A stretch of DNA of 64,000 nucleotides from NCBI RefSeq assembly GCF_026241855.1, contig NZ_JAPJDC010000001.1, positions 2,976,001 to 3,040,000 on the forward strand, given 5' to 3'. Shown one piece after another: positions 1 to 64,000 of this stretch. The DNA is from Curtobacterium flaccumfaciens pv. betae. Its GTDB lineage: Bacteria > Actinomycetota > Actinomycetes > Actinomycetales > Microbacteriaceae. The position numbers and the translations under genes are program-made. Each line of letters starts with the position of its first letter. The stretch's first letter is position 1. The notes under the pieces were generated by a model. That model was not told the DNA's origin. It saw only the letters and a list, made by a program, of their open reading frames with translations, and did no database searches.

Positions 1-9
1 TGGTGCGGC

Positions 10-480
10 TCAGGCCGCGTGCCGGCCGAGCGTGATGCGCTCCTCGGGCAGGTCCTGCAGGTCGCGGCCACGGAACCAGCGGAGCAGCCAGTCGGCGGGC
101 GTGCCCGCCACCCCGGTCGGCAGACCGGTGCGGTCGCTGAGGAAGGTGCTGAACCCGGGCTCGTCACGGAGCTCGTCCCCGGTCGGGCTGCCGAACGCCA
201 TCGCCCAGCCGTCGAACCGACGCGTGCTGATGGACTCACGCGACAGCGACTTCACGCCGGTGTGCCGCGGATCGCGCTCGATCGCGGCGAAGCGGTCCTC
301 GACGCTCCAGACCGGACCCTCGAGCACCTGCATGAAGCGGCCGCCCTTGGCGAGCAGGAGCCCGGAGACGCCGAGCGCGTGGTTGCGGAGCCGCGCCTCG
401 CGCAGCATGGCGACCAGCTGGTCGTCGGTCAGGTCGTCGACGGCGACGGACATGTAGACGAGGGAGGTGAGCGAAGTCAT
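10..480 (-). CDS. BLUF-domain blue-light photoreceptor
   Basis: This 156-aa protein is a short cytosolic flavin-binding blue-light sensor. The BLUF fold covers about residues 5-100. Tyr9, Asn33, Gln51 and Trp92 align, at a constant offset of 12, with Tyr21, Asn45, Gln63 and Trp104 of AppA, so the FAD photocycle residues are intact. The motifs GVSGLLL and FMQVLEGP are typical of the family. About 55 C-terminal residues follow with no recognised output domain, so it probably signals through a partner protein. A GGAG lies directly against the ATG, so the ribosome site is poor. No partner gene is evident in the window. Confidence 0.9.
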   Translation of the reverse strand: MTSLTSLVYMSVAVDDLTDDQLVAMLREARLRNHALGVSGLLLAKGGRFMQVLEGPVWSVEDRFAAIERDPRHTGVKSLSRESISTRRFDGWAMAFGSPTGDELRDEPGFSTFLSDRTGLPTGVAGTPADWLLRWFRGRDLQDLPEERITLGRHAA

Positions 481-519
481 CTCCTGCAGTCTGGATCGTG
501 GTCGGCGGCACGGTCAACG

Positions 520-563
520 CGTCGTCCGCACACCGCACCGGAGGGTGCGGCATGCGGACGACG
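520..563. terminator. Two-part hairpin, probable terminator of the sugar ABC operon
   Basis: CGTCGTCCGCA (520-530) pairs with TGCGGACGACG (553-563), and an inner CCGCACC/GGTGCGG stem (533-539/544-550) closes on a GGAG loop. There is no T-run. It lies about 50 bp beyond the stop of the substrate-binding protein gene, which is the last gene of the leftward operon. Confidence 0.6.
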
Positions 564-570
564 GGCGGGG

Positions 571-610
571 TGTCGGGTGTCGGGTTTCGGGTTTCGGGTG
601 TCGGGTTTCG
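571..610. repeat. 7-bp tandem repeat
   Basis: Almost six copies of T(G/T)TCGGG run head to tail between the hairpin at 520-563 and the stop codon of the binding-protein gene. No coding potential is evident. Confidence 0.8.
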
Positions 611-611
611 A

Positions 612-1985
612 TCAGGTGAGGGCGAGCAGGTTGTTGACCTGTTCGTTGACCCCGGTCAGCGTCGAGATCGGCTTGCCGTTCGCGTAGACGTCGTCGAAGG
701 CGGGCTGCAGCAGGGCCTGCACGTCGGCGGGGTTCTTCGTGACCGGGAACAGGAACGTGGTGTCCTCCTCGACCTGCCGGGTGAACGCCGAGACGTCGAG
801 CCCGCGCTTCCGGAACGACGCCACCGCGGCCTCGGTGCCCGCGGGACGAGCGGGGAACACGATCCCGCTCTCACCGACGATCCGCTGCGCCTCGTCGCTG
901 CCCAGGAACGCCACCCACTTCGCCGCGGCCTCGGGGTCCTTCGCCTGCTTCGTGATCGAGTCGCCGAGCCCGTTGAACATCGACGCACGGTGGCCCGACG
1001 GGCCGATCGGGGTCGGGGCGACCGCGACGTCGAGGTCCTCCATGCCGAGGTACGAGCCGATCATCCACGAGCCGTTGAAGGACAGCGCGCACTTGCCGGC
1101 GCCGAGCTGGACCTCGGGCCCGGTCGTGGTCGAGAACACCCCGTACTTCGCCATGTAGCCCTTCTCGGCCAGCCGGTAGTACCAGGCGAGCGTGTCCTGC
1201 ACGATCCGCTCGTCGTAGCGGAACTTGTCGCCCCAGGGGTTCTCGTTCGTGTAGAACCAGTCGACCGATCCGGTGAACGGCGACCACTGGGTCTGTCCGA
1301 AGCCGTCGCCGCCGGAGCCGTTCGACGAGATGCCGTAGACGGCGACGTCGTCCTTGTCGAAGCCGTCCTCGTCGCCGCGTCGGCCCTTCGAGTCCACCGT
1401 CAGCCGCGCGAGCATCCGCTCGAACGTGCCGCCGTCGTCCGGGTTCCACGCGAGCGACCCGAGTTCCTCGGCGGAGACCCCGGCCTTCGCCATCGCCTTC
1501 TTGTCGTAGAACATCGCGACGGTGTCCCAGTCCTTCGGGGAGCCGTAGCGGTGGCCGTCCTGGCCCTTCCACAGTTCGGCGAGCCCGGACTGGTAGTCGT
1601 CGTCACGGATGCCCTTCGTGGCGTCGAGTTCGTCGAGCTTGTAGAGCACATCGAGGTCGGCGTACTGCGGGAACTTCGTCAGGTGGTCGGTGAAGACGTC
1701 GGGCGCGGTGCCGGCGATGAAGCCCGCGGTGAGCTTGGTCCAGTAGTCGTTCCACCCGAGCTGGGTGATCTTCACGGTGATGTCCGGGTTCGCGCGGTGG
1801 AACGCGTCGGCGACGGCCTGGTACGCAGGCTGCTGGTTGGCGTCCCAGAGCCAGTAGCTCACGGTGCGCGCACCCGACCGGTTCGTCGTGCGGCGACCGG
1901 GCGACGAGCAGGCGGCGAGCGCGCCGAGGGCCAGTGCAGAGGCGCCGCCGGCGAAGAGCGTGCGGCGGGTCAGTTGGTTCGTCAT
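612..1985 (-). CDS. Carbohydrate ABC transporter substrate-binding lipoprotein
   Basis: This 457-aa extracellular solute-binding protein (family 1, CUT1 sugar importers) delivers a sugar or oligosaccharide to the two permeases encoded upstream. The N-terminus has RRTLFAGG followed by a hydrophobic stretch and the lipobox LAAC (Cys near residue 26), so it is a lipoprotein, perhaps Tat-exported. The mature part has the usual pattern of aromatic residues (YWLWDANQQPAY, GWNDYW). The ATG at 1985 is chosen because the signal peptide begins there; the longer open frame upstream is a shadow of the permease gene. It is the last gene of a three-gene operon, 26 nt behind the permease. The substrate cannot be read from sequence. 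Confidence 0.92.
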   Translation of the reverse strand: MTNQLTRRTLFAGGASALALGALAACSSPGRRTTNRSGARTVSYWLWDANQQPAYQAVADAFHRANPDITVKITQLGWNDYWTKLTAGFIAGTAPDVFTDHLTKFPQYADLDVLYKLDELDATKGIRDDDYQSGLAELWKGQDGHRYGSPKDWDTVAMFYDKKAMAKAGVSAEELGSLAWNPDDGGTFERMLARLTVDSKGRRGDEDGFDKDDVAVYGISSNGSGGDGFGQTQWSPFTGSVDWFYTNENPWGDKFRYDERIVQDTLAWYYRLAEKGYMAKYGVFSTTTGPEVQLGAGKCALSFNGSWMIGSYLGMEDLDVAVAPTPIGPSGHRASMFNGLGDSITKQAKDPEAAAKWVAFLGSDEAQRIVGESGIVFPARPAGTEAAVASFRKRGLDVSAFTRQVEEDTTFLFPVTKNPADVQALLQPAFDDVYANGKPISTLTGVNEQVNNLLALT

Positions 1986-2011
1986 GGTGTTCGTCCTGTC
2001 CGAGCGCCGGG

Positions 2012-2953
2012 TCACTTGATCCCGGAGAAGCCGATGGAGTTGACGATCCGCTTGGCGAAGACGCCGAACAGCAGGATCATCGGGAGCGCCGCCACCAGGG
2101 TCGCGGCCATGAGCCCGGCCCAGTCGGTGCCGGACTGCGGGGTCTGCGACTTGAAGACGCCGAGCGCGACGGTCAGCACCCGCGAGCTGTCGGTGTACGA
2201 CACCATGAGCGGCCAGAAGTAGTCGTTCCAGCTCGTGATGTACGTCAGCACGGCGAGGGTGGCGATCGGGGCCGCCGCCATCGGGATGACGAGCCGGAAG
2301 AACACGCGGACCTTGCCGGCGCCGTCGATGAGCGCCGCCTCTTCGACCTCCTTCGAGATGCCGAGGAAGAACTGCCGCAGGAAGAACACTGCGAACGGGG
2401 TCATGAACATCGTCGGCAGGGCGATGCCGAGCAGGTTGTCGACGAGCCCGAGCTGCTTGATGAGCGTGAAGTTCGGCAGCAGCGTGAAGATCGCGGGGAC
2501 CATCAGGCCGGCCAGGAACACCCCGAACACCTTGTCGCGACCGGGCCAGCGCAGCCGGGCGAAGGCGTAGGCGGCCGCTGCTGAGAAGAACACCTGGCCG
2601 ACGGTGACGAGCGTCGAAACCAGGATCGAGTTGAGCAAGTACCGCCAGAAGTCCAGCGCGGCGCCGGACCCGCCCTGGGCCAACGCCTCTTCGGTGGACT
2701 GCAGGCCGAAGACCCGCTCGAACCCGCCCAGGCTGAACCCGACGGGCAGCAGCGAGGTGGGGTCGGAGTTGATCGCGGTGTTCGACGACAGCGCGGTGCG
2801 CAGGATCCAGTAGAACGGGAACAGGGTGACGACGATGACGAGGATCATCGCGACCCAGGCGAGCACGCGGCCGAGCGACGGGCGACGACGGTGGCCGGCC
2901 CCCATCCGCGGCGGGCGGGACGTGGTGACGGAACGGGTGAGTGTCGTGGTCAT
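2012..2953 (-). CDS. Carbohydrate ABC transporter permease, MalG type
   Basis: This 313-aa inner-membrane permease belongs to the CUT1 family. A charged N-terminal tail of about 30 residues precedes roughly six membrane segments. The EAA loop (EEAALIDGAGKVRVFF) that contacts the ATPase sits near residue 200, and the C-terminus has the typical FGVFAKRIVNSIGFSGIK ending. It follows the MalF-type permease by 11 nt and precedes the binding protein, so the three are cotranscribed. No ATPase is encoded nearby; a shared MsmK-type ATPase elsewhere in the genome is expected, which is common for CUT1 importers in actinobacteria. Confidence 0.93.
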   Translation of the reverse strand: MTTTLTRSVTTSRPPRMGAGHRRRPSLGRVLAWVAMILVIVVTLFPFYWILRTALSSNTAINSDPTSLLPVGFSLGGFERVFGLQSTEEALAQGGSGAALDFWRYLLNSILVSTLVTVGQVFFSAAAAYAFARLRWPGRDKVFGVFLAGLMVPAIFTLLPNFTLIKQLGLVDNLLGIALPTMFMTPFAVFFLRQFFLGISKEVEEAALIDGAGKVRVFFRLVIPMAAAPIATLAVLTYITSWNDYFWPLMVSYTDSSRVLTVALGVFKSQTPQSGTDWAGLMAATLVAALPMILLFGVFAKRIVNSIGFSGIK

Positions 2954-2964
2954 GGCGCTTCCGT

Positions 2965-3939
2965 TCAGTCCAGGTCGGACTCACCCGAGCGGGTGAGTCG
3001 GTACTGGATGATCGTGATGATGCTGAGGACGATGAGGAGCGCGACCGAGACCGCGGACGCGTAGCCGAACTGGAACCGGCCGAACGCCAGGTTGTAGATG
3101 TAGTTCTGCACGACGTTCGTGGCGTTCGCGGGGCCGCCCTGCGTGGTGACGGCGACGGTGTCGAACACCTGGAACGACCCGATCACGGTGATGATCAGCA
3201 CCAGGGACAGGATCGGGCGGAGCAGCGGCACCGTGATGCGCCAGAACATCTTCCACTCGCTCGCACCGTCGATACGTCCGGCCTCGTACACGGTCTCGGG
3301 CAGCGACTGCAGGCCGGCGAAGATGAGCAGCGCCGTGTAGCCGACGTGCCGCCAGACGTTGATGAGCGCGATCGAGGGGATGCCCCAGACGTCGCTCTGC
3401 AGGAACGGGATGCGATCGAGCCCGAGTGCGGCGAGCATCTCGTTGCCGATGCCGAGCTGGGTGTCGAGGATCCAGAGCCAGACGAGGGCGGCGACGACGT
3501 TCGACACCAGGTACGGCGCGAGCACGATGCCGCGCACGAAGGTCGACTTGGTCAGGCGGTGCATCATCACGGCGATGAACAGGGCGACGACGGTCTGGAT
3601 GACGATGTTGATGAGCACGTACTCGACGGTCACCACCATCGAGTGCCAGAAGATCGAGTCCTGCACCAGGCGGGCGTAGTTCTGCAGGCCGGTGAACTCG
3701 GGCTCGGTGAGCAGGTTGTACGAGGTGAAGCTCAGGTAGATGCCCCGCACGGTCGGCCAGGCGAGGAACACCGCGAACCCGACGGCTGCCGGGGCGATGA
3801 AGACGAGCGCGAGCCACAGGTCGTTCCTGGGGCGGCGCCGTGGTGCGGTGGTGCGGGCACGGGCGAGGTCGGCGGACCGACTCCTCCGTCTCGTGCTGGC
3901 GGTCGTCAAGGGTGACGACACAGGGCTCTCGGTTGCCAT
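2965..3939 (-). CDS. Carbohydrate ABC transporter permease, MalF type
   Basis: This 324-aa inner-membrane permease is the partner of the MalG-type subunit. A long basic N-terminal tail precedes the first membrane segment (near residues 44-64). The EAA motif reads YEAGRIDGASEWKMFWRITVPLL, shown here only to define position near residue 215. The start ATG at 3939 has a good ribosome site (AAGGAG, 7-8 nt upstream). It is the first gene of the operon MalF-MalG-binding protein and is divergent from the dehydrogenase at 4141, with LacI-type operator candidates between them. The binding protein comes last in the operon, which is the less usual order. Confidence 0.93.
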   Translation of the reverse strand: MATESPVSSPLTTASTRRRSRSADLARARTTAPRRRPRNDLWLALVFIAPAAVGFAVFLAWPTVRGIYLSFTSYNLLTEPEFTGLQNYARLVQDSIFWHSMVVTVEYVLINIVIQTVVALFIAVMMHRLTKSTFVRGIVLAPYLVSNVVAALVWLWILDTQLGIGNEMLAALGLDRIPFLQSDVWGIPSIALINVWRHVGYTALLIFAGLQSLPETVYEAGRIDGASEWKMFWRITVPLLRPILSLVLIITVIGSFQVFDTVAVTTQGGPANATNVVQNYIYNLAFGRFQFGYASAVSVALLIVLSIITIIQYRLTRSGESDLD

Positions 3940-4140
3940 CGCGACTCCTTCGTCTGCGGTGGACTGACGTGCAGCAGTCCGTGAGCCGGGAATCTACACG
4001 TGGGGACCACTGCTGGCAAGCGTAAGATTCCGGGCTGTGGACGGGGGTTGTCACGTGTAGACAACGTGTGTCAGGATGGCGCTCGATCGCATCGGAGCGA
4101 CCCGCTCGGCGACGCATCCCACACCCTGGAAAGGTCACTG
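3940..4140. promoter_or_regulatory. Divergent promoter region with candidate LacI operators
   Basis: This 201-bp gap separates the leftward ABC operon from the rightward dehydrogenase gene. TCTACACGTG (3993-4002) and CACGTGTAGA (4052-4061) are perfect 10-bp inverted copies. The second overlaps a GTTGTC-N7-GACAAC inverted repeat (4047-4065). CACGTG-centred and GTTGTC/GACAAC half-sites resemble LacI-family operators, and a LacI gene lies at 5483. Control of both directions by that regulator is an inference. Confidence 0.6.
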
Positions 4141-5406
4141 ATGATCTCTGTCGGAATGGTCGGCGCGGGCCAGTTCGCCCCCCAGTTCGCCAAGCTGTTC
4201 AAGCTCCACCCCGACGTCGACCGGGTCTACGTCACCGACCTCGTCGGCGAGCGCGCGTCCGAACTCGTCGAGACCCAGCACCTCGACGGCACGTTCCCGG
4301 ACTTCGACGCCGTCCTCGCCTCGGACGTCGACGCCGTCGCGATCTTCACGCAGCGCTGGACCCACGGTCCGCTCGTGGTCAAGGCCCTGCGCGCCGGCAA
4401 GCACGTGTACTCCGCCGTGCCGATGGCGATCTCCGTCGACGAGATCCGCGACATCATCCAGGCGGTCCGCGAGACCGGCCTGACCTACATGATGGGCGAG
4501 ACGAGCTACTACAACCCCGCGACGGTGTTCGCCCGCAAGCAGGTCGCCGCCGGTGCCTTCGGACGGGTGTTCTACGCCGAGGGTGACTACGTGCACGACA
4601 TGGACCTCGGCTTCTACGCCGCGTACCAGTACAGCGGCGGCGACGAGTGGAAGCGCACCGCCAGCTACCCGCCCATGCTCTACCCGACGCACTCGGTCGG
4701 TGGGGTCCTCGGTGCCATCCCCGGGCACGCGGTCAGCGTCAGCTGCATCGGCGTGAAGGACGACCGCGGCGACGGCGTCTTCGACAAGGACGTCAGCCAG
4801 TTCGACAACGACTTCTCGAACGCCACCGCCCTGTTCGAGCTCGACAACGGCGGGGTCATGCGCATCAACGAGATGCGTCGCGTCGGCTACCCGTCGCACA
4901 TCCGCGAGTCACGGTTCCGCTACTTCGGCACCGAGGCCAGCTTCGAGCAGCTCGCGAAGACCAGCGTCTGGCAGGACAAGGAGGACTCGTACGACATCAG
5001 CGACAAGATCGACACCCAGGCGACGATGTCCCTCGACGACCCGCGCCTGGCCGACGTCGACCCGTCCCTGCGCGACGCGTTCGTCTCCGGCTACGCCGAG
5101 GTGCACGACACCGACCGCCTGCCCGCCGAGTACGACGGTGTGCCGACCGGACACGAGGGCAGCCACCAGTTCCTCGCCGACGACTTCGTCCGCGCCGTCG
5201 TCGACCGGACCCTGCCGCCGGTGAACGCCTGGACCGCCGCACGCTTCACCCTGCCGGGCATCATCGCCCACCAGTCCGCGCTGCAGGGCGGCGCCCGCCT
5301 CGAGGTGCCGGACTTCGGTGACGCCCCGGAGACGACGAGCGCTGCGACGGCGAGCGCACCGACGACGGCAGGCAGCACGTCGTCGGCTACGATCGCGTCC
5401 GAGTAA
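4141..5406 (+). CDS. Gfo/Idh/MocA family sugar dehydrogenase
   Basis: This 421-aa cytosolic NAD(P)-dependent oxidoreductase has the N-terminal Rossmann signature MVGAGQFAP. The usual EKP substrate-site motif reads SAVPMAIS here (near residue 97), so the canonical lysine of EKP is absent; the function of this variant is uncertain. The ATG at 4141 has an AAAGG site 8-9 nt upstream and was chosen over the in-frame upstream extension, which lies in the promoter region. The gene is divergent from the sugar ABC operon and followed by a terminator and a LacI gene, so it probably acts on the imported sugar. Confidence 0.85.
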   Translation: MISVGMVGAGQFAPQFAKLFKLHPDVDRVYVTDLVGERASELVETQHLDGTFPDFDAVLASDVDAVAIFTQRWTHGPLVVKALRAGKHVYSAVPMAISVDEIRDIIQAVRETGLTYMMGETSYYNPATVFARKQVAAGAFGRVFYAEGDYVHDMDLGFYAAYQYSGGDEWKRTASYPPMLYPTHSVGGVLGAIPGHAVSVSCIGVKDDRGDGVFDKDVSQFDNDFSNATALFELDNGGVMRINEMRRVGYPSHIRESRFRYFGTEASFEQLAKTSVWQDKEDSYDISDKIDTQATMSLDDPRLADVDPSLRDAFVSGYAEVHDTDRLPAEYDGVPTGHEGSHQFLADDFVRAVVDRTLPPVNAWTAARFTLPGIIAHQSALQGGARLEVPDFGDAPETTSAATASAPTTAGSTSSATIASE

Positions 5407-5411
5407 CACGT

Positions 5412-5454
5412 GTCGTTCGGGTGCCGGTCCGTCGTGGGCCGGCACCCGAACGAC
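5412..5454. terminator. Strong hairpin between dehydrogenase and LacI genes
   Basis: Perfect 16-bp arms (GTCGTTCGGGTGCCGG at 5412-5427, its complement at 5439-5454) enclose an 11-nt loop. It begins 6 nt after the dehydrogenase stop and ends 28 nt before the LacI start. No T-run follows, as is usual at this GC content. Confidence 0.75.
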
Positions 5455-5482
5455 GCTCCCGGACCCGACGAAGGTGGCACCC

Positions 5483-6496
5483 GTGACCGTCCCGACGAAC
5501 CCCAGGGCGGTCACCCGTGCGGACGTCGCCCGCTACGCCGGGGTCAGCACCTCCGTCGTCAGCTACGTCGTGCACGACGGACCGCGCCCCGTCGCCGCCG
5601 CCACCGCCGCCCGGGTGCGCGAGGCCATCCGGGTCCTCGGCTACCGCCCGAACGCGAGCGCCCAGGCCCTGCGCACCGGCTCGTCGAAGATGCTCGGCCT
5701 GATCGTGCCCGAACTCGACAACCCGTTCTGGTCCGAGCTCGCCGTCGCCGTCACCCACGCCGCCGCTGCACGCGGCAACGACGTCCTGCTCGCCAACAGC
5801 GACGGCGACGCCGCCCAGGAACGCGAACGGCTCCGCAGCCTGTCCGCCCGCCAGGTCGACGGCATCATCGTGACGAGCATCATGACCCACCCGGACCTGT
5901 CGACCGTCACCGACCCCGGTCTGCCGATGGTCCTGCTCAACACGTTCTTCGAGGTCCCCGAGTACGCCAGCATCGGCGTCGACGCCCTGCGCGGCGCCCT
6001 CGACGGCACGCAGCACCTGGTCGAGCACGGCTACCGCTCGATCGGCCTCGTGATGGGGCACACCGGCTCGATGGAGCTCCGCGAGCAGGGCTGGATGCGC
6101 GCCCTGCGCCAGGCCGGCCTGCCCGACGGGCCCATCGTCCGCACCGACTTCACCCGGCGCGGAGGCTACGAAGCCGGCCTCCGCATGTTCGCCGACGAGA
6201 CCGGCCCCCGAGCCGTCTTCGTCAGCTCCGACATGCAGGCGATCGGCGTCATGCGCGCACTGTGGGAACTCGGTCTGCGCGTCCCCGAGGACGTCGCGAT
6301 CGTGTCGTTCGACGGTGCGGCCGAGGCGGACTACACGAACCCGCAGCTCACCACGGTCCGGCAGCCGATCGAGACGATGGCGGTCGCCGCGGTCGACCGC
6401 GTGCTCGGCCTCGACGCCGACAACCAGTGGCACCGCGACCTGGTCCCCGCCGAGCTGGTCCTCGGCGCGAGCTGCGGGTGCGACGTGCGTCGCTGA
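5483..6496 (+). CDS. LacI family transcriptional regulator
   Basis: This 337-aa DNA-binding sugar sensor has a LacI helix-turn-helix at residues 9-55 (TRADVARYAGVSTSVVSYV, hinge YRPNASAQALRTG) and a periplasmic-binding-protein-like effector domain to the C-terminus. The GTG at 5483 is preferred because GAAGGTGG lies 6-13 nt upstream and the HTH begins at once; the open frame extends back into the dehydrogenase gene. It probably controls the adjacent dehydrogenase and the divergent ABC operon through the inverted repeats at 3993-4065. The effector is unknown. Confidence 0.92.
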   Translation: MTVPTNPRAVTRADVARYAGVSTSVVSYVVHDGPRPVAAATAARVREAIRVLGYRPNASAQALRTGSSKMLGLIVPELDNPFWSELAVAVTHAAAARGNDVLLANSDGDAAQERERLRSLSARQVDGIIVTSIMTHPDLSTVTDPGLPMVLLNTFFEVPEYASIGVDALRGALDGTQHLVEHGYRSIGLVMGHTGSMELREQGWMRALRQAGLPDGPIVRTDFTRRGGYEAGLRMFADETGPRAVFVSSDMQAIGVMRALWELGLRVPEDVAIVSFDGAAEADYTNPQLTTVRQPIETMAVAAVDRVLGLDADNQWHRDLVPAELVLGASCGCDVRR

Positions 6497-6514
6497 CGCA
6501 CCCACCGACGGTTT

Positions 6515-6546
6515 GGAGGCCAGGGGCGGGGCCGCCACGGGCCTCC
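6515..6546. repeat. Dispersed 32-bp palindrome, copy 1
   Basis: GGAGGC (6515-6520) and GCCTCC (6541-6546) flank a GGCGG/CCGCC inner stem; total unit length is 32 bp. Further copies lie at 29733, 37705, 40370 and 63005, with half copies at 9045 and 61507. This copy sits between the converging LacI and HxlR genes, where it could end transcription from both sides. Confidence 0.75.
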
Positions 6547-6566
6547 TGGCCGTCAGCTGGTCGCGT

Positions 6567-7022
6567 TCAGGACGCCGGCTCCATGACGGCGCGGAGGCGC
6601 GCGGTCGGGATGCGCTGCTGCGCATCCACCGTCACGGCGGCGGCCTCGACCGCCTCGCCGGTCTCGGCGTCGACGAAGCGCAGGTCCGACGCCCGCTCGG
6701 ACGGGCGGTGCCGGTCGGCCCAGCCGCCGAGAGCGAGCAGCACGAGCGACAGGTCGCGGCCGGCGTCGGTCAGGACGTACTCCTCGCGGGCACGTGCCCC
6801 CTCGGGCTTGTAGGTCGTGCGCTCGAGCACTCCCCCGTCGACGAGTGAGGCCAGCCGTGCGGTCAGGACCTCGCGCGGGACGCCGAGGCTCTGCTGGAAC
6901 TGACTGAAGCGGGTCGAGCCGCCGACGGCGTCGCGAACGATCATGAGCGTCCACTTCTCGCCGAGGACGTCGAGGGAGCGTGCGATGGGGCAGCGCTCGT
7001 CGCCGCCGAGGATGCCGAGCAT
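6567..7022 (-). CDS. HxlR family transcriptional regulator
   Basis: This 151-aa winged-helix regulator has the HxlR signature CPIARSLDVLGEKWTLMIVRDA (Cys11 is the conserved redox or aldehyde-reactive cysteine in relatives such as HypR and YodB) and the core RFSQFQQSLGVPREVLTARL. About 45 residues at the C-terminus are an extension. A TAGGAT -10 box ends 6 nt before the ATG, so the message is probably leaderless. It is divergent from an SDR reductase gene, the usual target layout for this family. Confidence 0.92.
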   Translation of the reverse strand: MLGILGGDERCPIARSLDVLGEKWTLMIVRDAVGGSTRFSQFQQSLGVPREVLTARLASLVDGGVLERTTYKPEGARAREEYVLTDAGRDLSLVLLALGGWADRHRPSERASDLRFVDAETGEAVEAAAVTVDAQQRIPTARLRAVMEPAS

Positions 7023-7106
7023 GTGTTCATCCTAGCTGGGTTCGATTTCCGGACACAACATGCTAGGTTCGGATTCCGTACTCAACTTCTCTCGTCTGGA
7101 GCACTC
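7023..7106. promoter_or_regulatory. Divergent HxlR/SDR promoter with direct-repeat operators
   Basis: For the leftward gene the -10 is TAGGAT (complement of 7029-7034). For the rightward gene TTCGAT (7041-7046) and TAGGTT (7064-7069) form a -35/-10 pair with 17-bp spacing, and GGAG (7098-7101) is the ribosome site. GGTTCGATTTCC (7039-7050) and GGTTCGGATTCC (7066-7077) are direct repeats, 10 of 12 bases alike and 27 bp apart, and are the best candidates for HxlR binding. Confidence 0.6.
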
Positions 7107-7802
7107 ATGACCGACCTCACCAACGCCGTCGTCCTCGTCACCGGAGCGAACGGCGGCCTCGGCGCCGAGTTCGTCCGCCAGGCCCTGGAGCGTGGCGCCA
7201 CCAAGGTCTACGCGACCGCCCGCAACCCGCGCACCTGGGACGACGAGCGCATCGTCCCGCTCGGCCTCGACGTCACGAGCCAGGAGAGCGTCGACGCCGC
7301 GGCCCGCGCCGCAGCCGACGTGACCATCGTCGTGAACAACGCCGGGATCGCCGGCTCCGACCCGCTCGTCGACGTCTCCGTCGAGGAGGTCGAGCGCATC
7401 TTCGCCACCAACGTCTTCGGTGCACTCCGCGTCGCCAAGGCGTTCGCCCCCTCGATCGCCAACGGCGCACTGGTCGACGTCCACTCCGCCCTGAGCTGGG
7501 TCGCCCTCGCCGGCGCGTACTCGGCGTCGAAGGCCGCGTTCTGGTCGATCACGAACTCCCTGCGCCTCGAGCTCGCACCCCAGGGCACCCAGGTCGTCGG
7601 CGCCCACCTCGGCTACACCGACACCGGCATGATCGCCGATCTCGACGTCGAGAAGTCCGACCCCGCCGACATCGTCCGGTCGATCTGGGACGCGGTCGAG
7701 GCCGGCGAGCACGAGGTCCTCGCCGACCAGGTCAGCCGCGACGTCCGTGCCGGCCTGAGCGCCCCGCTCACCGCGCTCTACCCGATGCTCACCAGCGCCT
7801 GA
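7107..7802 (+). CDS. Short-chain dehydrogenase/reductase
   Basis: This 231-aa classical SDR is a cytosolic NAD(P)(H)-dependent oxidoreductase. It has the cofactor motif TGANGGLGAE at residues 10-19, NNAG near residue 74, and the catalytic YSASK near residue 133. The length is normal for the family. The ATG at 7107 is preferred over the longer frame because GGAG lies 5 nt upstream and the Rossmann strand starts right after. Being divergent from an HxlR regulator suggests induction by a reactive electrophile or quinone; the substrate is unknown. Confidence 0.9.
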   Translation: MTDLTNAVVLVTGANGGLGAEFVRQALERGATKVYATARNPRTWDDERIVPLGLDVTSQESVDAAARAAADVTIVVNNAGIAGSDPLVDVSVEEVERIFATNVFGALRVAKAFAPSIANGALVDVHSALSWVALAGAYSASKAAFWSITNSLRLELAPQGTQVVGAHLGYTDTGMIADLDVEKSDPADIVRSIWDAVEAGEHEVLADQVSRDVRAGLSAPLTALYPMLTSA

Positions 7803-7819
7803 AGGCCGTCCCCGTCGGG

Positions 7820-8383
7820 TCAGCCGCCCGCGCCGCGGTCGGTGATCCGACGGTTCGTCGCGGTGATGGCGGCGCGCTCGTCGTCGGACAGGCCACCGGC
7901 GTGGAGGATCCGGCTCAGCACGTCGCTCTTCCGCTCGATGTAGTCGTCGATGTCCTCGGCCTCGGTGGCTGCCCGGCGTTTCACGGCGGCGTACTCGTCG
8001 CGGAGCGCCGGGTCGGCACGCAGCACGTCGCGGACGGCCAGGTGGTTCCGCAGCGCGAGCGAACCGATCGTGACGACGTAGGTGTTCGTCGGGGTGAAAC
8101 GCTCCGGAGCCCGGAACGCCTGCCTGTCCGGGACGCCGAGTTCACCGCGCGGCTCGAACCCGATCGTCGCCATCGCCGCCACCGTAGCCGGCACGTCGGC
8201 TGCGTCCACCACGACGTCGACGTCGAGCACGGGCTTCGCCGCCAGGCCCGGCACGGAGGTGCTGCCCACGTGCTCGATGCTCCGGAACGGCACGTCGGCG
8301 TCTTCGAGTGCGGCGGCGTACGCGCCATGCAGCTGCCGGAACCGCTCGGGCCAGGCCGGCCGGTACTCGACGACCTCGATCAC
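7820..8383 (-). CDS. GrpB family protein (nucleotidyltransferase-like)
   Basis: This 187-aa protein matches the GrpB/UPF0157 family, a branch of the nucleotidyltransferase superfamily of uncertain substrate. It carries the hallmark IEVVEYRPAWPERF at the start, IEHVGSTSVPGLAAKPVLDVDV in the centre and a C-terminal DYIERKSDVL helix. The GTG start at 8383 overlaps the stop of the upstream acetyltransferase (GTGA), which implies translational coupling. The two genes lie behind tRNA-Ser on the same strand. Confidence 0.9.
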   Translation of the reverse strand: MIEVVEYRPAWPERFRQLHGAYAAALEDADVPFRSIEHVGSTSVPGLAAKPVLDVDVVVDAADVPATVAAMATIGFEPRGELGVPDRQAFRAPERFTPTNTYVVTIGSLALRNHLAVRDVLRADPALRDEYAAVKRRAATEAEDIDDYIERKSDVLSRILHAGGLSDDERAAITATNRRITDRGAGG

Positions 8384-8910
8384 GGGGCCGGCGTCGGCGC
8401 GAGGAGCTGGAACATGACGTGGTCGCGCCAGACCCCGTCGATCTTGATGTACTCCGGCGCGAAGCCGTAGCGGGTGAAGCCCGCCGACTCGAGCGCGCGC
8501 TGCGAGCCGACGTTCTCGGGCAGGGTCTCGGCCTGCACGCGATGGAGCCGGAGCACGTCGAACGCGTGATCGGCGGCCGCGCGGACAGCGCGGGACGCGT
8601 GACCCTGGCGCGTGCGATCGGCGCGGATCCAGTACCCCATCGCGCACGACTGCAGGGCGCCGCGCGTGACGCCGCTCAGCGTGATCCGACCGAGGATTTC
8701 CCCGTCGGTCGACTCGATGACGAACGGCACCGCGTTGCCGGCCCGCTGCGCGGCGAGGGCCTGCGTGATGACGTCCCGCTGCCCGGACTCCGTGTAGTAC
8801 GACGGCGCTCGTGCCGGTTCCCACGGTCGCAGGTGGTCGGCGTTCTCGGTGATGACCGCAGCCAGGACGGCCGCGTCGTCGAGGCGGAGTGGGCGCAACC
8901 GTGTGTCCAT
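8380..8910 (-). CDS. GNAT acetyltransferase, RimJ/RimL type
   Basis: This 176-aa protein has the order of elements of a RimJ/RimL N-acetyltransferase: LRLDDAAVLAAVI at the N-terminus, an ILGRITLSGV strand, the acetyl-CoA loop region RTRQGHASRAVRAAADHAF, and the C-terminal VQAETLPENVGSQRALESAGF signature. It transfers acetyl from acetyl-CoA to an amine, possibly a ribosomal protein or a small molecule. The ATG at 8910 is used because the longer frame runs through tRNA-Ser. The start is only 2 nt from the tRNA 3' end and no ribosome site is visible, so the message may be released as a leaderless product of tRNA processing. Confidence 0.85.
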   Translation of the reverse strand: MDTRLRPLRLDDAAVLAAVITENADHLRPWEPARAPSYYTESGQRDVITQALAAQRAGNAVPFVIESTDGEILGRITLSGVTRGALQSCAMGYWIRADRTRQGHASRAVRAAADHAFDVLRLHRVQAETLPENVGSQRALESAGFTRYGFAPEYIKIDGVWRDHVMFQLLAPTPAP

Positions 8911-8912
8911 CG

Positions 8913-8997
8913 CGGAGGGTGTGGGATTCGAACCCACGAGACATCTCTGCCCACCTGTTTTCAAGACAGGCTCCATCGGCCGCTCGGACAACCCTCC
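8913..8997 (-). tRNA. tRNA-Ser(UGA)
   Basis: The 85-nt class II tRNA has a seven-pair acceptor stem GGAGGGT/ACCCTCC and discriminator G, as expected for serine. The anticodon stem-loop CCTGT-CTTGAAA-ACAGG gives anticodon UGA (complement at 8961-8963). A long variable arm follows, and the T-loop reads GGGTTCGAATCCC. CCA is not encoded. The first downstream codon of the GNAT gene begins 2 nt after the tRNA end. Confidence 0.97.
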
Positions 8998-9080
8998 AGT
9001 GACGCGACCACGTGGCGAGACGTGATCGCGTCCCGGGAAGTCTACCCGGGCCTCCAGGCTGGGGTGCGCGCGAGCGCGGA

Positions 9081-9944
9081 CTAACGGGGCAGGGAGTCGA
9101 GCGCCGCTGCCAGGCCGTCGTCGGTGATGCCGCCGGTGAGCTCGTTGCCGGCGTCGACGACGTCGTCGGGAGCCTGGCCCATGACGACGCCGCGACCGGA
9201 GGTCGAGGCCCAGCGGAGCATGTCGATGTCGTTGCGGCCGTCACCCGCAGCGAAGACTCGGGACCGCGGGATGTCGAGCCACTCGCGCACGCGCTCCATC
9301 GCGGTGGCCTTCGTCACGCCCTCGGGAGCGATGTCGAGCCACGACGTCCAGCCGACGGAGTACGAGACCTTGTGCAGGCCCATCTGCTCGACGATCTGCA
9401 GGAAGTCCTCGGTGTCGTGGCCGGGCGAGATGACGACGACGCGGGTGGCCTCGACGCCGAGCAGCTGCTCGAACGGCACGTGCTCGCCCTCGACGGTCAT
9501 GGTGTCGTCGGGGAAGTTGCCGGACAGCAGGAAGTGACCGGTCTCGTCCTCGACGCCGAACGCCGCGTTCTCGAGCGCGCCGTGGATGGTCTGCAGCACC
9601 TCGGACGGGTCGAACCGCTCGACGTGTTCGCGCACGTAGGAGCCGTCGGCGCGGCGGGCCAGGATGAGCGCACCGTTCGCGCACACCAGGTACTTCGGCC
9701 GGATGCCGAGGGTCTCGAGCAGGGGCACGGTCATGCCCTCGCTGCGGCCGGTCGAGAGCATGACCTCGTGGCCGGCGGCCTCGGCGTCACGGACGGCGGC
9801 GACGACTGCCTCGGTGATGACACCGTCCTCACGCATGGTGGTGCCGTCGATGTCGAGCGCGACCAGCCAGCGCTTGGTGCGGGCGGGCGCGTCGCTGCCC
9901 GCGCCCTGCGAGGTGCCGTCCACGAACCGTCCCTGGGTGCTCAT
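9081..9944 (-). CDS. HAD-superfamily phosphatase, Cof type
   Basis: This 287-aa cytosolic HAD hydrolase removes phosphate from a sugar phosphate or cofactor precursor. Motif I is DIDGT near residue 31 with the nucleophile Asp, motif II is STGR, and motif IV is [10 protein letters not shown] near residue 240. The large insertion between motifs II and III is the Cof (type IIB) cap. The ATG at 9944 overlaps the serS stop (ATGA), so the two genes are translationally coupled. The gene pair serS-HAD is common in actinobacteria; the substrate is not known. Confidence 0.9.
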
Positions 9945-11206
9945 CGGGGCTCGATCACCTCGACGCCACCGAGGTAGGGGCGCAGGACCTCGGGCACGAC
10001 GACGGAACCGTCGGCCTGCTGGTGCGTCTCGAGGATCGCGACGATCCAGCGGGTGGTGGCGAGGGTGCCGTTCAGGGTGGCGACCGGAGCGGTCTTGCCG
10101 CTCTCGGTGCGGTACCGGATGTCGAGACGGCGGGCCTGGAACGTCGTGCAGTTCGACGTCGAGGTGAGCTCGCGGAACGTGCCCTGGGTCGGGACCCACG
10201 CCTCGATGTCGTACTTCTTCGCCGCGCTCGTGCCGAGGTCGCCGGCGGCGACGTCGATCACGCGGTAGTGGAGCCCGAGGTCCTGGAGCATCTGCTCCTG
10301 GTGGGAGACGAGGCGCTCGTGCTCGGCCTCCGCCTGGTCCGGGTGGACGTAGGCGAACATCTCGAGCTTGTTGAACTGGTGCACGCGGAGGATGCCGCGG
10401 TTGTCCTTGCCCGCCGAACCGGCCTCGCGGCGGTAGCAGGTCGACCAGCCGGCGTAGCGGTGTGCCTGTCCTTCCTCGAGCGGCAGGATCTCGTCGGCGT
10501 GGAACCCGGCGAGGGCGACCTCGCTCGTGCCGGTCAGGTACAGGTCGTCGGCTTCGAGCCGGTAGACCTCGGCCGCGTGCTCGCCGAGGAACCCGGTGCC
10601 GGCCATCGTCTCGGGGCGGACGAGCGTCGGGGTGATGAGCGGCTCGAAGCCGGCGGCGATCGCACGGTCGAGGCCGAGCGACATCAGCGCGATCTCGAGC
10701 CGGGCGCCCATGCCGCGCAGGAAGTAGAAGCGCGAGCCGGAGACCTTCACGCCACGCGGGATGTCGATGATGCCGAGGTGCTCGCCGAGGTCGGCGTGGT
10801 CCTTCGGCTCGAAGTCGAACTCGGGCTTGGTGCCGACGGTGCGGAGCGTGACGAAGTCGTCCTCGCCGCCCTCGGGCACCCCGGGGAGCACGACGTTCGG
10901 GATGCCGCGGACGACGGTGTTGAAGGTGTCCTCGGCCGCGGTGACGGTGGCCTGCGCCTCCTTCACCTTCGCGGCGAGGGCCTGGGCCTGCTGCACGAGC
11001 GCGGCCTTCTCGTCCTTCGGGGCCTTGGCGACGGTCTTGCCGAACGCGTTCTGCTCGGCGCGGAGCGACTCGAACGACGTGATCGCACTGCGACGGGCGG
11101 AATCGGCGGCGACGGCTTCGTCGACGACGGCCACGGAGGCACCACGCGCCTGCTGTGAAGCCTTGATGACGTCCGGGTTGTCGCGAAGCAGCTGTGGATC
11201 GATCAC
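9941..11206 (-). CDS. serS: Seryl-tRNA synthetase
   Basis: This 421-aa class II synthetase charges tRNA-Ser (and tRNA-Sec where present) with serine. The N-terminal coiled-coil arm covers about residues 30-105. Motif 2 is in [16 protein letters not shown], followed by [11 protein letters not shown], and motif 3 lies in [13 protein letters not shown]. Length is normal. The start is GTG at 11206, with a TAGGAT -10 box ending 6 nt upstream (complement of 11213-11218), so it is leaderless. It heads an operon with the HAD phosphatase, and a tRNA-Ser gene lies 1 kb downstream. Confidence 0.98.
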
Positions 11207-11261
11207 CGCCCCATCCTAGACGGGGGCAACCGCACGCAGCCTCGATCGGTAGCGTGGACGT

Positions 11262-12332
11262 ATGTCGACCCCTTCGGAGACCGCGCCCGCGGACCAGGAC
11301 GCCCTCCCCACCGAGCAGCGGACGGCCGCGGTGGTCTACAACCCGGTCAAGGTCCACCTGCCGACCCTCAAGCGCACGGTCGCGGAACACCAGCAGCAGG
11401 CCGGCTGGGCCGAGACCCTGTGGTTCGAGACCTCGGAGGAAGACCCGGGCGGCGGCATGGCCCGCGCGGCGATCGAGGCCGGTGCCGACGTCGTCGCGGC
11501 GGCCGGCGGTGACGGCACGGTCCGTGCGGTCGCCGAGGTCGTGCACGAGTCCGGTTCGACCCTCGCGCTACTGCCGAGCGGCACCGGCAACCTGCTCGCG
11601 CGCAACATGAAGCTCCCCCTCGACGACCTGGCCGCGAGCGTCCGGACGATCTTCCACGGCGACGACCGCAAGATCGACTTCGGCATGCTCAAGGTCGAGC
11701 GCCCCGGCGGTGAGCGCGAACGCTTCGGCTTCCTGGTGATGGCGGGCCTCGGGCTCGACGCCCGGATGCTCGTGAACACCCGCCCCGAGCTGAAGAAGAA
11801 GGTCGGCTGGCTCGCCTACGTCGACTCGCTGTTCCGCTCGGTGCGCGACGCGAACGCGTTCGAGTTCCGCTACCAGCTCGACGACGACGGCAATCACTCG
11901 CTCCGGGCGCACTCGCTCATCGTCGGCAACTGCGGGATGCTCCAGGCCGGCGCGATCCTGCTGCCCGACGCCGAGATCGACGACGGGGTGTTCGACATCG
12001 CCGTGATGCGTCCCCGCGGGTTCTTCGGCTGGGTGCGGATCGGTGCCCGGGTGTTCTGGGAGAACGGGATCCTGCGGGCGTTCCGCCGGTCGAACCTGGG
12101 CAAGACCGCCGTCGGCAAGAAGATCGTGTCGCGTTCACGCGAGGAACGACCCCTGCGCTACCTGCGCGGACAGGAGTTCACGGCGCGGCTCGAGCGGCCC
12201 GATGAGTTCGAGATCGACGGCGACCCGGTGGGCGAGGTCATCGCCTTCCGTTCGCGCATCGACCCGATGGGGCTCTCCGTGCGTGTGCCGGACCCGGCGG
12301 ACGACCGCCACGGCTCGCGCCAGGTGCCCTGA
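11262..12332 (+). CDS. Diacylglycerol kinase family lipid kinase
   Basis: This 356-aa protein belongs to the diacylglycerol/sphingosine kinase family and phosphorylates a lipid alcohol at the membrane face. The nucleotide motif GGDGT lies near residue 86, with LPSGTGNLLARN near residue 106, both characteristic. The C-terminal half has the beta-sandwich typical of DgkB/YegS enzymes, including FEIDGDPVGEV. TAGCGT ends 6 nt before the ATG, indicating a leaderless message. It is divergent from serS. The exact lipid substrate cannot be told. Confidence 0.92.
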   Translation: MSTPSETAPADQDALPTEQRTAAVVYNPVKVHLPTLKRTVAEHQQQAGWAETLWFETSEEDPGGGMARAAIEAGADVVAAAGGDGTVRAVAEVVHESGSTLALLPSGTGNLLARNMKLPLDDLAASVRTIFHGDDRKIDFGMLKVERPGGERERFGFLVMAGLGLDARMLVNTRPELKKKVGWLAYVDSLFRSVRDANAFEFRYQLDDDGNHSLRAHSLIVGNCGMLQAGAILLPDAEIDDGVFDIAVMRPRGFFGWVRIGARVFWENGILRAFRRSNLGKTAVGKKIVSRSREERPLRYLRGQEFTARLERPDEFEIDGDPVGEVIAFRSRIDPMGLSVRVPDPADDRHGSRQVP

Positions 12333-12350
12333 GCCGACCCGGTCGCTGGC

Positions 12351-12395
12351 TCCGTCGCTCTGTCGCTCCGTCGCTCCGTCGCTCCGTCGCTCCGT
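12351..12395. repeat. 8-bp tandem repeat
   Basis: About 5.5 copies of TCCGTCGC (one with C to T) lie 18 bp after the lipid kinase stop and run straight into a palindromic repeat at 12394. Confidence 0.8.
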
Positions 12396-12454
12396 GCGAG
12401 GTTCCGTCGTCCGTGCGAGGGCCGCGGGCTCTCACCGACTACGGAACCTCGCAC
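12394..12454. repeat. GTGCGAGG/CCTCGCAC palindrome, copy 1
   Basis: GTGCGAGGTTCCG (12394-12406) pairs with CGGAACCTCGCAC (12442-12454); an inner GTGCGAG/CTCTCAC pair is imperfect. Copies with the same arm spacing (46-48 bp start to start) occur at 30878 and 32694. It lies between the converging lipid kinase and pheA genes. Confidence 0.75.
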
Positions 12455-12471
12455 CACACGGCATCACGGCA

Positions 12472-12501
12472 CCGCGGAGCGCCGCGGAGCGCCGCGGAGC
12501 G
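12472..12501. repeat. 10-bp tandem repeat
   Basis: Three perfect copies of CCGCGGAGCG lie directly before the pheA stop codon. Confidence 0.8.
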
Positions 12502-12506
12502 CCGAG

Positions 12507-13463
12507 CTACCGCGCCCCGGGCTCGCCCGACACGATCGCGCGCAACCAGTCCCGCGCCTCGACGAACGCGGCGTCCGAGTAGCGGGCGGGCACCTCGGGG
12601 CGGGCACCGTCGGCACGCGGGTACGACCCGAGGAACGTCACGCGCGGGCTGAACCGACGCAGGCCGAGCAGCGCGTCCGCGACCCGCTCGTCGCGCACGT
12701 GCCCGTCGAGGTCGATGACGAACCGGTAGCGGCCGAGCTCGTCACCGATCGGGCGTGACGACAGCAGCCCCATGTTGATGCCCCGCGTCGCGAACTGCTC
12801 GAGCATGTCGACCAGGGCGCCGGGGTGGTCGGCGGGCAGCTCGACGATGACGCTGGTCTTGTCGGCGCCGGTCGGCTCGGGCAGGGCGAGGGTCTTCGAC
12901 ACGAGCACGAACCGGGTGACCGCCGAGGCGTTGTCCCCGATGGACGACGCGAGCACGACGACGTCGTGGTGGTCCGTGATGCCGGGCGGCGCGACGGCGG
13001 CGTCGGCGGTGGGGTTCGCCTCGAGCAGGGCGAGGGCCGCGGCGACGTTCGACGACGCCGGGATGTGGCCGTGGCCGGGCAGGTTCGCCTCGAGCCAGTT
13101 GTGCGTCTGCGCGTAGGCGACCGGGTGTGCGTTCACGGTGCGGACGTCGGCCATCGTCGTGCCGGGCCGGGCGACGAGCACGAAGTCGACGGGGACCAGG
13201 TACTCCCCCACGATCCGCACGCCGGGGATCCGGGCCAGGGCGTCCTGCGTGGCGCTGACCCCGCCGTCGACGCTGTTCTCGATCGCGATGACGGCCCCGA
13301 TCGACCGGCCGGACATGACGTCGTCCAGGGCCTCACCGACGTTGTTGACGCTCCGCCAGGGCTTGCCGGCGGCGGCCTCAACGAGCTTCAGGGCCGCCTC
13401 GGTGAACGTGCCGGCGGGTCCGAGGTAGGAGTACGTGTCGGACGGCGCGGCGGGGTCGGTCAT
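12507..13463 (-). CDS. pheA: Prephenate dehydratase
   Basis: This 318-aa cytosolic enzyme converts prephenate to phenylpyruvate in phenylalanine synthesis. The catalytic part (about residues 10-195) begins with YLGPAGTFTEAA and contains IGAVIAIENSVDGGV and the end motif SAVTRFVLVSKTL, where Thr-Arg-Phe is the conserved catalytic motif. A C-terminal ACT domain (GALVDMLEQFATRGINMG) senses phenylalanine. It is a monofunctional enzyme without a chorismate mutase domain. TAGGCT ends 6 nt before the ATG (complement of 13470-13475), so the message is leaderless. Confidence 0.96.
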   Translation of the reverse strand: MTDPAAPSDTYSYLGPAGTFTEAALKLVEAAAGKPWRSVNNVGEALDDVMSGRSIGAVIAIENSVDGGVSATQDALARIPGVRIVGEYLVPVDFVLVARPGTTMADVRTVNAHPVAYAQTHNWLEANLPGHGHIPASSNVAAALALLEANPTADAAVAPPGITDHHDVVVLASSIGDNASAVTRFVLVSKTLALPEPTGADKTSVIVELPADHPGALVDMLEQFATRGINMGLLSSRPIGDELGRYRFVIDLDGHVRDERVADALLGLRRFSPRVTFLGSYPRADGARPEVPARYSDAAFVEARDWLRAIVSGEPGAR

Positions 13464-13486
13464 GCGGCGAGCCTATTGCAGGGACG

Positions 13487-13523
13487 GACTCCGTATGGGC
13501 GCAAGAAGCGCCCGTGCGGAGTC
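13487..13523. terminator. Hairpin after marR
   Basis: GACTCCG/CGGAGTC (13487-13493/13517-13523) and GGGCGC/GCGCCC (13497-13502/13508-13513) form a broken stem on a five-base AAGAA loop; a small GACTCC/GGAGT hairpin follows to 13544. It lies beyond the marR stop and just upstream of the pheA promoter, both on the minus strand. Confidence 0.6.
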
Positions 13524-13548
13524 GCCAGGACTCCATCCGGAGTAGGCC

Positions 13549-14094
13549 TCAGTCCGTCGCCGCGCCCGTCAGCCGCTGCTCGCAGATCGCGGCGTCGTCA
13601 TCCTCGCGCGGGTAGGTCAGCGCCGCGAAACGCCCCTCGGGGTCGAGCCGCGTCAGGAGCGACGCCGCGATGCCGTCGAGCTGCGCGACCTGCTCGTCGG
13701 AGAGCGCGTCGATGACCACCCGGCGGGCGGTGCGGACGTGGTCCGGAGCTGCCTCGACGATGGTGGCGTACCCGGCGTCGGTCAGGCGGACGTCGGTGGC
13801 GCGGCGGTCGGAGGTCGACGGGCACCGGGTGACGAGCCCGCGCTTCTCGAGGCGGGACACCACGTGCGACAGCCGCGGCAACGAGGCGTTCGTGGCCGAG
13901 GCGAGCGCCGACATCCGCAGGGTCCGGCTGTCGGTCTCGGAGAGCATCGCGATGACCATGTAGTCGAAGTGCGTCAGGTCGGCGTCGCGCTGCAGCTGCT
14001 GGTCGAGCGCCGCCGGCAGGAGCTCCATGACCGCGACGAGCTTCATCCACGCGCGCAGCTGCTCGCGGGTGAGCCACGGGGTCTCGTCGGTCAT
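13549..14094 (-). CDS. MarR family transcriptional regulator
   Basis: This 181-aa winged-helix regulator has the MarR core: HFDYMVIAMLSE, RMSALASATNASLPRLSHVVSRLEKRGLV spanning the recognition helix, and the wing CPSTSDRRATDVRLTDAG. A TATGAT -10 box ends 6 nt before the ATG, and a palindrome AAAGG-N5-CCTTT lies directly upstream, suggesting autorepression. The membrane protein and Mo-oxidoreductase genes upstream on the same strand may be a separate unit. The effector is unknown. Confidence 0.92.
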   Translation of the reverse strand: MTDETPWLTREQLRAWMKLVAVMELLPAALDQQLQRDADLTHFDYMVIAMLSETDSRTLRMSALASATNASLPRLSHVVSRLEKRGLVTRCPSTSDRRATDVRLTDAGYATIVEAAPDHVRTARRVVIDALSDEQVAQLDGIAASLLTRLDPEGRFAALTYPREDDDAAICEQRLTGAATD

Positions 14095-14100
14095 GACCTG

Positions 14101-14124
14101 ATCATACCGAAAGGTTGTCCCTTT
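14101..14124 (-). promoter_or_regulatory. marR promoter with palindromic operator
   Basis: TATGAT (complement of 14101-14106) ends 6 nt before the marR ATG. AAAGG (14110-14114) and CCTTT (14120-14124) form a 15-bp palindrome in the spacer between -10 and -35, a good position for autorepression. It abuts the stop codon of the membrane protein gene. Confidence 0.6.
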
Positions 14125-14602
14125 AACCAGTGCTGCGCACGGCGGACGAACCAGACGAACCAGACGAACCAGACGAACCGCCAGCGCGACGCGACCGCAC
14201 CACTCCGACCGCGAGCACCACCACCACGACGACGAGCAGCGCCCCCTCGACGAGCAGCAGCCGTGTGCCGTAGTCGAACGGCAGCACGGTGGGGTTCTTC
14301 TGCCCGTGGTCCTTCGCGGCGATCTCCGGCAGGACCACCAGGGCGAGCACGCTGCCGAGCACGATCGCCGCCTGCACGACGACGAGCACCCAGGCCCGCA
14401 GCGAGCGTCCGGCCCGACGCAGCAGCAACCCGGCACCGACCACGAACGGGGACAGGACCGCGTCGTGCAGCACCACCGCCGCGAGCAGCCACACCCCGAG
14501 CCCGCCGATGCGGTTCGGCTTGACGGACGTCACGAGCACGTACGCCCCGAACGCGATGACCAGCACGCCGATCACCACGAGCACGATCCGCGCGGCCCTC
14601 AC
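14123..14602 (-). CDS. Small membrane protein of the Mo-oxidoreductase operon
   Basis: This 159-aa protein is not assigned to a family. It shows about four membrane segments: residues 3-23 (IVLVVIGVLVIAFGAYVLV), a pair near 35-80, and one near 115-140. A glycine/serine repeat (GGSSGSSGSSGSS) precedes the C-terminus. The GTG start at 14602 overlaps the stop of the molybdopterin oxidoreductase gene (GTGA), so the two are translationally coupled and the protein may be a membrane partner or electron-transfer accessory. No heme or metal motif is evident. Confidence 0.75.
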   Translation of the reverse strand: MRAARIVLVVIGVLVIAFGAYVLVTSVKPNRIGGLGVWLLAAVVLHDAVLSPFVVGAGLLLRRAGRSLRAWVLVVVQAAIVLGSVLALVVLPEIAAKDHGQKNPTVLPFDYGTRLLLVEGALLVVVVVVLAVGVVRSRRAGGSSGSSGSSGSSAVRSTG

Positions 14603-15987
14603 CGGAGCACCTCGATCTTCTCGATCCACTTGGTCTGCAGCACACCGGGCCGCCCGGGAGCGATGATCCGCGCCGGGAACCCGTGGTCCAGGTCGAGCGT
14701 CGCACCGTTCAGCTCGAGGGCGATGAGCGTCGTCGGGTCCTCGGCGTACTCCGGTCCCATGTCCATGATCCGGTAGCCGCCGTGCCGTTCCAGGCTCGTC
14801 ACCCGCACGTGCGACCCCTGCGGCGCCTGCACGGCGTCGAGCAGGTCGCGCATCCGCACGCCCTTCCAGGTCGCCATCTGGCTCCACCCCTCGACGCACG
14901 AGATCGGCAGGTCGACCTGCGCGGTGCCGAGCGCGACGAGTTCCGCCCGGACGAACGTCCGGCTCACGTCGTGGCCGACGACGGTGAGCGTCCAGTCGGC
15001 GGCGGTCGCGCTGGCGAGCACACCGGCCGCACGCGCGGTCCGGTTCACCGGCAGTCCGTTCGCGCCGATGCCGCGGCCGCGGGCGCCGAAGACGTTGAAC
15101 GGTTCCGCGAGCTTCGAGGACTGCCCTGCCGTGAGCGCGACGACACCGACGGTCGCCGCCGTCACGCCGGCGAAGAACCCGCGTCGGGCGATGCGCTGGC
15201 GTCGTCCGGTGGCTGCGTCCGGCGTCGGCCTGGAGGCCCGGCTCGGCTCCCCCACGTCGGCCGTCGGCTGGCCGGGACTCGGCTCCTCGGACACCTCACG
15301 GGTCTCCGGCGCCGTGTCCGGTCCGGAGGGCCGGGACTCGACGCCGGCGGGGGCGGGGGCGTCGTCGACGCCGTCGATCCAGCGGAACACGCGGCCCAGC
15401 AGACCCGGGGCGGTGGGCCGGGCGGTCTCGGCACCCGCAGCGTGCGGGGCGGACGCGGGATGAGCCTCCAGGCCGGGTGGGAGCAGTTCACTGCCGGACG
15501 CGGGGTCCGCGATGAACCGGCCGTGCGCGTCGTAGGAGTCGCGCTTCCGCCAGTAGCGGGCGATGACCGGCAGCTTGGCGGCGATGTGGATGGCCAGCGA
15601 CCCGATGATCACGTAGGCCAGGGCGTTGTGCACCTGGCGGAACGGGAACGGCCACGGGTACCACTGGTACGTGTTGAGCAGGCCGGTGACGACCTGGATG
15701 ATCGACGCGGACACGAGCACCGCGATCGACAGCCGCTCGAGCAGGTGCAGCACGCCGCGCACCGGGGGCACCTGCACCAGGGCGGGCATGACGGTGTTGA
15801 GCTTGGCGAGCAGCAGCGGGATGATCGCGATCCCGGTCGTGATGTGCAGGCCCTGCGTGAACTGGTACAGCTGCGTCGGACGGGTCGGGAACCGCATCCA
15901 GCCGAGCGGTTCCTGCAGCAGGTGGCTGTAGATCCCGGTGCCGAAGCAGATCAGGAACGCGATGCCGAGCAGACGCCCGAGCACCAC
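14599..15987 (-). CDS. Membrane-anchored molybdopterin oxidoreductase, b561-like N-terminus
   Basis: From the GTG at 15987 this is 462 aa. The N-terminal half has about five membrane segments with paired histidines (IYSHLL, GLHITTG, QVHNALAY, LAIHIAAKL), as in b-type cytochrome anchors. A proline-rich acidic linker follows, then RRGFFAGVTAATVG and a sulfite-oxidase-like Mo domain whose ligand Cys lies in LPISCVEGWSQ (about residue 364). It probably reduces or oxidises a small substrate outside the membrane using quinone electrons. The start is uncertain: the frame stays open far upstream with protein-like sequence (LLHDGRAALASPNRNARS) but has no ATG, GTG or TTG before the divergent gene. Confidence 0.85.
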   Translation of the reverse strand: MVLGRLLGIAFLICFGTGIYSHLLQEPLGWMRFPTRPTQLYQFTQGLHITTGIAIIPLLLAKLNTVMPALVQVPPVRGVLHLLERLSIAVLVSASIIQVVTGLLNTYQWYPWPFPFRQVHNALAYVIIGSLAIHIAAKLPVIARYWRKRDSYDAHGRFIADPASGSELLPPGLEAHPASAPHAAGAETARPTAPGLLGRVFRWIDGVDDAPAPAGVESRPSGPDTAPETREVSEEPSPGQPTADVGEPSRASRPTPDAATGRRQRIARRGFFAGVTAATVGVVALTAGQSSKLAEPFNVFGARGRGIGANGLPVNRTARAAGVLASATAADWTLTVVGHDVSRTFVRAELVALGTAQVDLPISCVEGWSQMATWKGVRMRDLLDAVQAPQGSHVRVTSLERHGGYRIMDMGPEYAEDPTTLIALELNGATLDLDHGFPARIIAPGRPGVLQTKWIEKIEVLR

Positions 15988-16074
15988 CGCCGAGCGGGCG
16001 TTGCGGTTGGGGGACGCCAGAGCTGCTCGTCCGTCGTGCAGCAGGCGCTGGAGGCCGGATAGCCTCGACGGACC

Positions 16075-17514
16075 ATGAGCGACCGACTGCGTGCCTTCCG
16101 ACCGTCCCTGGCCGACGGCACCGCCGTCCGGATCGGCGCGGTGCTGGCCGTCGTGGGAGTACTCGCCCTGTCGGGCGTCATCGCCGTCGGCGTCACGCAT
16201 CTGGGGTTCCTCCGATCGGGCCATCGTTCTGCATTCGTTGCGTGGACACTGATCGCTTGGACCGTCTTCGTGATCGCCGTGCTCGCGGTGCGTTTCGTGC
16301 CCGTCCGGTGGATGACCACCATGGTCATCGGCGGAGCGGTGGTGATCGGCATCGCCGCGCTGGTCGGACCGCCGAACACGAGCACCGACTCCGCCCGGTA
16401 CGCGTGGGACGGCATCGTCCAGCATGCCGGTGTCTCACCGTACGCGCACACCCCCCAGTCCGCGGCACTGTCCGGTCTCCGACCCGGCTGGTTGTTCCCC
16501 GACAAGGTCGACGGCACGTGCGATCCGCTGAAGCCCCGGTTCCGCGGGCTCGGCGACGGCGCGGACGGGCACTGCACCGCGATCAACCGGCCGGACGTCA
16601 CGACGATCTACCCGCCGATGGCGCAGCTGTGGTTCGCCGCGGTGCGGTTCTTCGTGCCGGCGACCGCGCAGTACCTGCCGTTCCAGGTCGCCGGGCTGCT
16701 CGTGTCGCTCGGTGTGACCGTCGGGCTCGTCCTGGTGCTCCGCCGGATCGGCCGTCCGACCTGGTGGGCGGCGCTCTGGGCCTGGTCGCCGCTCGTCGCC
16801 TCCGAGGCGGTCACCAACTCGCACGTCGACGTCGTCGGCGCCGCCCTCGCCACGGCCGGTGTCGTGCTCGTCGCCTTCGGCCGGCCGATCTGGGGCGGCA
16901 TCGCGCTCGGGGCTGCGACCGCGACGAAGCTCATCCCGGCGATCGTGTACCCGCCGTTGCTCGGCCGCGGTCGGGCCTGGTGGGCGATCCCGATCGGCAT
17001 CGCGGTGTTCGGGCTGCTCTACGTGCCCTACGTGCTGACGACCGGGCTCGACGTGCTCGGGTACCTGCCCGGCTACCTGAACGAGGAGGGCTACGAGGAC
17101 GGCTCCCGGTTCGCGCTGGTGTCGCTCGTGGTCAAGGGCGACGCTGCGACCCTGGTGGTGGGGCTCCTGGTGCTGCTGGCGGCGTTCGTGGCGTGGCGGT
17201 TGTCCGACCCGGCGCGGCCGTGGTCGGGCGAGGTCCTGATGATCGGCGTGACGTTCCTCGCCGTCACGCCGCGCTACCCCTGGTACGCGCTGCTGCTCAT
17301 CCCGTTCGTGGTGCTGTCCGGGCGGTGGGAGTGGTTGTCGATCGGCCTCGCCATCGCGCTGCGCGGGGTGTGGCCGTCGGCGGACGCCTACCGGTGGTGG
17401 TTGCTCGCGGCCGTGGTGGTCATCGTGGTCGTCACGCTCCTGCGCACGGAGCGGTCGGAGTGGCGACGGTGGTGGGAGCGGCTGTCGTTCCGGCGCGTGG
17501 AACACGTACGCTGA
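16075..17514 (+). CDS. Polyprenol-phosphate-mannose-dependent mannosyltransferase-like (GT87/DUF2029)
   Basis: This 479-aa multi-spanning protein has 10-13 membrane segments and resembles the actinobacterial GT-C fold enzymes that use polyprenol-phosphate mannose to elongate cell-envelope mannans or lipoglycans. Acidic residues in the first extracytoplasmic loop (PPNTSTDSARYAWDG) and the SPYAHTP motif match this class. TAGCCT lies 9 nt before the ATG. It is divergent from the Mo-oxidoreductase and 5 nt ahead of moaA, but has no obvious role in molybdenum metabolism. The acceptor is unknown. Confidence 0.8.
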   Translation: MSDRLRAFRPSLADGTAVRIGAVLAVVGVLALSGVIAVGVTHLGFLRSGHRSAFVAWTLIAWTVFVIAVLAVRFVPVRWMTTMVIGGAVVIGIAALVGPPNTSTDSARYAWDGIVQHAGVSPYAHTPQSAALSGLRPGWLFPDKVDGTCDPLKPRFRGLGDGADGHCTAINRPDVTTIYPPMAQLWFAAVRFFVPATAQYLPFQVAGLLVSLGVTVGLVLVLRRIGRPTWWAALWAWSPLVASEAVTNSHVDVVGAALATAGVVLVAFGRPIWGGIALGAATATKLIPAIVYPPLLGRGRAWWAIPIGIAVFGLLYVPYVLTTGLDVLGYLPGYLNEEGYEDGSRFALVSLVVKGDAATLVVGLLVLLAAFVAWRLSDPARPWSGEVLMIGVTFLAVTPRYPWYALLLIPFVVLSGRWEWLSIGLAIALRGVWPSADAYRWWLLAAVVVIVVVTLLRTERSEWRRWWERLSFRRVEHVR

Positions 17515-17519
17515 CGACC

Positions 17520-18572
17520 ATGGCACCCGCGATCCTGCTCGGTACGACCGGCTCCGTGGACCCGGCTCCCGCCGGGCTCGTCGACCGCTTCGGGCGTCGC
17601 GCCGTCGACCTCCGGGTGTCGCTGACCGAGCGCTGCAACCTGCGCTGCACCTACTGCATGCCCGCGGCCGGGCTGCCGTTCGCCCCCGACGAGGCCCTGA
17701 TGACGGCGACCGAGATCGAGCGGCTGGTCCGGATCGGCTCGTCGCGGTTCGGCGTCCGCAAGGTCCGGTTCACCGGCGGGGAGCCGATGCTCCGGCACGA
17801 CCTGGTCGACGTGATCGCCCGGTGCGCCGCGCTGCCCGACGCACCGGAGCTGTCGCTCACCACGAACGCGATCGGCCTCGCCCACCGCGCCCAGGGCCTG
17901 TACGACGCCGGGCTGCGGCGCGTGAACGTGTCGCTCGACACCGTCGACCCCGACGTCTTCACCACCGTGACCCGCCGCCCGTTCCTCGACAAGGTGATCG
18001 CCGGACTGTCGGCCGCGCACGACGCCGGACTCGACATCAAGGTGAACGCGGTGCTGCTGCGCGGGATCAACGACGAGGCCGCCCCGGAGCTCCTCCGCTG
18101 GTGCCTGGAGCGTGGCTACGAGCTGCGGTTCATCGAGCAGATGCCCCTGGACCCCGACCACGCCTGGGACCGCACCTCGATGATCACCGCCGCCGAGATC
18201 CGCGCGCTGCTGGCGACGTCGTTCGTGCTCACCCCGGACGACGCCCCGCGCGACGGTGCCCCGGCGGAGCGGTACCGCGTGCACGACTCCGTGACCGGCG
18301 AGCCCCTCGGCACCGTCGGCATCATCGCGAGCATCACCGAGTCGTTCTGCGCCGACTGCACCCGCACCCGGCTGACCGCCGACGGGCACGTGCGCAGCTG
18401 CCTGTTCTCCGACGAGGAGACCGACGTGCTCGGGCCGATGCGCTCCGGGGCGGACGACGACCAGGTCGCCGAGCTCTGGCGGCTCGCGATGTGGGCGAAG
18501 CCGCGCGACCACGGTGACGACAGCGACGAGCTCGTGCACCCGACGCGTGGCATGAGTGCGATCGGCGGCTGA
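17520..18572 (+). CDS. moaA: GTP 3',8-cyclase MoaA
   Basis: This 350-aa radical-SAM enzyme makes 3',8-cyclo-GTP, the first step of molybdenum cofactor synthesis. The N-terminal SAM cluster is Cys39-x3-Cys43-x2-Cys46 (ERCNLRCTYCMP), FTGGEPMLR is present, and the second cluster is Cys277, Cys280 and Cys294. The C-terminus ends in GG, which is required for activity in the family. TACGCT ends 7 nt before the ATG, inside the preceding gene, so moaA may have its own leaderless promoter as well as readthrough. moaD follows by 3 nt; moaC is not in the window. Confidence 0.97.
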   Translation: MAPAILLGTTGSVDPAPAGLVDRFGRRAVDLRVSLTERCNLRCTYCMPAAGLPFAPDEALMTATEIERLVRIGSSRFGVRKVRFTGGEPMLRHDLVDVIARCAALPDAPELSLTTNAIGLAHRAQGLYDAGLRRVNVSLDTVDPDVFTTVTRRPFLDKVIAGLSAAHDAGLDIKVNAVLLRGINDEAAPELLRWCLERGYELRFIEQMPLDPDHAWDRTSMITAAEIRALLATSFVLTPDDAPRDGAPAERYRVHDSVTGEPLGTVGIIASITESFCADCTRTRLTADGHVRSCLFSDEETDVLGPMRSGADDDQVAELWRLAMWAKPRDHGDDSDELVHPTRGMSAIGG

Positions 18573-18575
18573 GGC

Positions 18576-18824
18576 TTGACCACGATCCGGTTCTTCGCCG
18601 CTGCCCGCGCTGCCGTGGGCGTCGACTCCCTGACCACGACGGACCCCACCATCGAGGCCGCCCTCGGCGCGATCGACGCGGCCGACGTCGCGGACCCTGC
18701 GCGCTGGAGTGCGTTGCAGGAGCGCTGCTCGTACCTGGTCGACGGCGTGACCACGCGTGACCGGGCGACCTCGCTCGACGGTGTCGAGGTCGTCGACGTC
18801 ATGCCGCCCTTCGCCGGCGGCTGA
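18576..18824 (+). CDS. moaD: Molybdopterin synthase small subunit MoaD
   Basis: This 82-aa ubiquitin-like sulfur carrier donates sulfur to the molybdopterin precursor. It has IRFFAAARAAVG at the start and the C-terminal PPFAGG, whose terminal Gly-Gly is adenylated and thiocarboxylated by MoeB (a candidate is encoded at 23506). The start is TTG at 18576, 3 nt after the moaA stop; the only GAGG is too near to act as a normal ribosome site, so coupling to moaA is likely. The large subunit moaE is not in the window. Confidence 0.93.
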   Translation: MTTIRFFAAARAAVGVDSLTTTDPTIEAALGAIDAADVADPARWSALQERCSYLVDGVTTRDRATSLDGVEVVDVMPPFAGG

Positions 18825-18841
18825 GTTCGGCGGCTGAGCGG

Positions 18842-19260
18842 TACGCCCGTTCCTTCCCAGAACGCGCGCGATACCTGGTGCTTTCGGGCATACCTGGTGC
18901 GAACTTCCGACCAGGTACGCCCGATTCGACCAGGTACGCCCGGAACGACCCGGTACGCCCGACTCGACCCCGTGCCCGCGCACCCCGCACCCGTTCCTTC
19001 CCAGAACGCCCGCGATACCTGGCGTCTCCGGGCGTACCGTGTCGGAACTTTCGACCAGGTACGCCCGATTCGACCAGGTACGCCCGGAACGACCGGGTAC
19101 GCCCGACTCGACCCCGTGCCCGCGCCCGCGCCCGCGCACCCCGCGCCCGTTCCTTCCCAGAACGCGCGCGATACCTGGTGCTTCCGGGCATACCGTGTCG
19201 GAACTTCCGACCAGGTAAGCCCGATTCGACCAGGTACGCCCGGAACGACCCGCCCGCGCC
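18842..19260. repeat. Tandem array of three 144-156 bp units
   Basis: Three head-to-tail units begin at CGTTCCTTCCCAGAACG (18848, 18992, 19148); the second unit is longer by about 12 bp of extra GCCCGC. Each unit holds TACCTGG near its start and two to three CCAGGTACGCCCG-type subrepeats, so TACCTGG/CCAGGTA can pair within a unit. This 450-bp gap between moaD and the antiporter shows no credible gene; all frames are arginine- and proline-rich. Confidence 0.85.
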
Positions 19261-19275
19261 CGACCCCGCCCCGCC

Positions 19276-20376
19276 CTACGGCGAGACGGACAGCACGATG
19301 AACGCGGCGAAGATCACCAGGTGCACCCCACCCTGCAGCCGAGTGGCACGACCGGGCAGCACGGTGAGCACCGCCGCGACGATCGTCAGCGCGAGCAACA
19401 CGATCTGCGACGGCCCGAGCCCGAGCAGCAGCGTCCCCGGCATGAACAGCGAGGCGACCGCGATCGAGGGGATCGTCAGACCGATCGACGCCATCGCGGA
19501 ACCCATCGCCAGGTTCAGGCTCGTCTGGATCCGGTTCCGTGCGGCGGCCTTCGACGCGGCGATGCCCTCCGGCAGCAGGATGAGCAGCGCGATCACGACA
19601 CCGACGAACGACGGCGGGAACCCGACGGCGGCGACCCCGGCCTCGATCGCGGGCGACTCCACCTTGGCGAGCCCGACCACGGCGACGAGCGCGACGACGA
19701 GCAGCCCGAGCGACACCATCGTGGTGCGTCCGGACGGGCGGGCGGCGTGGGCGTCCTCGGACTCGACGAGCACCCCGCCGGCACGGTTGACCGGCAGGAA
19801 GAAGTCGCGGTGCGCCACGGTCTGCGTGACGACGAACAGCCCGTAGAGCACCAGTGACGCGATCGCGACGAACACCAGCTGCGTCCCCGTGAAGGAGGCG
19901 TCGTCGGTGCCGGTGGTGAACGTCGGCAGCACCAGGGTCAGCACGGCGAGCGCGGCCACCGTCATGGTCGCGGCGCTCGCGCCCTCCTGGTTGAAGCGCA
20001 CGGTGTTGTGCCGCAGGGTCCCGATCAGGATCGCGAGGCCGACCAGCCCGTTCATCGTGATCATCACCGCCGAGAACACCGTGTCGCGCGCCAGGGTCTC
20101 GGCCTGCGCACCGCCCGAGCTCGACAGCGAGATGATGAGCGCGACCTCGATGATCGTCACGGCGACGGCCAGCACGAGCGAGCCGAAGGGTTCCCCGACC
20201 CGGTGTGCGACGACCTCGGCGTGGTGGACGGCCGCCAGGACCGTGACCGCGAGCACGACGGCGACGACGACCACCACGGCGGTGCCGAGCCCGTAGCGGC
20301 CGTACGAGAACGCGAGCACGACGGCCGCCAGGATCGGCGTGGCCACGGGCCACACCTTGGGGAGCCAGGAGGTCAT
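19276..20376 (-). CDS. Calcium/cation:proton antiporter, ChaA-like
   Basis: This 366-aa inner-membrane exchanger of the CaCA superfamily has about 11 membrane segments. The first alpha-repeat contains HHAEVVAHRVGEPFGSLVLA and VTIIEVALI with the key Glu; the second repeat contains ILLPEGIAASKAA, again with an acidic ion-binding residue. It likely exports calcium or sodium/potassium for protons. A GACAAT -10-like box ends 6 nt before the ATG (complement of 20383-20388). It lies downstream of modC on the same strand with only 12 nt between the two, but nothing links it to molybdate. Confidence 0.9.
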   Translation of the reverse strand: MTSWLPKVWPVATPILAAVVLAFSYGRYGLGTAVVVVVAVVLAVTVLAAVHHAEVVAHRVGEPFGSLVLAVAVTIIEVALIISLSSSGGAQAETLARDTVFSAVMITMNGLVGLAILIGTLRHNTVRFNQEGASAATMTVAALAVLTLVLPTFTTGTDDASFTGTQLVFVAIASLVLYGLFVVTQTVAHRDFFLPVNRAGGVLVESEDAHAARPSGRTTMVSLGLLVVALVAVVGLAKVESPAIEAGVAAVGFPPSFVGVVIALLILLPEGIAASKAAARNRIQTSLNLAMGSAMASIGLTIPSIAVASLFMPGTLLLGLGPSQIVLLALTIVAAVLTVLPGRATRLQGGVHLVIFAAFIVLSVSP

Positions 20377-20388
20377 CCGACCATTGTC

Positions 20389-21429
20389 TCAACCGCGGGG
20401 CGCGTAGACCGCCACTTCGGCTGCGGGGACGTCGATGCACACCGCGTCGCCGGGGGCGATCCCGAGCGCGGTCAGCCGCGCGAGCGTCAGGTCCGCCACC
20501 AGGTCACCGGCCCGCACCCGCACCAGTCCGTCGCGCGGCTCGAGCGACGAGACGGTGCGCGCGGCTCCGGCACCGTTCCGCGTCAGCACGGCGGCCGTCG
20601 GGTGGAAGGCAGCCAGGGCGGGCCGGCCGGGAGGCACGGCGTGCGTCCCGGACGCCAGCTCACCCCCGCCGTCGATCGCGATCCCACCCCCGGTGGCGGT
20701 CCCGCGCACCAGCGCGAGTCCGGAGAACGTCGCGGCGAACGCACTCGTCGGACGACCGAGCACGGCCGCGGGGGTGCCCTGCTCGACCACCCGGCCGCCC
20801 TCGAGCACGACGACGCGGTCGGCCAGGGCGACGACCTCGACCGGGTCGTGGGTGACGAGCACCGCGGGCCGGCCGGCGACGGCGGTCCGGAGTGCCGCGC
20901 GGACCTCGTCCTGCGCGCCGACGTCGAGCGCCGAGGTCGGTTCGTCGAGCAGCAGCACCGCCGGGTCGGTGGCGAGCGCCCGGGCGATCGCGACACGCTG
21001 CGCCTGACCCCCCGAGAGAGTCCCGGGGTCACGGGTGGCCAGGTCGGCGACCCCGACGGCGTCTAGCGCATCGCGGGCGAGCTGCCGGGCCGCGGCGCGA
21101 CCGGCTCCGGCGGCTCGGGGCCCGAAGGCGACGTTCCCGACGACGTCGAGGAACGGGAACAGATCGGGCCGCTGTGCGACGAGTCCGGTCCGACGGCGGT
21201 GCGCGGGCAGGGTGTGCCGTGGACTCGAGGCACGGACCCCGTCGAGTTCGATGAGGCCAGAGTCGATCGGCAGCAGCCCGGCCAGGGCCTCGAGCACCGT
21301 CGACTTGCCCGCGCCGTTCGGCCCGATGACCGCCAGGCACTCCCCCGCCCGGACCTCGATCGCGACGTCGACGTCCCGCGGCTCGACGACGACGTGCGCC
21401 CGGACTCCCATCGCACCCTCGGCCGTCAT
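20389..21429 (-). CDS. modC: Molybdate ABC transporter ATP-binding protein ModC
   Basis: This 346-aa ATPase powers molybdate import. Walker A is GPNGAGKST (near residue 37), the Q-loop is AQRPDLF, the ABC signature is LSGGQAQR, Walker B is VLLLDEP and the switch His is in VTHDP. The C-terminal about 60 residues form a single Mop/TOBE-like molybdate-binding domain ([20 protein letters not shown]). The ATG at 21429 overlaps the modB stop (ATGA). It is the last gene of the regulator-modA-modB-modC operon. Confidence 0.94.
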
Positions 21430-22226
21430 GCCAGGGCTCCGCGGGTCCGGAACGACGAGGCCCCGATGACGACGACGGCCACCACGACGAGCACGACCGC
21501 CAGCGCCACCGCGGTGTCCGGGTCGACCTCGCGCTGCAGGTAGACCTCGAGCGGCAGGGTCCGCGTGACCCCCTGCAGGCTGCCGGCGAAGGTCAGGGTG
21601 GCCCCGAACTCGCCGAGCGCCCGGGCGAAGCACAGCACGAGCCCGGACACGATCCCCGGCAGGACCCGCGGCGTCGTGACGGTCAGGAACGTCCGGGTCG
21701 GCCCGGCGCCCAGCGTCGCGGCGACCCGCTCGTACCGGTCACCCTCGACGCGGAGCGCCCCCTCGACCGAGGACACCAGGAACGGCATCGCGACGAAGGT
21801 CTGCGCGATGACCACCGCCGTCGTGGTGAACGCGATGTGCAGGCCGTGGTCGTCGAGGAACGCCCCGACCACCCCGAGCCGACCGAAGGCCGCGAGCAGG
21901 GCGAGACCACCGACCACCGGCGGCAGCACGAGCGGCAGGAGCACGACGGCCCGGGCGACGCCGACCCAGCGCGACCGCGACCGCGCGAACAGCACGGCGA
22001 GCGGGTACCCGAGGACGAACGCGACGCCCGTGGCCGCGAGCGCCGTGCCGAGGCTGAGCGCGAGCGCGGTCAGTGACGCGGTGGAGGTCACGAGCCCGAC
22101 GAACGACGACCAGTCCACCCGGCCGAGCATCGCGAGCACCGGCACGACGACGAACAGCCCGCCGAGCACCGCGGGCAGCGGGAGCCACCACGCGACCGGC
22201 GGCCGTCCGTCAGCGCGCGGAGCCAC
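21426..22226 (-). CDS. modB: Molybdate ABC transporter permease ModB
   Basis: This 266-aa inner-membrane permease has about six membrane segments and the permease-ATPase coupling loop [20 protein letters not shown] (the EAA-type loop, near residue 180), followed by [17 protein letters not shown], which is diagnostic for molybdate/sulfate permeases. The start is GTG at 22226, 3 nt after modA. It works with ModA and ModC. Confidence 0.95.
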
Positions 22227-22229
22227 GGG

Positions 22230-23033
22230 TCAGGGCTTCCCGAAGCCCGCGTCGGAGAGCACGCGCTGCCCGGCCGCGGAGCGGACGTACTCCGAGAACG
22301 CCTGCGCGAGCTCCGGGTCCTGGGATTCCCGGAGCACGCCGATCGGGTACGTGTTGACGGCCTTGCTCGATTCGTCGAACGGGACCCCGTCCACCTTGCC
22401 GCCGGCCCCCCGGACGTCCGTCACGTAGACGAGTCCGGCATCGGCCTGACCGGACTCGACCTTGCCGAGCACGTCGGTGACGGACTGCTCCTCGCTGACC
22501 GGCTCGAGGTCGACGCCCGATGCGGACTCGACCTTCGCCGTCGCGGCACCGCACGGCACCGGGGCGGCGCACGTGACGAGCTGGACACCCGGAGCCGTCA
22601 GGTCGTCGAGGCCGCCGATGCCCCGCGGGTTGCCCGGGGCGACCGCGATCTCGAGCGTGTTCGTGGCGAAGGCCCGCGGCGACCCGGTCACCAGGTCACC
22701 CGAGGTCAGCTTCGTCATGTTCGCCTGGTCCGCCGCGGCGAACACGTCGGCGGGGGCGCCGTTCTGGATCTGGGTGACGAGGTCGCTGGAGCCGGCGAAC
22801 GAGAACCGGATCGAGGCGCCGGGGTGCGCGGTCTCGTACTGCTTGCCCAGGGTCGTGAAGGTCTGCTGCAGGGACGCGGCGGCGAAGACGGTGATCGAAC
22901 CCGACACGTCGGCGTCCGCGCTCGACGACGGTGACGAGGACCCCGCGGGAGCGTCGGCGGTGGAACACGCCGACAGGCCGAGCGTCGCCAGGACGGCGAG
23001 GGGTACGAGCAACGAGCGGGAACGACGGGTCAT
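22230..23033 (-). CDS. modA: Molybdate-binding lipoprotein ModA
   Basis: This 267-aa lipoprotein captures molybdate or tungstate. The signal peptide ends with the lipobox LSAC (Cys near residue 23), then a serine-rich spacer. The mature domain has the ModA pattern: ITVFAAASLQQTF, FSFAGSSDLVTQIQNGAPADVFAAAD (the serines contact the oxyanion) and ADAGLVYVTD near the hinge. The ATG at 23033 overlaps the stop of the upstream regulator gene (ATGA). Confidence 0.95.
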   Translation of the reverse strand: MTRRSRSLLVPLAVLATLGLSACSTADAPAGSSSPSSSADADVSGSITVFAAASLQQTFTTLGKQYETAHPGASIRFSFAGSSDLVTQIQNGAPADVFAAADQANMTKLTSGDLVTGSPRAFATNTLEIAVAPGNPRGIGGLDDLTAPGVQLVTCAAPVPCGAATAKVESASGVDLEPVSEEQSVTDVLGKVESGQADAGLVYVTDVRGAGGKVDGVPFDESSKAVNTYPIGVLRESQDPELAQAFSEYVRSAAGQRVLSDAGFGKP

Positions 23034-23446
23034 CGGGGGTCCTCCTGGTGGGCGGGTGCCTCGACGGCGACCATCGTGGCCTTGACGGACGCCACCGCGA
23101 CGGACCCGACCTCGAGCCCCAGGTCGCGGACGGCCTCGGCACTCATCAGGGACACCACACGGTGCGGACCGCACTGCAGTTCGACCTGCGCCATCACGGT
23201 GTCGACGACCAGGTCGGTGACGATCCCGACGAAGCGGTTGCGCGCCGAGCTCTTCACCGCGGACGCCGGGTCGGTCAGCTCCGAGCTGCGTTCCCGTGCG
23301 TAGGCGGCGACCTCGCGACCGTCGACCACGGCTCGCCCCGCGTCGTCCGTGGCACGGGTGAAGGTGCCGCCGTCGACGAGCCGACGAACGGTGTCGTCAC
23401 TGATCCCGAGGAAGGCCGCAGCCTCCCGTACCCGCAGTTGCGTCAT
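23030..23446 (-). CDS. HTH-Mop (TOBE) molybdate-responsive regulator or molybdate-binding protein
   Basis: This 138-aa protein joins an excisionase/MerR-like helix-turn-helix (residues 4-50, REAAAFLGISDDTVRRLVDGG) to one TOBE/Mop domain (about 70-135, SARNRFVGIV...VVSLMSAEAV). Such proteins bind molybdate with Mop domains and are thought to act as actinobacterial counterparts of ModE. The ATG at 23446 has a TAGGAT -10 box 9 nt upstream; a TTG at 23452 is the alternative. It heads the mod operon and is coupled to modA, so autoregulation of the importer is likely. Confidence 0.88.
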   Translation of the reverse strand: MTQLRVREAAAFLGISDDTVRRLVDGGTFTRATDDAGRAVVDGREVAAYARERSSELTDPASAVKSSARNRFVGIVTDLVVDTVMAQVELQCGPHRVVSLMSAEAVRDLGLEVGSVAVASVKATMVAVEAPAHQEDPR

Positions 23447-23505
23447 GATCAACCGATCCTATCCGCGGATGCGGCGGCAGGGGCGGTGGAGGTGACCAGG
23501 CTGGG

Positions 23506-24564
23506 TCAGGACCGGTGCTCGATCGACACGGGCAGGCCCTCGCGACGCCAGGCCTCGAAGCCGCCGTCGAGCACCGCCACGCGCCTCCCGGCCGGCTGCC
23601 GAGCCGCCCACGCGTCCGCGCGGGGTCCGCGTGCGCAGTAGACGACGACCTCGTCAGCGCCGGTGTCGTCGGTGACGGCACCGGCGACCACGCCGTCCGC
23701 GCGTTCCTCGGCGGTCCGGACGTCGACGACGACCAGCGGGTCCGACGGGTCCGCCACCCTGGCGGCCAGGGCGGACGGCGCGATGCGCGGCGCCGCGGAG
23801 GCACCGGCAGCAGGTGCCGGTCGACGCGAGGCGGGCCCCCGACGGACGGGGCTCTCGGTCCAGCGCCACCGGCGGGCGTCGACGGTCAGGACGCGTCCGA
23901 GCAGCGGGTCGCCCGTGCCGGTGACCAACGCGAAGACCTGTCCCGCCATCACCGCACCGACCGCGCCGCACAGTGCGGGGACGACACCGTCGAGGGCGCA
24001 TGACCCCTCGTCCGGCAGGGCGTCGGGGTGCACGTCGTGGAAGTCGACGCCGTCGGGCCCGGCGTCGCGGAAGACGCTGACCTGCCCGTCGTGGCCGAGC
24101 ACGGTGCCCCACACGAACGGCACGCCGGCCGCAGCGCAGGCATCCGAGACGGCCCGGGTGACCACGACCGAGTCGGCGGCGTCCACCACGACGTCGTGTC
24201 CGGCGACCAGGTCCGGCGTGAACGACGCGACCACGGCGACCGCGTCGAGTTCGGGGTCGACGGCGAGAGCTCGGGCGACCGCGACCCGTGCCTTCGGCGA
24301 GCCGACGTCCGCGGCGGTGAAGAGCGTCTGCCTGGCCAGGTTCGAGGCGTCGACCGCGTCGGGGTCGACCACGGTGAGCCGACCGATCCCGGCGAGGTAC
24401 GCGACCACCGGCGCCCCGAGCCCGCCGGCCCCGACGACGAGGACGCGTGATGTGGCCAGGCGTCGCAGCCCGGTGACCCCGACCTCGGCGAGCGCGGCGG
24501 TCCGCGAACCGAGCTGCACCCGCCCCGGGGAGAGCGCGGCGGCGGGGGCGACGAGGGGTTCCAT
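23506..24564 (-). CDS. moeB: MoeB/ThiF-type adenylyltransferase fused to rhodanese
   Basis: This 352-aa protein joins an E1-like adenylating domain (about residues 15-240; GAGGLGAPV nucleotide loop, DASNLARQTLF with the Arg finger) to a C-terminal rhodanese domain whose active Cys lies in VVYCARGPRAD. It should activate the Gly-Gly tail of MoaD and supply sulfur, as MoeZ/MoeBR does. The two CxxC zinc pairs usual in MoeB are not visible. CAGAAT ends 6 nt before the ATG at 24564; an ATG at 24600 would add 12 residues. Confidence 0.88.
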   Translation of the reverse strand: MEPLVAPAAALSPGRVQLGSRTAALAEVGVTGLRRLATSRVLVVGAGGLGAPVVAYLAGIGRLTVVDPDAVDASNLARQTLFTAADVGSPKARVAVARALAVDPELDAVAVVASFTPDLVAGHDVVVDAADSVVVTRAVSDACAAAGVPFVWGTVLGHDGQVSVFRDAGPDGVDFHDVHPDALPDEGSCALDGVVPALCGAVGAVMAGQVFALVTGTGDPLLGRVLTVDARRWRWTESPVRRGPASRRPAPAAGASAAPRIAPSALAARVADPSDPLVVVDVRTAEERADGVVAGAVTDDTGADEVVVYCARGPRADAWAARQPAGRRVAVLDGGFEAWRREGLPVSIEHRS

Positions 24565-24659
24565 CCCGTCATTCTGGCCCGTCGCACCGAACTCCTGCAT
24601 GTGAGAGTTCAGTGCCTGGACGCGGCGGATCCCCAGAGCAGATCGGTACGGTCGCGGGC

Positions 24660-26312
24660 GTGAGTTCCCCCCGCACCGGCACCGTCCCGGTCCGACGCAC
24701 GACGTCGGACGGGTCGGTGCGCGCGCGCTCGCTGGGTCTCGTCGCGGCGGCCGTCCGGGCCCTCGCAAGGACCCCCGAGATCACCGTCGGTGCGCTCGGC
24801 GTCGTCGTCGCAGCGGCCTTCAGCTGGGTGCCGTCGCTCTGGTACGACGAGGCCGCGACCGTCGCGAGTGCCCAGCGGAGCTGGCCGGCGCTGTGGGCCG
24901 AACTGCAGAACGTCGACGCCGTCCACGGGCTGTACTACGCCGTGATGCACGTCTGGTTCACACTCGTCGGGTACTCGCCGTTCACGCTTCGGTTCCCGAG
25001 TGCCCTCGCCATCGGGGTCTCCGCCGGGCTCGTCGTCGCCCTCGGCCGTCGTCTCGGCGGCGTGCGGCTCGGCGTCGTCTCCGGGATCGTGTTCCTGGTC
25101 CTGCCCCGCGTCGCCTGGGCCGGCACCGAGGGGCGCCCGTACGCCACCGTCACGACCTTCGCCGTCGCGCTGACCCTCGTGGGGCTCACCGCGGTCCGCC
25201 GCACCCGGATCCGGCACCACGCGACCCGGTGGTGGGTCGTCTACGGCATGCTCGCCGTGGTCGCCGTGCTGTTCAACGTCTACCTGGCCCTGGCCGTCGT
25301 CGCGCACGGGGTCGTGCTCCTCTGGACCGCCGTCGCCGACCGCGCCGCGCGGCGCGACGCCGTGCTCTCCGAGCGCAGCGGTCCGGTGGCCGCGCCGATC
25401 GTCGACCGAGCCGCGTTCGTGCGCTGGGGCGTCGCCGCCGTGGGCGCCGCACTCGTGGTGTCGCCGTTCATCGTGCTCGCCGCCGGGCAGGCCAAGCAGG
25501 TCGGCTGGATCACCGGCGTCGGGTGGGCCACCGTGCGCCAGGTCGTCGCGACCGCGTGGTTCGGTGCCGTCTGGCCGTACGCGGTGCTCGGGTGGGTCCT
25601 GATGATCGTCGGGGTCGTGCTCGCCGTGCGTGCCGCCCGACGCCCTGCCCCGGCCGCCCGCGACCTGCTCCGGATGCAGGCCGTCCGCGTCGCCGTCCCC
25701 CTGATGGTCCTGCCCACCGCACTGCTCGTCGGCGCCACCACGGCCGGGGAGCACCTGTACACCCCGAAGTACGCCAGCCTGAGCCTGCCGTTCGTCGCAC
25801 TGCTCATCGGCCTGGCGATCACGGCGATCCGACCCCGGCGGTGGCTGGCGCTCGCGGTCGTCGGGATGCTGCTCGTGTCGGCCCCGACGAGCACGATCGT
25901 CCGGCTGCCCCACGCCAAGCAGGACTCGCACTGGGCGAACGCCGCAGCGATCATCGAGCGCGAGCGGGACCGGCGCACCGACCGGAACGAGGGCGTCGTG
26001 TTCGGCAGCGTCTGGCGGCACCCCGGCACCACCGCGCAGGTCATCGCCGATTCCTACCCCGAAGCCTTCACCGGGATGCGCGACCTCGCCGTCGCCGAGA
26101 CCGGGGCCGAACGCGGACAGCTCTGGAACGTCAACGGCGACGTGGCCAAGACGGTGCCCGAGCGGATCTCCGGCATCGACACCGTGTGGTTCGTCGGCGG
26201 CAAGTCGCGGAACATCCGCCCGCAGGTCACCGAGACGCTGGTGGCCGAGGGCTTCCACGTCGTGCGCTACTGGCACACCGGCACGGTCATCCTCTGGAAG
26301 TACAGCCGCTGA
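24660..26312 (+). CDS. GT-C fold membrane glycosyltransferase (GT39/ArnT-like)
   Basis: This 550-aa protein has about 11 membrane segments. The SLWYDEAATVA motif in the first extracytoplasmic loop (Asp-Glu near residue 62) and the SPFTLRFPSALAIG stretch are typical of GT39/PMT-like mannosyltransferases. It likely moves a sugar from a polyprenyl-phosphate donor to an envelope acceptor. The start is GTG at 24660, with TACGGT ending 7 nt upstream. It is divergent from the moeB gene. Acceptor and sugar are unknown. Confidence 0.82.
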   Translation: MSSPRTGTVPVRRTTSDGSVRARSLGLVAAAVRALARTPEITVGALGVVVAAAFSWVPSLWYDEAATVASAQRSWPALWAELQNVDAVHGLYYAVMHVWFTLVGYSPFTLRFPSALAIGVSAGLVVALGRRLGGVRLGVVSGIVFLVLPRVAWAGTEGRPYATVTTFAVALTLVGLTAVRRTRIRHHATRWWVVYGMLAVVAVLFNVYLALAVVAHGVVLLWTAVADRAARRDAVLSERSGPVAAPIVDRAAFVRWGVAAVGAALVVSPFIVLAAGQAKQVGWITGVGWATVRQVVATAWFGAVWPYAVLGWVLMIVGVVLAVRAARRPAPAARDLLRMQAVRVAVPLMVLPTALLVGATTAGEHLYTPKYASLSLPFVALLIGLAITAIRPRRWLALAVVGMLLVSAPTSTIVRLPHAKQDSHWANAAAIIERERDRRTDRNEGVVFGSVWRHPGTTAQVIADSYPEAFTGMRDLAVAETGAERGQLWNVNGDVAKTVPERISGIDTVWFVGGKSRNIRPQVTETLVAEGFHVVRYWHTGTVILWKYSR

Positions 26313-26373
26313 CGGTGGCGGTCCAACCGCCGACGGTGGCGGTCCAGTCGCTGACGGTGGCGGTCCAGCCGCC
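26311..26373. repeat. 21-bp tandem hairpin repeat
   Basis: Three copies of a 21-bp unit beginning GACGGTGGCGGTCC start inside the stop codon of the glycosyltransferase, with a degenerate fourth. In the first unit GGCGGT-CCA-ACCGCC is a perfect palindrome. They fill the gap before ispE and may act as a terminator for both converging genes. Confidence 0.8.
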
Positions 26374-26396
26374 GACGGCTGTGCCGGGGCGTCGGG

Positions 26397-27329
26397 TCAG
26401 TGCACCACGCGTGCGCCGTGCACCGGACCGGTGGCCCGGAGTGCGACGAGGCCGGCGGCGCTGAGTTCGACCTGCAGTTCGAGCGCGGCATCACGGTCGC
26501 CCACCAGGAACGCCACGGTCGGGCCGCTGCCGGACACCAGGCCGGCCAGGGCACCGGACTTCTCACCGAGCTCCAGCGTCGCCGCGAGCCGGGGCTGCAG
26601 CCGCATGGCCGGTGCCTGCAGGTCGTTGTGGACGCAGTCGGCGAGCAGGTCGGGGTCACCCGCGCGCAGCGCCTGCAGCACGTTGGCCTCGACCACGGGG
26701 TGCGACGGCGCCGGGGAGATGTCGGCTCGGTAGCGCTCGCGGTGCTCGTCGAGCGCACGGTAGACGGCGGGGGTGCTCAGCCCGTCGTCGCTCAGGGCGA
26801 GGACCCAGTGGAACTCACCCTTGGCCAGCGCGGGGCTCAGCTCGTCACCGCGGCCGGTGCCCACGGCGGTGCCGCCGGCGAAGGCGAACGGCACGTCGGC
26901 GCCGAGCTGCGCGGCGAGCCGGAGCAGCTCCTCGCGACCGAGCGCGGTGCCCCAGAGCGTGTCGACGGCGAGCAGGGTCGCCGCGGCGTCCGCGGAGCCA
27001 CCGCCCATGCCGCCGGCGACGGGCACCTGCTTGTCGATGGTCAGCCGCACCCCACCGCGGTGTCCGGCTGCGTCGGCCACGAGCCGGGCCGCACGGATGG
27101 CGAGGTTCGACTCGTCGACCGGCACGGTGCTCGTGTCGATCGGCCCCGTGAAGGTGACCGAGAAGTCGTCGGCGGCCTCGGCGGTGACGTCCTCGTACAG
27201 GGACACCGCCTGGTACGCCGTGGCGACGTCGTGGTAGCCGTCGTCCTGCAGCGCCCCGACGGACAGGAACACGTTGATCTTGCCGGGGGCGCGCGTCCGC
27301 ACGCGGGTCGGTGCGGCCAACGTGGTCAT
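26397..27329 (-). CDS. ispE: 4-diphosphocytidyl-2-C-methyl-D-erythritol kinase
   Basis: This 310-aa GHMP kinase phosphorylates CDP-methylerythritol in the non-mevalonate isoprenoid pathway. It has [13 protein letters not shown] near the start (catalytic Lys), [19 protein letters not shown], and the ATP loop [17 protein letters not shown] near residue 105. TAGGTT (complement of 27336-27341) ends 6 nt before the ATG and overlaps the stop codon of metY, so ispE has its own leaderless promoter. In many actinobacteria it follows rsmA directly; here 6.9 kb intervene. Confidence 0.97.
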
Positions 27330-27338
27330 GCGCCCAAC

Positions 27339-28658
27339 CTATCCCGCTGCGGCTGCCGTGAACCCCCGCGCCAGGTCCGCGGTGATGTCGTCGATGTGCT
27401 CGAGGCCGATCGACAGGCGGATGAGTCCGTCCCCCACCCCGGCGGCTGCCCGCTCAGCGGAGGTCATCTGCACGTGGGTGGTCGATGCCGGGTGCACGAC
27501 GAGCGATCGGACGTCACCGAGGTTCGAGACGTGGTCGAACAGCTCGAGCGCCGCCACGAACCGTCGGCCCGCGGCGACCCCGCCGGCCAGGTCGAACGAC
27601 AGCACGGCCGACGGCCCCTTCGGCACGTAGCGCTGCTGCAGGTGGTGCCACGGCGAGTCCGGCAGGCCGGCGTAGTGCACGTGCTCGACCTGGTCGTGGG
27701 CGTCGAGCCAGCTCGCCACGGTGGCGGCGTTCGACACGTGCCGGTCCATGCGGAGCGACAGCGTCTGGATGCCCTGGAGCACCAGGAACGCGTTGAACGG
27801 TGCGATCGCGGGCCCGAGGTCGGCGGACAGCTTCGAGCGGGTGCGCTGGATGAACGCCCGTCGCCCGAACTTCTCGGCGAAGTTCGTGTTCGCGAACCCG
27901 GACTGCTCGGTCGTGGCCAGCTGCGGGTAGGCGCCGGCGTGGGCCGCCCAGTCGAAGTTCCCGCTGTCGACGATGAGCCCGGCGATGGCGCTGCCGTGTC
28001 CGGCCAGGTACTTCGTCGCCGAGTGCACGACGATGTCGGCGCCGTGCTCGATCGGGCGGACCAGGTACGGCGTCGCGATGGTGTTGTCGACGATGAGCGG
28101 CACACCGGCCTCGTGCGCGACCCCGGCCACCCCGGCGAAGTCCAGGACGTCCCCGCGGGGGTTCGGGATGGACTCGCCGAAGAACGCCTTCGTCTCCGGA
28201 CGCGCCGCCGCCGCCCACTCGGACAGGTCGGTCGGGTCCTGCACGAACGTGAAGGTGATGCCGAGGTCCCGCAGGGTCGAGGCGAACAGCGTGTAGGTCG
28301 CGCCGTACAGCGAGGCGCTCGACACCACGTGGTCACCGGCGCGTGCGACACCGAGCACGGCCAGCGACGTCGCCGCCTGCCCGGACGCCAGCGCCAGCGC
28401 ACCGATCCCGCCCTCGAGGTCGGCGATCCGGCGCTCGAGGGCTGCCGCCGACGGGTTGTTCACCCGCGTGTAGGTGTGGCCGGGAGCGTCGAGCATGAAG
28501 CGCGCGGCGGCGTCCTCGCCCGACGGGTAGACGTAGGCGGCGCTCTGCGCGATCGGCGGCACGTTCGCGCCCCAGCCAGGGTCGGCCTTGAAGCCGGCGC
28601 GGATCTGGCGGGTCTCGAACGCCCAGCCGTCCTCCGCGTTGGTCGGCGCGGCCCCCAT
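27339..28658 (-). CDS. metY: O-acetylhomoserine sulfhydrylase MetY
   Basis: This 439-aa PLP enzyme makes homocysteine from O-acetylhomoserine and sulfide, or methionine if methanethiol is used. It begins WAFETRQIRAGFKADPGWGANVPP and has YTRVNNPSAAALERRIADLEGG. The PLP lysine lies in HSATKYLAGHG near residue 215, and the long NFDWAAHAGAYP segment sets MetY apart from MetB. The ATG overlaps the upstream monooxygenase stop by one base (TGATG), so the two are coupled. This links sulfur release from organosulfur compounds to its capture. Confidence 0.95.
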   Translation of the reverse strand: MGAAPTNAEDGWAFETRQIRAGFKADPGWGANVPPIAQSAAYVYPSGEDAAARFMLDAPGHTYTRVNNPSAAALERRIADLEGGIGALALASGQAATSLAVLGVARAGDHVVSSASLYGATYTLFASTLRDLGITFTFVQDPTDLSEWAAAARPETKAFFGESIPNPRGDVLDFAGVAGVAHEAGVPLIVDNTIATPYLVRPIEHGADIVVHSATKYLAGHGSAIAGLIVDSGNFDWAAHAGAYPQLATTEQSGFANTNFAEKFGRRAFIQRTRSKLSADLGPAIAPFNAFLVLQGIQTLSLRMDRHVSNAATVASWLDAHDQVEHVHYAGLPDSPWHHLQQRYVPKGPSAVLSFDLAGGVAAGRRFVAALELFDHVSNLGDVRSLVVHPASTTHVQMTSAERAAAGVGDGLIRLSIGLEHIDDITADLARGFTAAAAG

Positions 28659-29698
28659 CAGGACTGCGCCCCGACCGACTGCCGGACGAGCGGGATGACC
28701 TGCTCGCCGAACCGGTCCATCTCCTCGAGCTGCGGCGAGAACTGCAGCAGGAGCGTGTCGACGCCGGCGTCCTCGAACTCCCGGATGCGGTCCGCCACCT
28801 GCGACGGCGTCCCCACGAAACCGGGGCGCAGTCCGCGGTTCGACACCGAGTAGTCCTCGAGCGAGGGCACGTGCTCGAGCTGCGACTTCGAGATGAAGTC
28901 CTGGTACGACTCGTACGCCTTGCCGTGCTGCACGTCGGTGATCCGGGCGAGCTCGGCCTGCGCCTCTTCCTCGGTCTCGCGCACGATGACGTACGCGGCC
29001 ATGCCGAACGCCTCGAACGGCGGCAGGCCGGCGTCGATGCGGCGCTGCTTCATCTCGTCGATCTTCGCGCGGAGCTCCGGGGCCGTGCCGCCGTGCGTGA
29101 CGTAGGCGTCGGCGTACCCGGTGATGGCGGCCTTGCCGGCCTCGCTCTCCCCACCGGCGTAGATGCGCGGCGTCACGCGGGGCTTCGGCTCGAGGTGCGC
29201 GTTCTCGATGTCGTAGTACTCGCCCGAGAACGAGTACGGGGTCTCGCGCCACAGACCCTTCATGACCTCGACGAACTCCGCGGTGCGCTTGTACCGGTCG
29301 TCGTGCTCCGAGAAGATCCCGCCGTACTGCTTCGCCTCTTCCGCCCACCAGGCGCTCACGACGTTGAAGGTGAACCGGCCGCACGAGATGTCGTCGATCG
29401 TCGCCGCCTGCTTCGCCGTCACCGCGGGCAGGTGGTACCCGGGACGCATGGCCGCCATGATCTCCAGGCGCTCGGTCGTCGCCGCGATGGCCGCCGCGAG
29501 CGACCACGCCTCGAGCGAGGGCGCCGCCGTGCCCTTGATGTCGTTGAGGTTGAGCTCCGGCACGAGCGTCAGGTCGAAGCCGATCCGCTCGGCGCGCTGC
29601 GCCAGGCGCTTCACGTAGTCGAAGGTGACCGGCATGTTCTCGTTGTCGACGTTGCGCAGCCAGCCGCCGAAGAGCGGGGTCCAGTATCCGAATCGCAC
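28658..29698 (-). CDS. sfnG: FMNH2-dependent dimethyl sulfone monooxygenase, SfnG-like
   Basis: This 346-aa luciferase-like monooxygenase strongly resembles SfnG, which oxidises dimethyl sulfone to methanesulfinate. The signatures are FGYWTPLFGGWLRNV at the start, LTLVPELNLNDIKG, FNVVSAWWAEEAKQYGG and RIYAGGESEAGKAA. The GTG start at 29698 has AAGGAA 7 nt upstream, so this message is leadered. It is transcribed with metY. The separate flavin reductase that such enzymes need is not encoded nearby. An alkanesulfonate monooxygenase (SsuD-like) is the alternative reading. Confidence 0.88.
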   Translation of the reverse strand: MRFGYWTPLFGGWLRNVDNENMPVTFDYVKRLAQRAERIGFDLTLVPELNLNDIKGTAAPSLEAWSLAAAIAATTERLEIMAAMRPGYHLPAVTAKQAATIDDISCGRFTFNVVSAWWAEEAKQYGGIFSEHDDRYKRTAEFVEVMKGLWRETPYSFSGEYYDIENAHLEPKPRVTPRIYAGGESEAGKAAITGYADAYVTHGGTAPELRAKIDEMKQRRIDAGLPPFEAFGMAAYVIVRETEEEAQAELARITDVQHGKAYESYQDFISKSQLEHVPSLEDYSVSNRGLRPGFVGTPSQVADRIREFEDAGVDTLLLQFSPQLEEMDRFGEQVIPLVRQSVGAQS

Positions 29699-29732
29699 GT
29701 TGGTTCCTTGGGGGTGTGGGAAAGGCGGACGG

Positions 29733-29764
29733 GAGGCCCGTGGCGGGCCCGCCACGGGCCTCCA
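29733..29764. repeat. Dispersed 32-bp palindrome, copy 2 (perfect)
   Basis: A perfect 32-bp palindrome with 16-nt arms, the first reading GGAGGCCCGTGGCGGG. It lies between the ATP-grasp gene stop (29785) and the SfnG start (29698), both on the minus strand. It is the best-preserved member of the family. Confidence 0.9.
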
Positions 29765-29784
29765 GTCCGGTGGTTCTTGCGTTC

Positions 29785-30783
29785 TCAGGCCGTGAGCTGC
29801 GCCGCGTACTGCGTCTCCAGCAGACCACCGAGGTACTTCGCGATGGAGCGCGGGCCGGAGGCCGGCGCGGACTCCTCGACCGCGGGGTTGTAGTTCGTGT
29901 TCGTGTTGATGTCGTAGACGACGGTACGGCCGTCCGTCGTCTCCATGAACTCGACGCCCGCGATGGTGATGCGCTGGTCGGCGAGGAACGTGCGGAGCTG
30001 CTGGACCAGCGGGTGCTCGGCGGTGATCTCGGTCCGGACGGCGAACGCCGGGGGCGCACCGGCGGTCTCGGTGCCGGGCACGTCGCAGACGGCGCCGGCG
30101 ATGACCTGCGGCACCTCGCACGCGTCGGCGGGGCAGAGCTCGAAGCTGCCGGCGCTGGTGTCGACGCGGACGGCGTACACGAACTCGCCGCCGACGAACT
30201 CGACGCGGGTGATGAAGGGCTCGCGGGCCGTCAGGTACTCCTGCAGCAGGGTGATGCCGTCGACCGGGGCCTCGAACTCGGGGCTGTCGACGTAGGCGTC
30301 GAACTCGGCGAGCGAGTCGAACCGCCGCACGCCCAGGCCCTTGCCGCCCTGGTTGTGCTTCGTGATGAAGGGGACGTCCTGCCCGTCGGTGAAGGTGCGG
30401 GCGGCGTCCTTGAGCGTCGTCGTGCCGAACACGGCGGTCGTGCGCGGCACGTCGAACCCGGCCTGCTGCAGGAGACCGTGCTGCGCGACCTTCGACACCT
30501 CGAGCTCGAGCACGTGGCTGCCGCCGACGACCTGGCGGCCGGCTCGCTCGAGCCAGCCGAGGATCGCCCGGGTGTACTCCTTGCTGTGCTCGTGGCCGCG
30601 GGTGTGGGAGCTCGCGGACATGCGGCTCCAGTAGACGCCGGGTGCCGGCTCGGCCGCGAGGTCGATCTGCCCCTCGGTCAGCAGGATCTCCTCGACCGGG
30701 ACGCCCTCGGCCTCGAAGGCGGCGGCGAGCGGGGGGAACCACTCGGGGTTCTCGTGGATGACGTACACGCGCGGAGTGCTCAC
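29785..30783 (-). CDS. ATP-grasp ligase, RimK-like
   Basis: This 332-aa protein has an ATP-grasp fold: an N-terminal domain (VYVIHENPEWFPPLAAAFEAEG), the lid KVAQHGLLQQAGFDVPRTTAVF near residue 115, the phosphate loop TKHNQGGKGLGVRRF near 155, and the metal-binding end GVEFMETTDGRTVVYDINTNTNYN near 290. It should join a carboxylate to an amine using ATP; the substrates are unknown. The start is GTG at 30783 with TAGGGT ending 6 nt upstream, so it is leaderless. It lies ahead of sfnG-metY, separated by the 32-bp palindrome. Confidence 0.85.
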   Translation of the reverse strand: MSTPRVYVIHENPEWFPPLAAAFEAEGVPVEEILLTEGQIDLAAEPAPGVYWSRMSASSHTRGHEHSKEYTRAILGWLERAGRQVVGGSHVLELEVSKVAQHGLLQQAGFDVPRTTAVFGTTTLKDAARTFTDGQDVPFITKHNQGGKGLGVRRFDSLAEFDAYVDSPEFEAPVDGITLLQEYLTAREPFITRVEFVGGEFVYAVRVDTSAGSFELCPADACEVPQVIAGAVCDVPGTETAGAPPAFAVRTEITAEHPLVQQLRTFLADQRITIAGVEFMETTDGRTVVYDINTNTNYNPAVEESAPASGPRSIAKYLGGLLETQYAAQLTA

Positions 30784-30877
30784 GCCCCCACCCTAGGCAC
30801 GGTATACCGCACGCGCCCAAGTGTGTGACGTGGCGTTGCTTCTCGGTGGGGGCGGGTCGCACGGGGTCCTGGTCGCT

Positions 30878-30983
30878 CGGTGCGAGGTTCCGTACTCGGT
30901 GCGACCTGCTCGCCGTCGCACGGCGTACGGAACCTCGCACCGTTCGGTGCCGGCGGTGGTCGACCTCGCACCGTGCGAGGTCG
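30878..30983. repeat. GTGCGAGG/CCTCGCAC double hairpin, copy 2
   Basis: Perfect 18-bp arms (first CGGTGCGAGGTTCCGTAC at 30878-30895, partner at 30925-30942) are followed by a perfect 23-bp palindrome CGACCTCGCAC-C-GTGCGAGGTCG-type at 30961-30983. The second palindrome ends on the base before the Xre gene stop. The same layout recurs at 32694-32785 on the other side of the Xre/SDR pair. Confidence 0.85.
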
Positions 30984-31826
30984 TCAGCCGGCGAAGGTCT
31001 GCTGTCCGACGACGCCGAGGAGCTCGAGCTTCTGCGCGTCTTCCGATCCTGGGGGCGCCGTGAACAGCAGCAGCGCCTGCGCCTGGTCATCGGTGTGCAG
31101 CACCTGGCAGTCCACGGTGATGCGGCCGAGCTCCGGCTGCACGATCGTCTTGTTGTCCGACCAGCGCGTGGCCACCTCGTGCTTGGCCCAGAGGTCGCGG
31201 AACTCGGCGCTGAGCGACTGCAGCTCGGCGATGAGTTCGGTCGCCCGGCGATCTCCCGGGCCCGCGAGCCCGACGGCCGCCCGGAGCGACGCGACCACCA
31301 CCCGCCCCAGCCGCTCGTGCTGCTCGGGCGCGTACTTCGCGAGCTCCTCACCCGTCACGAACCACCGCCACGCCTGGTACCGCCGGTTGCCGGGCAGGTC
31401 GACCGAGCTGCTGAGGAGCGCCGCCGCGAGCCGGTTCTCGACCAGGGTCTCGCCCAGGTGGCTGACGACGATCGCCGGGGTGTCCTCGAGCCGGTCGAGC
31501 ACCCGCAGGATCGCCGGATCGACGTGGTCGGCGCGGTGCATCCGGGTCGGGGCGTTCTGCCCGGCCAGGTGGAACAGGTGGTCGCGCTCGTCGAGGCTGC
31601 AGCGCAGGGCCCGGGCGATCGCCGCGATCATCTGCTCGGACGGCTGCGGTCCGCGTTGCTGCTCGAGTCGCGTGTAGTAGTCGACGGACATGCCGGCGAG
31701 GGCAGCGACCTCTTCGCGGCGGAGCCCCGGGGTCCGGCGTCGTGGCCCCTGCCCGAGACCGACGTCCTCGGGGCGCAGCAACTCACGGCGACGGCGGAGG
31801 AAGTCGGCGAGCGCGGCACGGTCCAT
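30984..31826 (-). CDS. Xre-type regulator with MmyB-like C-terminal domain
   Basis: This 280-aa protein has an N-terminal helix-turn-helix (about residues 6-75; RTPGLRREEVAALAGMSVDYYTRLEQ) and a PAS-like MmyB ligand domain (about 105-270; PAIVVSHLGETLVENRLAAALL and NRRYQAWRWFV). Proteins of this design bind fatty-acyl or other hydrophobic ligands. The ATG at 31826 is chosen over an upstream extension that overlaps the promoter region. It is divergent from an SDR gene, its probable target, which is the common layout in actinobacteria. Confidence 0.92.
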   Translation of the reverse strand: MDRAALADFLRRRRELLRPEDVGLGQGPRRRTPGLRREEVAALAGMSVDYYTRLEQQRGPQPSEQMIAAIARALRCSLDERDHLFHLAGQNAPTRMHRADHVDPAILRVLDRLEDTPAIVVSHLGETLVENRLAAALLSSSVDLPGNRRYQAWRWFVTGEELAKYAPEQHERLGRVVVASLRAAVGLAGPGDRRATELIAELQSLSAEFRDLWAKHEVATRWSDNKTIVQPELGRITVDCQVLHTDDQAQALLLFTAPPGSEDAQKLELLGVVGQQTFAG

Positions 31827-31927
31827 GGGTCGATCATCGTCCGCTTCCGGCCCGGGTGCCAGGGATCGCCGATCCCCCGATGACCGCGCTCTGGTTGCGA
31901 CCGTGTCCACGGAGCATCGTGGTGGTC

Positions 31928-32668
31928 ATGGAAATCACGAACTCCACCGTCTTCATCCCCGGCGCGACCTCGGGCATCGGTCTCGCGCTCGCCCATCGCC
32001 TGCAGGCCGCCGGCAGCACCGTCGTGATCGGCGGCCGTCGCCAGGCCCTCCTCGACTCCCTCGCCGCCGAGCACGGCTTCGGCACCGTGCAGATCGACGT
32101 CGCCGACGCGTCGTCGATCGAGACCGCTGCCACCTCGGTGCTCGAGGCCTACCCGTCGCTCGATGCCCTCATCACCATGTCGGGGATCATGCGCGACGAG
32201 GACCTCCGCGACCCCGGGCACATCCACGACGCCGTCGAACTCGTCCAGACGAACCTGGTCGGCACGATCCGGCTCATCGACGCGTTCCTGCCGCACCTGC
32301 TCGCCCAGCCCTCGGCCACCCTGATGACCGTCACGTCCGGTCTCGCGTTCGTCCCGCTCACCGCGTCGCCGACGTACAGCGCGACGAAGGCCGGTGTGCA
32401 CGCCTACACGCAGGCCCTCCGTCAGCAGCTCGTCGGGTCCTCGCTCGAGGTGCTCGAGCTCGCCCCGCCGGCCGTCATGACCGACCTGATGGGTGGCGCC
32501 GACTTCGGTGGGATGCCGCTCGACGCGTTCGCCGACGAGGTCATGGCGCTCATCGAGTCCGGCGCTGCCCCGGAGATCCTGGTGCAGAACGTGCACCCGC
32601 TGCGCTTTGCCGAGCGGAACGGCAACCACCAGCAGATCCTCGAGATGATGGCGTCCCGCGAGCACTGA
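31928..32668 (+). CDS. Short-chain dehydrogenase, DltE-like
   Basis: This 246-aa SDR has the cofactor motif PGATSGIGLALAHRL near residue 10, TMSGIM in place of NNAG near residue 85, and the catalytic YSATKAGVHAYTQAL near residue 155. It resembles the DltE-type reductases often found beside MmyB-type regulators. The ATG at 31928 is set by the beta strand NSTVFIPGATSG just after; longer starts enter the divergent promoter. The 101-bp gap to the Xre gene should hold both promoters. Confidence 0.9.
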   Translation: MEITNSTVFIPGATSGIGLALAHRLQAAGSTVVIGGRRQALLDSLAAEHGFGTVQIDVADASSIETAATSVLEAYPSLDALITMSGIMRDEDLRDPGHIHDAVELVQTNLVGTIRLIDAFLPHLLAQPSATLMTVTSGLAFVPLTASPTYSATKAGVHAYTQALRQQLVGSSLEVLELAPPAVMTDLMGGADFGGMPLDAFADEVMALIESGAAPEILVQNVHPLRFAERNGNHQQILEMMASREH

Positions 32669-32693
32669 GTCGGGCGACGGCCCACGTTGGCAC

Positions 32694-32785
32694 GGTGCGA
32701 GGTTTCGTGTCCGGTGCGAGGCAGTTCGGCTCGCACGGAACACGGAACCTCGCACCAGGCGTGGTGCGCCTCGCACGGTGCGAGG
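32694..32785. repeat. GTGCGAGG/CCTCGCAC double hairpin, copy 3
   Basis: 17-bp arms (32694-32710 and 32740-32756, one G-T mismatch) are followed by the 17-bp palindrome CCTCGCAC-G-GTGCGAGG at 32769-32785. Arm spacing and the trailing palindrome match copy 2, which lies at the other end of the Xre/SDR locus. Confidence 0.85.
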
Positions 32786-32807
32786 GGCACGTTGCCCTGT
32801 CGCGGCG

Positions 32808-33344
32808 TCAGAGGGCGGCGAGGAGCTGCTGCAGTTCGGCCTTCGCGTCGGGCATCCGCTCGGGGCCGGTGAGCCGTTCCCGCTGCACCGAGATGCGGAC
32901 GGTGTCCGGCTTCGGACCGTCCTCGGTGTTGAGCAGCACGGATTCGCGGTCGGCGAAGGTCCAGCGGGCCGAGGGGCGCCTGCCGCCGCGTCGCTCGGAC
33001 GTCGGCATGGATCCGAGTGCCGCCGTGAACACCGGGACGATCCGATCGAGCACGGCCTCTCGTTCACCCGGGACCTGCCGTGAGGCCGACACCGCGAAGG
33101 TGCCGTCCGCACGCTGACCGGGGATGCGGAGCCCGCGGGCCTGTTCGTACCCGATGGTGATGCCCTGTGCCCACCACGGCTCGACGCCCTGACCGATCAA
33201 CCAGGACGCGATCGCCGCGTGCCCGATGGTGGCTCCGTCCGCTCGGTCGATCAGGGCATGCCAGTCGTCGGGCTTCTTGCCCGTCGCTGCAAGGACGCGG
33301 TCCGGCGCCATCCCCTGTGCATGCGAGCGAACCGTTTCGGTCAT
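32808..33344 (-). CDS. DUF4287-like protein of unknown function
   Basis: This 178-aa protein starts with a region like DUF4287 (TGKKPDDWHALIDRADGATIGHAAIASWLIGQG, about residues 18-50), followed by a second basic region rich in Arg near residues 115-160 that may be an SRPBCC-like fold. The role is unknown. TACGAT ends 6 nt before the ATG at 33344, a good leaderless promoter; the longer frame upstream is rejected for that reason. It lies downstream of the PIN gene on the same strand, with a separate promoter. Confidence 0.7.
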   Translation of the reverse strand: MTETVRSHAQGMAPDRVLAATGKKPDDWHALIDRADGATIGHAAIASWLIGQGVEPWWAQGITIGYEQARGLRIPGQRADGTFAVSASRQVPGEREAVLDRIVPVFTAALGSMPTSERRGGRRPSARWTFADRESVLLNTEDGPKPDTVRISVQRERLTGPERMPDAKAELQQLLAAL

Positions 33345-33381
33345 GCCGTCATCGTAGGCTGCAGGACCCCGCCAGCACCGC

Positions 33382-33915
33382 TCACTGTCGGGAGCTGGCC
33401 CGCAGGCGACGCGCCAGCTGCGCACCCTTCGCGTCGATGATCAGCGGGAGACGCTCCTTGTCCACGACGCCGAACGCAGGATCGACCGTCACGAAACCGT
33501 CCACCTTCGACGAGATGGCGGTGGCGACGTGCACGGCACCCGAGGCTGTCAGGCCGAACTCCTCGATCAGCCCTGGGACTCCATCGCTGACGTCATCGAT
33601 CCCGACCCAGTGCAGTTGCGTCGACCGCAGCAGGTCTCGCCATGCGGCCACATGGCGACGTGCAGCCTGCAGTCCCTTGTGGCGGGCAGATTCGAAGAGC
33701 TCGAACTCGGTGAACGCGCTGTACAGGATCCGCGTGTCGGCCAGGTCGAGGTGATCCCAGAACGCTGACGCCCCGACGTGCTGCGGCTCCGCACGGTGCA
33801 GCACGCATTCGATGAAACTCGTCTCGACGAGCACGACATCCGGCCTGCTGGTGCATCCGTCGAACTCCAGTACCCGATGCTCGTCGAACTCACCGGATCT
33901 GAGTCGCTCGAACAC
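33382..33915 (-). CDS. PIN-domain protein, VapC-like toxin
   Basis: This 177-aa protein has a PIN fold from about residue 27 (VVLVETSFIECVLH) to 160. The usual first Asp is Glu31, Glu70 is kept (SAFTEFELFE), the third acidic position appears to be Gly126 (SGAVHVATA), and Asp145 (VTVDPAF) is present. PIN proteins are metal-dependent RNases; the two changes may weaken catalysis. The GTG at 33915 lies 2 nt after the stop of a 90-aa gene, giving a toxin-antitoxin-like pair. The sequence here is slightly less GC-rich than its surroundings. Confidence 0.8.
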   Translation of the reverse strand: MFERLRSGEFDEHRVLEFDGCTSRPDVVLVETSFIECVLHRAEPQHVGASAFWDHLDLADTRILYSAFTEFELFESARHKGLQAARRHVAAWRDLLRSTQLHWVGIDDVSDGVPGLIEEFGLTASGAVHVATAISSKVDGFVTVDPAFGVVDKERLPLIIDAKGAQLARRLRASSRQ

Positions 33916-33917
33916 GA

Positions 33918-34190
33918 TCAGCGTGCCTGGCGGATGCGCGCGATGGGTTCGGCTCGGCAGTCCGGATCGATCGACTCGATCGCACGCCGTCGGCGCTCGC
34001 GGCGTTCTTCGAACGTGCCTTCAGGTCGCGGCGTCCGAGCGAACAGCGCTTGCCGCTCGGCGTCGGTGAAGATCCTCGGCCCCGGCGGCCGACCAGGATC
34101 CGCGCTGAGCAGGGCGCGCCGACGACCCGCTGTGAGCTGTTCCTCGGTCGGGCCGCGGCGGATCGGTCGGCGTGGTTCGGTCGGCTGCAT
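33918..34190 (-). CDS. Small basic protein, putative antitoxin of the PIN pair
   Basis: This 90-aa protein has no recognised family. It is charged and rich in Arg and Pro: RRGPTEEQLTAGRRRALL, FTDAERQALFART and FEERRERRRRAIESI are predicted helices. GAGGGGAC lies about 5 nt before the ATG, so it has a normal ribosome site, and a possible TACGGT -10 is further upstream. It is followed after 2 nt by the PIN gene, so an antitoxin role is inferred from position only. Confidence 0.6.
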   Translation of the reverse strand: MQPTEPRRPIRRGPTEEQLTAGRRRALLSADPGRPPGPRIFTDAERQALFARTPRPEGTFEERRERRRRAIESIDPDCRAEPIARIRQAR

Positions 34191-34282
34191 GGTGTCCCCT
34201 CGGTCGATGCGATCAACCGTAGGAGCATCGAACGGACTTCACGAAACATTCCGTATTTCGCTGGAGCCAGGCGCGAGGAGGA

Positions 34283-35134
34283 CTACTCCGCAGCCGCCAG
34301 GACCGTCCGCCCGAGCCGCACGAAGTCGTCCACACCGATCGCCTCGCCCCGGGCGGTCGGGTCGATACCCGCCGCGGTCAGGACCTCGGACGCGTGCGCA
34401 CTGCCGCCGAGCACCCCGGACAGGCTCTGCCGCAGCATCTTGCGTCGCTGCTGGAACGCCGCATCCACCAGCGTGAACACCCGCGACCGCAGGAGCTCGT
34501 CGCCCGGGGGCTCGTGCCGGTCGAACGCCACCAGGACACTGTCGACGTTCGGCACCGGCCAGAAGACCTGTCGGCTGACCAACCCGGCGGTGCTCCACGA
34601 GCCGTACCAGGCGGCCTTGACGCTCGGCGACCCGTAGACCTTGCTGCCGGGGCCCGCGGCGAGCCGGTACCCGACCTCGGCCTGCACCATCACGAGCGAC
34701 CGCTCGATCGACGGGAAGGTCGCGAGCAGGTGCAGCAGCACGGGCACGGAGATGTTGTAGGGCAGGTTCGCGACGAGGTGCGTCGGCTCGACGTCGAGGT
34801 CCGTGGCGGCGACGGTCATGGCGTCCTGCTGCACGACCGTCAGCCTGGCGTCCGGCTGCATCGACGACACCGTCGACGGGAGCTTGGCGGCCAGGCGCTT
34901 GTCGATCTCGACCGCGGTGACGGGCGCGCCGGTCTCGGTGAGCCCGAGCGTCAACGACCCGAGCCCCGGGCCGATCTCGAGCACCCGTGCCGACGGGGTC
35001 ACGCCGGCGACCGACACGATCCGCCGCACGGTGTTGGCGTCGTGCACGAAGTTCTGGCCGAGCTTCTTCGTCGGGGTGACGTCGAGTTCGGCCGCGAGCT
35101 CCCGGATCTCCGCCGGGCCGAGCAGTGCGCCCAC
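34283..35134 (-). CDS. rsmA: 16S rRNA dimethyladenosine transferase RsmA (KsgA)
   Basis: This 283-aa SAM methyltransferase dimethylates A1518 and A1519 of 16S rRNA during small-subunit maturation. It has [18 protein letters not shown], the SAM loop [15 protein letters not shown], the catalytic [15 protein letters not shown] and the C-terminal helical domain with [11 protein letters not shown]. The start is GTG at 35134, 2 nt after the tatD stop. It is the last gene of the metG-tatD-rsmA operon. Confidence 0.97.
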
Positions 35135-35136
35135 GA

Positions 35137-36069
35137 CTACTCGTCCACCGTCACGGGCTCGGCGTCCCACGCGCCGTAGACGAGCTCGGTGTTCGAGGCG
35201 ATCTGGGCCGCGAGCATCGAGGCGTCCGTGCCGAGCGTCTCCGCCATCGACCGCAGGGTGAGCGGGATGAGGTACGGCGCGTTCGGACGGCCACGGAACG
35301 GGGTGGGCGTCAGGAACGGCGCGTCCGTCTCGATCATGACCAGGTGCCGCGGGGCCACGAGCAGCGCTTCACGCAGCAGTGCGGCGTTCTTGAACGTCAC
35401 GGTGCCGGCGAAGGACATGTACCAGCCGCGCTCGGCGCAGAGCCGGGCGAGGTCCGGGCCGCCGGAGAAGCAGTGGAAGACGGTCCGCTCCGGGGCACCC
35501 ACGCGGTCGAGGACCTCGACCACGGCGTCGTGCGCGTCGCGGTCGTGGATCGTCAGCGCGAGGTCGTGTTCCTTCGCGATGCGGATGTGCTCCTCGAACG
35601 AACGGACCTGGGCGTCGCGGCCGTCCTCGCCGGTGCGGAAGAAGTCGAGACCGGTCTCACCGATCGCCCGGACCCGCGGCAGCGCGGCGAGCCGTTCGAT
35701 GCCGGCGAGGTGCTCGTCGAGCAGCCCCTGTTCCTGCAGCACGGGCGCTTCGTTCGGGTGCAGCGCGACGGCCGCCAGGACCCGGGGTTCCCGAGCGGCG
35801 ATCGACGCGGACCACTCCGAGGTGGCGAGGTCCGTGCCGACCTGCACGACACCGCGCACGCCGACGCTCGAAGCACGGTCGAGGTGCTCGCGGTACTCGA
35901 GCGGACCGTCACCCCCGTCGCCGACACCGTCGGCGATCTCCATGTGGGTGTGGTTGTCGTACACCGGCACGACGAGCGCCTGCGGCAGCGGAGGGTACGT
36001 CAGGTCGCGCTTCGAGCCACCGGACCCCCCGTCCCCGCGGGACCGGACGTGCGAATCGGCGTCGGTCAC
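35137..36069 (-). CDS. tatD: TatD family metal-dependent hydrolase
   Basis: This 310-aa TIM-barrel DNase/hydrolase has YDNHTHMEI (His-x-His metal ligands near residue 43), [24 protein letters not shown] and ETDAPFLTP, all typical of TatD proteins. The first 30 residues are a Gly/Ser/Arg-rich extension. The GTG start at 36069 overlaps the metG stop (GTGA). The gene order metG-tatD-rsmA is conserved in actinobacteria. Confidence 0.95.
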
Positions 36070-37634
36070 GCGGAGACCTGCTCGATCCGGGGGAAGAGCC
36101 CGCCCTCGAGCGGCACCACGTGCGACGCTGCCTGCCACTCGAACGCGCGGTCGACCCGCTGCTCGGCGACGGACCCGCCGGCGCCGATCGAGGCCCAGAG
36201 CTTCTCGGTCGCCTTCGGCATGACCGGGGACAGCAGGACGGTGACGGTGCCGAGGCCGCGGAGCGCGATGGTCAGGACCGTGCCGAGGCGCTCGCGGTTG
36301 GCGTCGTCCTTCGCCAGGGCCCACGGCGCCTGCTCGGTGATGTACCCGTTCAGGGCGTCGACGAGTTCCCACACGATGGCGATCGCCTCGTGCGGGGCGA
36401 AGGCCGCGATGGCGGCGTCGGCACGCTCGGTGACCGAGACGGCCAGGGCGTCGATCGCCTGGTCGGACTCGGTCAGAGCACCGCGCTCCGGGACCTCGCC
36501 GTCGCAGTACTTCTGCAGCATGGCGACCAGGCGTGACGCCAGGTTGCCGTAGCCGTTCGCGAGCTCGGCCTGGTAGCGCGCCGAGATGTCTTCCCAGCTG
36601 AAGTTGCCGTCCTGCCCGAAGGTGATGGCGCGCAGGAAGTAGTAGCGGAAGGCGTCGGACCCGAACGTGTCGGTGATCTCCGACGGCGCGATGCCGGTCA
36701 GCTTCGACTTGGACATCTTCTCGCCGCCGACGAGCAGCCAGCCGTGGCCGAAGACGCGCTCCGGCACCGGCTGCCCGGCGGCCATGAGCATCGCCGGCCA
36801 GATGACGGCGTGGAACCGGGCGATGTCCTTGCCGACGATGTGCACGCTCGGCCAGAGGCGCCGGAACGCCTCGTCGTCGTCGGTGCCGTAGCCGAGCGCC
36901 GTGACGTAGTTGAGCAGGGCGTCGAACCACACGTACAGCACGTGGTCGCTGTCCCACGGGATCTTGATGCCCCAGTCGAAGCTGGAACGCGAGATCGACA
37001 GGTCGCGGAGTCCCTGCTTGACGAACGAGATGATCTCGTTGCGGACGCTCTCGGGCTGGATGAACAGCGGGTTCGACTCGTACAGGTCGAGCAGGCGCTG
37101 CTCGAAGTCGGACATGCGGAAGAAGTAGTTGCGCTCGGCCAGCACCTCGACCGGGATCGAGTGGATGGCGCAGACCTGCTGGCCCTCGTACGCACCGGTG
37201 CCGGCGACCAGGTCGCTCGGCTGCTTGTACTCCTCGCAGCCCACGCAGTAGAAGCCCTCGAACTCGCCGGCGTAGATGAAGCCGTCGTCGTAGAGCTTCT
37301 GCAGGAACGCCGTCACGCCGCGCTCGTGGCGTTCGTCGGTGGTGCGGATGAAGTCGTCGTTCGCGACGTCGACCGTGTCGAGCAGTGGCTTCCAGGCGTC
37401 GTTGACCAGCCGGTCGGCCCATTCCTTGGGCGAGACGTCGTTCGCCGAGGCGGTGCGCAGGATCTTCTGCCCGTGCTCGTCGGTGCCGGTGAGCAGCCAG
37501 GTGTCGTCGCCGCGCTGCCGGTGCCAGCGCGCGAGGAAGTCCGCGGCGACCTCGGTGTAGGCGTGCCCGATGTGGGGCACGTCGTTCACGTAGAAGATCG
37601 GCGTGGTGATGCTGAACGAGGACCCGGCGGACAT
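36066..37634 (-). CDS. metG: Methionyl-tRNA synthetase
   Basis: This 522-aa class I synthetase charges tRNA-Met. The HIGH motif is PHIGHAYTE near residue 20 and KMSKS is GGEKMSKSKL near residue 308. The single-zinc type insertion contains YCVGCEEY. There is no C-terminal tRNA-binding (EMAP-like) extension, as in mycobacterial MetG. TAGGAT (complement of 37642-37647) ends 7 nt before the ATG at 37634, so the message is leaderless. It leads the metG-tatD-rsmA operon. Confidence 0.98.
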   Translation of the reverse strand: MSAGSSFSITTPIFYVNDVPHIGHAYTEVAADFLARWHRQRGDDTWLLTGTDEHGQKILRTASANDVSPKEWADRLVNDAWKPLLDTVDVANDDFIRTTDERHERGVTAFLQKLYDDGFIYAGEFEGFYCVGCEEYKQPSDLVAGTGAYEGQQVCAIHSIPVEVLAERNYFFRMSDFEQRLLDLYESNPLFIQPESVRNEIISFVKQGLRDLSISRSSFDWGIKIPWDSDHVLYVWFDALLNYVTALGYGTDDDEAFRRLWPSVHIVGKDIARFHAVIWPAMLMAAGQPVPERVFGHGWLLVGGEKMSKSKLTGIAPSEITDTFGSDAFRYYFLRAITFGQDGNFSWEDISARYQAELANGYGNLASRLVAMLQKYCDGEVPERGALTESDQAIDALAVSVTERADAAIAAFAPHEAIAIVWELVDALNGYITEQAPWALAKDDANRERLGTVLTIALRGLGTVTVLLSPVMPKATEKLWASIGAGGSVAEQRVDRAFEWQAASHVVPLEGGLFPRIEQVSA

Positions 37635-37704
37635 GCGGACCATCCTACGGGCGCACGGAACCCCGATGACGCGTGCGGCGGTGGACTGTGGAGAACCGGG
37701 TCCG

Positions 37705-37736
37705 GGAGGCCCGTGACGGGCCCGCCCCGCGTTTCC
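37705..37736. repeat. Dispersed 32-bp palindrome, copy 3 (degenerate)
   Basis: The left half matches the perfect copy at 29733 with one change; the right half has drifted (CCCGCCCCGCG then TTTCC). The flanks TCCGG and CCAGACCGGCGG are shared with the copy at 40370. It lies between the metG promoter and the rsmI stop. Confidence 0.65.
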
Positions 37737-37768
37737 AGACCGGCGGACGCGAACGTGACGAGCCCCGC

Positions 37769-38590
37769 TCAGCGCGCCGCGAGCGCCCCTTCGTACAGGT
37801 CCCGCTTCGACAGCCCGGTCGCGTCCGCGACCGCCGCGGCGGCCTCCTTCATGCGCATGCCGGCGGCCACCCGCTCGAGCACCAGCCGCACGCCGTCGTC
37901 GAGCGTGGCTTCTTCCGTGGCCTCTGCCGCGCCGGCGACGACGATGCAGATCTCGCCCCGCACACCCTCGGACGCCCACGTGACGAGTTCGTCCAGCGGC
38001 CCGCGACGGACCTCTTCGTACAGCTTCGTGAGCTCGCGGCACACCGCGGCGCGGCGGTCGCCCCCGAACCCGACGGCCATGTCGGCCAGGGTCTCGGCCA
38101 GCCGGTGCGGCGACTCGAAGAACACCATCGTCCGCTGCTCCCCCGCCAGCGCCTGGAACGCCCGGCGGCGCTCCCCGGCCTTGCGGGTCGGGAACCCCTC
38201 GAACGTGAAGCGGTCGGTGGGCAGCCCGGACACGGCGAGCGCCATGAGCACGGCCGACGGCCCGGGCAGGGCGGTGACGGTGACGCCGGCGGCCGCGGCG
38301 GCCTCGACGAGCGGGAAGCCCGGGTCGCTGATCGCGGGCATGCCGGCGTCGGTGAGGACGACGACGTCCTCGTCACGGGCGAGCTCGACGACCTCGGACG
38401 CCTTCGCCCGTTCGTTGTGCTCGTGCAGGGCGATGAGCCGCGGACGGTTCTCGATGCCCAGGGCGCGCATCAGGTGGATGGCGGTCCTGGTGTCCTCCGC
38501 CGCGACGACCGTGGCGTTGGAGAGGGTCTCGACGAGACGGCGCGAGGCGTCCCCGAGGTTGCCGATGGGCGTTGCTGCGAGGACGATCAC
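37769..38590 (-). CDS. rsmI: 16S rRNA (cytidine1402-2'-O)-methyltransferase RsmI
   Basis: This 273-aa SAM methyltransferase of the tetrapyrrole-methylase fold modifies C1402 in the ribosomal P site. It has LAATPIGNLGDAS, VAAEDTR, LTDAGMPAISDPGFPLV, FFESPHRL and TKLYEEVRRG. The start is GTG at 38590, with GACAAT ending 6 nt upstream (complement of 38597-38602), so it is leaderless. It is divergent from the protein mannosyltransferase gene, an arrangement conserved in actinobacteria. Confidence 0.97.
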   Translation of the reverse strand: MIVLAATPIGNLGDASRRLVETLSNATVVAAEDTRTAIHLMRALGIENRPRLIALHEHNERAKASEVVELARDEDVVVLTDAGMPAISDPGFPLVEAAAAAGVTVTALPGPSAVLMALAVSGLPTDRFTFEGFPTRKAGERRRAFQALAGEQRTMVFFESPHRLAETLADMAVGFGGDRRAAVCRELTKLYEEVRRGPLDELVTWASEGVRGEICIVVAGAAEATEEATLDDGVRLVLERVAAGMRMKEAAAAVADATGLSKRDLYEGALAAR

Positions 38591-38655
38591 GCACCCATTG
38601 TCCCCGCACCCCCGTCGCAGCGGGGACATACGGTCGATCCGTAGGATGCTCAGCG

Positions 38656-40287
38656 ATGACCAGCGAGCTGACCGACGACCGCACGGCCGTGCCCGACGGG
38701 CCGGTCGGCTCGCGCCTGGACGACTGGTGGGGGCGGGTGCTCTCCACGTCGCGGCGGGTCGCCGTGTGGCGGTGGACGGGTCCGCTCGCGGTGACGCTCC
38801 TCGCCGCCGTGCTGCGGCTGGTGAACCTCGGCACCCCCCACTCGCTCGTGTTCGACGAGACGTACTACGTCAAGGACGGCTGGTCGATCGTGCACCTCGG
38901 GTACGAGGGCACCTGGCCCGCGAACCCGAGCGGTGACACCGCCCCGACGACCGACGACCGGTTCGTGCACGGTGAGACGGACATCTTCACGAGCGCCGCG
39001 GAGTTCATCGCGCACCCGCCGCTCGGCAAGTACCTCATCGGCCTCGGGATGCTGCTGTTCGGGGCGGACAACTCGTTCGGCTGGCGTTTCACGGTGGCCG
39101 TGCTCGGCATCGCGACGGTGTTCCTGACCGCGGTGATCGCCCGGTCGCTGTTCCGTTCGACGATGATCGGCACGCTCGCCGGCTTCCTGCTCGCGATCGA
39201 CGGCCAGGCGATCGTGATGTCGCGGGTGACGCTCCTCGACGGCATCCTGACCTTCTTCGTCATCCTCGGGTTCGGGGCGCTGCTGCTCGACCGACGGCAG
39301 GGTCAACGGCGGCTCGACGAGTGGGTCGCCGCCCGCGCCGCCGCCGGGCGGACCACCCTGTGGGGGCCGGTGTTCTGGTGGCGGCCGTGGTTGTTCGCGA
39401 TGGGCCTGGCCCTGGGGCTGGCAGCGGCGACGAAGTGGTCGGGCGTGTACTTCCTGGCGTTCTTCGCCGTGTACTCCGTGCTCAGCGACATGATGATGCG
39501 CCGCCGTGCCGGGGTCGAGTTCTGGTCGTCGAGCGCGCTGCTGCAGCAGGCACCGGTGTCGTTCCTGCTGACCGTGCCGATCGCCGCGGTGACCTACGTG
39601 GCGTCGTGGACCGGCTGGTTCGTGTCGAAGGACGGATGGGACCGCAACTGGCTGTCCTCGGGCGGCGAACGCTGGACCGGGCTGCTCGCCTGGGTGCCGG
39701 ACAGCCTGCAGAACTGGTGGCACTACCAGTCGGAGATCTACGCCTTCAACATCGGGCTGCACACCCCGCACTCGTACCAGGCGAACCCGCTGCTCTGGCT
39801 CGTGATGCAGCGCCCCACGTCGATGTTCTACGTCGGCACGGACGCCGGACAGGACGGCTGCTGGGCGAACCGCTGCGGCGAGACGATCACCGGCATCGCG
39901 AACCCGTTCATCTGGTACGCCTCGGTCATCGCCACGGTGGCGCTGCTCGTGCTCTGGATCCTGCGTCGGAAGTGGGAGTACGGCTTCGTCCTGCTCGGCG
40001 TCGCGGCGGGGTACCTGCCCTGGCTGATGTACGTCGACCGGACGGTGTTCCAGTTCTACACGATCGCGTTCGAGCCCTACATGGTGATGGCGCTGGCCGC
40101 CGCGATCGGGTTGGTGCTCGGCAGGCGGAGCGACGAACGGTCACGCCGGTCGCGGGCGATCCTGTGGGTCGGCGTGTACCTGGGCGTCGTCGTGCTGGCC
40201 TCGGTCTACTGGTACCCGATGTGGACGGCGATGCAGGTGCCGTGGGACTTCGTCCGGTCGCACTACTGGGTCCCCAGCTGGCTGTAG
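38656..40287 (+). CDS. pmt: Protein O-mannosyltransferase (PMT, GT39)
   Basis: This 543-aa integral membrane enzyme moves mannose from polyprenol-phosphate mannose to Ser/Thr of exported proteins. It has the catalytic Asp-Glu in SLVFDETYYVKDGWS (near residue 68), EFIAHPPLGKYLI, RVTLLDGILTFF, and the C-terminal PMT domain (LHTPHSYQANPLLWLVMQRPTS). About ten membrane segments are seen. TAGGAT (38642-38647) lies 8 nt before the ATG. The first two extracytoplasmic loops fit mycobacterial Rv1002c-type enzymes. Confidence 0.95.
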   Translation: MTSELTDDRTAVPDGPVGSRLDDWWGRVLSTSRRVAVWRWTGPLAVTLLAAVLRLVNLGTPHSLVFDETYYVKDGWSIVHLGYEGTWPANPSGDTAPTTDDRFVHGETDIFTSAAEFIAHPPLGKYLIGLGMLLFGADNSFGWRFTVAVLGIATVFLTAVIARSLFRSTMIGTLAGFLLAIDGQAIVMSRVTLLDGILTFFVILGFGALLLDRRQGQRRLDEWVAARAAAGRTTLWGPVFWWRPWLFAMGLALGLAAATKWSGVYFLAFFAVYSVLSDMMMRRRAGVEFWSSSALLQQAPVSFLLTVPIAAVTYVASWTGWFVSKDGWDRNWLSSGGERWTGLLAWVPDSLQNWWHYQSEIYAFNIGLHTPHSYQANPLLWLVMQRPTSMFYVGTDAGQDGCWANRCGETITGIANPFIWYASVIATVALLVLWILRRKWEYGFVLLGVAAGYLPWLMYVDRTVFQFYTIAFEPYMVMALAAAIGLVLGRRSDERSRRSRAILWVGVYLGVVVLASVYWYPMWTAMQVPWDFVRSHYWVPSWL

Positions 40288-40355
40288 CCGGTCCGGCAGG
40301 GCTGGCCGGTCTGACCGGGCTCGCCGCGCCCGTCGCGCTGGGCGCTCTGGTGGCG

Positions 40356-40415
40356 ACCACCGCCGGACTGGAGGCGCGTGGCGACGCCGCCACGGGCCTC
40401 CAGTCCGGCGGTGGT
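40356..40415. repeat. 60-bp hairpin containing 32-bp palindrome, copy 4
   Basis: Perfect 20-bp outer arms (ACCACCGCCGGACTGGAGGC at 40356-40375, complement at 40396-40415) hold an inner CGTGGCG/CGCCACG stem. The 32-bp core unit is 40370-40401. The right arm touches the tetR stop codon and the hairpin sits between converging pmt and tetR genes, so it can end transcription in both directions. Confidence 0.9.
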
Positions 40416-41077
40416 CAGGACTGCGCGTGCAGCGCGCGCTCGATCGACTCGCGGTCCAGCGGGTCGCCGAGCATCGGCGCGGTGTCGTCCGAGCCCGGCA
40501 GGACGCCCTGGATCAGGAGTTCCGCGTAGCGGCGCCAGGCGTCCGGGTCGTGTTCGCGGGTGGCGTCGGCGACCGCACCGACCATCGCGGTGAGCATCGG
40601 CAGGTCCCGGTAGTCGAAGCCGGGGCGGACGACACCGGCGGTCTCGGCACGGCCGATGATCGCGGCGACCTGGCGTTCGAGCCGGTCGCGCTCCTGCACG
40701 ATGGACGGACGGGCCTTGCCGGCGCGGACGATGGCGTCGGCGAGGGCTCGGTCGCGTGCACGGAACGCGAAGACGCCCATCAGGTACACCCGGAGCGCCT
40801 CACGCGGGTCGGACACGTCGGCGGCGCGCGCTGCGGCGTCGTTCATGGCCTCGAACTTGGTGGCGAGCAGCGCCTCGATCAGGGAGTCCTTGTCGGCGAA
40901 CCGTCGGTAGACGGTGCCGACCCCGACGCCGGCCTCGTGCGCGATGTCGTTCAACGTGACGGAGAGCCCGCGCTCCGCGAAGCACTTGCGCGCCGTCTGC
41001 AGGATCAGCTCACGGTTGCGCGCAGCGTCGGCGCGCAGCGGTCGCTCGAGGTCGGACACGGAGTCGGTGGTGCTCAC
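40415..41077 (-). CDS. TetR family repressor
   Basis: This 220-aa regulator has an N-terminal TetR helix-turn-helix (about residues 20-66; ILQTARKCFAERGLSVTLNDIAHEAGVGVGTVYRRFADKDSL split over two helices) and an all-helical ligand domain of the type seen in drug-efflux regulators. The start is GTG at 41077 and TACGGT ends 6 nt upstream, so it is leaderless. It is divergent from a DHA2 exporter, with a palindromic operator in between, so it should repress that pump. Confidence 0.93.
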   Translation of the reverse strand: MSTTDSVSDLERPLRADAARNRELILQTARKCFAERGLSVTLNDIAHEAGVGVGTVYRRFADKDSLIEALLATKFEAMNDAAARAADVSDPREALRVYLMGVFAFRARDRALADAIVRAGKARPSIVQERDRLERQVAAIIGRAETAGVVRPGFDYRDLPMLTAMVGAVADATREHDPDAWRRYAELLIQGVLPGSDDTAPMLGDPLDRESIERALHAQS

Positions 41078-41147
41078 GATCCGACCGTAGTTGCACTTTC
41101 TGGGAACAAGTGGATGCCCTCCTTCCGTTTCGGTCTACACTGACCAC

Positions 41148-41170
41148 AAACGGATGCCTCGCATCCGTTT
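41148..41170. promoter_or_regulatory. TetR operator candidate
   Basis: AAACGGATGC-CTC-GCATCCGTTT is a perfect palindrome with 10-bp arms. It lies 6 bp beyond a TACACT -10 candidate (41136-41141) for the exporter gene, at the probable transcription start, which is the usual place for a TetR block. The exporter has a leader of about 100 nt with an AAGGAGG site at 41237-41243. Confidence 0.75.
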
Positions 41171-41248
41171 TCGTCACCACCACATCTCGGGAGTGCCCGA
41201 CGGCGCGCACCTCCACCCCACCCTCCAACCTTCTCGAAGGAGGCTGCC

Positions 41249-42790
41249 GTGACGGCAGAACACACCGTGCCGACCCCCACCGGGACAGCACCCACGACTC
41301 CGGGCACCACCCCCGCCAAGAGCAACCACCGCTGGATCGCCCTCGCGGTCATCGCCCTCGCACAGCTGATGGTCGTGCTCGACGCGACCATCGTGAACAT
41401 CGCCCTGCCCTCGGCCCAGGCCGACCTGGACTTCGGCACCGACCAGCGACAGTGGATCGTCACCGCGTACTCGCTGGCGTTCGGCTCGCTGCTGCTGCTC
41501 GGCGGTCGTCTCGGCGACCTGTTCGGCCGCAAGAACACCTTCATCATCGGGCTGGTCGGCTTCGCCGTCGCCTCGGTGCTCGGTGGCCTGGCCGACTCGT
41601 TCGGCCTGCTCGTCGCGGCCCGCGCGCTGCAGGGCGTCTTCGGCGCGCTGCTCGCCCCCTCCGCGCTCGGCATGCTGACCACCACGTTCCGCGACCCCAA
41701 GGAACGCGGTCGCGCGTTCGGCATCTTCGGGTCCATCGCCGGCTCGGGTGCGGCCATCGGCCTGCTGCTCGGCGGCGTGCTGACCGAGTACGCCTCGTGG
41801 CGCTGGTGCCTCTACGTCAACGTCGTCTTCGCCGTGCTCGGCGTGATCGGCGCCCTCGTCTTCATGGAGAAGCCGCCGAAGGTCGAGCGTCCGCGCATCG
41901 ACGTCCTCGGGGTCATCACCATCACGCTCGGGCTCGTCGGCGTCGTCTACGGCTTCTCGAACGCCGAGACGAACGGCTGGGACTCCCCCGTCACGATCGC
42001 CATGCTCGCTGGCGGTGTCGTGCTGATCGCCGCGTTCGTGTTCATCGAGACCCGCGTCGCCCACCCGCTCCTGCCCCTGCGCGTCGTGCTCGACCGTGAC
42101 CGCGGCGGCTCGTTCATCGCGATCGGCCTGGTCGCGATCGGCATGTTCGGCATCTTCCTGTTCCTCACCTACTACCTGGAGCAGACCCTCGGCTTCAGCT
42201 CGCTGCAGACCGGTCTCGCGTTCCTGCCGATGCCGCTGTCGATCATGATCTCGGCGACGCAGATCGGTGGCCGCCTGCTGCCGCGCGTCGGGCCGAAGGT
42301 GCTCATCTTCGCCGGTGGCCTGGTCGCCGCGACCGGGCTCCTCCTGCTGCTCCGCACCGACCTGGACAGCTCCTACGCGGGCACCGTCCTGCCGGCGCTG
42401 ATCGTGATCGGCCTCGGCATGGGCACGATCTTCTCGTCCGCGATGAACACCGCCACGACCGGGGTCGCCCGGGCCGACGCCGGTGTGGCCTCGGCGACGG
42501 TGAACACCATGCAGCAGATCGGTGGCTCGATCGGCACGGCGCTGCTGTCGACGATCTTCGCCGACGTGGTGTCGAACAGCCTGTCCGGGCTGTCCGCCGC
42601 CCCGACGAAGCTGCAGCAGGCCCAGGCCACGCTCGACGGCTACCACGTGGCGTTCGGCATCTCGGCCGGCGTGCTCGTGCTCGTCGCCCTGGCCGGCGGA
42701 CTGCTCATCAACCGGCAGTCGGTGCGGGTCGAGCGGCTCGCACGTGCCGGGTCCGCCACGACCGGGAGCATCCCCGCCGCGGCGCACTGA
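41249..42790 (+). CDS. DHA2 family MFS exporter (EmrB/QacA-like)
   Basis: This 513-aa inner-membrane drug:proton antiporter has 14 predicted membrane segments. Motif A is GGRLGDLFGRKNTF, motif D1 is LDATIVNIALPSAQ, and motif C lies in GSIAGSGAAIGLLLGG. The start is GTG at 41249, set by AAGGAGG 5 nt upstream. It is divergent from a TetR regulator and likely expels a hydrophobic or cationic toxic compound; the specific substrate is unknown. Confidence 0.94.
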   Translation: MTAEHTVPTPTGTAPTTPGTTPAKSNHRWIALAVIALAQLMVVLDATIVNIALPSAQADLDFGTDQRQWIVTAYSLAFGSLLLLGGRLGDLFGRKNTFIIGLVGFAVASVLGGLADSFGLLVAARALQGVFGALLAPSALGMLTTTFRDPKERGRAFGIFGSIAGSGAAIGLLLGGVLTEYASWRWCLYVNVVFAVLGVIGALVFMEKPPKVERPRIDVLGVITITLGLVGVVYGFSNAETNGWDSPVTIAMLAGGVVLIAAFVFIETRVAHPLLPLRVVLDRDRGGSFIAIGLVAIGMFGIFLFLTYYLEQTLGFSSLQTGLAFLPMPLSIMISATQIGGRLLPRVGPKVLIFAGGLVAATGLLLLLRTDLDSSYAGTVLPALIVIGLGMGTIFSSAMNTATTGVARADAGVASATVNTMQQIGGSIGTALLSTIFADVVSNSLSGLSAAPTKLQQAQATLDGYHVAFGISAGVLVLVALAGGLLINRQSVRVERLARAGSATTGSIPAAAH

Positions 42791-42895
42791 CGCCGGCGGT
42801 TCGCTCCGCACCTTCGGCCCGTTCCGGTTCTGCCGGGGCGGGCCGTCGTGCATGCCGGGGGGGGGTGGGGGGTGGGCGGGGGTGCCGACGCCGAA

Positions 42896-43010
42896 CGACA
42901 TCGTCGACGTCGTACGACGACGACATAGTCGCTCCGTGCACGCGCCGACAGTTGCACACGCGCGGATGCGACGGAGTCGATGTCGTACGACGACGACACC
43001 GTCGTTCCGC
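42896..43010. repeat. CGAC-rich long hairpin, copy 1
   Basis: Two segments around GTCGTACGAC (near 42911 and 42984) are imperfect inverted copies of each other, each also partly self-complementary, separated by a CGCGC-rich centre. A related element lies at 63115-63194. This fills the gap between the MFS exporter and the sulfurtransferase gene; a G-run (42857-42870) precedes it. No gene was seen between 42791 and 43109. Confidence 0.65.
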
Positions 43011-43109
43011 GTCAGCAGCGCCACCCCGCCCGCAGCCCGCCCCACCCCCGGTTGCGCCGTGTGTCCACGACTCTGGCCCACGTCAGGGGTGCGGATTATG
43101 GTGTGCGGC

Positions 43110-43970
43110 ATGGCCCCCGTCCTGACCTCACCACTCGTGTCGACGCAGTGGCTCGCAGACCACCTCGGTGCTGACGAGCTCGTCGTGCTCGACGCCTCGG
43201 TGCACACGGTCGGGGCCGGGTTCGACACCACCTGGGTCCCCGGTCGGGACGCCCACGAGCAGCGCGGCCACGTGCCCGGTGCCCGCTTCGCCGACCTGAT
43301 CGACGACTTCTCCGCCGCCGACGCCGACGTCCCGTTCACCCGCCCCGGCGCCGAGCGCTTCGAGGTCGCCGCGGCACAGCTCGGCGTGACGAACACCTCA
43401 ACTGTCGTGGTCTACGACGACAGCGTCGGTGAGTGGTCGGCACGCCTGTGGTGGATCTTCCGTTCGTTCGGCTTCGATTCGGTCGCGGTGCTCGACGGTG
43501 GCTTCACGAAGTGGCGAGACGAGGGCCGCCCGGTCCGCGTGGGCGCACTCCACACGCCCAGGGCGCCGTCCGACCCCGATGCCGGCGCGTTCCTGGCCGG
43601 CGAAGAACGTGCGCTCTGGGCCGACCACGACCGTGTCACCCGAGCGGTCTCCGGCGAAGAGCCGGCGTCCCTGGTGTTCGCCGCGCCGTGGGCCGCCCTC
43701 GGCGACGACCACCCGCCGATCGTGCCGGGCAGCACCCCGATCACGGCGGACACCCTGGTGGACCCCGAGACGAACGCGTACCTGCGCGGTGCCGAACTCG
43801 AGCGGGCCTTCGCCGCGGTGATCGGTGCCGACGAGATCGTCACGTACTGCGGGGTGGGCAGCGCCGCGTGCGTCGACGCCCTCGCCCTGACGGTGCTCGG
43901 GCACGACCGGGTGAAGGTCTACGACGGTTCGCTCGCCGACTGGTGGCGGCACGAGCAGCTCGCCTCCTGA
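43110..43970 (+). CDS. Thiosulfate/mercaptopyruvate sulfurtransferase
   Basis: This 286-aa protein has two rhodanese domains. The N-terminal one is inactive (DDSVGEWSARLWW); the C-terminal one has the active Cys near residue 247 in TYCGVGSAAC. It moves sulfane sulfur from thiosulfate or 3-mercaptopyruvate to an acceptor such as cyanide or thioredoxin. TATGGT ends 7 nt before the ATG at 43110, so this start is preferred over an in-frame ATG at 43098 inside the promoter box. The loop CGVGSAA differs from both classic CRKGVT and CGSGVT motifs, so the donor is uncertain. Confidence 0.9.
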   Translation: MAPVLTSPLVSTQWLADHLGADELVVLDASVHTVGAGFDTTWVPGRDAHEQRGHVPGARFADLIDDFSAADADVPFTRPGAERFEVAAAQLGVTNTSTVVVYDDSVGEWSARLWWIFRSFGFDSVAVLDGGFTKWRDEGRPVRVGALHTPRAPSDPDAGAFLAGEERALWADHDRVTRAVSGEEPASLVFAAPWAALGDDHPPIVPGSTPITADTLVDPETNAYLRGAELERAFAAVIGADEIVTYCGVGSAACVDALALTVLGHDRVKVYDGSLADWWRHEQLAS

Positions 43971-44082
43971 CGGAACCGATCGCGGAACGACGGCCACGTC
44001 TGGCCGACGGCCGCGGACCGAGGCCCGGCAGCCGAGGACCGACGGCAGCGGAACGACGGCCCCGCCGCACTACCGTTGCACC

Positions 44083-45150
44083 ATGAGCACCAGACGCGCG
44101 GTCATCCTCGGCGGCACCGGCGGGATCGGCTCGGCCGTCGCACGTGCGCTCCTCGACGCCTCCGGCCGTGGCGGCGACGACTGGCAGGTGGACGTCCTCG
44201 CACGCCGAGGCGGCCCCGCAGCGGATGCGCTGACCGCTTCCGGCGCCACGTTCACGTCCGGCGACCGCCGCGACCGTTCCGTCCTGCGCGACCTGCTCCG
44301 CCCCGGAGCCGACCTGCTCGTCGACACCGTCGGTGCGACGCGCGACGACGCCCAGCACCTCCTGCCGTTCCTCGACGACGTCGGCTCGACGGTCTTCGTC
44401 TCGTCGAAGGCCGTCTACGCCGACGAGCAGGGCCGGCACGCGAACTCGCTCGACAAGCCGGTGTTCGGTGGCGCAGTCACCGAGATCCAGCCCACGGTCG
44501 CCGCCGGGGACGGCGACCCGACGAGTCGTGACGGGTACGGCGCCGCGAAGGTGGCGGCCGAACAGGTCCTGCTCGACCACGGCGCCCCGGTCACCGTGCT
44601 CCGCCCGTCGAAGGTGTACGGCGTCGGCATCGGCCGCCCGCGGGAGTGGTTCGTCGTCCGCCGTGTGCTCGACGGCCGGGAGCGCATCCTGCTCGCCGAC
44701 CACGGCCGCGGCATCGACCACACGACGGCGGCGAGCGGCATCGGTTCGCTCGTCCGACTCGTGGCGGACGCACCGGACCGCCGGATCCTCAACGTCGCGG
44801 ACGCCGCTGCCCCGACCGTGCTCGAGATCGTCCGCACGATCGCCGGACACCTGGACCACCGGTTCGACGAGGTCCTGCTCGACGAGGACGCGCCCGCCTT
44901 CGTGGGCGGCACGCCCTGGTCGTCGCCGTCGCCGTTCGTCCTCGACACCACGGCAGCACGAGCCCTGGGTTGGGAACCTCCGGAGTTCCGGGCCGCCGTC
45001 GCCCCGGAGCTGGCATGGCTCGTCGAGACCGCCCACGCCACCCCTGCCGACGGCGACGTCCCGTGGGCCGACGACCCGTTCTGGGAGCACCTGTTCGACT
45101 ACGGCCCCGAGGACGCCGCACTCGCGCTCCTCTCCCTCAACCTGGGCTGA
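44083..45150 (+). CDS. NAD-dependent epimerase/dehydratase family protein
   Basis: This 355-aa extended-SDR protein has the cofactor loop LGGTGGIGSAVARALL near residue 9, SSKAVYAD near 104 and a YGAAK motif near 148 as the Tyr-x3-Lys pair. The C-terminal domain resembles isoflavone-reductase-like or NAD(P)-binding epimerases. TACCGT ends 6 nt before the ATG. A kinase gene follows by 4 nt. Substrate unknown. The 112-bp gap upstream holds two direct GCGGAACGACGGCC copies (about 43983 and 44049) and nothing else recognised. Confidence 0.82.
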   Translation: MSTRRAVILGGTGGIGSAVARALLDASGRGGDDWQVDVLARRGGPAADALTASGATFTSGDRRDRSVLRDLLRPGADLLVDTVGATRDDAQHLLPFLDDVGSTVFVSSKAVYADEQGRHANSLDKPVFGGAVTEIQPTVAAGDGDPTSRDGYGAAKVAAEQVLLDHGAPVTVLRPSKVYGVGIGRPREWFVVRRVLDGRERILLADHGRGIDHTTAASGIGSLVRLVADAPDRRILNVADAAAPTVLEIVRTIAGHLDHRFDEVLLDEDAPAFVGGTPWSSPSPFVLDTTAARALGWEPPEFRAAVAPELAWLVETAHATPADGDVPWADDPFWEHLFDYGPEDAALALLSLNLG

Positions 45151-45154
45151 CACG

Positions 45155-45685
45155 GTGCTCCGGTCCGAGGTCCTGTTCATCGGCGGACGTTCCGGCGTGG
45201 GCAAGTCCACGGCGGCCGAGGCACTGCACGACCTGCTCGTCGCGGCGGACGTCCGGCACGCGGTGATCGAGGGCGACGTGCTCGACCTCGCCCACCCGGC
45301 CCCGCACGTCGAACACCCCGAGGCGCACCTGGCCGAACGGAACCTGGCCACGATCTGGGCCGGCTACCGGGCGATCGGTCACCACCGGCTCGTCTACACG
45401 AACACCGTGTCCGTGCTCGAGCACGAGCGCCTCGCTGCGGCGATGGGCGGCGATCCGCTGGTGCGCGTCGTCCTGCTCCGCGCATCCGACGGCGCGACCG
45501 CCGACCGGCTCGCACGACGAGCGGGTGGTGCGGTCCCGCAGGCGGAGCTCGCGCACAGCACGCGGACGGCCGGGAGGCTCGACTCGGCCACCGCGGACAC
45601 GGTCACCCGGGTGGACACCGACGGCCAGGGCCCCGCCCAGGTGGCCGCACAGCTCGCGTCGATCACGGGGTGGCTCGAGCGCTGA
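45155..45685 (+). CDS. Small P-loop kinase-like ATPase
   Basis: This 176-aa protein begins with a beta strand and Walker [18 protein letters not shown] (residues 7-23), then [12 protein letters not shown], which fits the acidic substrate position of nucleoside- or gluconate-type kinases. RLARRAGG near residue 125 may be the lid. The function is unknown; a small-molecule kinase or a predicted AAA-type ATPase are both possible. The GTG at 45155 is 4 nt past the epimerase stop, so they are likely cotranscribed. Confidence 0.75.
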
Positions 45686-45776
45686 TCTCCCCGCTCGGCC
45701 TGTGCAGAGCGGGCATCCCGTCCACAGATGTCCCCGGGCGGTGGTCCGCCCAGTCGCCGGCGGGCACGCTGGAGCC

Positions 45777-47609
45777 ATGAACGACAACCGCCTCGGCACC
45801 TCGGTCAGCCCGTACCTGCGTCTGCACGCCGACAACCCCGTCGACTGGCGCGAGTGGGGTCCCGAGGCGTTCGCCGAAGCGCGCGAGCGGGGGGTCCCGG
45901 TGCTGGTGTCCGTCGGGTACGCCACGTGCCACTGGTGCCACGTCATGGCGCGCGAGAGCTTCGCCGACCCGGAGATCGGCGAGCTGCTCCGGCGGGACTT
46001 CGTGTCGGTGAAGGTCGACCGCGAAGAACGGCCGGACGTCGACGCGAGCCTGATGGCCTCGGCCAGTGCGTTCACGCAACAGCTCGGCTGGCCGCTGACG
46101 ACGTTCCTGACGCCCGACGGCCACGTCTTCTTCGCGGGGACGTACTTCCCACCCACTCCGGTCGGGCAGGTCCCGGCGTTCCGCCAGATCCTGGCCGCGG
46201 TGCTCGACGCCTGGACCGAGCGTCGGGACGAGGTCGACGCGAACGCCTCGGCCATCGCGACGGCGATCCGGCAGGGCGCCGTGGCGGACGCTGCCACCCG
46301 CTCAGGCGAGGGCGGTGCCGGAGCCGACCGGGGCCTCCCGTCCGTCGACACCATCCGGGCCGTCACGGACCAGCTGTCCCGGGCAGAGGACACCACCTAC
46401 GGCGGTTTCGGCGGCGCGCCGAAGTTCCCGAGCACACCGCTGCTCGAGTTCCTCGCCGACGTGGCGGCCGACGGCGACGCCGAGGCCGACGGGCTGCTCG
46501 ACCGGTCGTTGCACGCGATCCGCGCGTCCGAACTGACCGACGCCGACGGCGGCGTCTTCCGGTACGCCACCGAACGCGACTGGAGCGTGCCGCACTACGA
46601 ACGGATGCTCTACGACAACGCGGGGCTGCTCGCCGTCGCGGGGGCCGAGCAGGCCCGCGGCATCGCGGACTTCCTCCGGGACACCCTGCGCCGTGCCGAC
46701 GGGGCGTTCGTCGCCGCGCAGGACAGCGAGTCGACCATCGACGGCCGTCGGGTCGAGGGCGAGTGGTACCGCCGACCGGTCGCCGAGCGCGCCCAGCTCG
46801 ACCCGCCACCGCTGGACGACCAGGTCCTCACGGGCTGGAACGGCCTGGCGATCCGGGGGCTCGCGATCGCCGGAGCACGGCACGGAGACCCGGAACTCGT
46901 CGCGCTCGCGCGGGGAGCGGCCGACGCGGTCCTCGCCGCCCACGTGCAGGACGGGCACGTGACGGTGCGGTCCAGCACACCGCGCGGGGCGTCCTCTGCT
47001 CCGGCCACCGTCGAGGACGTCGGACTGCTCGCCGAAGGGCTGCTCGAACTGGCCCTGGTGACGGGCGAGGTCTCCTACGCGACCGTCGCACGCTCACTGG
47101 TCGACGACGGCCTGGCCGAACGCTTCGACGTCGACCCGGTGCTCGCCGCCGCGGGGACGGCCACGGGCGAACAGCCGCAGACCGCGATGCGGTCCGGCAC
47201 GGTGGCGCTGGCGTCGGCCGCCGCGATGCTCGGCGCGCTGACGGGCAACGGGGCACTGCGGGTCGCCGCGGCACGACTCGTCGCCGACCGCGCCCGCACC
47301 GGGACGGAGCGACCCCTCGGCCACGCGGATGCCCTCGGCGTCGCCCTCGCCCTGCAACGGCCGTCGCGCGAGATCGTCGTCGTCACGAGCGGCACCGACG
47401 ACCCGATGCGGGCCGTGGCACACCGTGCTCGGCGCCCCGGCACGGTCGTCGCCACCACCACGCCGGAGCAGGCACACGACTGGACCGAGGCGGGGTTCTC
47501 GTTGTTCGAGGGTCGCGACGTGCTCGACCCTGCCGCGTACGTCTGCCACGACCGGGTGTGCGAACTGCCGTCCCGGTCGGCGGACGCCCTGGCCCAGCAG
47601 ATCGCCTGA
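45777..47609 (+). CDS. YyaL-like protein, thioredoxin and N-acylglucosamine-epimerase-like domains (DUF255)
   Basis: This 610-aa protein has an N-terminal thioredoxin-like domain (about residues 1-160) with [16 protein letters not shown] and the Cys pair CHWCHVM near residue 53, then an alpha/alpha-barrel part (about 200-600) with [11 protein letters not shown] and [15 protein letters not shown]. This is the widespread DUF255/SPATA20 family, whose role is unclear. It is somewhat shorter than the usual 670-690 aa, with the loss apparently in the middle of the barrel. GGAG stands 2 nt before the ATG. Confidence 0.93.
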
Positions 47610-47648
47610 CGCACCAGCCGCCCGGCGCGCCTGTATCCTGGAATGCTC

Positions 47649-50600
47649 ATGTCTTCTCCGCTGCCCGTCATCACGTACCCGCCCGAACTGCCGGTCTCGC
47701 AGCGGCGGGACGACATCGCGGCCGCCATCCGTGACAACCAGGTGGTCATCGTCGCCGGGGCCACCGGTTCGGGCAAGACCACGCAGCTGCCGAAGATCTG
47801 CCTCGAGCTCGGGCGTGAGCACATCGGGCACACCCAGCCCCGCCGGATCGCGGCACGGACCATCGCCGAGCGCGTGGCGGAAGAACTGGGCGGCGGGGAG
47901 CTCGGCGGGCTCGTCGGCTACCAGGTCCGGTTCACCGACAAGGTCAGCTCCGAGACCCGCGTGAAGCTGATGACCGACGGCATCCTGCTGAACGAGATCC
48001 ACTTCGACCGCGACCTGAAGCGGTACGACACGATCATCATCGACGAGGCGCACGAGCGGTCCCTGACGATCGACTTCCTGCTCGGCTACCTGAAGCGGCT
48101 GCTCCCCCGTCGCCCCGACCTGAAGCTCATCATCACGAGTGCGACGATCGACCCGGAGTCGTTCTCGAAGCACTTCGACGACGCCCCCATCATCGAGGTG
48201 TCCGGCCGCACCTACCCGGTCGAGATCCGGTACCGCCCCCTCGTCGCCGAAGACCAGGACGACGACGCCGACGACGAGTCCGACTCCCGCACCGGTGACA
48301 GCGGCAACGCAGCCGACGACCGCGACACCCTGCAGGGCATCACCGACGCCCTCGACGAGCTGGCGCAGGAGGACCCGGGCGACGTGCTCGTGTTCCTGTC
48401 CGGCGAGAACGAGATCCGCGACGCCCAGGACGCGATCGAGGGCAAGCGCTACCCGGGCACCGAGGTCCTGCCGCTGTACGGCCGCCTGTCCGCCGCCGAC
48501 CAGCACCGGGTCTTCGAGCGCCGGCACACCCCGGGCATCCGCCGTCGTGTCGTCCTCGCCACGAACGTCGCCGAGACCTCACTGACCGTGCCCGGCATCA
48601 AGTACGTGATCGACACCGGGACGGCGCGCATCTCGCGGTACTCCCCGCGGGCCAAGGTGCAGCGCCTGCCGATCGAGGCGATCTCGCAGGCCAGCGCCAG
48701 CCAGCGTTCCGGTCGAGCGGGCCGCACGAGTGCCGGCATCGCGATCCGGCTCTACTCCGAGGACGACTTCGGCCGACGCCCCGAGTACACCGACCCCGAG
48801 ATCCTCCGCACGAACCTCGCCGCGGTGATCCTGCAGATGATCTCGCTCGGCTTCGGGGACATCGAGTCGTTCCCGTTCCTGCAGCCGCCGGACAGCCGGG
48901 GCGTGAAGGACGGCCTCGACCTGCTCCGCGAGCTCCGTGCCGTCGACAAGGACGGCCGCATCACGAAGTCCGGGCGACAGCTGACCCGTCTGCCGATCGA
49001 CCCCCGGCTCGGTCGGATGGTGCTCGAGGCCGCACGGCAGGGCGTCGGACGCGAGGTCATCGCGATCGTCAGCGCCCTGAGCATCCAGGACCCCCGCGAG
49101 CGCCCGCTCGAGAAGCGCGCGCACGCCGACCAGCTGCACGCCCGCTTCGCCGACCCGACGAGCGACTTCCTGACCCTGCTGAACCTCTGGAACCACATCG
49201 AGGACCAGCAGGAGGAACTCTCGTCGAGCGCGTTCCGCCGACTGTGCAAGGCCGAGTTCCTGAACTACCTGCGCATCCGCGAGTGGCAGGACCTGTACCG
49301 GCAGCTCTCCCGTGCCGCGAAGCAGGTCGACGTCCGAGTCGGACAGTCCCGCTCCGACGACGGTGACGCCGTGCACCGCGCACTGCTCGCCGGACTCCTC
49401 AGCCAGATCGGGCTGCGGGACCGCGAGAAGCGCGACTACCTCGGCTCCCGGAACACCCGGTTCGTGGTGTTCCCGGGCAGCGTGCTCGCGAAGAAGCAGC
49501 CCGCCGCCGTGATGGCCGCCGAGCTCGTCGAGACCAGCCGGCTGTTCGCCCGGACCGTCGGCCGGATCGACCCCGCCTGGGTGGAGCCGCTCGCCGGCGA
49601 CCTGCTGAAGCGCACCTACGGCGAGCCGCACTGGGAGAAGAAGCAGGGGGCGGTCGTCGCCTACGAGCGGGTGACCCTGTTCGGGGTCCCGATCGTGCAG
49701 CGCCGACGCGTGCAGTACTCGCGGATCGACCCGGAACACTCCCGTGAACTCTTCATCCGGCACGCCCTGGTCGAGGGCGAGTGGGAATCGCAGCAGGCCT
49801 TCGACCGCGCCAACCGGAAGCTCCGCAAGGAACTCGAGCAGCTCGAGGAACGCACCCGCCGCCGGGACATCCTGCTCGACGACGAGAACGTCTACGAGTT
49901 CTACGACGCCCGGATCCCGGCCGACGTCGCCACGACCCGCGACTTCGAGGGGTGGTGGCGGACCACTCGCCGCGAGCAGCCGGACCTGCTCACGATGCGC
50001 CGGTCCGACCTGCTGGACGAATCAGCGGCCGAGGCCGCCGAGGACGACGTCGAGTACCCCACCCAGTGGCGGAGCGGCGACCAGCGTCTCGCCATCCAGT
50101 ACCGCTTCGAGCCCGGCGCACAGGACGACGGGGTCAGCGTGCAGGTCCCCCTCGCGCTCCTGCCGCGGATGCGTGAAGAGGGCTTCGACTGGCAGGTGCG
50201 CGGCCTCCGCAAGGAACTCGTCACCGCGCTCATCAAGTCGCTGCCGAAGCAGATCCGCAAGAACGTCGTGCCTGCTGCCGACTGGGCCGAGAAGATCGTC
50301 GCCGAGCTGCCCGACGACGCCCCGACCGAGCCGACGGAGTCGTTCCGCGCCACCCTCGCCAAGGCGATCCAGCGCATGACCTACGTGCCGGTCTCCGAGT
50401 CCGACTTCGACCTGTCCCGCGTCCCCGCGCACCTGCTGCCGACGTGGGCCGTGGTCGACGAGCGTGGTCGCCGGGTCGAGACCGGCAAGGACCTGTCGGC
50501 CCTGCAGACCAAGCTCAAGGACCGGACCCAGCAGAGCGTCGCCTCCGCCACGGCGAAGGGCGCGAGACGGACAGGAGGCGCGGCTCGCGTCGCCTCCGCC

Positions 50601-51500
50601 GGCGCCGGTCGCCCGCTGGAACAGTCCGGACTCACCGCCTGGCCCGACCAGGACCTGCCGCAGACCCTCGACACCCAGCAGGCCGGCGGCGTCATCCGCG
50701 CGTACCCGTCCCTGGTCGAGGAAGGCACCGGTCCGAAGGCGACCGTCGGCGTGCAGCTGCTCGCCACCCCGTCCGACCGCGTCGTCCGGATGCCCGCCGG
50801 GGTCCGCCGTCTGGTGATGCACGCGGTGCCGTCGCCCGTGTCGTACATCCAGTCGCACCTGACCGCGCAGGAGAAGCTCGCGCTCGCCGCCAGCCCCTAC
50901 CCGTCGACCGCCGCGCTGTTCGACGACGTGCTGGCCGCCGTGGTCGACGCCGGTATCCGTCGGGCCCACCCGGACGGCCTCGTCTTCACGAAGGCCGAGT
51001 TCGAGGCGGTCCGCGATGCCGTGTCGGGCTCCGTGGTCGACACGATGTTCACCGCGGTATCCGAGGTCGCGGCCGTCCTGGCCGCACAGCGCTCCGCCGA
51101 ACGAGCACTCAAGCAGGCGAACTCGATGTCGCTGCTCGCCGCCCTCAGCGACATGCGGCAGCAGATGGAGCGCCTGGTGTTCCCGGGGTTCGTCGCCGTC
51201 GCGGGGCTCGACCGACTGCGCCGCATCCGCGTGTACCTGCAGGGCATCGAGGCGCGCGTGCAGAAGCTGCTGCAGAACCCCGGACGCGACGCGACCTGGA
51301 TGCGCGAGGTGACCGTGGCGACCGACCGCTACACCGATGCCGGCGGCGCCTTCCCACCCGCGGTCGGGGCGCACCCGGAACTCGTGCACGCTCGGTGGAT
51401 GCTCGAGGAGTTCCGGCTCAGCCTGTTCGCGCAGGAACTCGGGACCGCCGAGACCGTCTCGTTGCAGCGGATCACGAAGGCGCTGACCGCCGCACGCTGA
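47649..51500 (+). CDS. hrpA: ATP-dependent RNA helicase HrpA
   Basis: This 1283-aa DEAH-box helicase unwinds RNA, and E. coli HrpA frees stalled ribosomes. Motif I is GATGSGKTT near residue 38, motif II is DEAH near 130, motif III is SAT, and motif VI is QRSGRAGRT near 345. The helicase-associated HA2/OB region and the long DUF3418 C-terminal part follow; length is normal for HrpA. TATCCT (47634-47639) lies 9 nt before the ATG at 47649 and only 3 nt before the ATG at 47643, so the second is preferred. Confidence 0.96.
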   Translation: MSSPLPVITYPPELPVSQRRDDIAAAIRDNQVVIVAGATGSGKTTQLPKICLELGREHIGHTQPRRIAARTIAERVAEELGGGELGGLVGYQVRFTDKVSSETRVKLMTDGILLNEIHFDRDLKRYDTIIIDEAHERSLTIDFLLGYLKRLLPRRPDLKLIITSATIDPESFSKHFDDAPIIEVSGRTYPVEIRYRPLVAEDQDDDADDESDSRTGDSGNAADDRDTLQGITDALDELAQEDPGDVLVFLSGENEIRDAQDAIEGKRYPGTEVLPLYGRLSAADQHRVFERRHTPGIRRRVVLATNVAETSLTVPGIKYVIDTGTARISRYSPRAKVQRLPIEAISQASASQRSGRAGRTSAGIAIRLYSEDDFGRRPEYTDPEILRTNLAAVILQMISLGFGDIESFPFLQPPDSRGVKDGLDLLRELRAVDKDGRITKSGRQLTRLPIDPRLGRMVLEAARQGVGREVIAIVSALSIQDPRERPLEKRAHADQLHARFADPTSDFLTLLNLWNHIEDQQEELSSSAFRRLCKAEFLNYLRIREWQDLYRQLSRAAKQVDVRVGQSRSDDGDAVHRALLAGLLSQIGLRDREKRDYLGSRNTRFVVFPGSVLAKKQPAAVMAAELVETSRLFARTVGRIDPAWVEPLAGDLLKRTYGEPHWEKKQGAVVAYERVTLFGVPIVQRRRVQYSRIDPEHSRELFIRHALVEGEWESQQAFDRANRKLRKELEQLEERTRRRDILLDDENVYEFYDARIPADVATTRDFEGWWRTTRREQPDLLTMRRSDLLDESAAEAAEDDVEYPTQWRSGDQRLAIQYRFEPGAQDDGVSVQVPLALLPRMREEGFDWQVRGLRKELVTALIKSLPKQIRKNVVPAADWAEKIVAELPDDAPTEPTESFRATLAKAIQRMTYVPVSESDFDLSRVPAHLLPTWAVVDERGRRVETGKDLSALQTKLKDRTQQSVASATAKGARRTGGAARVASAGAGRPLEQSGLTAWPDQDLPQTLDTQQAGGVIRAYPSLVEEGTGPKATVGVQLLATPSDRVVRMPAGVRRLVMHAVPSPVSYIQSHLTAQEKLALAASPYPSTAALFDDVLAAVVDAGIRRAHPDGLVFTKAEFEAVRDAVSGSVVDTMFTAVSEVAAVLAAQRSAERALKQANSMSLLAALSDMRQQMERLVFPGFVAVAGLDRLRRIRVYLQGIEARVQKLLQNPGRDATWMREVTVATDRYTDAGGAFPPAVGAHPELVHARWMLEEFRLSLFAQELGTAETVSLQRITKALTAAR

Positions 51501-51519
51501 TGGGTCTACCGTGTCGGCC

Positions 51520-51888
51520 ATGATCGGCACACTCGACGTCGTCGTCCTGGACTGCCCGGACACCCGCGCCCTCGCCCGCTTCTACGCCGAGCTGCTCGGC
51601 GGGGAGATCGTCGGCTTCGACGAGGACTGGGCGGAGCTCGCCCTCCCGTTCACCGACCACCGTCCGATCCTGGCGTTCCAGCAGGTCCACGACTACCGGG
51701 CGCCGGAGTGGCCCGGGCAGGCGGTGCCGCAGCAGAGCCACCTCGACGTGAAGGTCGACGACCTGGACGACGGCGAGGCCGCGGTGCTCGCGATCGGTGC
51801 GACGGCGACGGGGTCGGGCACGGAGACGTTCCGCGTCTACCTCGACCCCGCGGGGCACCCGTTCTGCCTCATCCGGCCGTCGGACTGA
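51520..51888 (+). CDS. VOC superfamily (glyoxalase/dioxygenase-like) protein
   Basis: This 122-aa single VOC domain has the pattern DVVVLDCPDTRALARFYAELLGG at the start and the C-terminal YLDPAGHPFCLI. His in QSHLDVKV and Glu are likely metal ligands. Relatives include small glyoxalase-like proteins and drug-binding proteins; the substrate is unknown. TACCGT ends 7 nt before the ATG at 51520; a GTG at 51511 lies within that box. The 3' end overlaps the converging YbaK gene by 20 bp. Confidence 0.88.
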   Translation: MIGTLDVVVLDCPDTRALARFYAELLGGEIVGFDEDWAELALPFTDHRPILAFQQVHDYRAPEWPGQAVPQQSHLDVKVDDLDDGEAAVLAIGATATGSGTETFRVYLDPAGHPFCLIRPSD

Positions 51889-52426
51889 CCGGTTCGGTCG
51901 CCAGACCCTCGACCACGGTCACGTTCGGCAGCGCGGTGAGTGCGGCGCCGGGCAGGAACAGCTTGGCGGCGCGACGACCGGCACCGATGACCACCTCGGG
52001 GGCGTCGAGGACGCGCGCGTCGATGTAGAGCGGCCACGAGGACGGCAGCCCGATCGGGGTGATGCCGCCGTACTCCATGCCGGTCAGCTCGACCGCTTCG
52101 TCCATCGGGGCGAAGCTCGCCTTGCGGACGTCGAGCAGCTGCTTCACGACGCGGTTGACGTCGAGCTTGGTCGATGCGAGGACGACGCAGGCGGCGTAGC
52201 GGACCTCGTCGCCGCGCTTCCCCGCGACGACGATGCAGTTGGCGCCGCCGGCCAGCGGGTAGCCGTACGCCTCCGAGAACGCGGCGGTGTCGGCCAGGTC
52301 GGCGTCGATCGGGGCCTCCTCGATCTTCATGACGACCTCGGTCGGCAACGCGACCAGGGCTTCGGCGACGGGGATCGCGAGGAATCCGGTGGCGACCAGG
52401 GCGGGAACACGTTCGAGCGTCGGCAT
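51869..52426 (-). CDS. YbaK/EbsC family aminoacyl-tRNA deacylase-like protein
   Basis: This 185-aa protein has the YbaK/ProX fold: YPLAGGANCIVVAGKRGDEVRYAACVVLAS, a Lys-Leu-Asp segment, VRKASFAPMDEAVELTGMEYGGITPIGLP, and VVIGAGRRAAKLFLPGAAL. Family members hydrolyse mischarged Cys-tRNA-Pro or Ala-tRNA-Pro. This sequence is of the longer type common in actinobacteria, whose substrate is not settled. TACGGT ends 6 nt before the ATG (complement of 52433-52438), so it is leaderless. Confidence 0.9.
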   Translation of the reverse strand: MPTLERVPALVATGFLAIPVAEALVALPTEVVMKIEEAPIDADLADTAAFSEAYGYPLAGGANCIVVAGKRGDEVRYAACVVLASTKLDVNRVVKQLLDVRKASFAPMDEAVELTGMEYGGITPIGLPSSWPLYIDARVLDAPEVVIGAGRRAAKLFLPGAALTALPNVTVVEGLATEPVSPTAG

Positions 52427-52467
52427 GGCTCCACCGTAGGGAAGCGATCCCGCACGAGGGTGGAGCC

Positions 52468-53121
52468 ATGACCGAACTCCGGGCGATCGACGTCGACCAG
52501 TGGCCCCGCCGGGAGCACTTCGAGCACTACCGGCACCGCGTGCCGTGCGCGTACGAGGTGACCGTCGAACTCGACGTCACGGCCTTCGTCGAGCGCGTCC
52601 GAGCGACCGGCCGTCGGACCTACGCGTCGCAGCTCTGGGCGATCGCGACCGTGGTGAACCGGCACGACGAGTTCCGGATGCAGCTGCTCGACGACGGCTC
52701 CCCCGCCGTGTGGGACCGTGTCCACCCGATGTTCACCGTGTTCCACCCGGACACCGAGACGTTCTCCGCTCTCGTCGTGCCGTACGACGACGACTTCGGC
52801 ACCTTCCACGACGCCGCGGTGTCGACGATGACGGAGTACCGGGACGACACCCGGATGTTCCCGCAGGACGACCGGCCCGGCAACGTCTTCGACGTCTCGA
52901 CCCTGCCGGGAGCGTCGTTCACCGGCTTCTCGTTGCAGGTGCGCGACGGCTGGGACCACCTGCTGCCGATCATCACGCTCGGCGGGTACCGGACCACTGG
53001 TGACCGGACGCTGCTGCCGCTGGCGCTGCACGTCGACCACGCCGCTGCCGACGGCTTCCACACGACCCGACTGCTGCGTGAGCTCGAGGAGCTCTTCGCC
53101 GCCCCTGGCTGGCTCGGCTGA
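52468..53121 (+). CDS. Type A chloramphenicol O-acetyltransferase-like protein
   Basis: This 217-aa protein has the full CAT layout: DVDQWPRREHFEHYR at the start, PMFTVFHPDTETFS in the centre and the catalytic LALHVDHAAADGFHTTRLL near the end, with His191 and Asp195 in the roles of His195 and Asp199 of CATIII. The first His of the usual HHxxxDG is Asp here, but the catalytic one is kept. It could acetylate chloramphenicol, giving resistance, or another hydroxyl substrate. It sits among ordinary chromosomal genes with no mobile element in sight. Confidence 0.9.
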   Translation: MTELRAIDVDQWPRREHFEHYRHRVPCAYEVTVELDVTAFVERVRATGRRTYASQLWAIATVVNRHDEFRMQLLDDGSPAVWDRVHPMFTVFHPDTETFSALVVPYDDDFGTFHDAAVSTMTEYRDDTRMFPQDDRPGNVFDVSTLPGASFTGFSLQVRDGWDHLLPIITLGGYRTTGDRTLLPLALHVDHAAADGFHTTRLLRELEELFAAPGWLG

Positions 53122-53160
53122 CCGTGCCCCTCGTCCCACCGCATCTCCTACGCTGACCCC

Positions 53161-54183
53161 ATGACGTCGCAGTCGGAGACCCCCGCCCGCAAACGCATCG
53201 GGCTCGTCGGCGCGGGCGGCATCTCCGTCGCCCACCTGCCCGGGCTGCTCCGCCTGGGCGACGTGGTGGTGCACGCTCGCGAGGGCGCCCACGAACTCGT
53301 TGCCGCGTTCACCGACACCGCCCGGGCCGAGGGCAGCACGATCACCGTCGCCGACAGCCTCGACGAACTCCTCGCCGGGGTCGACGTCGTCGACGTGGTG
53401 GTCCCGACGCACGCCCACGCCGAGGTCGTCCGTGCAGCGATCGCGGCCGGCAAGGACGTCGTCTCCGAGAAACCCCTGGCCCGGACCGACGCGGACGCGG
53501 CGGACCTGGCGGCGCGCGCTGCGGACGCAGGCGTGCAGCTCTACCCGGCCCAGGTGGTGCGCTGGTTCCCCGCGTACGCGCGCCTGCACGAAGCCGCGAC
53601 CACGGGCCTCCTGGGCGACCTGGCGGTGTTGCGGTTCTCGCGGTCCGGTGCCTTCCCCACCCACGTCCCCTGGTTCGGTGACCGCGCGCTGTCGGGCGGG
53701 ATCGTGATGGACCAGATGATCCACGACCTGGACATCGCGCGCTGGGTGGCGGGCGAGGTGACCCGGGTGTCGGCGGTGAGCGTCCGCGCGGGTTCCGAGG
53801 CGGAGCCGGTCGAGGCGGCGCACGTCCTGCTCACGCACGAGTCGGGTGCGATCAGCCACGTCGCCGGGCTGTGGGGGCCGCAGCACCTCGCCTTCACGAC
53901 CGAGTACTCGGTGACGGGGACGCTCGGCAGCCTGTCGCACTCGTCCCGGGCAGAGGAGGACACCCGCAGTGACCTCGCGGCACCGGCCTCCGTGGACGGT
54001 TTCCTGCCGACGGTCGACCCGGCGGACGACCCGTACGCGCTGGAGCTCGCCGACTTCCTCGCCGCGTTCGACGGTGGTGCACCGCCCCGGGTGACCGTGG
54101 ACGACGGCGTCGCTGCGGTGCGGATCGCGAACGCGGCGATCGCCTCGATCGAGTCCGGCCAGCCGGTGGAGGTGTCGCGGTGA
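53161..54183 (+). CDS. Gfo/Idh/MocA family oxidoreductase
   Basis: This 340-aa NAD(P)-dependent dehydrogenase has GLVGAGGISVAHLPGLLRL as the nucleotide loop, VSEKPLARTDADA with the EKP substrate motif near residue 105, and DQMIHDLDIARWV near 185, where the conserved Asp-x3-His pair acts in catalysis. TACGCT ends 6 nt before the ATG, so it is leaderless. The next gene, also of this family, overlaps its stop (GTGA). The sugar or cyclitol substrate is unknown. Confidence 0.92.
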   Translation: MTSQSETPARKRIGLVGAGGISVAHLPGLLRLGDVVVHAREGAHELVAAFTDTARAEGSTITVADSLDELLAGVDVVDVVVPTHAHAEVVRAAIAAGKDVVSEKPLARTDADAADLAARAADAGVQLYPAQVVRWFPAYARLHEAATTGLLGDLAVLRFSRSGAFPTHVPWFGDRALSGGIVMDQMIHDLDIARWVAGEVTRVSAVSVRAGSEAEPVEAAHVLLTHESGAISHVAGLWGPQHLAFTTEYSVTGTLGSLSHSSRAEEDTRSDLAAPASVDGFLPTVDPADDPYALELADFLAAFDGGAPPRVTVDDGVAAVRIANAAIASIESGQPVEVSR

Positions 54184-55205
54184 CGCTCCGGGTCGGGGTG
54201 CTCTCCTTCGCCCACACGCACGCCATCAGCTACCTCGGTGCCCTGGCGGCGATGCCCGACGTCGAGGTGCGCGGCACGGATCCGGACGGCACCTCGACGG
54301 GGACGGAACTCGGCGACCTGCGCGGAGCCGAACTGGCGAGCGCGCTCGGCGTCGGGTACGCGGACTCCGTCGACGAGCTGCTCGCCTGGGGTCCGGACGC
54401 GGTGATCGTCACGAGCGAGAACGCCCGGCACCGCGAGCACGTCGAGCTCGCGTCGGCAGCGGGGGCACACGTGCTCTGCGAGAAGCCGCTCGCGACCTCG
54501 TGGCAGGACGGCCTCGCCATCCGCGATGCGGTGGACCGCGCCGGGGTGCTGCTCATGATGGCGTTCCCGGTGCGCTTCGCCTCGGCGTTCGACCGGCTGC
54601 GCGCGACGCGGGACTCGGGCGCACTCGGCACGGTGTTCTCGGTGCGCGGCGCGAACAACGGCATGCTGCCGCTCGCCCGGGACTGGTTCACCGACGTCCG
54701 GTCGAGCGGAGGCGGCGCCCTCGTCGACCACGTCGTGCACGTCGCCGACCTGATCGACGGGCTGACCGGAGCGGCGCCGGTGTCCGTCACCGCCGTCGCC
54801 AACCGGGTGCTGCACGCGGACCGAGCGAACGCCGAGACCGCGGGCCTGGTGACCATCACGTACGACGACGGCACGATCGCGGCGATCGACTGCTCGTGGA
54901 GCCGACCGGACACGTCACCGGTGTGGGGTGGACTGACGCTCGACGTCGCCGGGACCGGCGGCACGGTGTCGGTGGACTTCTTCGGGGCGGCTGCTCGCGG
55001 GCTCGACGCGGTCGGGGGCCGGCCGATCGAACTCCGGTACGGACCCGACCACGACCTGCCGATGCTCCGGACGTTCCTGGCGGCCGTGGCGTCGGGCGAG
55101 CAGCCGCAGCCGGACGTCGGGGTCGGGCTGCGGACGCTGTCGATCGTGCTGGCGGCGCAGGAGTCGGTGCGGACGGGCAGGACGGTGGCGGTCACCCCGG
55201 CGTGA
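54180..55205 (+). CDS. Gfo/Idh/MocA family oxidoreductase, second of a coupled pair
   Basis: This 341-aa protein starts at a GTG overlapping the upstream stop. The nucleotide loop reads GVLSFAHTHAISYLGAL, unlike the classic GxGxxG, so cofactor binding may differ. LCEKPLATSW is the EKP motif near residue 100 and DHVVHVADLI carries the catalytic Asp-His pair. The two coupled dehydrogenases probably act on the same sugar. No transporter is next to them. Confidence 0.9.
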   Translation: MTLRVGVLSFAHTHAISYLGALAAMPDVEVRGTDPDGTSTGTELGDLRGAELASALGVGYADSVDELLAWGPDAVIVTSENARHREHVELASAAGAHVLCEKPLATSWQDGLAIRDAVDRAGVLLMMAFPVRFASAFDRLRATRDSGALGTVFSVRGANNGMLPLARDWFTDVRSSGGGALVDHVVHVADLIDGLTGAAPVSVTAVANRVLHADRANAETAGLVTITYDDGTIAAIDCSWSRPDTSPVWGGLTLDVAGTGGTVSVDFFGAAARGLDAVGGRPIELRYGPDHDLPMLRTFLAAVASGEQPQPDVGVGLRTLSIVLAAQESVRTGRTVAVTPA

Positions 55206-55426
55206 TGCGGGAGCGCCGCAGCGCGAGTCCGCTGTGGCCGTCCAGGTCGACGTCGCGCAGCCGCGGCCTCGTCCGCGTGCTCGTCCGCGTCTTCGTCGTC
55301 GTCTTCGTCGTCGTCGTCTTCGTCCTCGTCTTCGTCCTCGTCTGCGTCTTCGGAGGCGAGGCGGATTCGCGTCGTGCCGTCCCCGGCGGTATGTTCGGGG
55401 CGCGCGGTAGGGACCGCGCATCGTGA
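55205..55426 (+). CDS. Possible 73-aa membrane peptide in a low-complexity tract
   Basis: An ATG overlaps the preceding dehydrogenase stop (TGATG) and opens a 73-codon frame. Residues about 21-49 are almost only Val, Phe and Leu (RVFVVVFVVVVFVLVFVLV), flanked by Arg, as in a single membrane helix. The helix comes from a (TCGTC/TTCGTC)n tract at 55269-55351, so it could be an artefact of repeat expansion. No homologue is recognised and no ribosome site is seen. The frame ends 16 nt before the next gene. Confidence 0.25.
   Translation: MRERRSASPLWPSRSTSRSRGLVRVLVRVFVVVFVVVVFVLVFVLVCVFGGEADSRRAVPGGMFGARGRDRAS
55269..55351. repeat. TCGTC/TTCGTC low-complexity tract
   Basis: About 80 bp of imperfect CGTCTTCGTCGTC repeats lie between the dehydrogenase pair and the acyltransferase gene. 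On the minus strand the tract reads as runs of Asp and Glu codons. Confidence 0.8.
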
Positions 55427-55441
55427 GGCAAGGGGTAGCTC

Positions 55442-57637
55442 GTGACGGTCGCGCCGGCGCGCGCAGCGCGACACGATCCTGTCGCGCGCCACCGTGCCCG
55501 TCACAACGCTCGCCGCGCGGGCGGTGCAGCGGACACCAGGACGCTGCGACTCGAGATCCAGGCCGTCCGTGCCATCGCCATCGGGGCGGTGGTGCTCTAC
55601 CACCTGTTCCCCGAGGTGCTGCCCGGTGGCTACGTCGGCGTCGACGTCTTCTTCGTGATCTCGGGCTTCCTCATCACCGCGCACATCGCGAAACCGCTGG
55701 CCACCGGCCGGTTCAGCTTCCGGGCCTTCTACGCTCGACGTGCCTGGCGACTCCTGCCGGCGTCGATGGCGACGCTCTTCGTGACCGTGATCCTGACCGC
55801 GGTGTTCGTCCCCCGGACGCTCTGGAAGGACTTCACCGAGCAGATCATCGCCAGCGCGCTCTACGTCGAGAACTGGGCGCTCGCGGGCAACGCCGTCGAC
55901 TACTCCGCCCTGGCGTCCGACGCGAGCATCGTGCAGCACTTCTGGTCGCTGTCGACCGAGGAGCAGTTCTACGCCGTCTGGCCGCTCGTCCTCTGGTTCT
56001 GTGCCTTCGTGCGGTACCGGCGCCGACGCCGGAACGGTGTGTCCCTCGCTCCGGCGATCGCCGTCGCGCTGGGCATCGTGTTCGTGCTGTCGTTGGCGTA
56101 CTCGATCTGGGCGACGGCGCACACCCCGGCGTCCTACTTCCTCACCACGACCAGGGCGTGGGAGTTCGCCGCGGGCGGCCTGCTCTGGCTCGGCCTGCAG
56201 CGCGTCCGGATCCCCGCGGCGCTGGCGGCAGCGATGAGCTGGACCGGCCTCGTCCTGGTCGCGACGACCGCACTCCGGTTCGACGCGTCGACGCCGTTCC
56301 CGAGCTGGACGGCGCTCATCCCCATCATCGGGGTCTCGCTCGTCATCGCGGGCGGGATGCCCGAGCCCGCGTGGAGCCCGGCGTTCCTGTACCGGCTGCG
56401 ACCCGTGCAGTGGCTCGGGGACGTGTCGTACTCGCTCTACCTCTGGCACTGGCCGCTGCTGATCGTGATGCCCTTCGTGATCGGAACCCCCACGGGCGAA
56501 GCGACCCCGCTCTGGGCGAAGGGCATCGTGCTCGTCGTCGCGCTCGTCCTCGCCCACTTCTCGCGCCGGTTGATCGAGCAGCCCGTGATCGCGTTCTCCA
56601 GCGAGCGCATGCGTGCGCGGCACCCGCGGCACCGCGGCGTCCTGGTGCTCGCGATCGCCGGCATGCTCGTCGTCGCCGTGCCCGCCGCCAGCATGTACTG
56701 GTCGGTGGTGCGGGAGGAGACCGCGGGCGCCGCCACCGGGGTCACCGTCACCGCGGACGGCACGCTGACCAGCCGAGCCTGTCACGGTGCCGCAGCGATG
56801 CAGCCCGGGGCGGACTGCCCGCAGGTGGACGCGGCCGACATCACGCCCAGCCCGGTGCAGGCGGGGTCCGACGCGTTCGCCGACCAGTCCGGCGCCGGGT
56901 GCCAGGTCGCGGGCGACGACACCACGGTCCGGGGCTGCGAGGTCGGCGACCCCGACGGCACCGTGCGGCTGGCGATCGTCGGCGACTCCCACGCCGCCAA
57001 CTACGTGCCGTCCCTCGAGCTCATCGCGAAGGCGAAGCACTGGAGCCTCACCACCTACCTGCACTCCGGCTGCCCGATGACCCGGGCACTCGTGACCCCG
57101 TCGTGCAACACCTGGAAGGCCGACACCCTCGAGCGGCTGCAGCAGGAGCGGTACGACGTCGTGTTCGTCGCCGCGATGTCCCGCACGCCGTGGCCGCACG
57201 GCATCATCCGGCACGCCGACGAGATGACGCCCCAGGTCCGCGACGACGCGGCAGGCCAGTACGCGAAGACCTGGGTGCGCCTGCAGCAGGCCGGGTCGAG
57301 CATCGTGGCCCTGCGCGACAACCCCGACCCGGGCATCGGCGGCGTGTCCGACGTGCCGAGCTGCGTCGAACAGCACGGTGACGGCGCCGCCTGCGACGTC
57401 TCCGACGCCGACGCGCTGATCGACGACCCGGTTGCGCAGGCCGCGCGGACCACTCCGGGCGTCACGCTGATCGACTCCACAGCGATGTTCTGCGCGGACG
57501 GCACCTGCCCCTCGGTCATCGGCGGCGTCGTCGTCTACCGACAGGTGCAACACGTCACGCAGACCTACGCACGATCCATGGCGCCGTTCCTGGAGCCGAA
57601 GGTGACCGCTGCGGTCGAGGCCGCCGTCGCCGGCTGA
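55442..57637 (+). CDS. Membrane acyltransferase with SGNH domain (OafA-like)
   Basis: This 731-aa protein joins an acyltransferase-3 membrane domain (about residues 35-420, ten or more membrane segments; RAIAIGAVVLYHLFP holds the catalytic His, then YVGVDVFFVISGFLI) to an extracytoplasmic SGNH domain (about 500-720; AIVGDSHAANYVPSLELI with the nucleophile Ser). Such proteins O-acetylate peptidoglycan or envelope polysaccharides. The GTG at 55442 has AAGGGG about 9 nt upstream. The ending SGNH catalytic His is expected near HVTQTYARSMAPFL. Confidence 0.92.
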   Translation: MTVAPARAARHDPVARHRARHNARRAGGAADTRTLRLEIQAVRAIAIGAVVLYHLFPEVLPGGYVGVDVFFVISGFLITAHIAKPLATGRFSFRAFYARRAWRLLPASMATLFVTVILTAVFVPRTLWKDFTEQIIASALYVENWALAGNAVDYSALASDASIVQHFWSLSTEEQFYAVWPLVLWFCAFVRYRRRRRNGVSLAPAIAVALGIVFVLSLAYSIWATAHTPASYFLTTTRAWEFAAGGLLWLGLQRVRIPAALAAAMSWTGLVLVATTALRFDASTPFPSWTALIPIIGVSLVIAGGMPEPAWSPAFLYRLRPVQWLGDVSYSLYLWHWPLLIVMPFVIGTPTGEATPLWAKGIVLVVALVLAHFSRRLIEQPVIAFSSERMRARHPRHRGVLVLAIAGMLVVAVPAASMYWSVVREETAGAATGVTVTADGTLTSRACHGAAAMQPGADCPQVDAADITPSPVQAGSDAFADQSGAGCQVAGDDTTVRGCEVGDPDGTVRLAIVGDSHAANYVPSLELIAKAKHWSLTTYLHSGCPMTRALVTPSCNTWKADTLERLQQERYDVVFVAAMSRTPWPHGIIRHADEMTPQVRDDAAGQYAKTWVRLQQAGSSIVALRDNPDPGIGGVSDVPSCVEQHGDGAACDVSDADALIDDPVAQAARTTPGVTLIDSTAMFCADGTCPSVIGGVVVYRQVQHVTQTYARSMAPFLEPKVTAAVEAAVAG

Positions 57638-57733
57638 GGTAGCTGCAACGGCCGCGACGGCCTCAGCGGCCAGCCGGGTACCGCCGGGTACCGCCCGGGA
57701 GCGCCCGGGAGCGCCCGCGCTACGCTCGTCCCG

Positions 57734-58747
57734 ATGCGCGCAACCGTGCGGGACGTGGCAGCCCTCGCCGGGGTGTCCCCGAAGACCGTCTCCAACGTCG
57801 TCAACGGCGGCGTGGTCGTGCGCCCGGAAACCCGGGAACGCGTCGAGCGTGCGGTCGCCGAGCTCGACTACGTGCCGAACCTGTCCGCCCGCGGGCTCCG
57901 GAACGGTCGCTCCGGAGCGATCGCGCTGACACTGCCGGAGATGGGCAGCGCCTACTCCGCCGAACTCGCGCAGTCCTTCGTGGAACTCGCCCGCGAACGC
58001 GGCTGGGTCGTGCAGCTCGAGCAGACCGGCAACGACCCGGCCCGCGAACGCGAACTGGTCTCCCGTGCCCGCGCACACCTGGTGGACGGGCTGATCCTCA
58101 ACCCGGTGTCGCTCAGCGCGAGCGTCCTGGCCTCGACCGAGGGACTGCCGCCGACCGTCGTCATCGGCGAGGTCGAGCCCGAGCACGTCGACCAGGTGCA
58201 CGTCGACAGCCGTGCGGCGGCCGAGCAGGTCACCGAACACCTCATCGCCCACGGGCACCGGCGCATCGCGATCGTCGGGGCGTCACCCGAGGGTGCCGCG
58301 ACGGCGACCAGCGAGCTCCGCGAACGCGGGTACGCCGCCGCGATCGGCGCCGCCGGCATCACGCCCGACCCGTCGCTCCGAGTCCCGCTGCCGGCGTGGA
58401 CCACGAGTTCCGCGGCGACGACCTTCGCGGCCTGGCTCGACGAGCACCCCCTGCCCGACGCCGTCTTCGCGTTCACCGACTCGATCGCGTTCGGGGTGCT
58501 GCACGTGCTCGCCGCCCGCGGTGTCCGGGTGCCGGACCAGGTCAGCGTCATCGGGTTCGACGACGTCGACGGTGCCGCGTACGCGATCCCGTCGCTCAGC
58601 ACGGTGTCGTTCGACCGTCGGGCGTTCGCAACGGCTGCGCTCGACCTGCTGACCCGTCGGATCGCTGACCGCGGTGCCGCGCCGGAGACCGTCGTCGTGC
58701 CGCACCGGATCGTCGAGCGCGCGAGCGTCGCCGACCGCCCGCGCTGA
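57734..58747 (+). CDS. LacI family transcriptional regulator
   Basis: This 337-aa repressor-type protein has a LacI helix-turn-helix at residues 3-55 (TVRDVAALAGVSPKTVSNVVNGG, hinge YVPNLSARGLRNG) and a sugar-binding effector domain with VIGFDDVDGAAYAIPSLSTV. TACGCT ends 7 nt before the ATG, so it is leaderless. No sugar transporter is next to it; the dehydrogenase pair at 53161-55205 is the nearest possible target. The 96-bp gap upstream has short tandem CCGGGTACCG and CCCGGGAGCG copies. Confidence 0.92.
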   Translation: MRATVRDVAALAGVSPKTVSNVVNGGVVVRPETRERVERAVAELDYVPNLSARGLRNGRSGAIALTLPEMGSAYSAELAQSFVELARERGWVVQLEQTGNDPARERELVSRARAHLVDGLILNPVSLSASVLASTEGLPPTVVIGEVEPEHVDQVHVDSRAAAEQVTEHLIAHGHRRIAIVGASPEGAATATSELRERGYAAAIGAAGITPDPSLRVPLPAWTTSSAATTFAAWLDEHPLPDAVFAFTDSIAFGVLHVLAARGVRVPDQVSVIGFDDVDGAAYAIPSLSTVSFDRRAFATAALDLLTRRIADRGAAPETVVVPHRIVERASVADRPR

Positions 58748-58779
58748 CGCCGACGTCGCCGCCGCCGTCGCCGCCGCCG

Positions 58780-58839
58780 TTTCGCGCTGACCGACACCTC
58801 ACGCCGTCGCGGGCCCGTGACGTGTCGCTCAGCGCGAAA
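58780..58839. terminator. Bidirectional hairpin between LacI and hydrolase genes
   Basis: TTTCGCGCTGA (58780-58790) pairs with TCAGCGCGAAA (58829-58839); CGACAC/GTGTCG extends the stem inside. The right arm covers the stop codon of the converging hydrolase gene. The CGCCGCCGT repeat just before it is low-complexity. Confidence 0.75.
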
Positions 58840-59602
58840 GACCGCCGGGGCCGGAGCCGCCGCCGCCCCCACCCGGGTCCGCCGCCGCCAGCACCGCCGA
58901 CCGCGTCCGCGCATCGCCGAGGATCCGGAAGTGCCCTCCCACCGGCAGCCGCACGTTCGTCGCCCCCTGGAGCTCGCTGCCCTCGGGGATGAGCGTGTCG
59001 AACACCCCGTACACCGAGGTGATCCGCGCGTTCGCGTCGAGTTCCCGTGCCAGCCCCGCCAGCACCGGGTCGGCCGCCCGGAACGCCCGCAGGTGCGGCA
59101 CCGGCGCGAGCCGCGCGTAGACCGAGCCCGCGAAGGGCGTCGACACCGCGACCATCCGGTCGATCCGCTCGTGCTGGTCGAGCTGCGTCATCGCGTACTT
59201 GCCGATCAGCCCGCCCTTGCTGTGTGCGAGCACGAGCACGTTCCGCAGGTCCTGTTCCTCCAGGGTCGCGATCACCTCGCGCGCGGAGTCGGGCACGGGC
59301 CGCAGGTTGTGCCGCAGGACGGGCAGCACGTGCACCGGGTGCCCCCGGTCGTGGAGCGCGTCCATCAGCGGCCGCATGAAGTGCCAGGTCTCGTAGACGC
59401 CGGGCACCACGACGACGGGCTGCCCGGCGCCGGTCCGGTAGTCGTCCGCGGTGGTCGGGCCGAGGCTCCGGACCTGCCACCTGGCGGCGTACCCCCAGTC
59501 GAGTGCGGCCCACCACGCGCGTCGCACCAGCGGGACACGGCCTGGAGGCCCGGATCGCGCCGTCCGCGCCGCCTCCGTCCCCGACGTGGCCGGCCGGGTC
59601 AT
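58829..59602 (-). CDS. Alpha/beta hydrolase, lipase-like
   Basis: This 257-aa protein has PVVVVPGVYETWHFMRPLMDAL as the oxyanion region and AHSKGGLIGKYAM near residue 131 with the nucleophile Ser in an unusual Ala-His-Ser-Lys-Gly elbow; VSTPFAGS follows, as in triacylglycerol lipases and PGAP1-like esterases. The catalytic His is in GGHFRILG. The first about 45 residues are basic with a Trp-rich stretch (RAWWAALDWGYAARW), perhaps a membrane-associated helix. The ATG overlaps the upstream hydrolase stop (ATGA). Substrate unknown. Confidence 0.82.
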   Translation of the reverse strand: MTRPATSGTEAARTARSGPPGRVPLVRRAWWAALDWGYAARWQVRSLGPTTADDYRTGAGQPVVVVPGVYETWHFMRPLMDALHDRGHPVHVLPVLRHNLRPVPDSAREVIATLEEQDLRNVLVLAHSKGGLIGKYAMTQLDQHERIDRMVAVSTPFAGSVYARLAPVPHLRAFRAADPVLAGLARELDANARITSVYGVFDTLIPEGSELQGATNVRLPVGGHFRILGDARTRSAVLAAADPGGGGGGSGPGGLSR

Positions 59603-60372
59603 CGCAGCCCCTCCAGGCGCTCGGCGCTGCGGAACGTCTCGAGGAGGCGCGCGAAGGCGTCCGGCTGCCGTTCCTGCACGTGGTGCGGGCCGGCCAGTTC
59701 CACGAAGGTGCCGTTCGGCGCAGCGGCCGCGACCCGAGCCGACCAGTCGTGCCGCGCGATCGGGTCCTGGGTGCCGCGGACGACGAGGACGGGCTGCGTC
59801 ACCTCGGTGATCGTCTGCTCGGTCGGGTAGCGGAGCATCGGTCCGAGCTCTCGCGTGTACTGCCGCATGCTCCGCAGGTAGTCGGTGACCAGGACGCCGT
59901 TCATCCGGACCCCCTCGACGAACCCGTCGCGGCCCAGGTCGAGCGCCTGCAGCGGGAGCGATCGCCGCTCGGAGTCGATCACCGGACCGACGAGCACGAT
60001 CGCCGCGACGGTCTCCGGGTGGCGCCGGGCGGACTCGACCACGACCTGGGCACCCATCGACTGCCCGACGAGCACCAGGTCGCCGTCGACCAGGTGGCGG
60101 ACCGCCCGAACGACGACGTCGCCGAGCTCCTCGATCGACAGCCGCCGACCGGCCGCGGGCAGCCAGCCGAACCCCGGCAGGTCGACGCTGACCGTGCGGT
60201 GCTCGGCGGCGACGGCGCGCTGCGACCGGGCGAAGGACCGGTGCGACATCCCGATGCCGTGGACGAACACGACGGTGGGGTCGGTGTCGTCGCGGACCGG
60301 CTCTCGCGCCGCCATGGTGTGCAGGCGCACGGGCAACCCGTCGATCCGGACGGTCTCCACAGCAGCGCGCAC
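59599..60372 (-). CDS. Alpha/beta hydrolase
   Basis: This 257-aa protein has the alpha/beta hydrolase layout: VVFVHGIGMSHRSF as the oxyanion turn, VGQSMGAQVVVESAR near residue 103 with the nucleophile Ser, the acid in RGTQDPIARH, and the catalytic His in AGPHHVQERQPDAF. It likely cleaves an ester or a carbon-carbon bond; the substrate is unknown. The start is GTG at 60372 with TAGCCT ending 6 nt upstream, so it is leaderless. It is coupled to the lipase-like gene downstream. Confidence 0.88.
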   Translation of the reverse strand: MRAAVETVRIDGLPVRLHTMAAREPVRDDTDPTVVFVHGIGMSHRSFARSQRAVAAEHRTVSVDLPGFGWLPAAGRRLSIEELGDVVVRAVRHLVDGDLVLVGQSMGAQVVVESARRHPETVAAIVLVGPVIDSERRSLPLQALDLGRDGFVEGVRMNGVLVTDYLRSMRQYTRELGPMLRYPTEQTITEVTQPVLVVRGTQDPIARHDWSARVAAAAPNGTFVELAGPHHVQERQPDAFARLLETFRSAERLEGLR

Positions 60373-60423
60373 GAGCCGAGGCTACGCGGCGGTTCGCAGC
60401 ACCGGGTCAGCCTCGTCATCGGC

Positions 60424-60446
60424 TGCACACAGCCGCGCCGTGTGCA
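60424..60446. promoter_or_regulatory. Inverted repeat upstream of a small membrane protein gene
   Basis: TGCACAC (60424-60430) and GTGTGCA (60440-60446) flank a 9-bp CG-rich centre in the 82-bp gap between divergent genes. It may be an operator; no regulator is adjacent. Confidence 0.35.
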
Positions 60447-60454
60447 CTCCTGGC

Positions 60455-60928
60455 ATGAGCGACACCACTCCCACCAACGGCCACGAACCGGACGGCTCCG
60501 ACCCGGCGAACCGGGCGACGACGCCGACCGGCTGGGGCGCCGCCCCGACCCCGACGTCGACCTCCACGCTCGACGCCCCCGCGCCGCAACAGCAGCAGCA
60601 GCAGCCGTGCCGCGCGGACGCCGGCGCCACGACCCCGGGCGCCTGGGACTCCACCGCCCCGAACGGCACCACCCCCTGGTACGGAGCCGCAGCCGGCGCC
60701 GCGAGCCCGACGAACCGCCGCAGCGCAGGCCCGAAGCCCCCGTGGTTCTGGCCGCTCCTCGCCGCGATCGTCGGGCTCGCCGCGCTGCTCGTCGGCGGAG
60801 GCGTCGGGTTCGCCATCGGCCACGCGATCGGCGCGGACCGGACGCAGTCGACGACGCAGGTGCCCGGCACGAACCGGTTCCCGGGCAACGGCACCGGCCA
60901 GGCCCCCGGGTACGGCACCGGGAGCTGA
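60455..60928 (+). CDS. Single-pass membrane protein with Pro/Thr/Gln-rich N-terminus
   Basis: This 157-aa protein has no recognised domain. About 95 low-complexity residues rich in Thr, Pro, Ala and a QQQQQQ run precede one membrane helix (about residues 99-122, WPLLAAIVGLAALLVGGGVGFAIG), then a short Gly/Asn/Thr-rich tail. Topology with the disordered part inside and the short tail outside is likely, as in many actinobacterial DUF4190-like proteins. The ATG at 60455 follows an inverted repeat. Function unknown. Confidence 0.65.
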   Translation: MSDTTPTNGHEPDGSDPANRATTPTGWGAAPTPTSTSTLDAPAPQQQQQQPCRADAGATTPGAWDSTAPNGTTPWYGAAAGAASPTNRRSAGPKPPWFWPLLAAIVGLAALLVGGGVGFAIGHAIGADRTQSTTQVPGTNRFPGNGTGQAPGYGTGS

Positions 60929-60949
60929 CCGGCGGGTACGATCCGTCCC

Positions 60950-61498
60950 ATGCGGAAGACCACTGCCGGTCTGTTCACGTCGGTCGACGGCGTCGTGCAG
61001 GACCCCTACGAGTTCCAGTACGACAGCTTCGACGACGAGCTCGGTGCAGCGATGGGTGCCTTCATGGCCCGGACCGACACCGTGCTGCTCGGCCGGAACA
61101 GCTACCTGGAGTGGTCCGAGTGGTGGCCAGCCCACCCGGAGGACCCCTTCGGCCAGTGGATCAACCCGATCGAGAAGCACGTGGCCTCCACCACGCTCGG
61201 CAACGACCTGACCTGGCAGAACAGCACGCGGATCCCCGGCGACGTCCCCGCGTTCGTGCGCGACCTGCAGCAGCGCGATGGTGCGGACATCGCCGTGTGC
61301 GGCAGTGTCACGCTCGTCCGCAGCCTGCTGTTCGCCGGGGTCCTCGACGAACTGCAGCTCATGATCCACCCGGCGATCGCCGGCCGTGGCCGGCGACTGT
61401 TCGAACCGACCGATCCGCCCACGCGCCTGCGTCTGGTCGACAGCACCGTGACGAGCAAGGGGAACGTGCTGAACACCTACGGTCGGTTCGACGCCTGA
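60950..61498 (+). CDS. RibD C-terminal/dihydrofolate reductase-like protein
   Basis: This 182-aa protein fits the RibD-C/DHFR-like family of small NADPH-dependent reductases: TAGLFTSVDGVVQDP at the start, DTVLLGRNSYLEWSEWWP, IAVCGSVTLVRSLLFAGVLDELQL and HPAIAGRGRRLFEP. These look like reductases of unknown substrate (YwjB/YyaP group), not true folate or riboflavin enzymes. TACGAT ends 7 nt before the ATG, so it is leaderless. Confidence 0.9.
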   Translation: MRKTTAGLFTSVDGVVQDPYEFQYDSFDDELGAAMGAFMARTDTVLLGRNSYLEWSEWWPAHPEDPFGQWINPIEKHVASTTLGNDLTWQNSTRIPGDVPAFVRDLQQRDGADIAVCGSVTLVRSLLFAGVLDELQLMIHPAIAGRGRRLFEPTDPPTRLRLVDSTVTSKGNVLNTYGRFDA

Positions 61499-61600
61499 CG
61501 GACGCACCACGGGCCTCCCAGCCCCACCCGTCATGCGCCCCGGCAAACCGCGCGTACCCTCGATGGTGACCATCCGCACCCGAGGAACACCGGAGCAAGC

Positions 61601-62899
61601 ATGACCCAGGACACCCGCCCGCACGTCGTCATCGTCGGCGGTGGATTCGCCGGTGTGGCCGCCATGCGCGAGCTCGCCGATGCGCCGGTCCGGGTGACCC
61701 TGGTCGACCGCCACGTCTACAACATGTTCCAGCCCCTGATGTACCAGGTGGCGACGGGCGGCCTGAACGCCGGCGACGTGACGTACTTCCTCCGCTCGCT
61801 CCGGGCCCGCCAGTCGAATGCCGAGTTCCGTCACGGCCTGCTCACCGGCATCCGCACCGACGAGCGCATCGCCGAGATGTCCGACGGCGAGCACCTGCAC
61901 TACGACTACCTGATCCTCGCCAACGGCGTGAACACGAGCTACTTCGGCACCCCCGGTGCGTACGAGTACGCGTACTCGATGTACTCCCGCTCGCAGGCAC
62001 TCCGCATCCGCGACGAGCTGTTCACCCGGCTCGAAGAAGCGGCGGCGAACCAGGGCCCCGACGAGATCCGCATCGTGATCGTCGGTGGCGGTGCGACCGG
62101 CGTCGAGATGGCCGGCGCGCTCGCCGAGCTCCGCGACCAGGCGCTCGTCGGCGCGTACCCGGAGATCGAACGCGGCAACATCTCGATCACCCTCGTGCAC
62201 CGCAGCGGCGAGCTGCTCAAGCCGTTCGCCCCGCGCCTGCGCCGGTACGCCGCCAAGGTGCTGCGCAAGCGAGGCGTCGTGCTGCGGCTGAACACCGGCG
62301 TCTCCGAGGTCAAGCGCGACGGCGTGATGACCGCGGACGGCGAGTTCATCCCCGCCTCGCAGGTGATCTGGGCGACCGGCGTCGCCGCCCACAAGGAGGT
62401 CTCCGGCTGGGGCCTGCCGCAGACCCACGGTGGCCGCATCCAGGTGAACGACGACCTGAGCGTGAAGGGCGCCGAGCGGATCTTCTCCGCCGGCGACATC
62501 GCGGCGCAGGACGACGCCCTCGCCCAGCTCGCCCAGCCCGCGCTGCAGGGCGGACGGCACTCGGCGCGGCAGATCGTGCGCCTGCTCGAGGGCAAGGCCA
62601 CCGAGCGCTTCAAGTACTTCGACAAGGGCACCATGGCGACGATCGGCACGAACGCCGCGGTCGCCCAGCTGCGTGGCGGGATCACGATGGTCGGCCCGAT
62701 CGCCTGGCTGGCCTGGGTGTTCGTGCACATCACGAGCCTGCTCGGCGCCGGCAACCGGATGTCGACCCTGACGCACTTCTTCGTCCGCTACGTGTGGTTC
62801 ATGCGGAAGCGCTCGATCCCGATCGTCGGCGACGTGCGCCCGGTGCGCCCGAACGGCGACCGCGAGCCGGACCCCTGGCAGCTGCAGAAGGCCGAGTAG
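61601..62899 (+). CDS. ndh: Type II NADH dehydrogenase-like flavoprotein
   Basis: This 432-aa protein is a non-proton-pumping NADH:quinone reductase. It has the FAD loop VIVGGGFAGVAAMREL near residue 10, QPLMYQVATGGL (quinone-site region), the NADH loop IVIVGGGATGVEMAGALAEL near 152, and the second FAD motif RIFSAGDIAAQDDALAQLAQPALQGG near 290. The C-terminal about 70 residues are amphipathic with WLAWVFVHITSLLG for membrane attachment. GGAG lies upstream of the ATG. A half copy of the 32-bp palindrome lies in the 102-bp gap before it. Confidence 0.93.
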   Translation: MTQDTRPHVVIVGGGFAGVAAMRELADAPVRVTLVDRHVYNMFQPLMYQVATGGLNAGDVTYFLRSLRARQSNAEFRHGLLTGIRTDERIAEMSDGEHLHYDYLILANGVNTSYFGTPGAYEYAYSMYSRSQALRIRDELFTRLEEAAANQGPDEIRIVIVGGGATGVEMAGALAELRDQALVGAYPEIERGNISITLVHRSGELLKPFAPRLRRYAAKVLRKRGVVLRLNTGVSEVKRDGVMTADGEFIPASQVIWATGVAAHKEVSGWGLPQTHGGRIQVNDDLSVKGAERIFSAGDIAAQDDALAQLAQPALQGGRHSARQIVRLLEGKATERFKYFDKGTMATIGTNAAVAQLRGGITMVGPIAWLAWVFVHITSLLGAGNRMSTLTHFFVRYVWFMRKRSIPIVGDVRPVRPNGDREPDPWQLQKAE

Positions 62900-62918
62900 C
62901 CGCGCGCGTTTCCACTTG

Positions 62919-62969
62919 GTGAGCAGGAACGGTCGGGTCCGCACGTCGGACCCGACCGTTCCTGCTCAC
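62919..62969. terminator. Perfect 23-bp hairpin after ndh
   Basis: Arms of 23 bp (first begins GTGAGCAGGAACGGTC at 62919-62941, partner 62947-62969) enclose a CACGT loop. It begins 20 nt after the ndh stop and is a strong factor-independent type hairpin without a T-run. Confidence 0.85.
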
Positions 62970-63004
62970 GGTGTGCGTGCGGTGGACGCGGGGCGCGACG
63001 GCCT

Positions 63005-63036
63005 GGAGGCGCGGTGCGGGCCGGCCACGGGCCTCC
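63005..63036. repeat. Dispersed 32-bp palindrome, copy 5
   Basis: GGAGGC (63005-63010) and GCCTCC (63031-63036) flank CGCGGTGCGGG and CCGGCCACGG. The 32-bp length is the same as in the other four copies. It lies between the ndh terminator and another long hairpin in the 424-bp gap before the acyltransferase gene; no gene was seen there. Confidence 0.75.
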
Positions 63037-63114
63037 CGGCTGGCGCGTGGTGCGCGGGGCTGGCGCCGACGCGTGGCCGGGACCGTGGGGCCGGCCGACG
63101 CGGAACGACGATGA

Positions 63115-63194
63115 CGCTGTCGTACGACAGCGACATCGTCGCTGCGCGCGCTTCGCAACATTGCGCGCGTGCAACGAACGACGATGTCGCTGTC
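63115..63194. repeat. CGAC-rich long hairpin, copy 2
   Basis: CGCTGTCGTACGACAGCG (63115-63132) is a perfect 18-bp palindrome. It overlaps a larger hairpin with perfect 16-bp arms (first GACAGCGACATCGTCG at 63126-63141, partner 63179-63194). The centre is GCGCGCG-rich. It is related in sequence and plan to the element at 42896-43010. Confidence 0.8.
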
Positions 63195-63323
63195 ATGCGA
63201 CGTCGACACTGTCGTTCGACGTCGGCGCTGACGAGCCTGGTGCACCCCGCTCGTTGAGACTCCTCTTACCCGCGAGGAGGACCCTGGTCGGCAACACGCA
63301 ACCGAGCAGCGCGGGGAGGGACC

Positions 63324-64000
63324 ATGGCGACGACCACGCTGACCCACGCGCCGACGCAGGCGCAGCCACAGCACCGCACGGCCACCCCGGCGCACTCCGA
63401 GGCCGGGTCGCCGCAGGCTCCGCCACCCCCGCTGACACACCGCGCACCCGCGCTCGACGGGCTCCGGACCCTCGCCATCCTGGTCGTCGTCCTATACCAC
63501 CTGCACGTGCCGCAGTTCGAGGGCGGCTTCATCGGCGTGACGGTGTTCTTCGTGCTGTCGGGCTTCCTCATCACGACGCTGCTGCTCGGCGAACGGCGTC
63601 GCACCGGGCGGGTGCGCCTCGGCTCGTTCTGGGTGAAGCGGCTGCTCCGCCTCTACCCGGCACTGCTCGCGCTCGTCGTCGTCGGGCTGCTGCTCTGGAA
63701 CTGGGTCGGTGACTACAAGGGCGCCTCGCTGTCGTCCGGCGAAGCGGCGTTCATCGCGCTGACCTACACGGGCAACCTGTTCCGCGCGTTCTGGGACACG
63801 TCGCAGGGCGTCTTCGCGCACACGTGGAGCCTGTCGATGGAGGAGCAGTTCTACCTGGTCTGGCCGCCGGTGCTGGTCCTGCTCGCCGTACTCCGGGTCC
63901 GCCGTCGCTGGCTCCTGGCGGGGCTCGGGGTCCTGGTCGTCGGAGCGTCGGTGGCGTCGTGGGCGAGCTACCGCAGCCCGAGCGGCGGTGCCACGCCCGA
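63324..64000 (+). CDS. Membrane acyltransferase, OafA-like (partial, runs off the window)
   Basis: The 5' 225 codons are present and the frame is still open at 64000. After a Pro/Thr/Gln-rich tail of about 40 residues comes the acyltransferase-3 domain: RAPALDGLRTLAILVVVLYHLH with the catalytic His, FIGVTVFFVLSGFLITTLLL, and HTWSLSMEEQFYLVWPPVL. It should acylate an envelope polymer or lipid. GGGAGG lies 4-5 nt before the ATG. Whether a C-terminal SGNH domain follows cannot be seen. Confidence 0.9.
   Translation, partial: MATTTLTHAPTQAQPQHRTATPAHSEAGSPQAPPPPLTHRAPALDGLRTLAILVVVLYHLHVPQFEGGFIGVTVFFVLSGFLITTLLLGERRRTGRVRLGSFWVKRLLRLYPALLALVVVGLLLWNWVGDYKGASLSSGEAAFIALTYTGNLFRAFWDTSQGVFAHTWSLSMEEQFYLVWPPVLVLLAVLRVRRRWLLAGLGVLVVGASVASWASYRSPSGGATP

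Follow-up and report, generated by a model that had tools for sequence, protein, structure and literature searches.

A dispersed 32-bp palindrome of Curtobacterium is a putative bidirectional 3′-end hairpin without a U-tract

The stretch of the Curtobacterium flaccumfaciens pv. betae genome analysed here (64,000 nt, hereafter the window) carries five units of a dispersed palindrome family, F1, which we read, with a probability of about 0.6, as a putative bidirectional 3′-end hairpin that lacks a U-tract and was amplified inside Curtobacterium. The position of F1, its symmetry, its preferred length and its retention at several orthologous gene ends are directly supported by the data below, and so are its avoidance of gaps occupied by other hairpins and its amplification within the genus. 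According to the mechanism that we propose, the symmetric 32-bp core and its arms would be transcribed from either side, often soon after a stop codon, the transcript would fold into a stable GC stem closed by a small loop, and this hairpin would end or protect the mRNA, acting either as an actinobacterial intrinsic-type terminator lacking the U-tract or as a block at the RNA end following Rho-dependent termination. Judged from its sequence and setting, F1 is predicted to terminate or stabilise transcripts. Dispersed palindromes are usually taken as selfish (REP) or as terminators. Because F1 is repeated, tied to 3′ ends, nearly confined to one genus among those sampled and accompanied by low-copy relatives, its origin, spread and function become testable.

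F1 was defined as the exact unit GGAGGC-N20-GCCTCC. In the genome studied (3.78 Mb in two contigs, the second of 85 kb) a pattern search found 253 such units, whereas the reversed-pattern control found 0, so that the frequency exceeds chance, and the family proposed in a sequence-only reading of the window is real, dispersed and far larger than the window's five units. About a quarter of the genome was analysed base by base, namely the 85-kb contig and an 864-kb sample consisting of 800 kb of the chromosome (two 400-kb stretches) and the window, and the remainder was covered via the pattern. Our own codon-model caller placed 789 genes in the 864-kb sample, at a coding density of 0.86-0.89, and 59 exact F1 units were found there. 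A weight matrix trained on exact units, and therefore biased against degraded copies, scored 66 positions at 16 or more and none in the reversed sequence.

The window contains the following features, none of which is assigned a strand:

6515..6546: F1 unit (32-bp core) in a convergent gap whose stop codons lie 18 and 20 bp away
29732..29763: F1 unit, a perfect palindrome, in a tandem gap 3′ of an ATP-grasp gene
37705..37736: degenerate F1 unit with ends GCGTTTCC, 3′ of rsmI and between two minus-strand genes
40370..40401: F1 unit in the gap between convergent protein-mannosyltransferase-like and TetR-like genes
40362..40409: 48-bp extended symmetric element, the 40370 unit plus 8 bp per side, on the basis of the 59-unit logo
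63005..63036: F1 unit, 105 bp past the stop of the gene at 61601-62899 (+), with no called gene further on
9045..9057: half-unit letters only, not to be told apart from chance or decay
61507..61518: half-unit letters only, 8 bp past a stop codon

Direct reading confirmed the units at 6515-6546, 40370-40401 and 63005-63036 as GGAGGC-N20-GCCTCC, and the unit at 37705-37736 is degenerate, as had been claimed. The perfect palindrome is present too, although it lies one base earlier than the earlier reading had put it. None of the five units overlaps a called gene, in agreement with the claim that they are intergenic only. The letters of the two half units are also there, but an isolated half is not diagnostic, since the 864-kb sample has 20 occurrences of CCACGGGCCTCC outside exact units, 9 inside genes and 11 between them. 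The gene beside the 29732 unit (29785-30768, minus strand) encodes a RimK-like ATP-grasp protein with a score under the family cut-off, and the rsmI gene adjoining the 37705 unit occupies 37769-38590 (minus strand).

The suggested count of intergenic versus coding copies gave 59 and 0 in the 864-kb sample, with no unit overlapping a gene. One unit lay at an edge, and the other 58 occupied 30 tandem, 26 convergent and 2 divergent gaps; relative to summed gap length, convergent gaps were in excess (p = 2e-4) and divergent gaps in deficit (p = 4e-6). In tandem gaps, 25 of 30 units were closer to the upstream stop than to the following start (medians 29.5 and 140.5 bp), and among the 83 stop-facing ends 14 were exactly 20 bp from the stop codon and 5 were at 19 bp. 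The convergent gap at C1:395152 measures exactly 20 + 32 + 20 bp. Another strong hairpin was present in 10 of the 26 convergent gaps that are 60 bp or longer and hold F1, compared with 47 of 67 without it (Fisher p = 0.008), and in 4 of 28 tandem gaps with F1, compared with 56 of 181 without it (p = 0.08), both comparisons being uncorrected for gap length. At gene ends F1 seems to take the place of other hairpins. As a separate observation, eight further motif-defined repeated palindromes (F2-F9), some of them in few gaps, occur in gaps of this kind, and a repeat of ~60 bp (F10), present in other genera, is seated in F1-like half-sites in Curtobacterium. Clustering of hairpins by shared 10-mers was dropped because it chained 232 of 251 together, and motif-defined families were used instead.

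The F1 core sits in the middle of a symmetric element longer than itself, with conservation extending to about position -8 on either side in the logo of the 59 units. The half consensus is GACGGAC[G/T]GGAGGC-N-CG-KK-GC, of which GACGGAC[G/T]GGAGGC bears out the shared flanks noticed earlier, and the weaker outer ACGCGACC pairs no better than composition predicts. Among GGAGGC-Nx-GCCTCC sequences lying entirely in intergenic DNA 59 had x = 20, and 0-3 were found at every other x from 0 to 89; when only palindromic copies in the two 400-kb stretches were counted, 50 of 64 were N20, so that the length is preferred rather than absolute. The predominant core types are CGGTGCCAGCTGGCACCG and CGTGGCG...CGCCACG, and like halves were paired beyond chance (39 observed against 19 expected). 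Nineteen of the 59 sample units are perfect palindromes, and the 59 comprise 43 distinct 32-mers, six of which recur 3-5 times, one of these six being a local tandem array. The invariance of GGAGGC and GCCTCC is imposed by the search pattern itself. C-2, CG and GC are nearly invariant independently of the pattern, and positions -1, 6, 9 and 10 vary. Since CG and GC are near-invariant though not set by the pattern, the letters are conserved more strictly than pairing requires, and this conservation probably reflects recognition or copying and not folding alone. A pure terminator requires no conserved letters, and hence these letters count against a reading of F1 as nothing but a terminator.

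When the 56 distinct 48-mers were compared over their 24 pairs, Watson-Crick pairing was 0.852, a value reached by 0 of 1000 shuffles (shuffled maximum 0.794). Among orthologues of the RimK-like site there was a small pairing excess (2 of 1000 shuffles reached the observed value), and among rsmI orthologues pairing was not above shuffles (300 of 1000 reached it), and one of the pairs was a G.A mismatch in 24 of 33. Compensatory change as a proof of an RNA hairpin was rejected, because it is true across copies and fails at the rsmI site. In RNA folding, three of the five window units were well below shuffles (z from -3.4 to -9.9), with z = -3.35 for 6495-6566 around the 6515 unit, -6.0 at 29732 and -9.88 at 40370; the other two, at 37705 (z = +0.67) and 63005 (z = -0.98), were not clearly better than shuffles. 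Two perfect copies outside the window gave z = -12.8 and -11.7. F1 hairpins share with intrinsic terminators a stable GC stem just past stop codons and lack the canonical U-tract: four or more T among the 10 nt spanning the end of the stem were counted in 17% of them, compared with 42% of other hairpins in convergent gaps and 15% of other hairpins in tandem gaps. The hairpin-forming extragenic family at gene ends, and its description as a possible, predicted terminator, were thus rightly recognised in the earlier reading.

Orthologous sites were compared next to one another in relatives. Four window sites could be tested in five relatives, giving 19 comparisons with 18 exact units: 4 of 4 at 6515, 4 of 5 at 29732, where the copy of G032 is interrupted, and 5 of 5 both at 37705 and at 40370, a unit that several named species lack. 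In the rsmI gap, G149, a genome of the same species, has an exact F1 where the studied genome has the degenerate one. With locus sets that took the best-scoring genomes first, plus 15 hand-picked rsmI sites, the rsmI site held an exact unit in 34 of 45 genomes examined, and the RimK-like site in 30 genomes was N20 in 17, N21 in 9, N22 in 1 (the interrupted copy) and none of these in 3, two of which read as G runs. Turnover was observed elsewhere. Among 201 gap comparisons there was one gain (in G033). At 59527 an F1-like hairpin of variable length was retained in 1 of 4 relatives. Over 400 kb compared with G061, an exact unit was present in either genome at four gaps, of which 1 was shared, 2 were occupied in the studied genome only and 1 in G061 only, the studied genome carrying an N21 form in the last; with G051, 1 gap was occupied in the studied genome only and 0 were shared. 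The F1 at C1:173411 in the studied genome has as its counterpart in G061 a different hairpin (GGAAGGCGCAGCAC...), and at C1:69976 G061 is without the unit and the gap is shorter, with no clean duplication. G030 was left out of the gap comparison, as its first 400 kb yielded only 26 reciprocal best hits. The comparison of syntenic sites with and without the element that had been recommended therefore gave a divided answer, since 18 of 19 comparisons at window sites show stability and there is turnover elsewhere, G061 sharing 1 of 4 gaps.

With a loose pattern, all 64 same-genus relatives gave 25-279 matches, and 85 other relatives gave 0-7, which is the range of the controls; this pattern inflates low-copy genomes (G040, 25 loose against 3 strict), and the strict core undercounts genomes with varying cores (G018, 142 loose against 53 strict). 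By the strict core, 16 of 20 Curtobacterium genomes carry 53-203 copies, with 193 in the studied genome and 203 in G149, and four carry 3-36 (G050 36, G063 5, G040 3 and G051 3), these being called low-copy from the count alone. Among 398 genomes of the family from 85 genera, 18 matched and reversed controls gave 0: Curtobacterium 10 of 10, genus g71 7 of 9 (1-3 copies each) and one g21 genome, so that 8 of the 388 non-Curtobacterium genomes matched, with 1-3 copies each. The search of related Microbacteriaceae called for earlier thus shows that high copy number is nearly confined to Curtobacterium among the sampled genomes. The 3-5 strict copies of G040, G051 and G063, against 53-203 in 16 of 20 genomes, support a past amplification inside the genus. 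Of the 16 copies of g71, G040 and G051, 12 lie between two called genes, convergent in every case; the remaining 4 have a single called neighbour and face its 3′ end. In 400 kb of G051 a strong hairpin was present in 18 of 32 convergent gaps, and 2 of those 18 were F1-like. These low-copy convergent sites and gap hairpins indicate that gene-end hairpins are general, and that in most Curtobacterium many of them were taken over by F1. A T-rich run follows the copy at L352, most copies of g71, G040 and G051 being without one. In addition, when viral contigs were scanned with the 32-bp core three matched; in L350 F1 sits between two called convergent genes, and the matches in L349 and L351 were judged by eye as chance-like.

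An alternative that we consider unlikely, and yet worth weighing, has F1 as a selfish, REP/MITE-like palindrome that an enzyme working on hairpin DNA has spread, tolerated at gene ends as the places of least harm. It would fit the identical cores at separate loci, the strict-core counts spanning 3-5 to 203 inside one genus, the turnover against G061, and the same convergent/tandem bias described for REPs (PMC3733652). However, the search for a TnpA-REP (RAYT) gene that the earlier reading advised came back empty, as PF01797 (Y1_Tnp), the one transposase profile used, was found in 0 of 64 genus genomes, with control genomes positive in 5 of 14; no clean target-site duplication or empty site was seen at the few presence/absence sites inspected by eye; the 85-kb second contig holds 0 units where 5.8 are expected at chromosomal density (Poisson p = 0.003); and the window sites are stable. 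Of the mobility first suggested, the past amplification is supported; the stable window sites speak against current movement, and the turnover against G061, with 1 of 4 gaps shared, speaks for it. A tentative account of the spread, to which we give little weight, is terminator conversion, in which hairpin-primed template switching would overwrite a resident 3′-end hairpin with F1 and perfect its arms, with no insertion. If true, a handful of ordinary convergent terminators would have given rise to about 200 similar ones in Curtobacterium, and conversion would explain the gene-end location, the avoidance of other hairpins, the missing clean insertion scars, the absence from the second contig, the paired core variants, the halves of mixed type, and the presence of another hairpin at one orthologous site.

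It is rather improbable that F1 is a DNA site for a symmetric protein (a nucleoid, gyrase, boundary or road-block factor) and its hairpin incidental: the near-invariant C-2, CG and GC among varying positions, the preferred length and the mismatches retained at the rsmI site would agree with such a site, but the 3′-end location, the avoidance of gaps holding other hairpins and the pairing across copies above shuffles argue against it. We find it hard to credit that each half is a signal of the uptake-sequence kind and that inverted pairs of halves serve as terminators besides, as the USS pairs of Haemophilus make terminator stems (PMC5217627), because one half motif, counted over 864 kb, formed 112 ends of full units and stood singly at 12 intergenic and 16 genic positions; this census also ruled out a DNA uptake sequence, which would occur singly in hundreds of copies and often within coding DNA. 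The reading of F1 as a 3′-end hairpin draws on its extragenic location, convergent bias, stop proximity, pairing across copies, kept sites and the different hairpin in G061, and has against it the U-tract absence, the two window units that fold no better than shuffles, the rsmI pairing and the turnover.

The earlier reading gave F1 no family name, and no named family was found for it: an Rfam scan of the window at gathering score gave a single match, a tRNA, and none on F1. At E 0.1, four loci gave sub-gathering matches only, mostly to microRNA families on perfect hairpins, which were judged spurious. Among the literature matches listed, with most subscription journals outside the coverage, no such family was found in Curtobacterium or Microbacteriaceae, nor, among the matches listed, a dispersed bidirectional-terminator family in Actinobacteria. 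F1 resembles the GTAG/CGTC-tagged REPs, as these are outlined in Di Nocera et al. 2013 (PMC3733652; the string 'actinobacteri' is absent from its main text), in being a high-copy extragenic palindrome of 20-40 bp, mostly 3′ of genes in convergent or tandem gaps. Unlike REPs, its flanks are symmetric, sharing one consensus (GACGGAC read inwards) and being mutually complementary, with no unpaired GTAG or CGTC end tag, CGTC occurring only inside the paired arms on both sides; and the stem of well-folding F1 is at least 14 bp, against 8-9 bp in the CGTC REPs of that source. The REP-like label of the earlier reading therefore holds for size, copy number and extragenic 3′ location and not for the end tag and Y1 transposase, and F1 is REP-like in distribution without being a REP member on the features tested.

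The Bor, Ype and Efa repeats (PMC1590033) are likewise repeated stem-loops near gene 3′ ends, likened here by description, and their hosts are Bordetellae, Yersiniae and Enterococci. In the Haemophilus influenzae USS-pair terminators, as presented in PMC5217627, one conserved sequence also makes many gene-end stems with the same context bias, and for the motif pair of A. ebreus that source counts intergenic copies in 44 convergent, 4 divergent and 59 co-oriented settings; those come from other phyla and have other sequences, whereas F1 halves are rarely single. A review of mycobacterial transcription (PMC12288462) describes U-less ('I-shaped') terminators near stop codons, which like F1 are GC hairpins within about 50 bp past the stop and have no poly-U, and titles cited in it conflict on the U-tract requirement. 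In contrast to F1, with its conserved letters, preferred length and about 250 copies, these are not presented as a repeated family in the review's account of them. F1 units are also candidate bidirectional terminators that could be of use in high-GC Actinobacteria, in which that requirement is debated.

The repeat F10, which is about 60 bp long (GGGCCCAC...GGTGGGG), is flanked by CT and GAGGC in 25 of the 30 fetched loci. From the sequence, its placement looks as if it had been inserted into a half-site of F1, the dispersed palindrome family with the core GGAGGC-N20-GCCTCC, and F10 may be a small element with F1 as its target. Examples of F10 and of the further, motif-defined palindrome families are:

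L314-L343: F10, fetched loci
6515 site in G149, a genome of the same species: F10
L090 at 9010-9078: F10
Window ~12394, ~30878 and ~32694: palindromes of families beyond F1
L035-L074: palindromes of families beyond F1

F10 was found in 59 of 64 Curtobacterium genomes (~14 candidates scored per genome) and, outside the genus, in 17 genomes belonging to 14 genera when 199 genomes of the family were scanned (no more than four candidates scored per genome); the CT...GAGGC pair was absent around F10 in the three loci read from other genera.

An F1 unit was found split by other sequence at the 29732 (RimK-like) site of a relative (G032, L247), where the gap measures 146 bp vs 86 bp in the own genome. 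At this site and at the rsmI site, some draft assemblies carry G runs, or end within or just past the F1 unit (L258, L260, L237, L086); these are probably artefacts at strong hairpins, and therefore F1 counts in drafts may be too low.

Besides F1, eight motif-defined palindrome families, with motifs such as GTGAGCAGAAATGGTCGGGT, GGTGCGAGGTTCCGTACTCGGTGCGA, ACACCGGTGTTC and GGTTCTGGTTCACGA, were detected, and they lie mainly at the ends of genes. At G000:C1:1156566-1157031, in the own genome, three identical F1 copies spaced by 217 bp alternate with three palindromes of one of these families, F2, and this array is a local tandem repeat. Finally, the rsmI-side F1 unit is adjoined by a conserved sequence, CTGTGGAGAA (TTCTCCACAG on the opposite strand; window 37644-37704 and orthologues), which appears similar to a DnaA-box variant.
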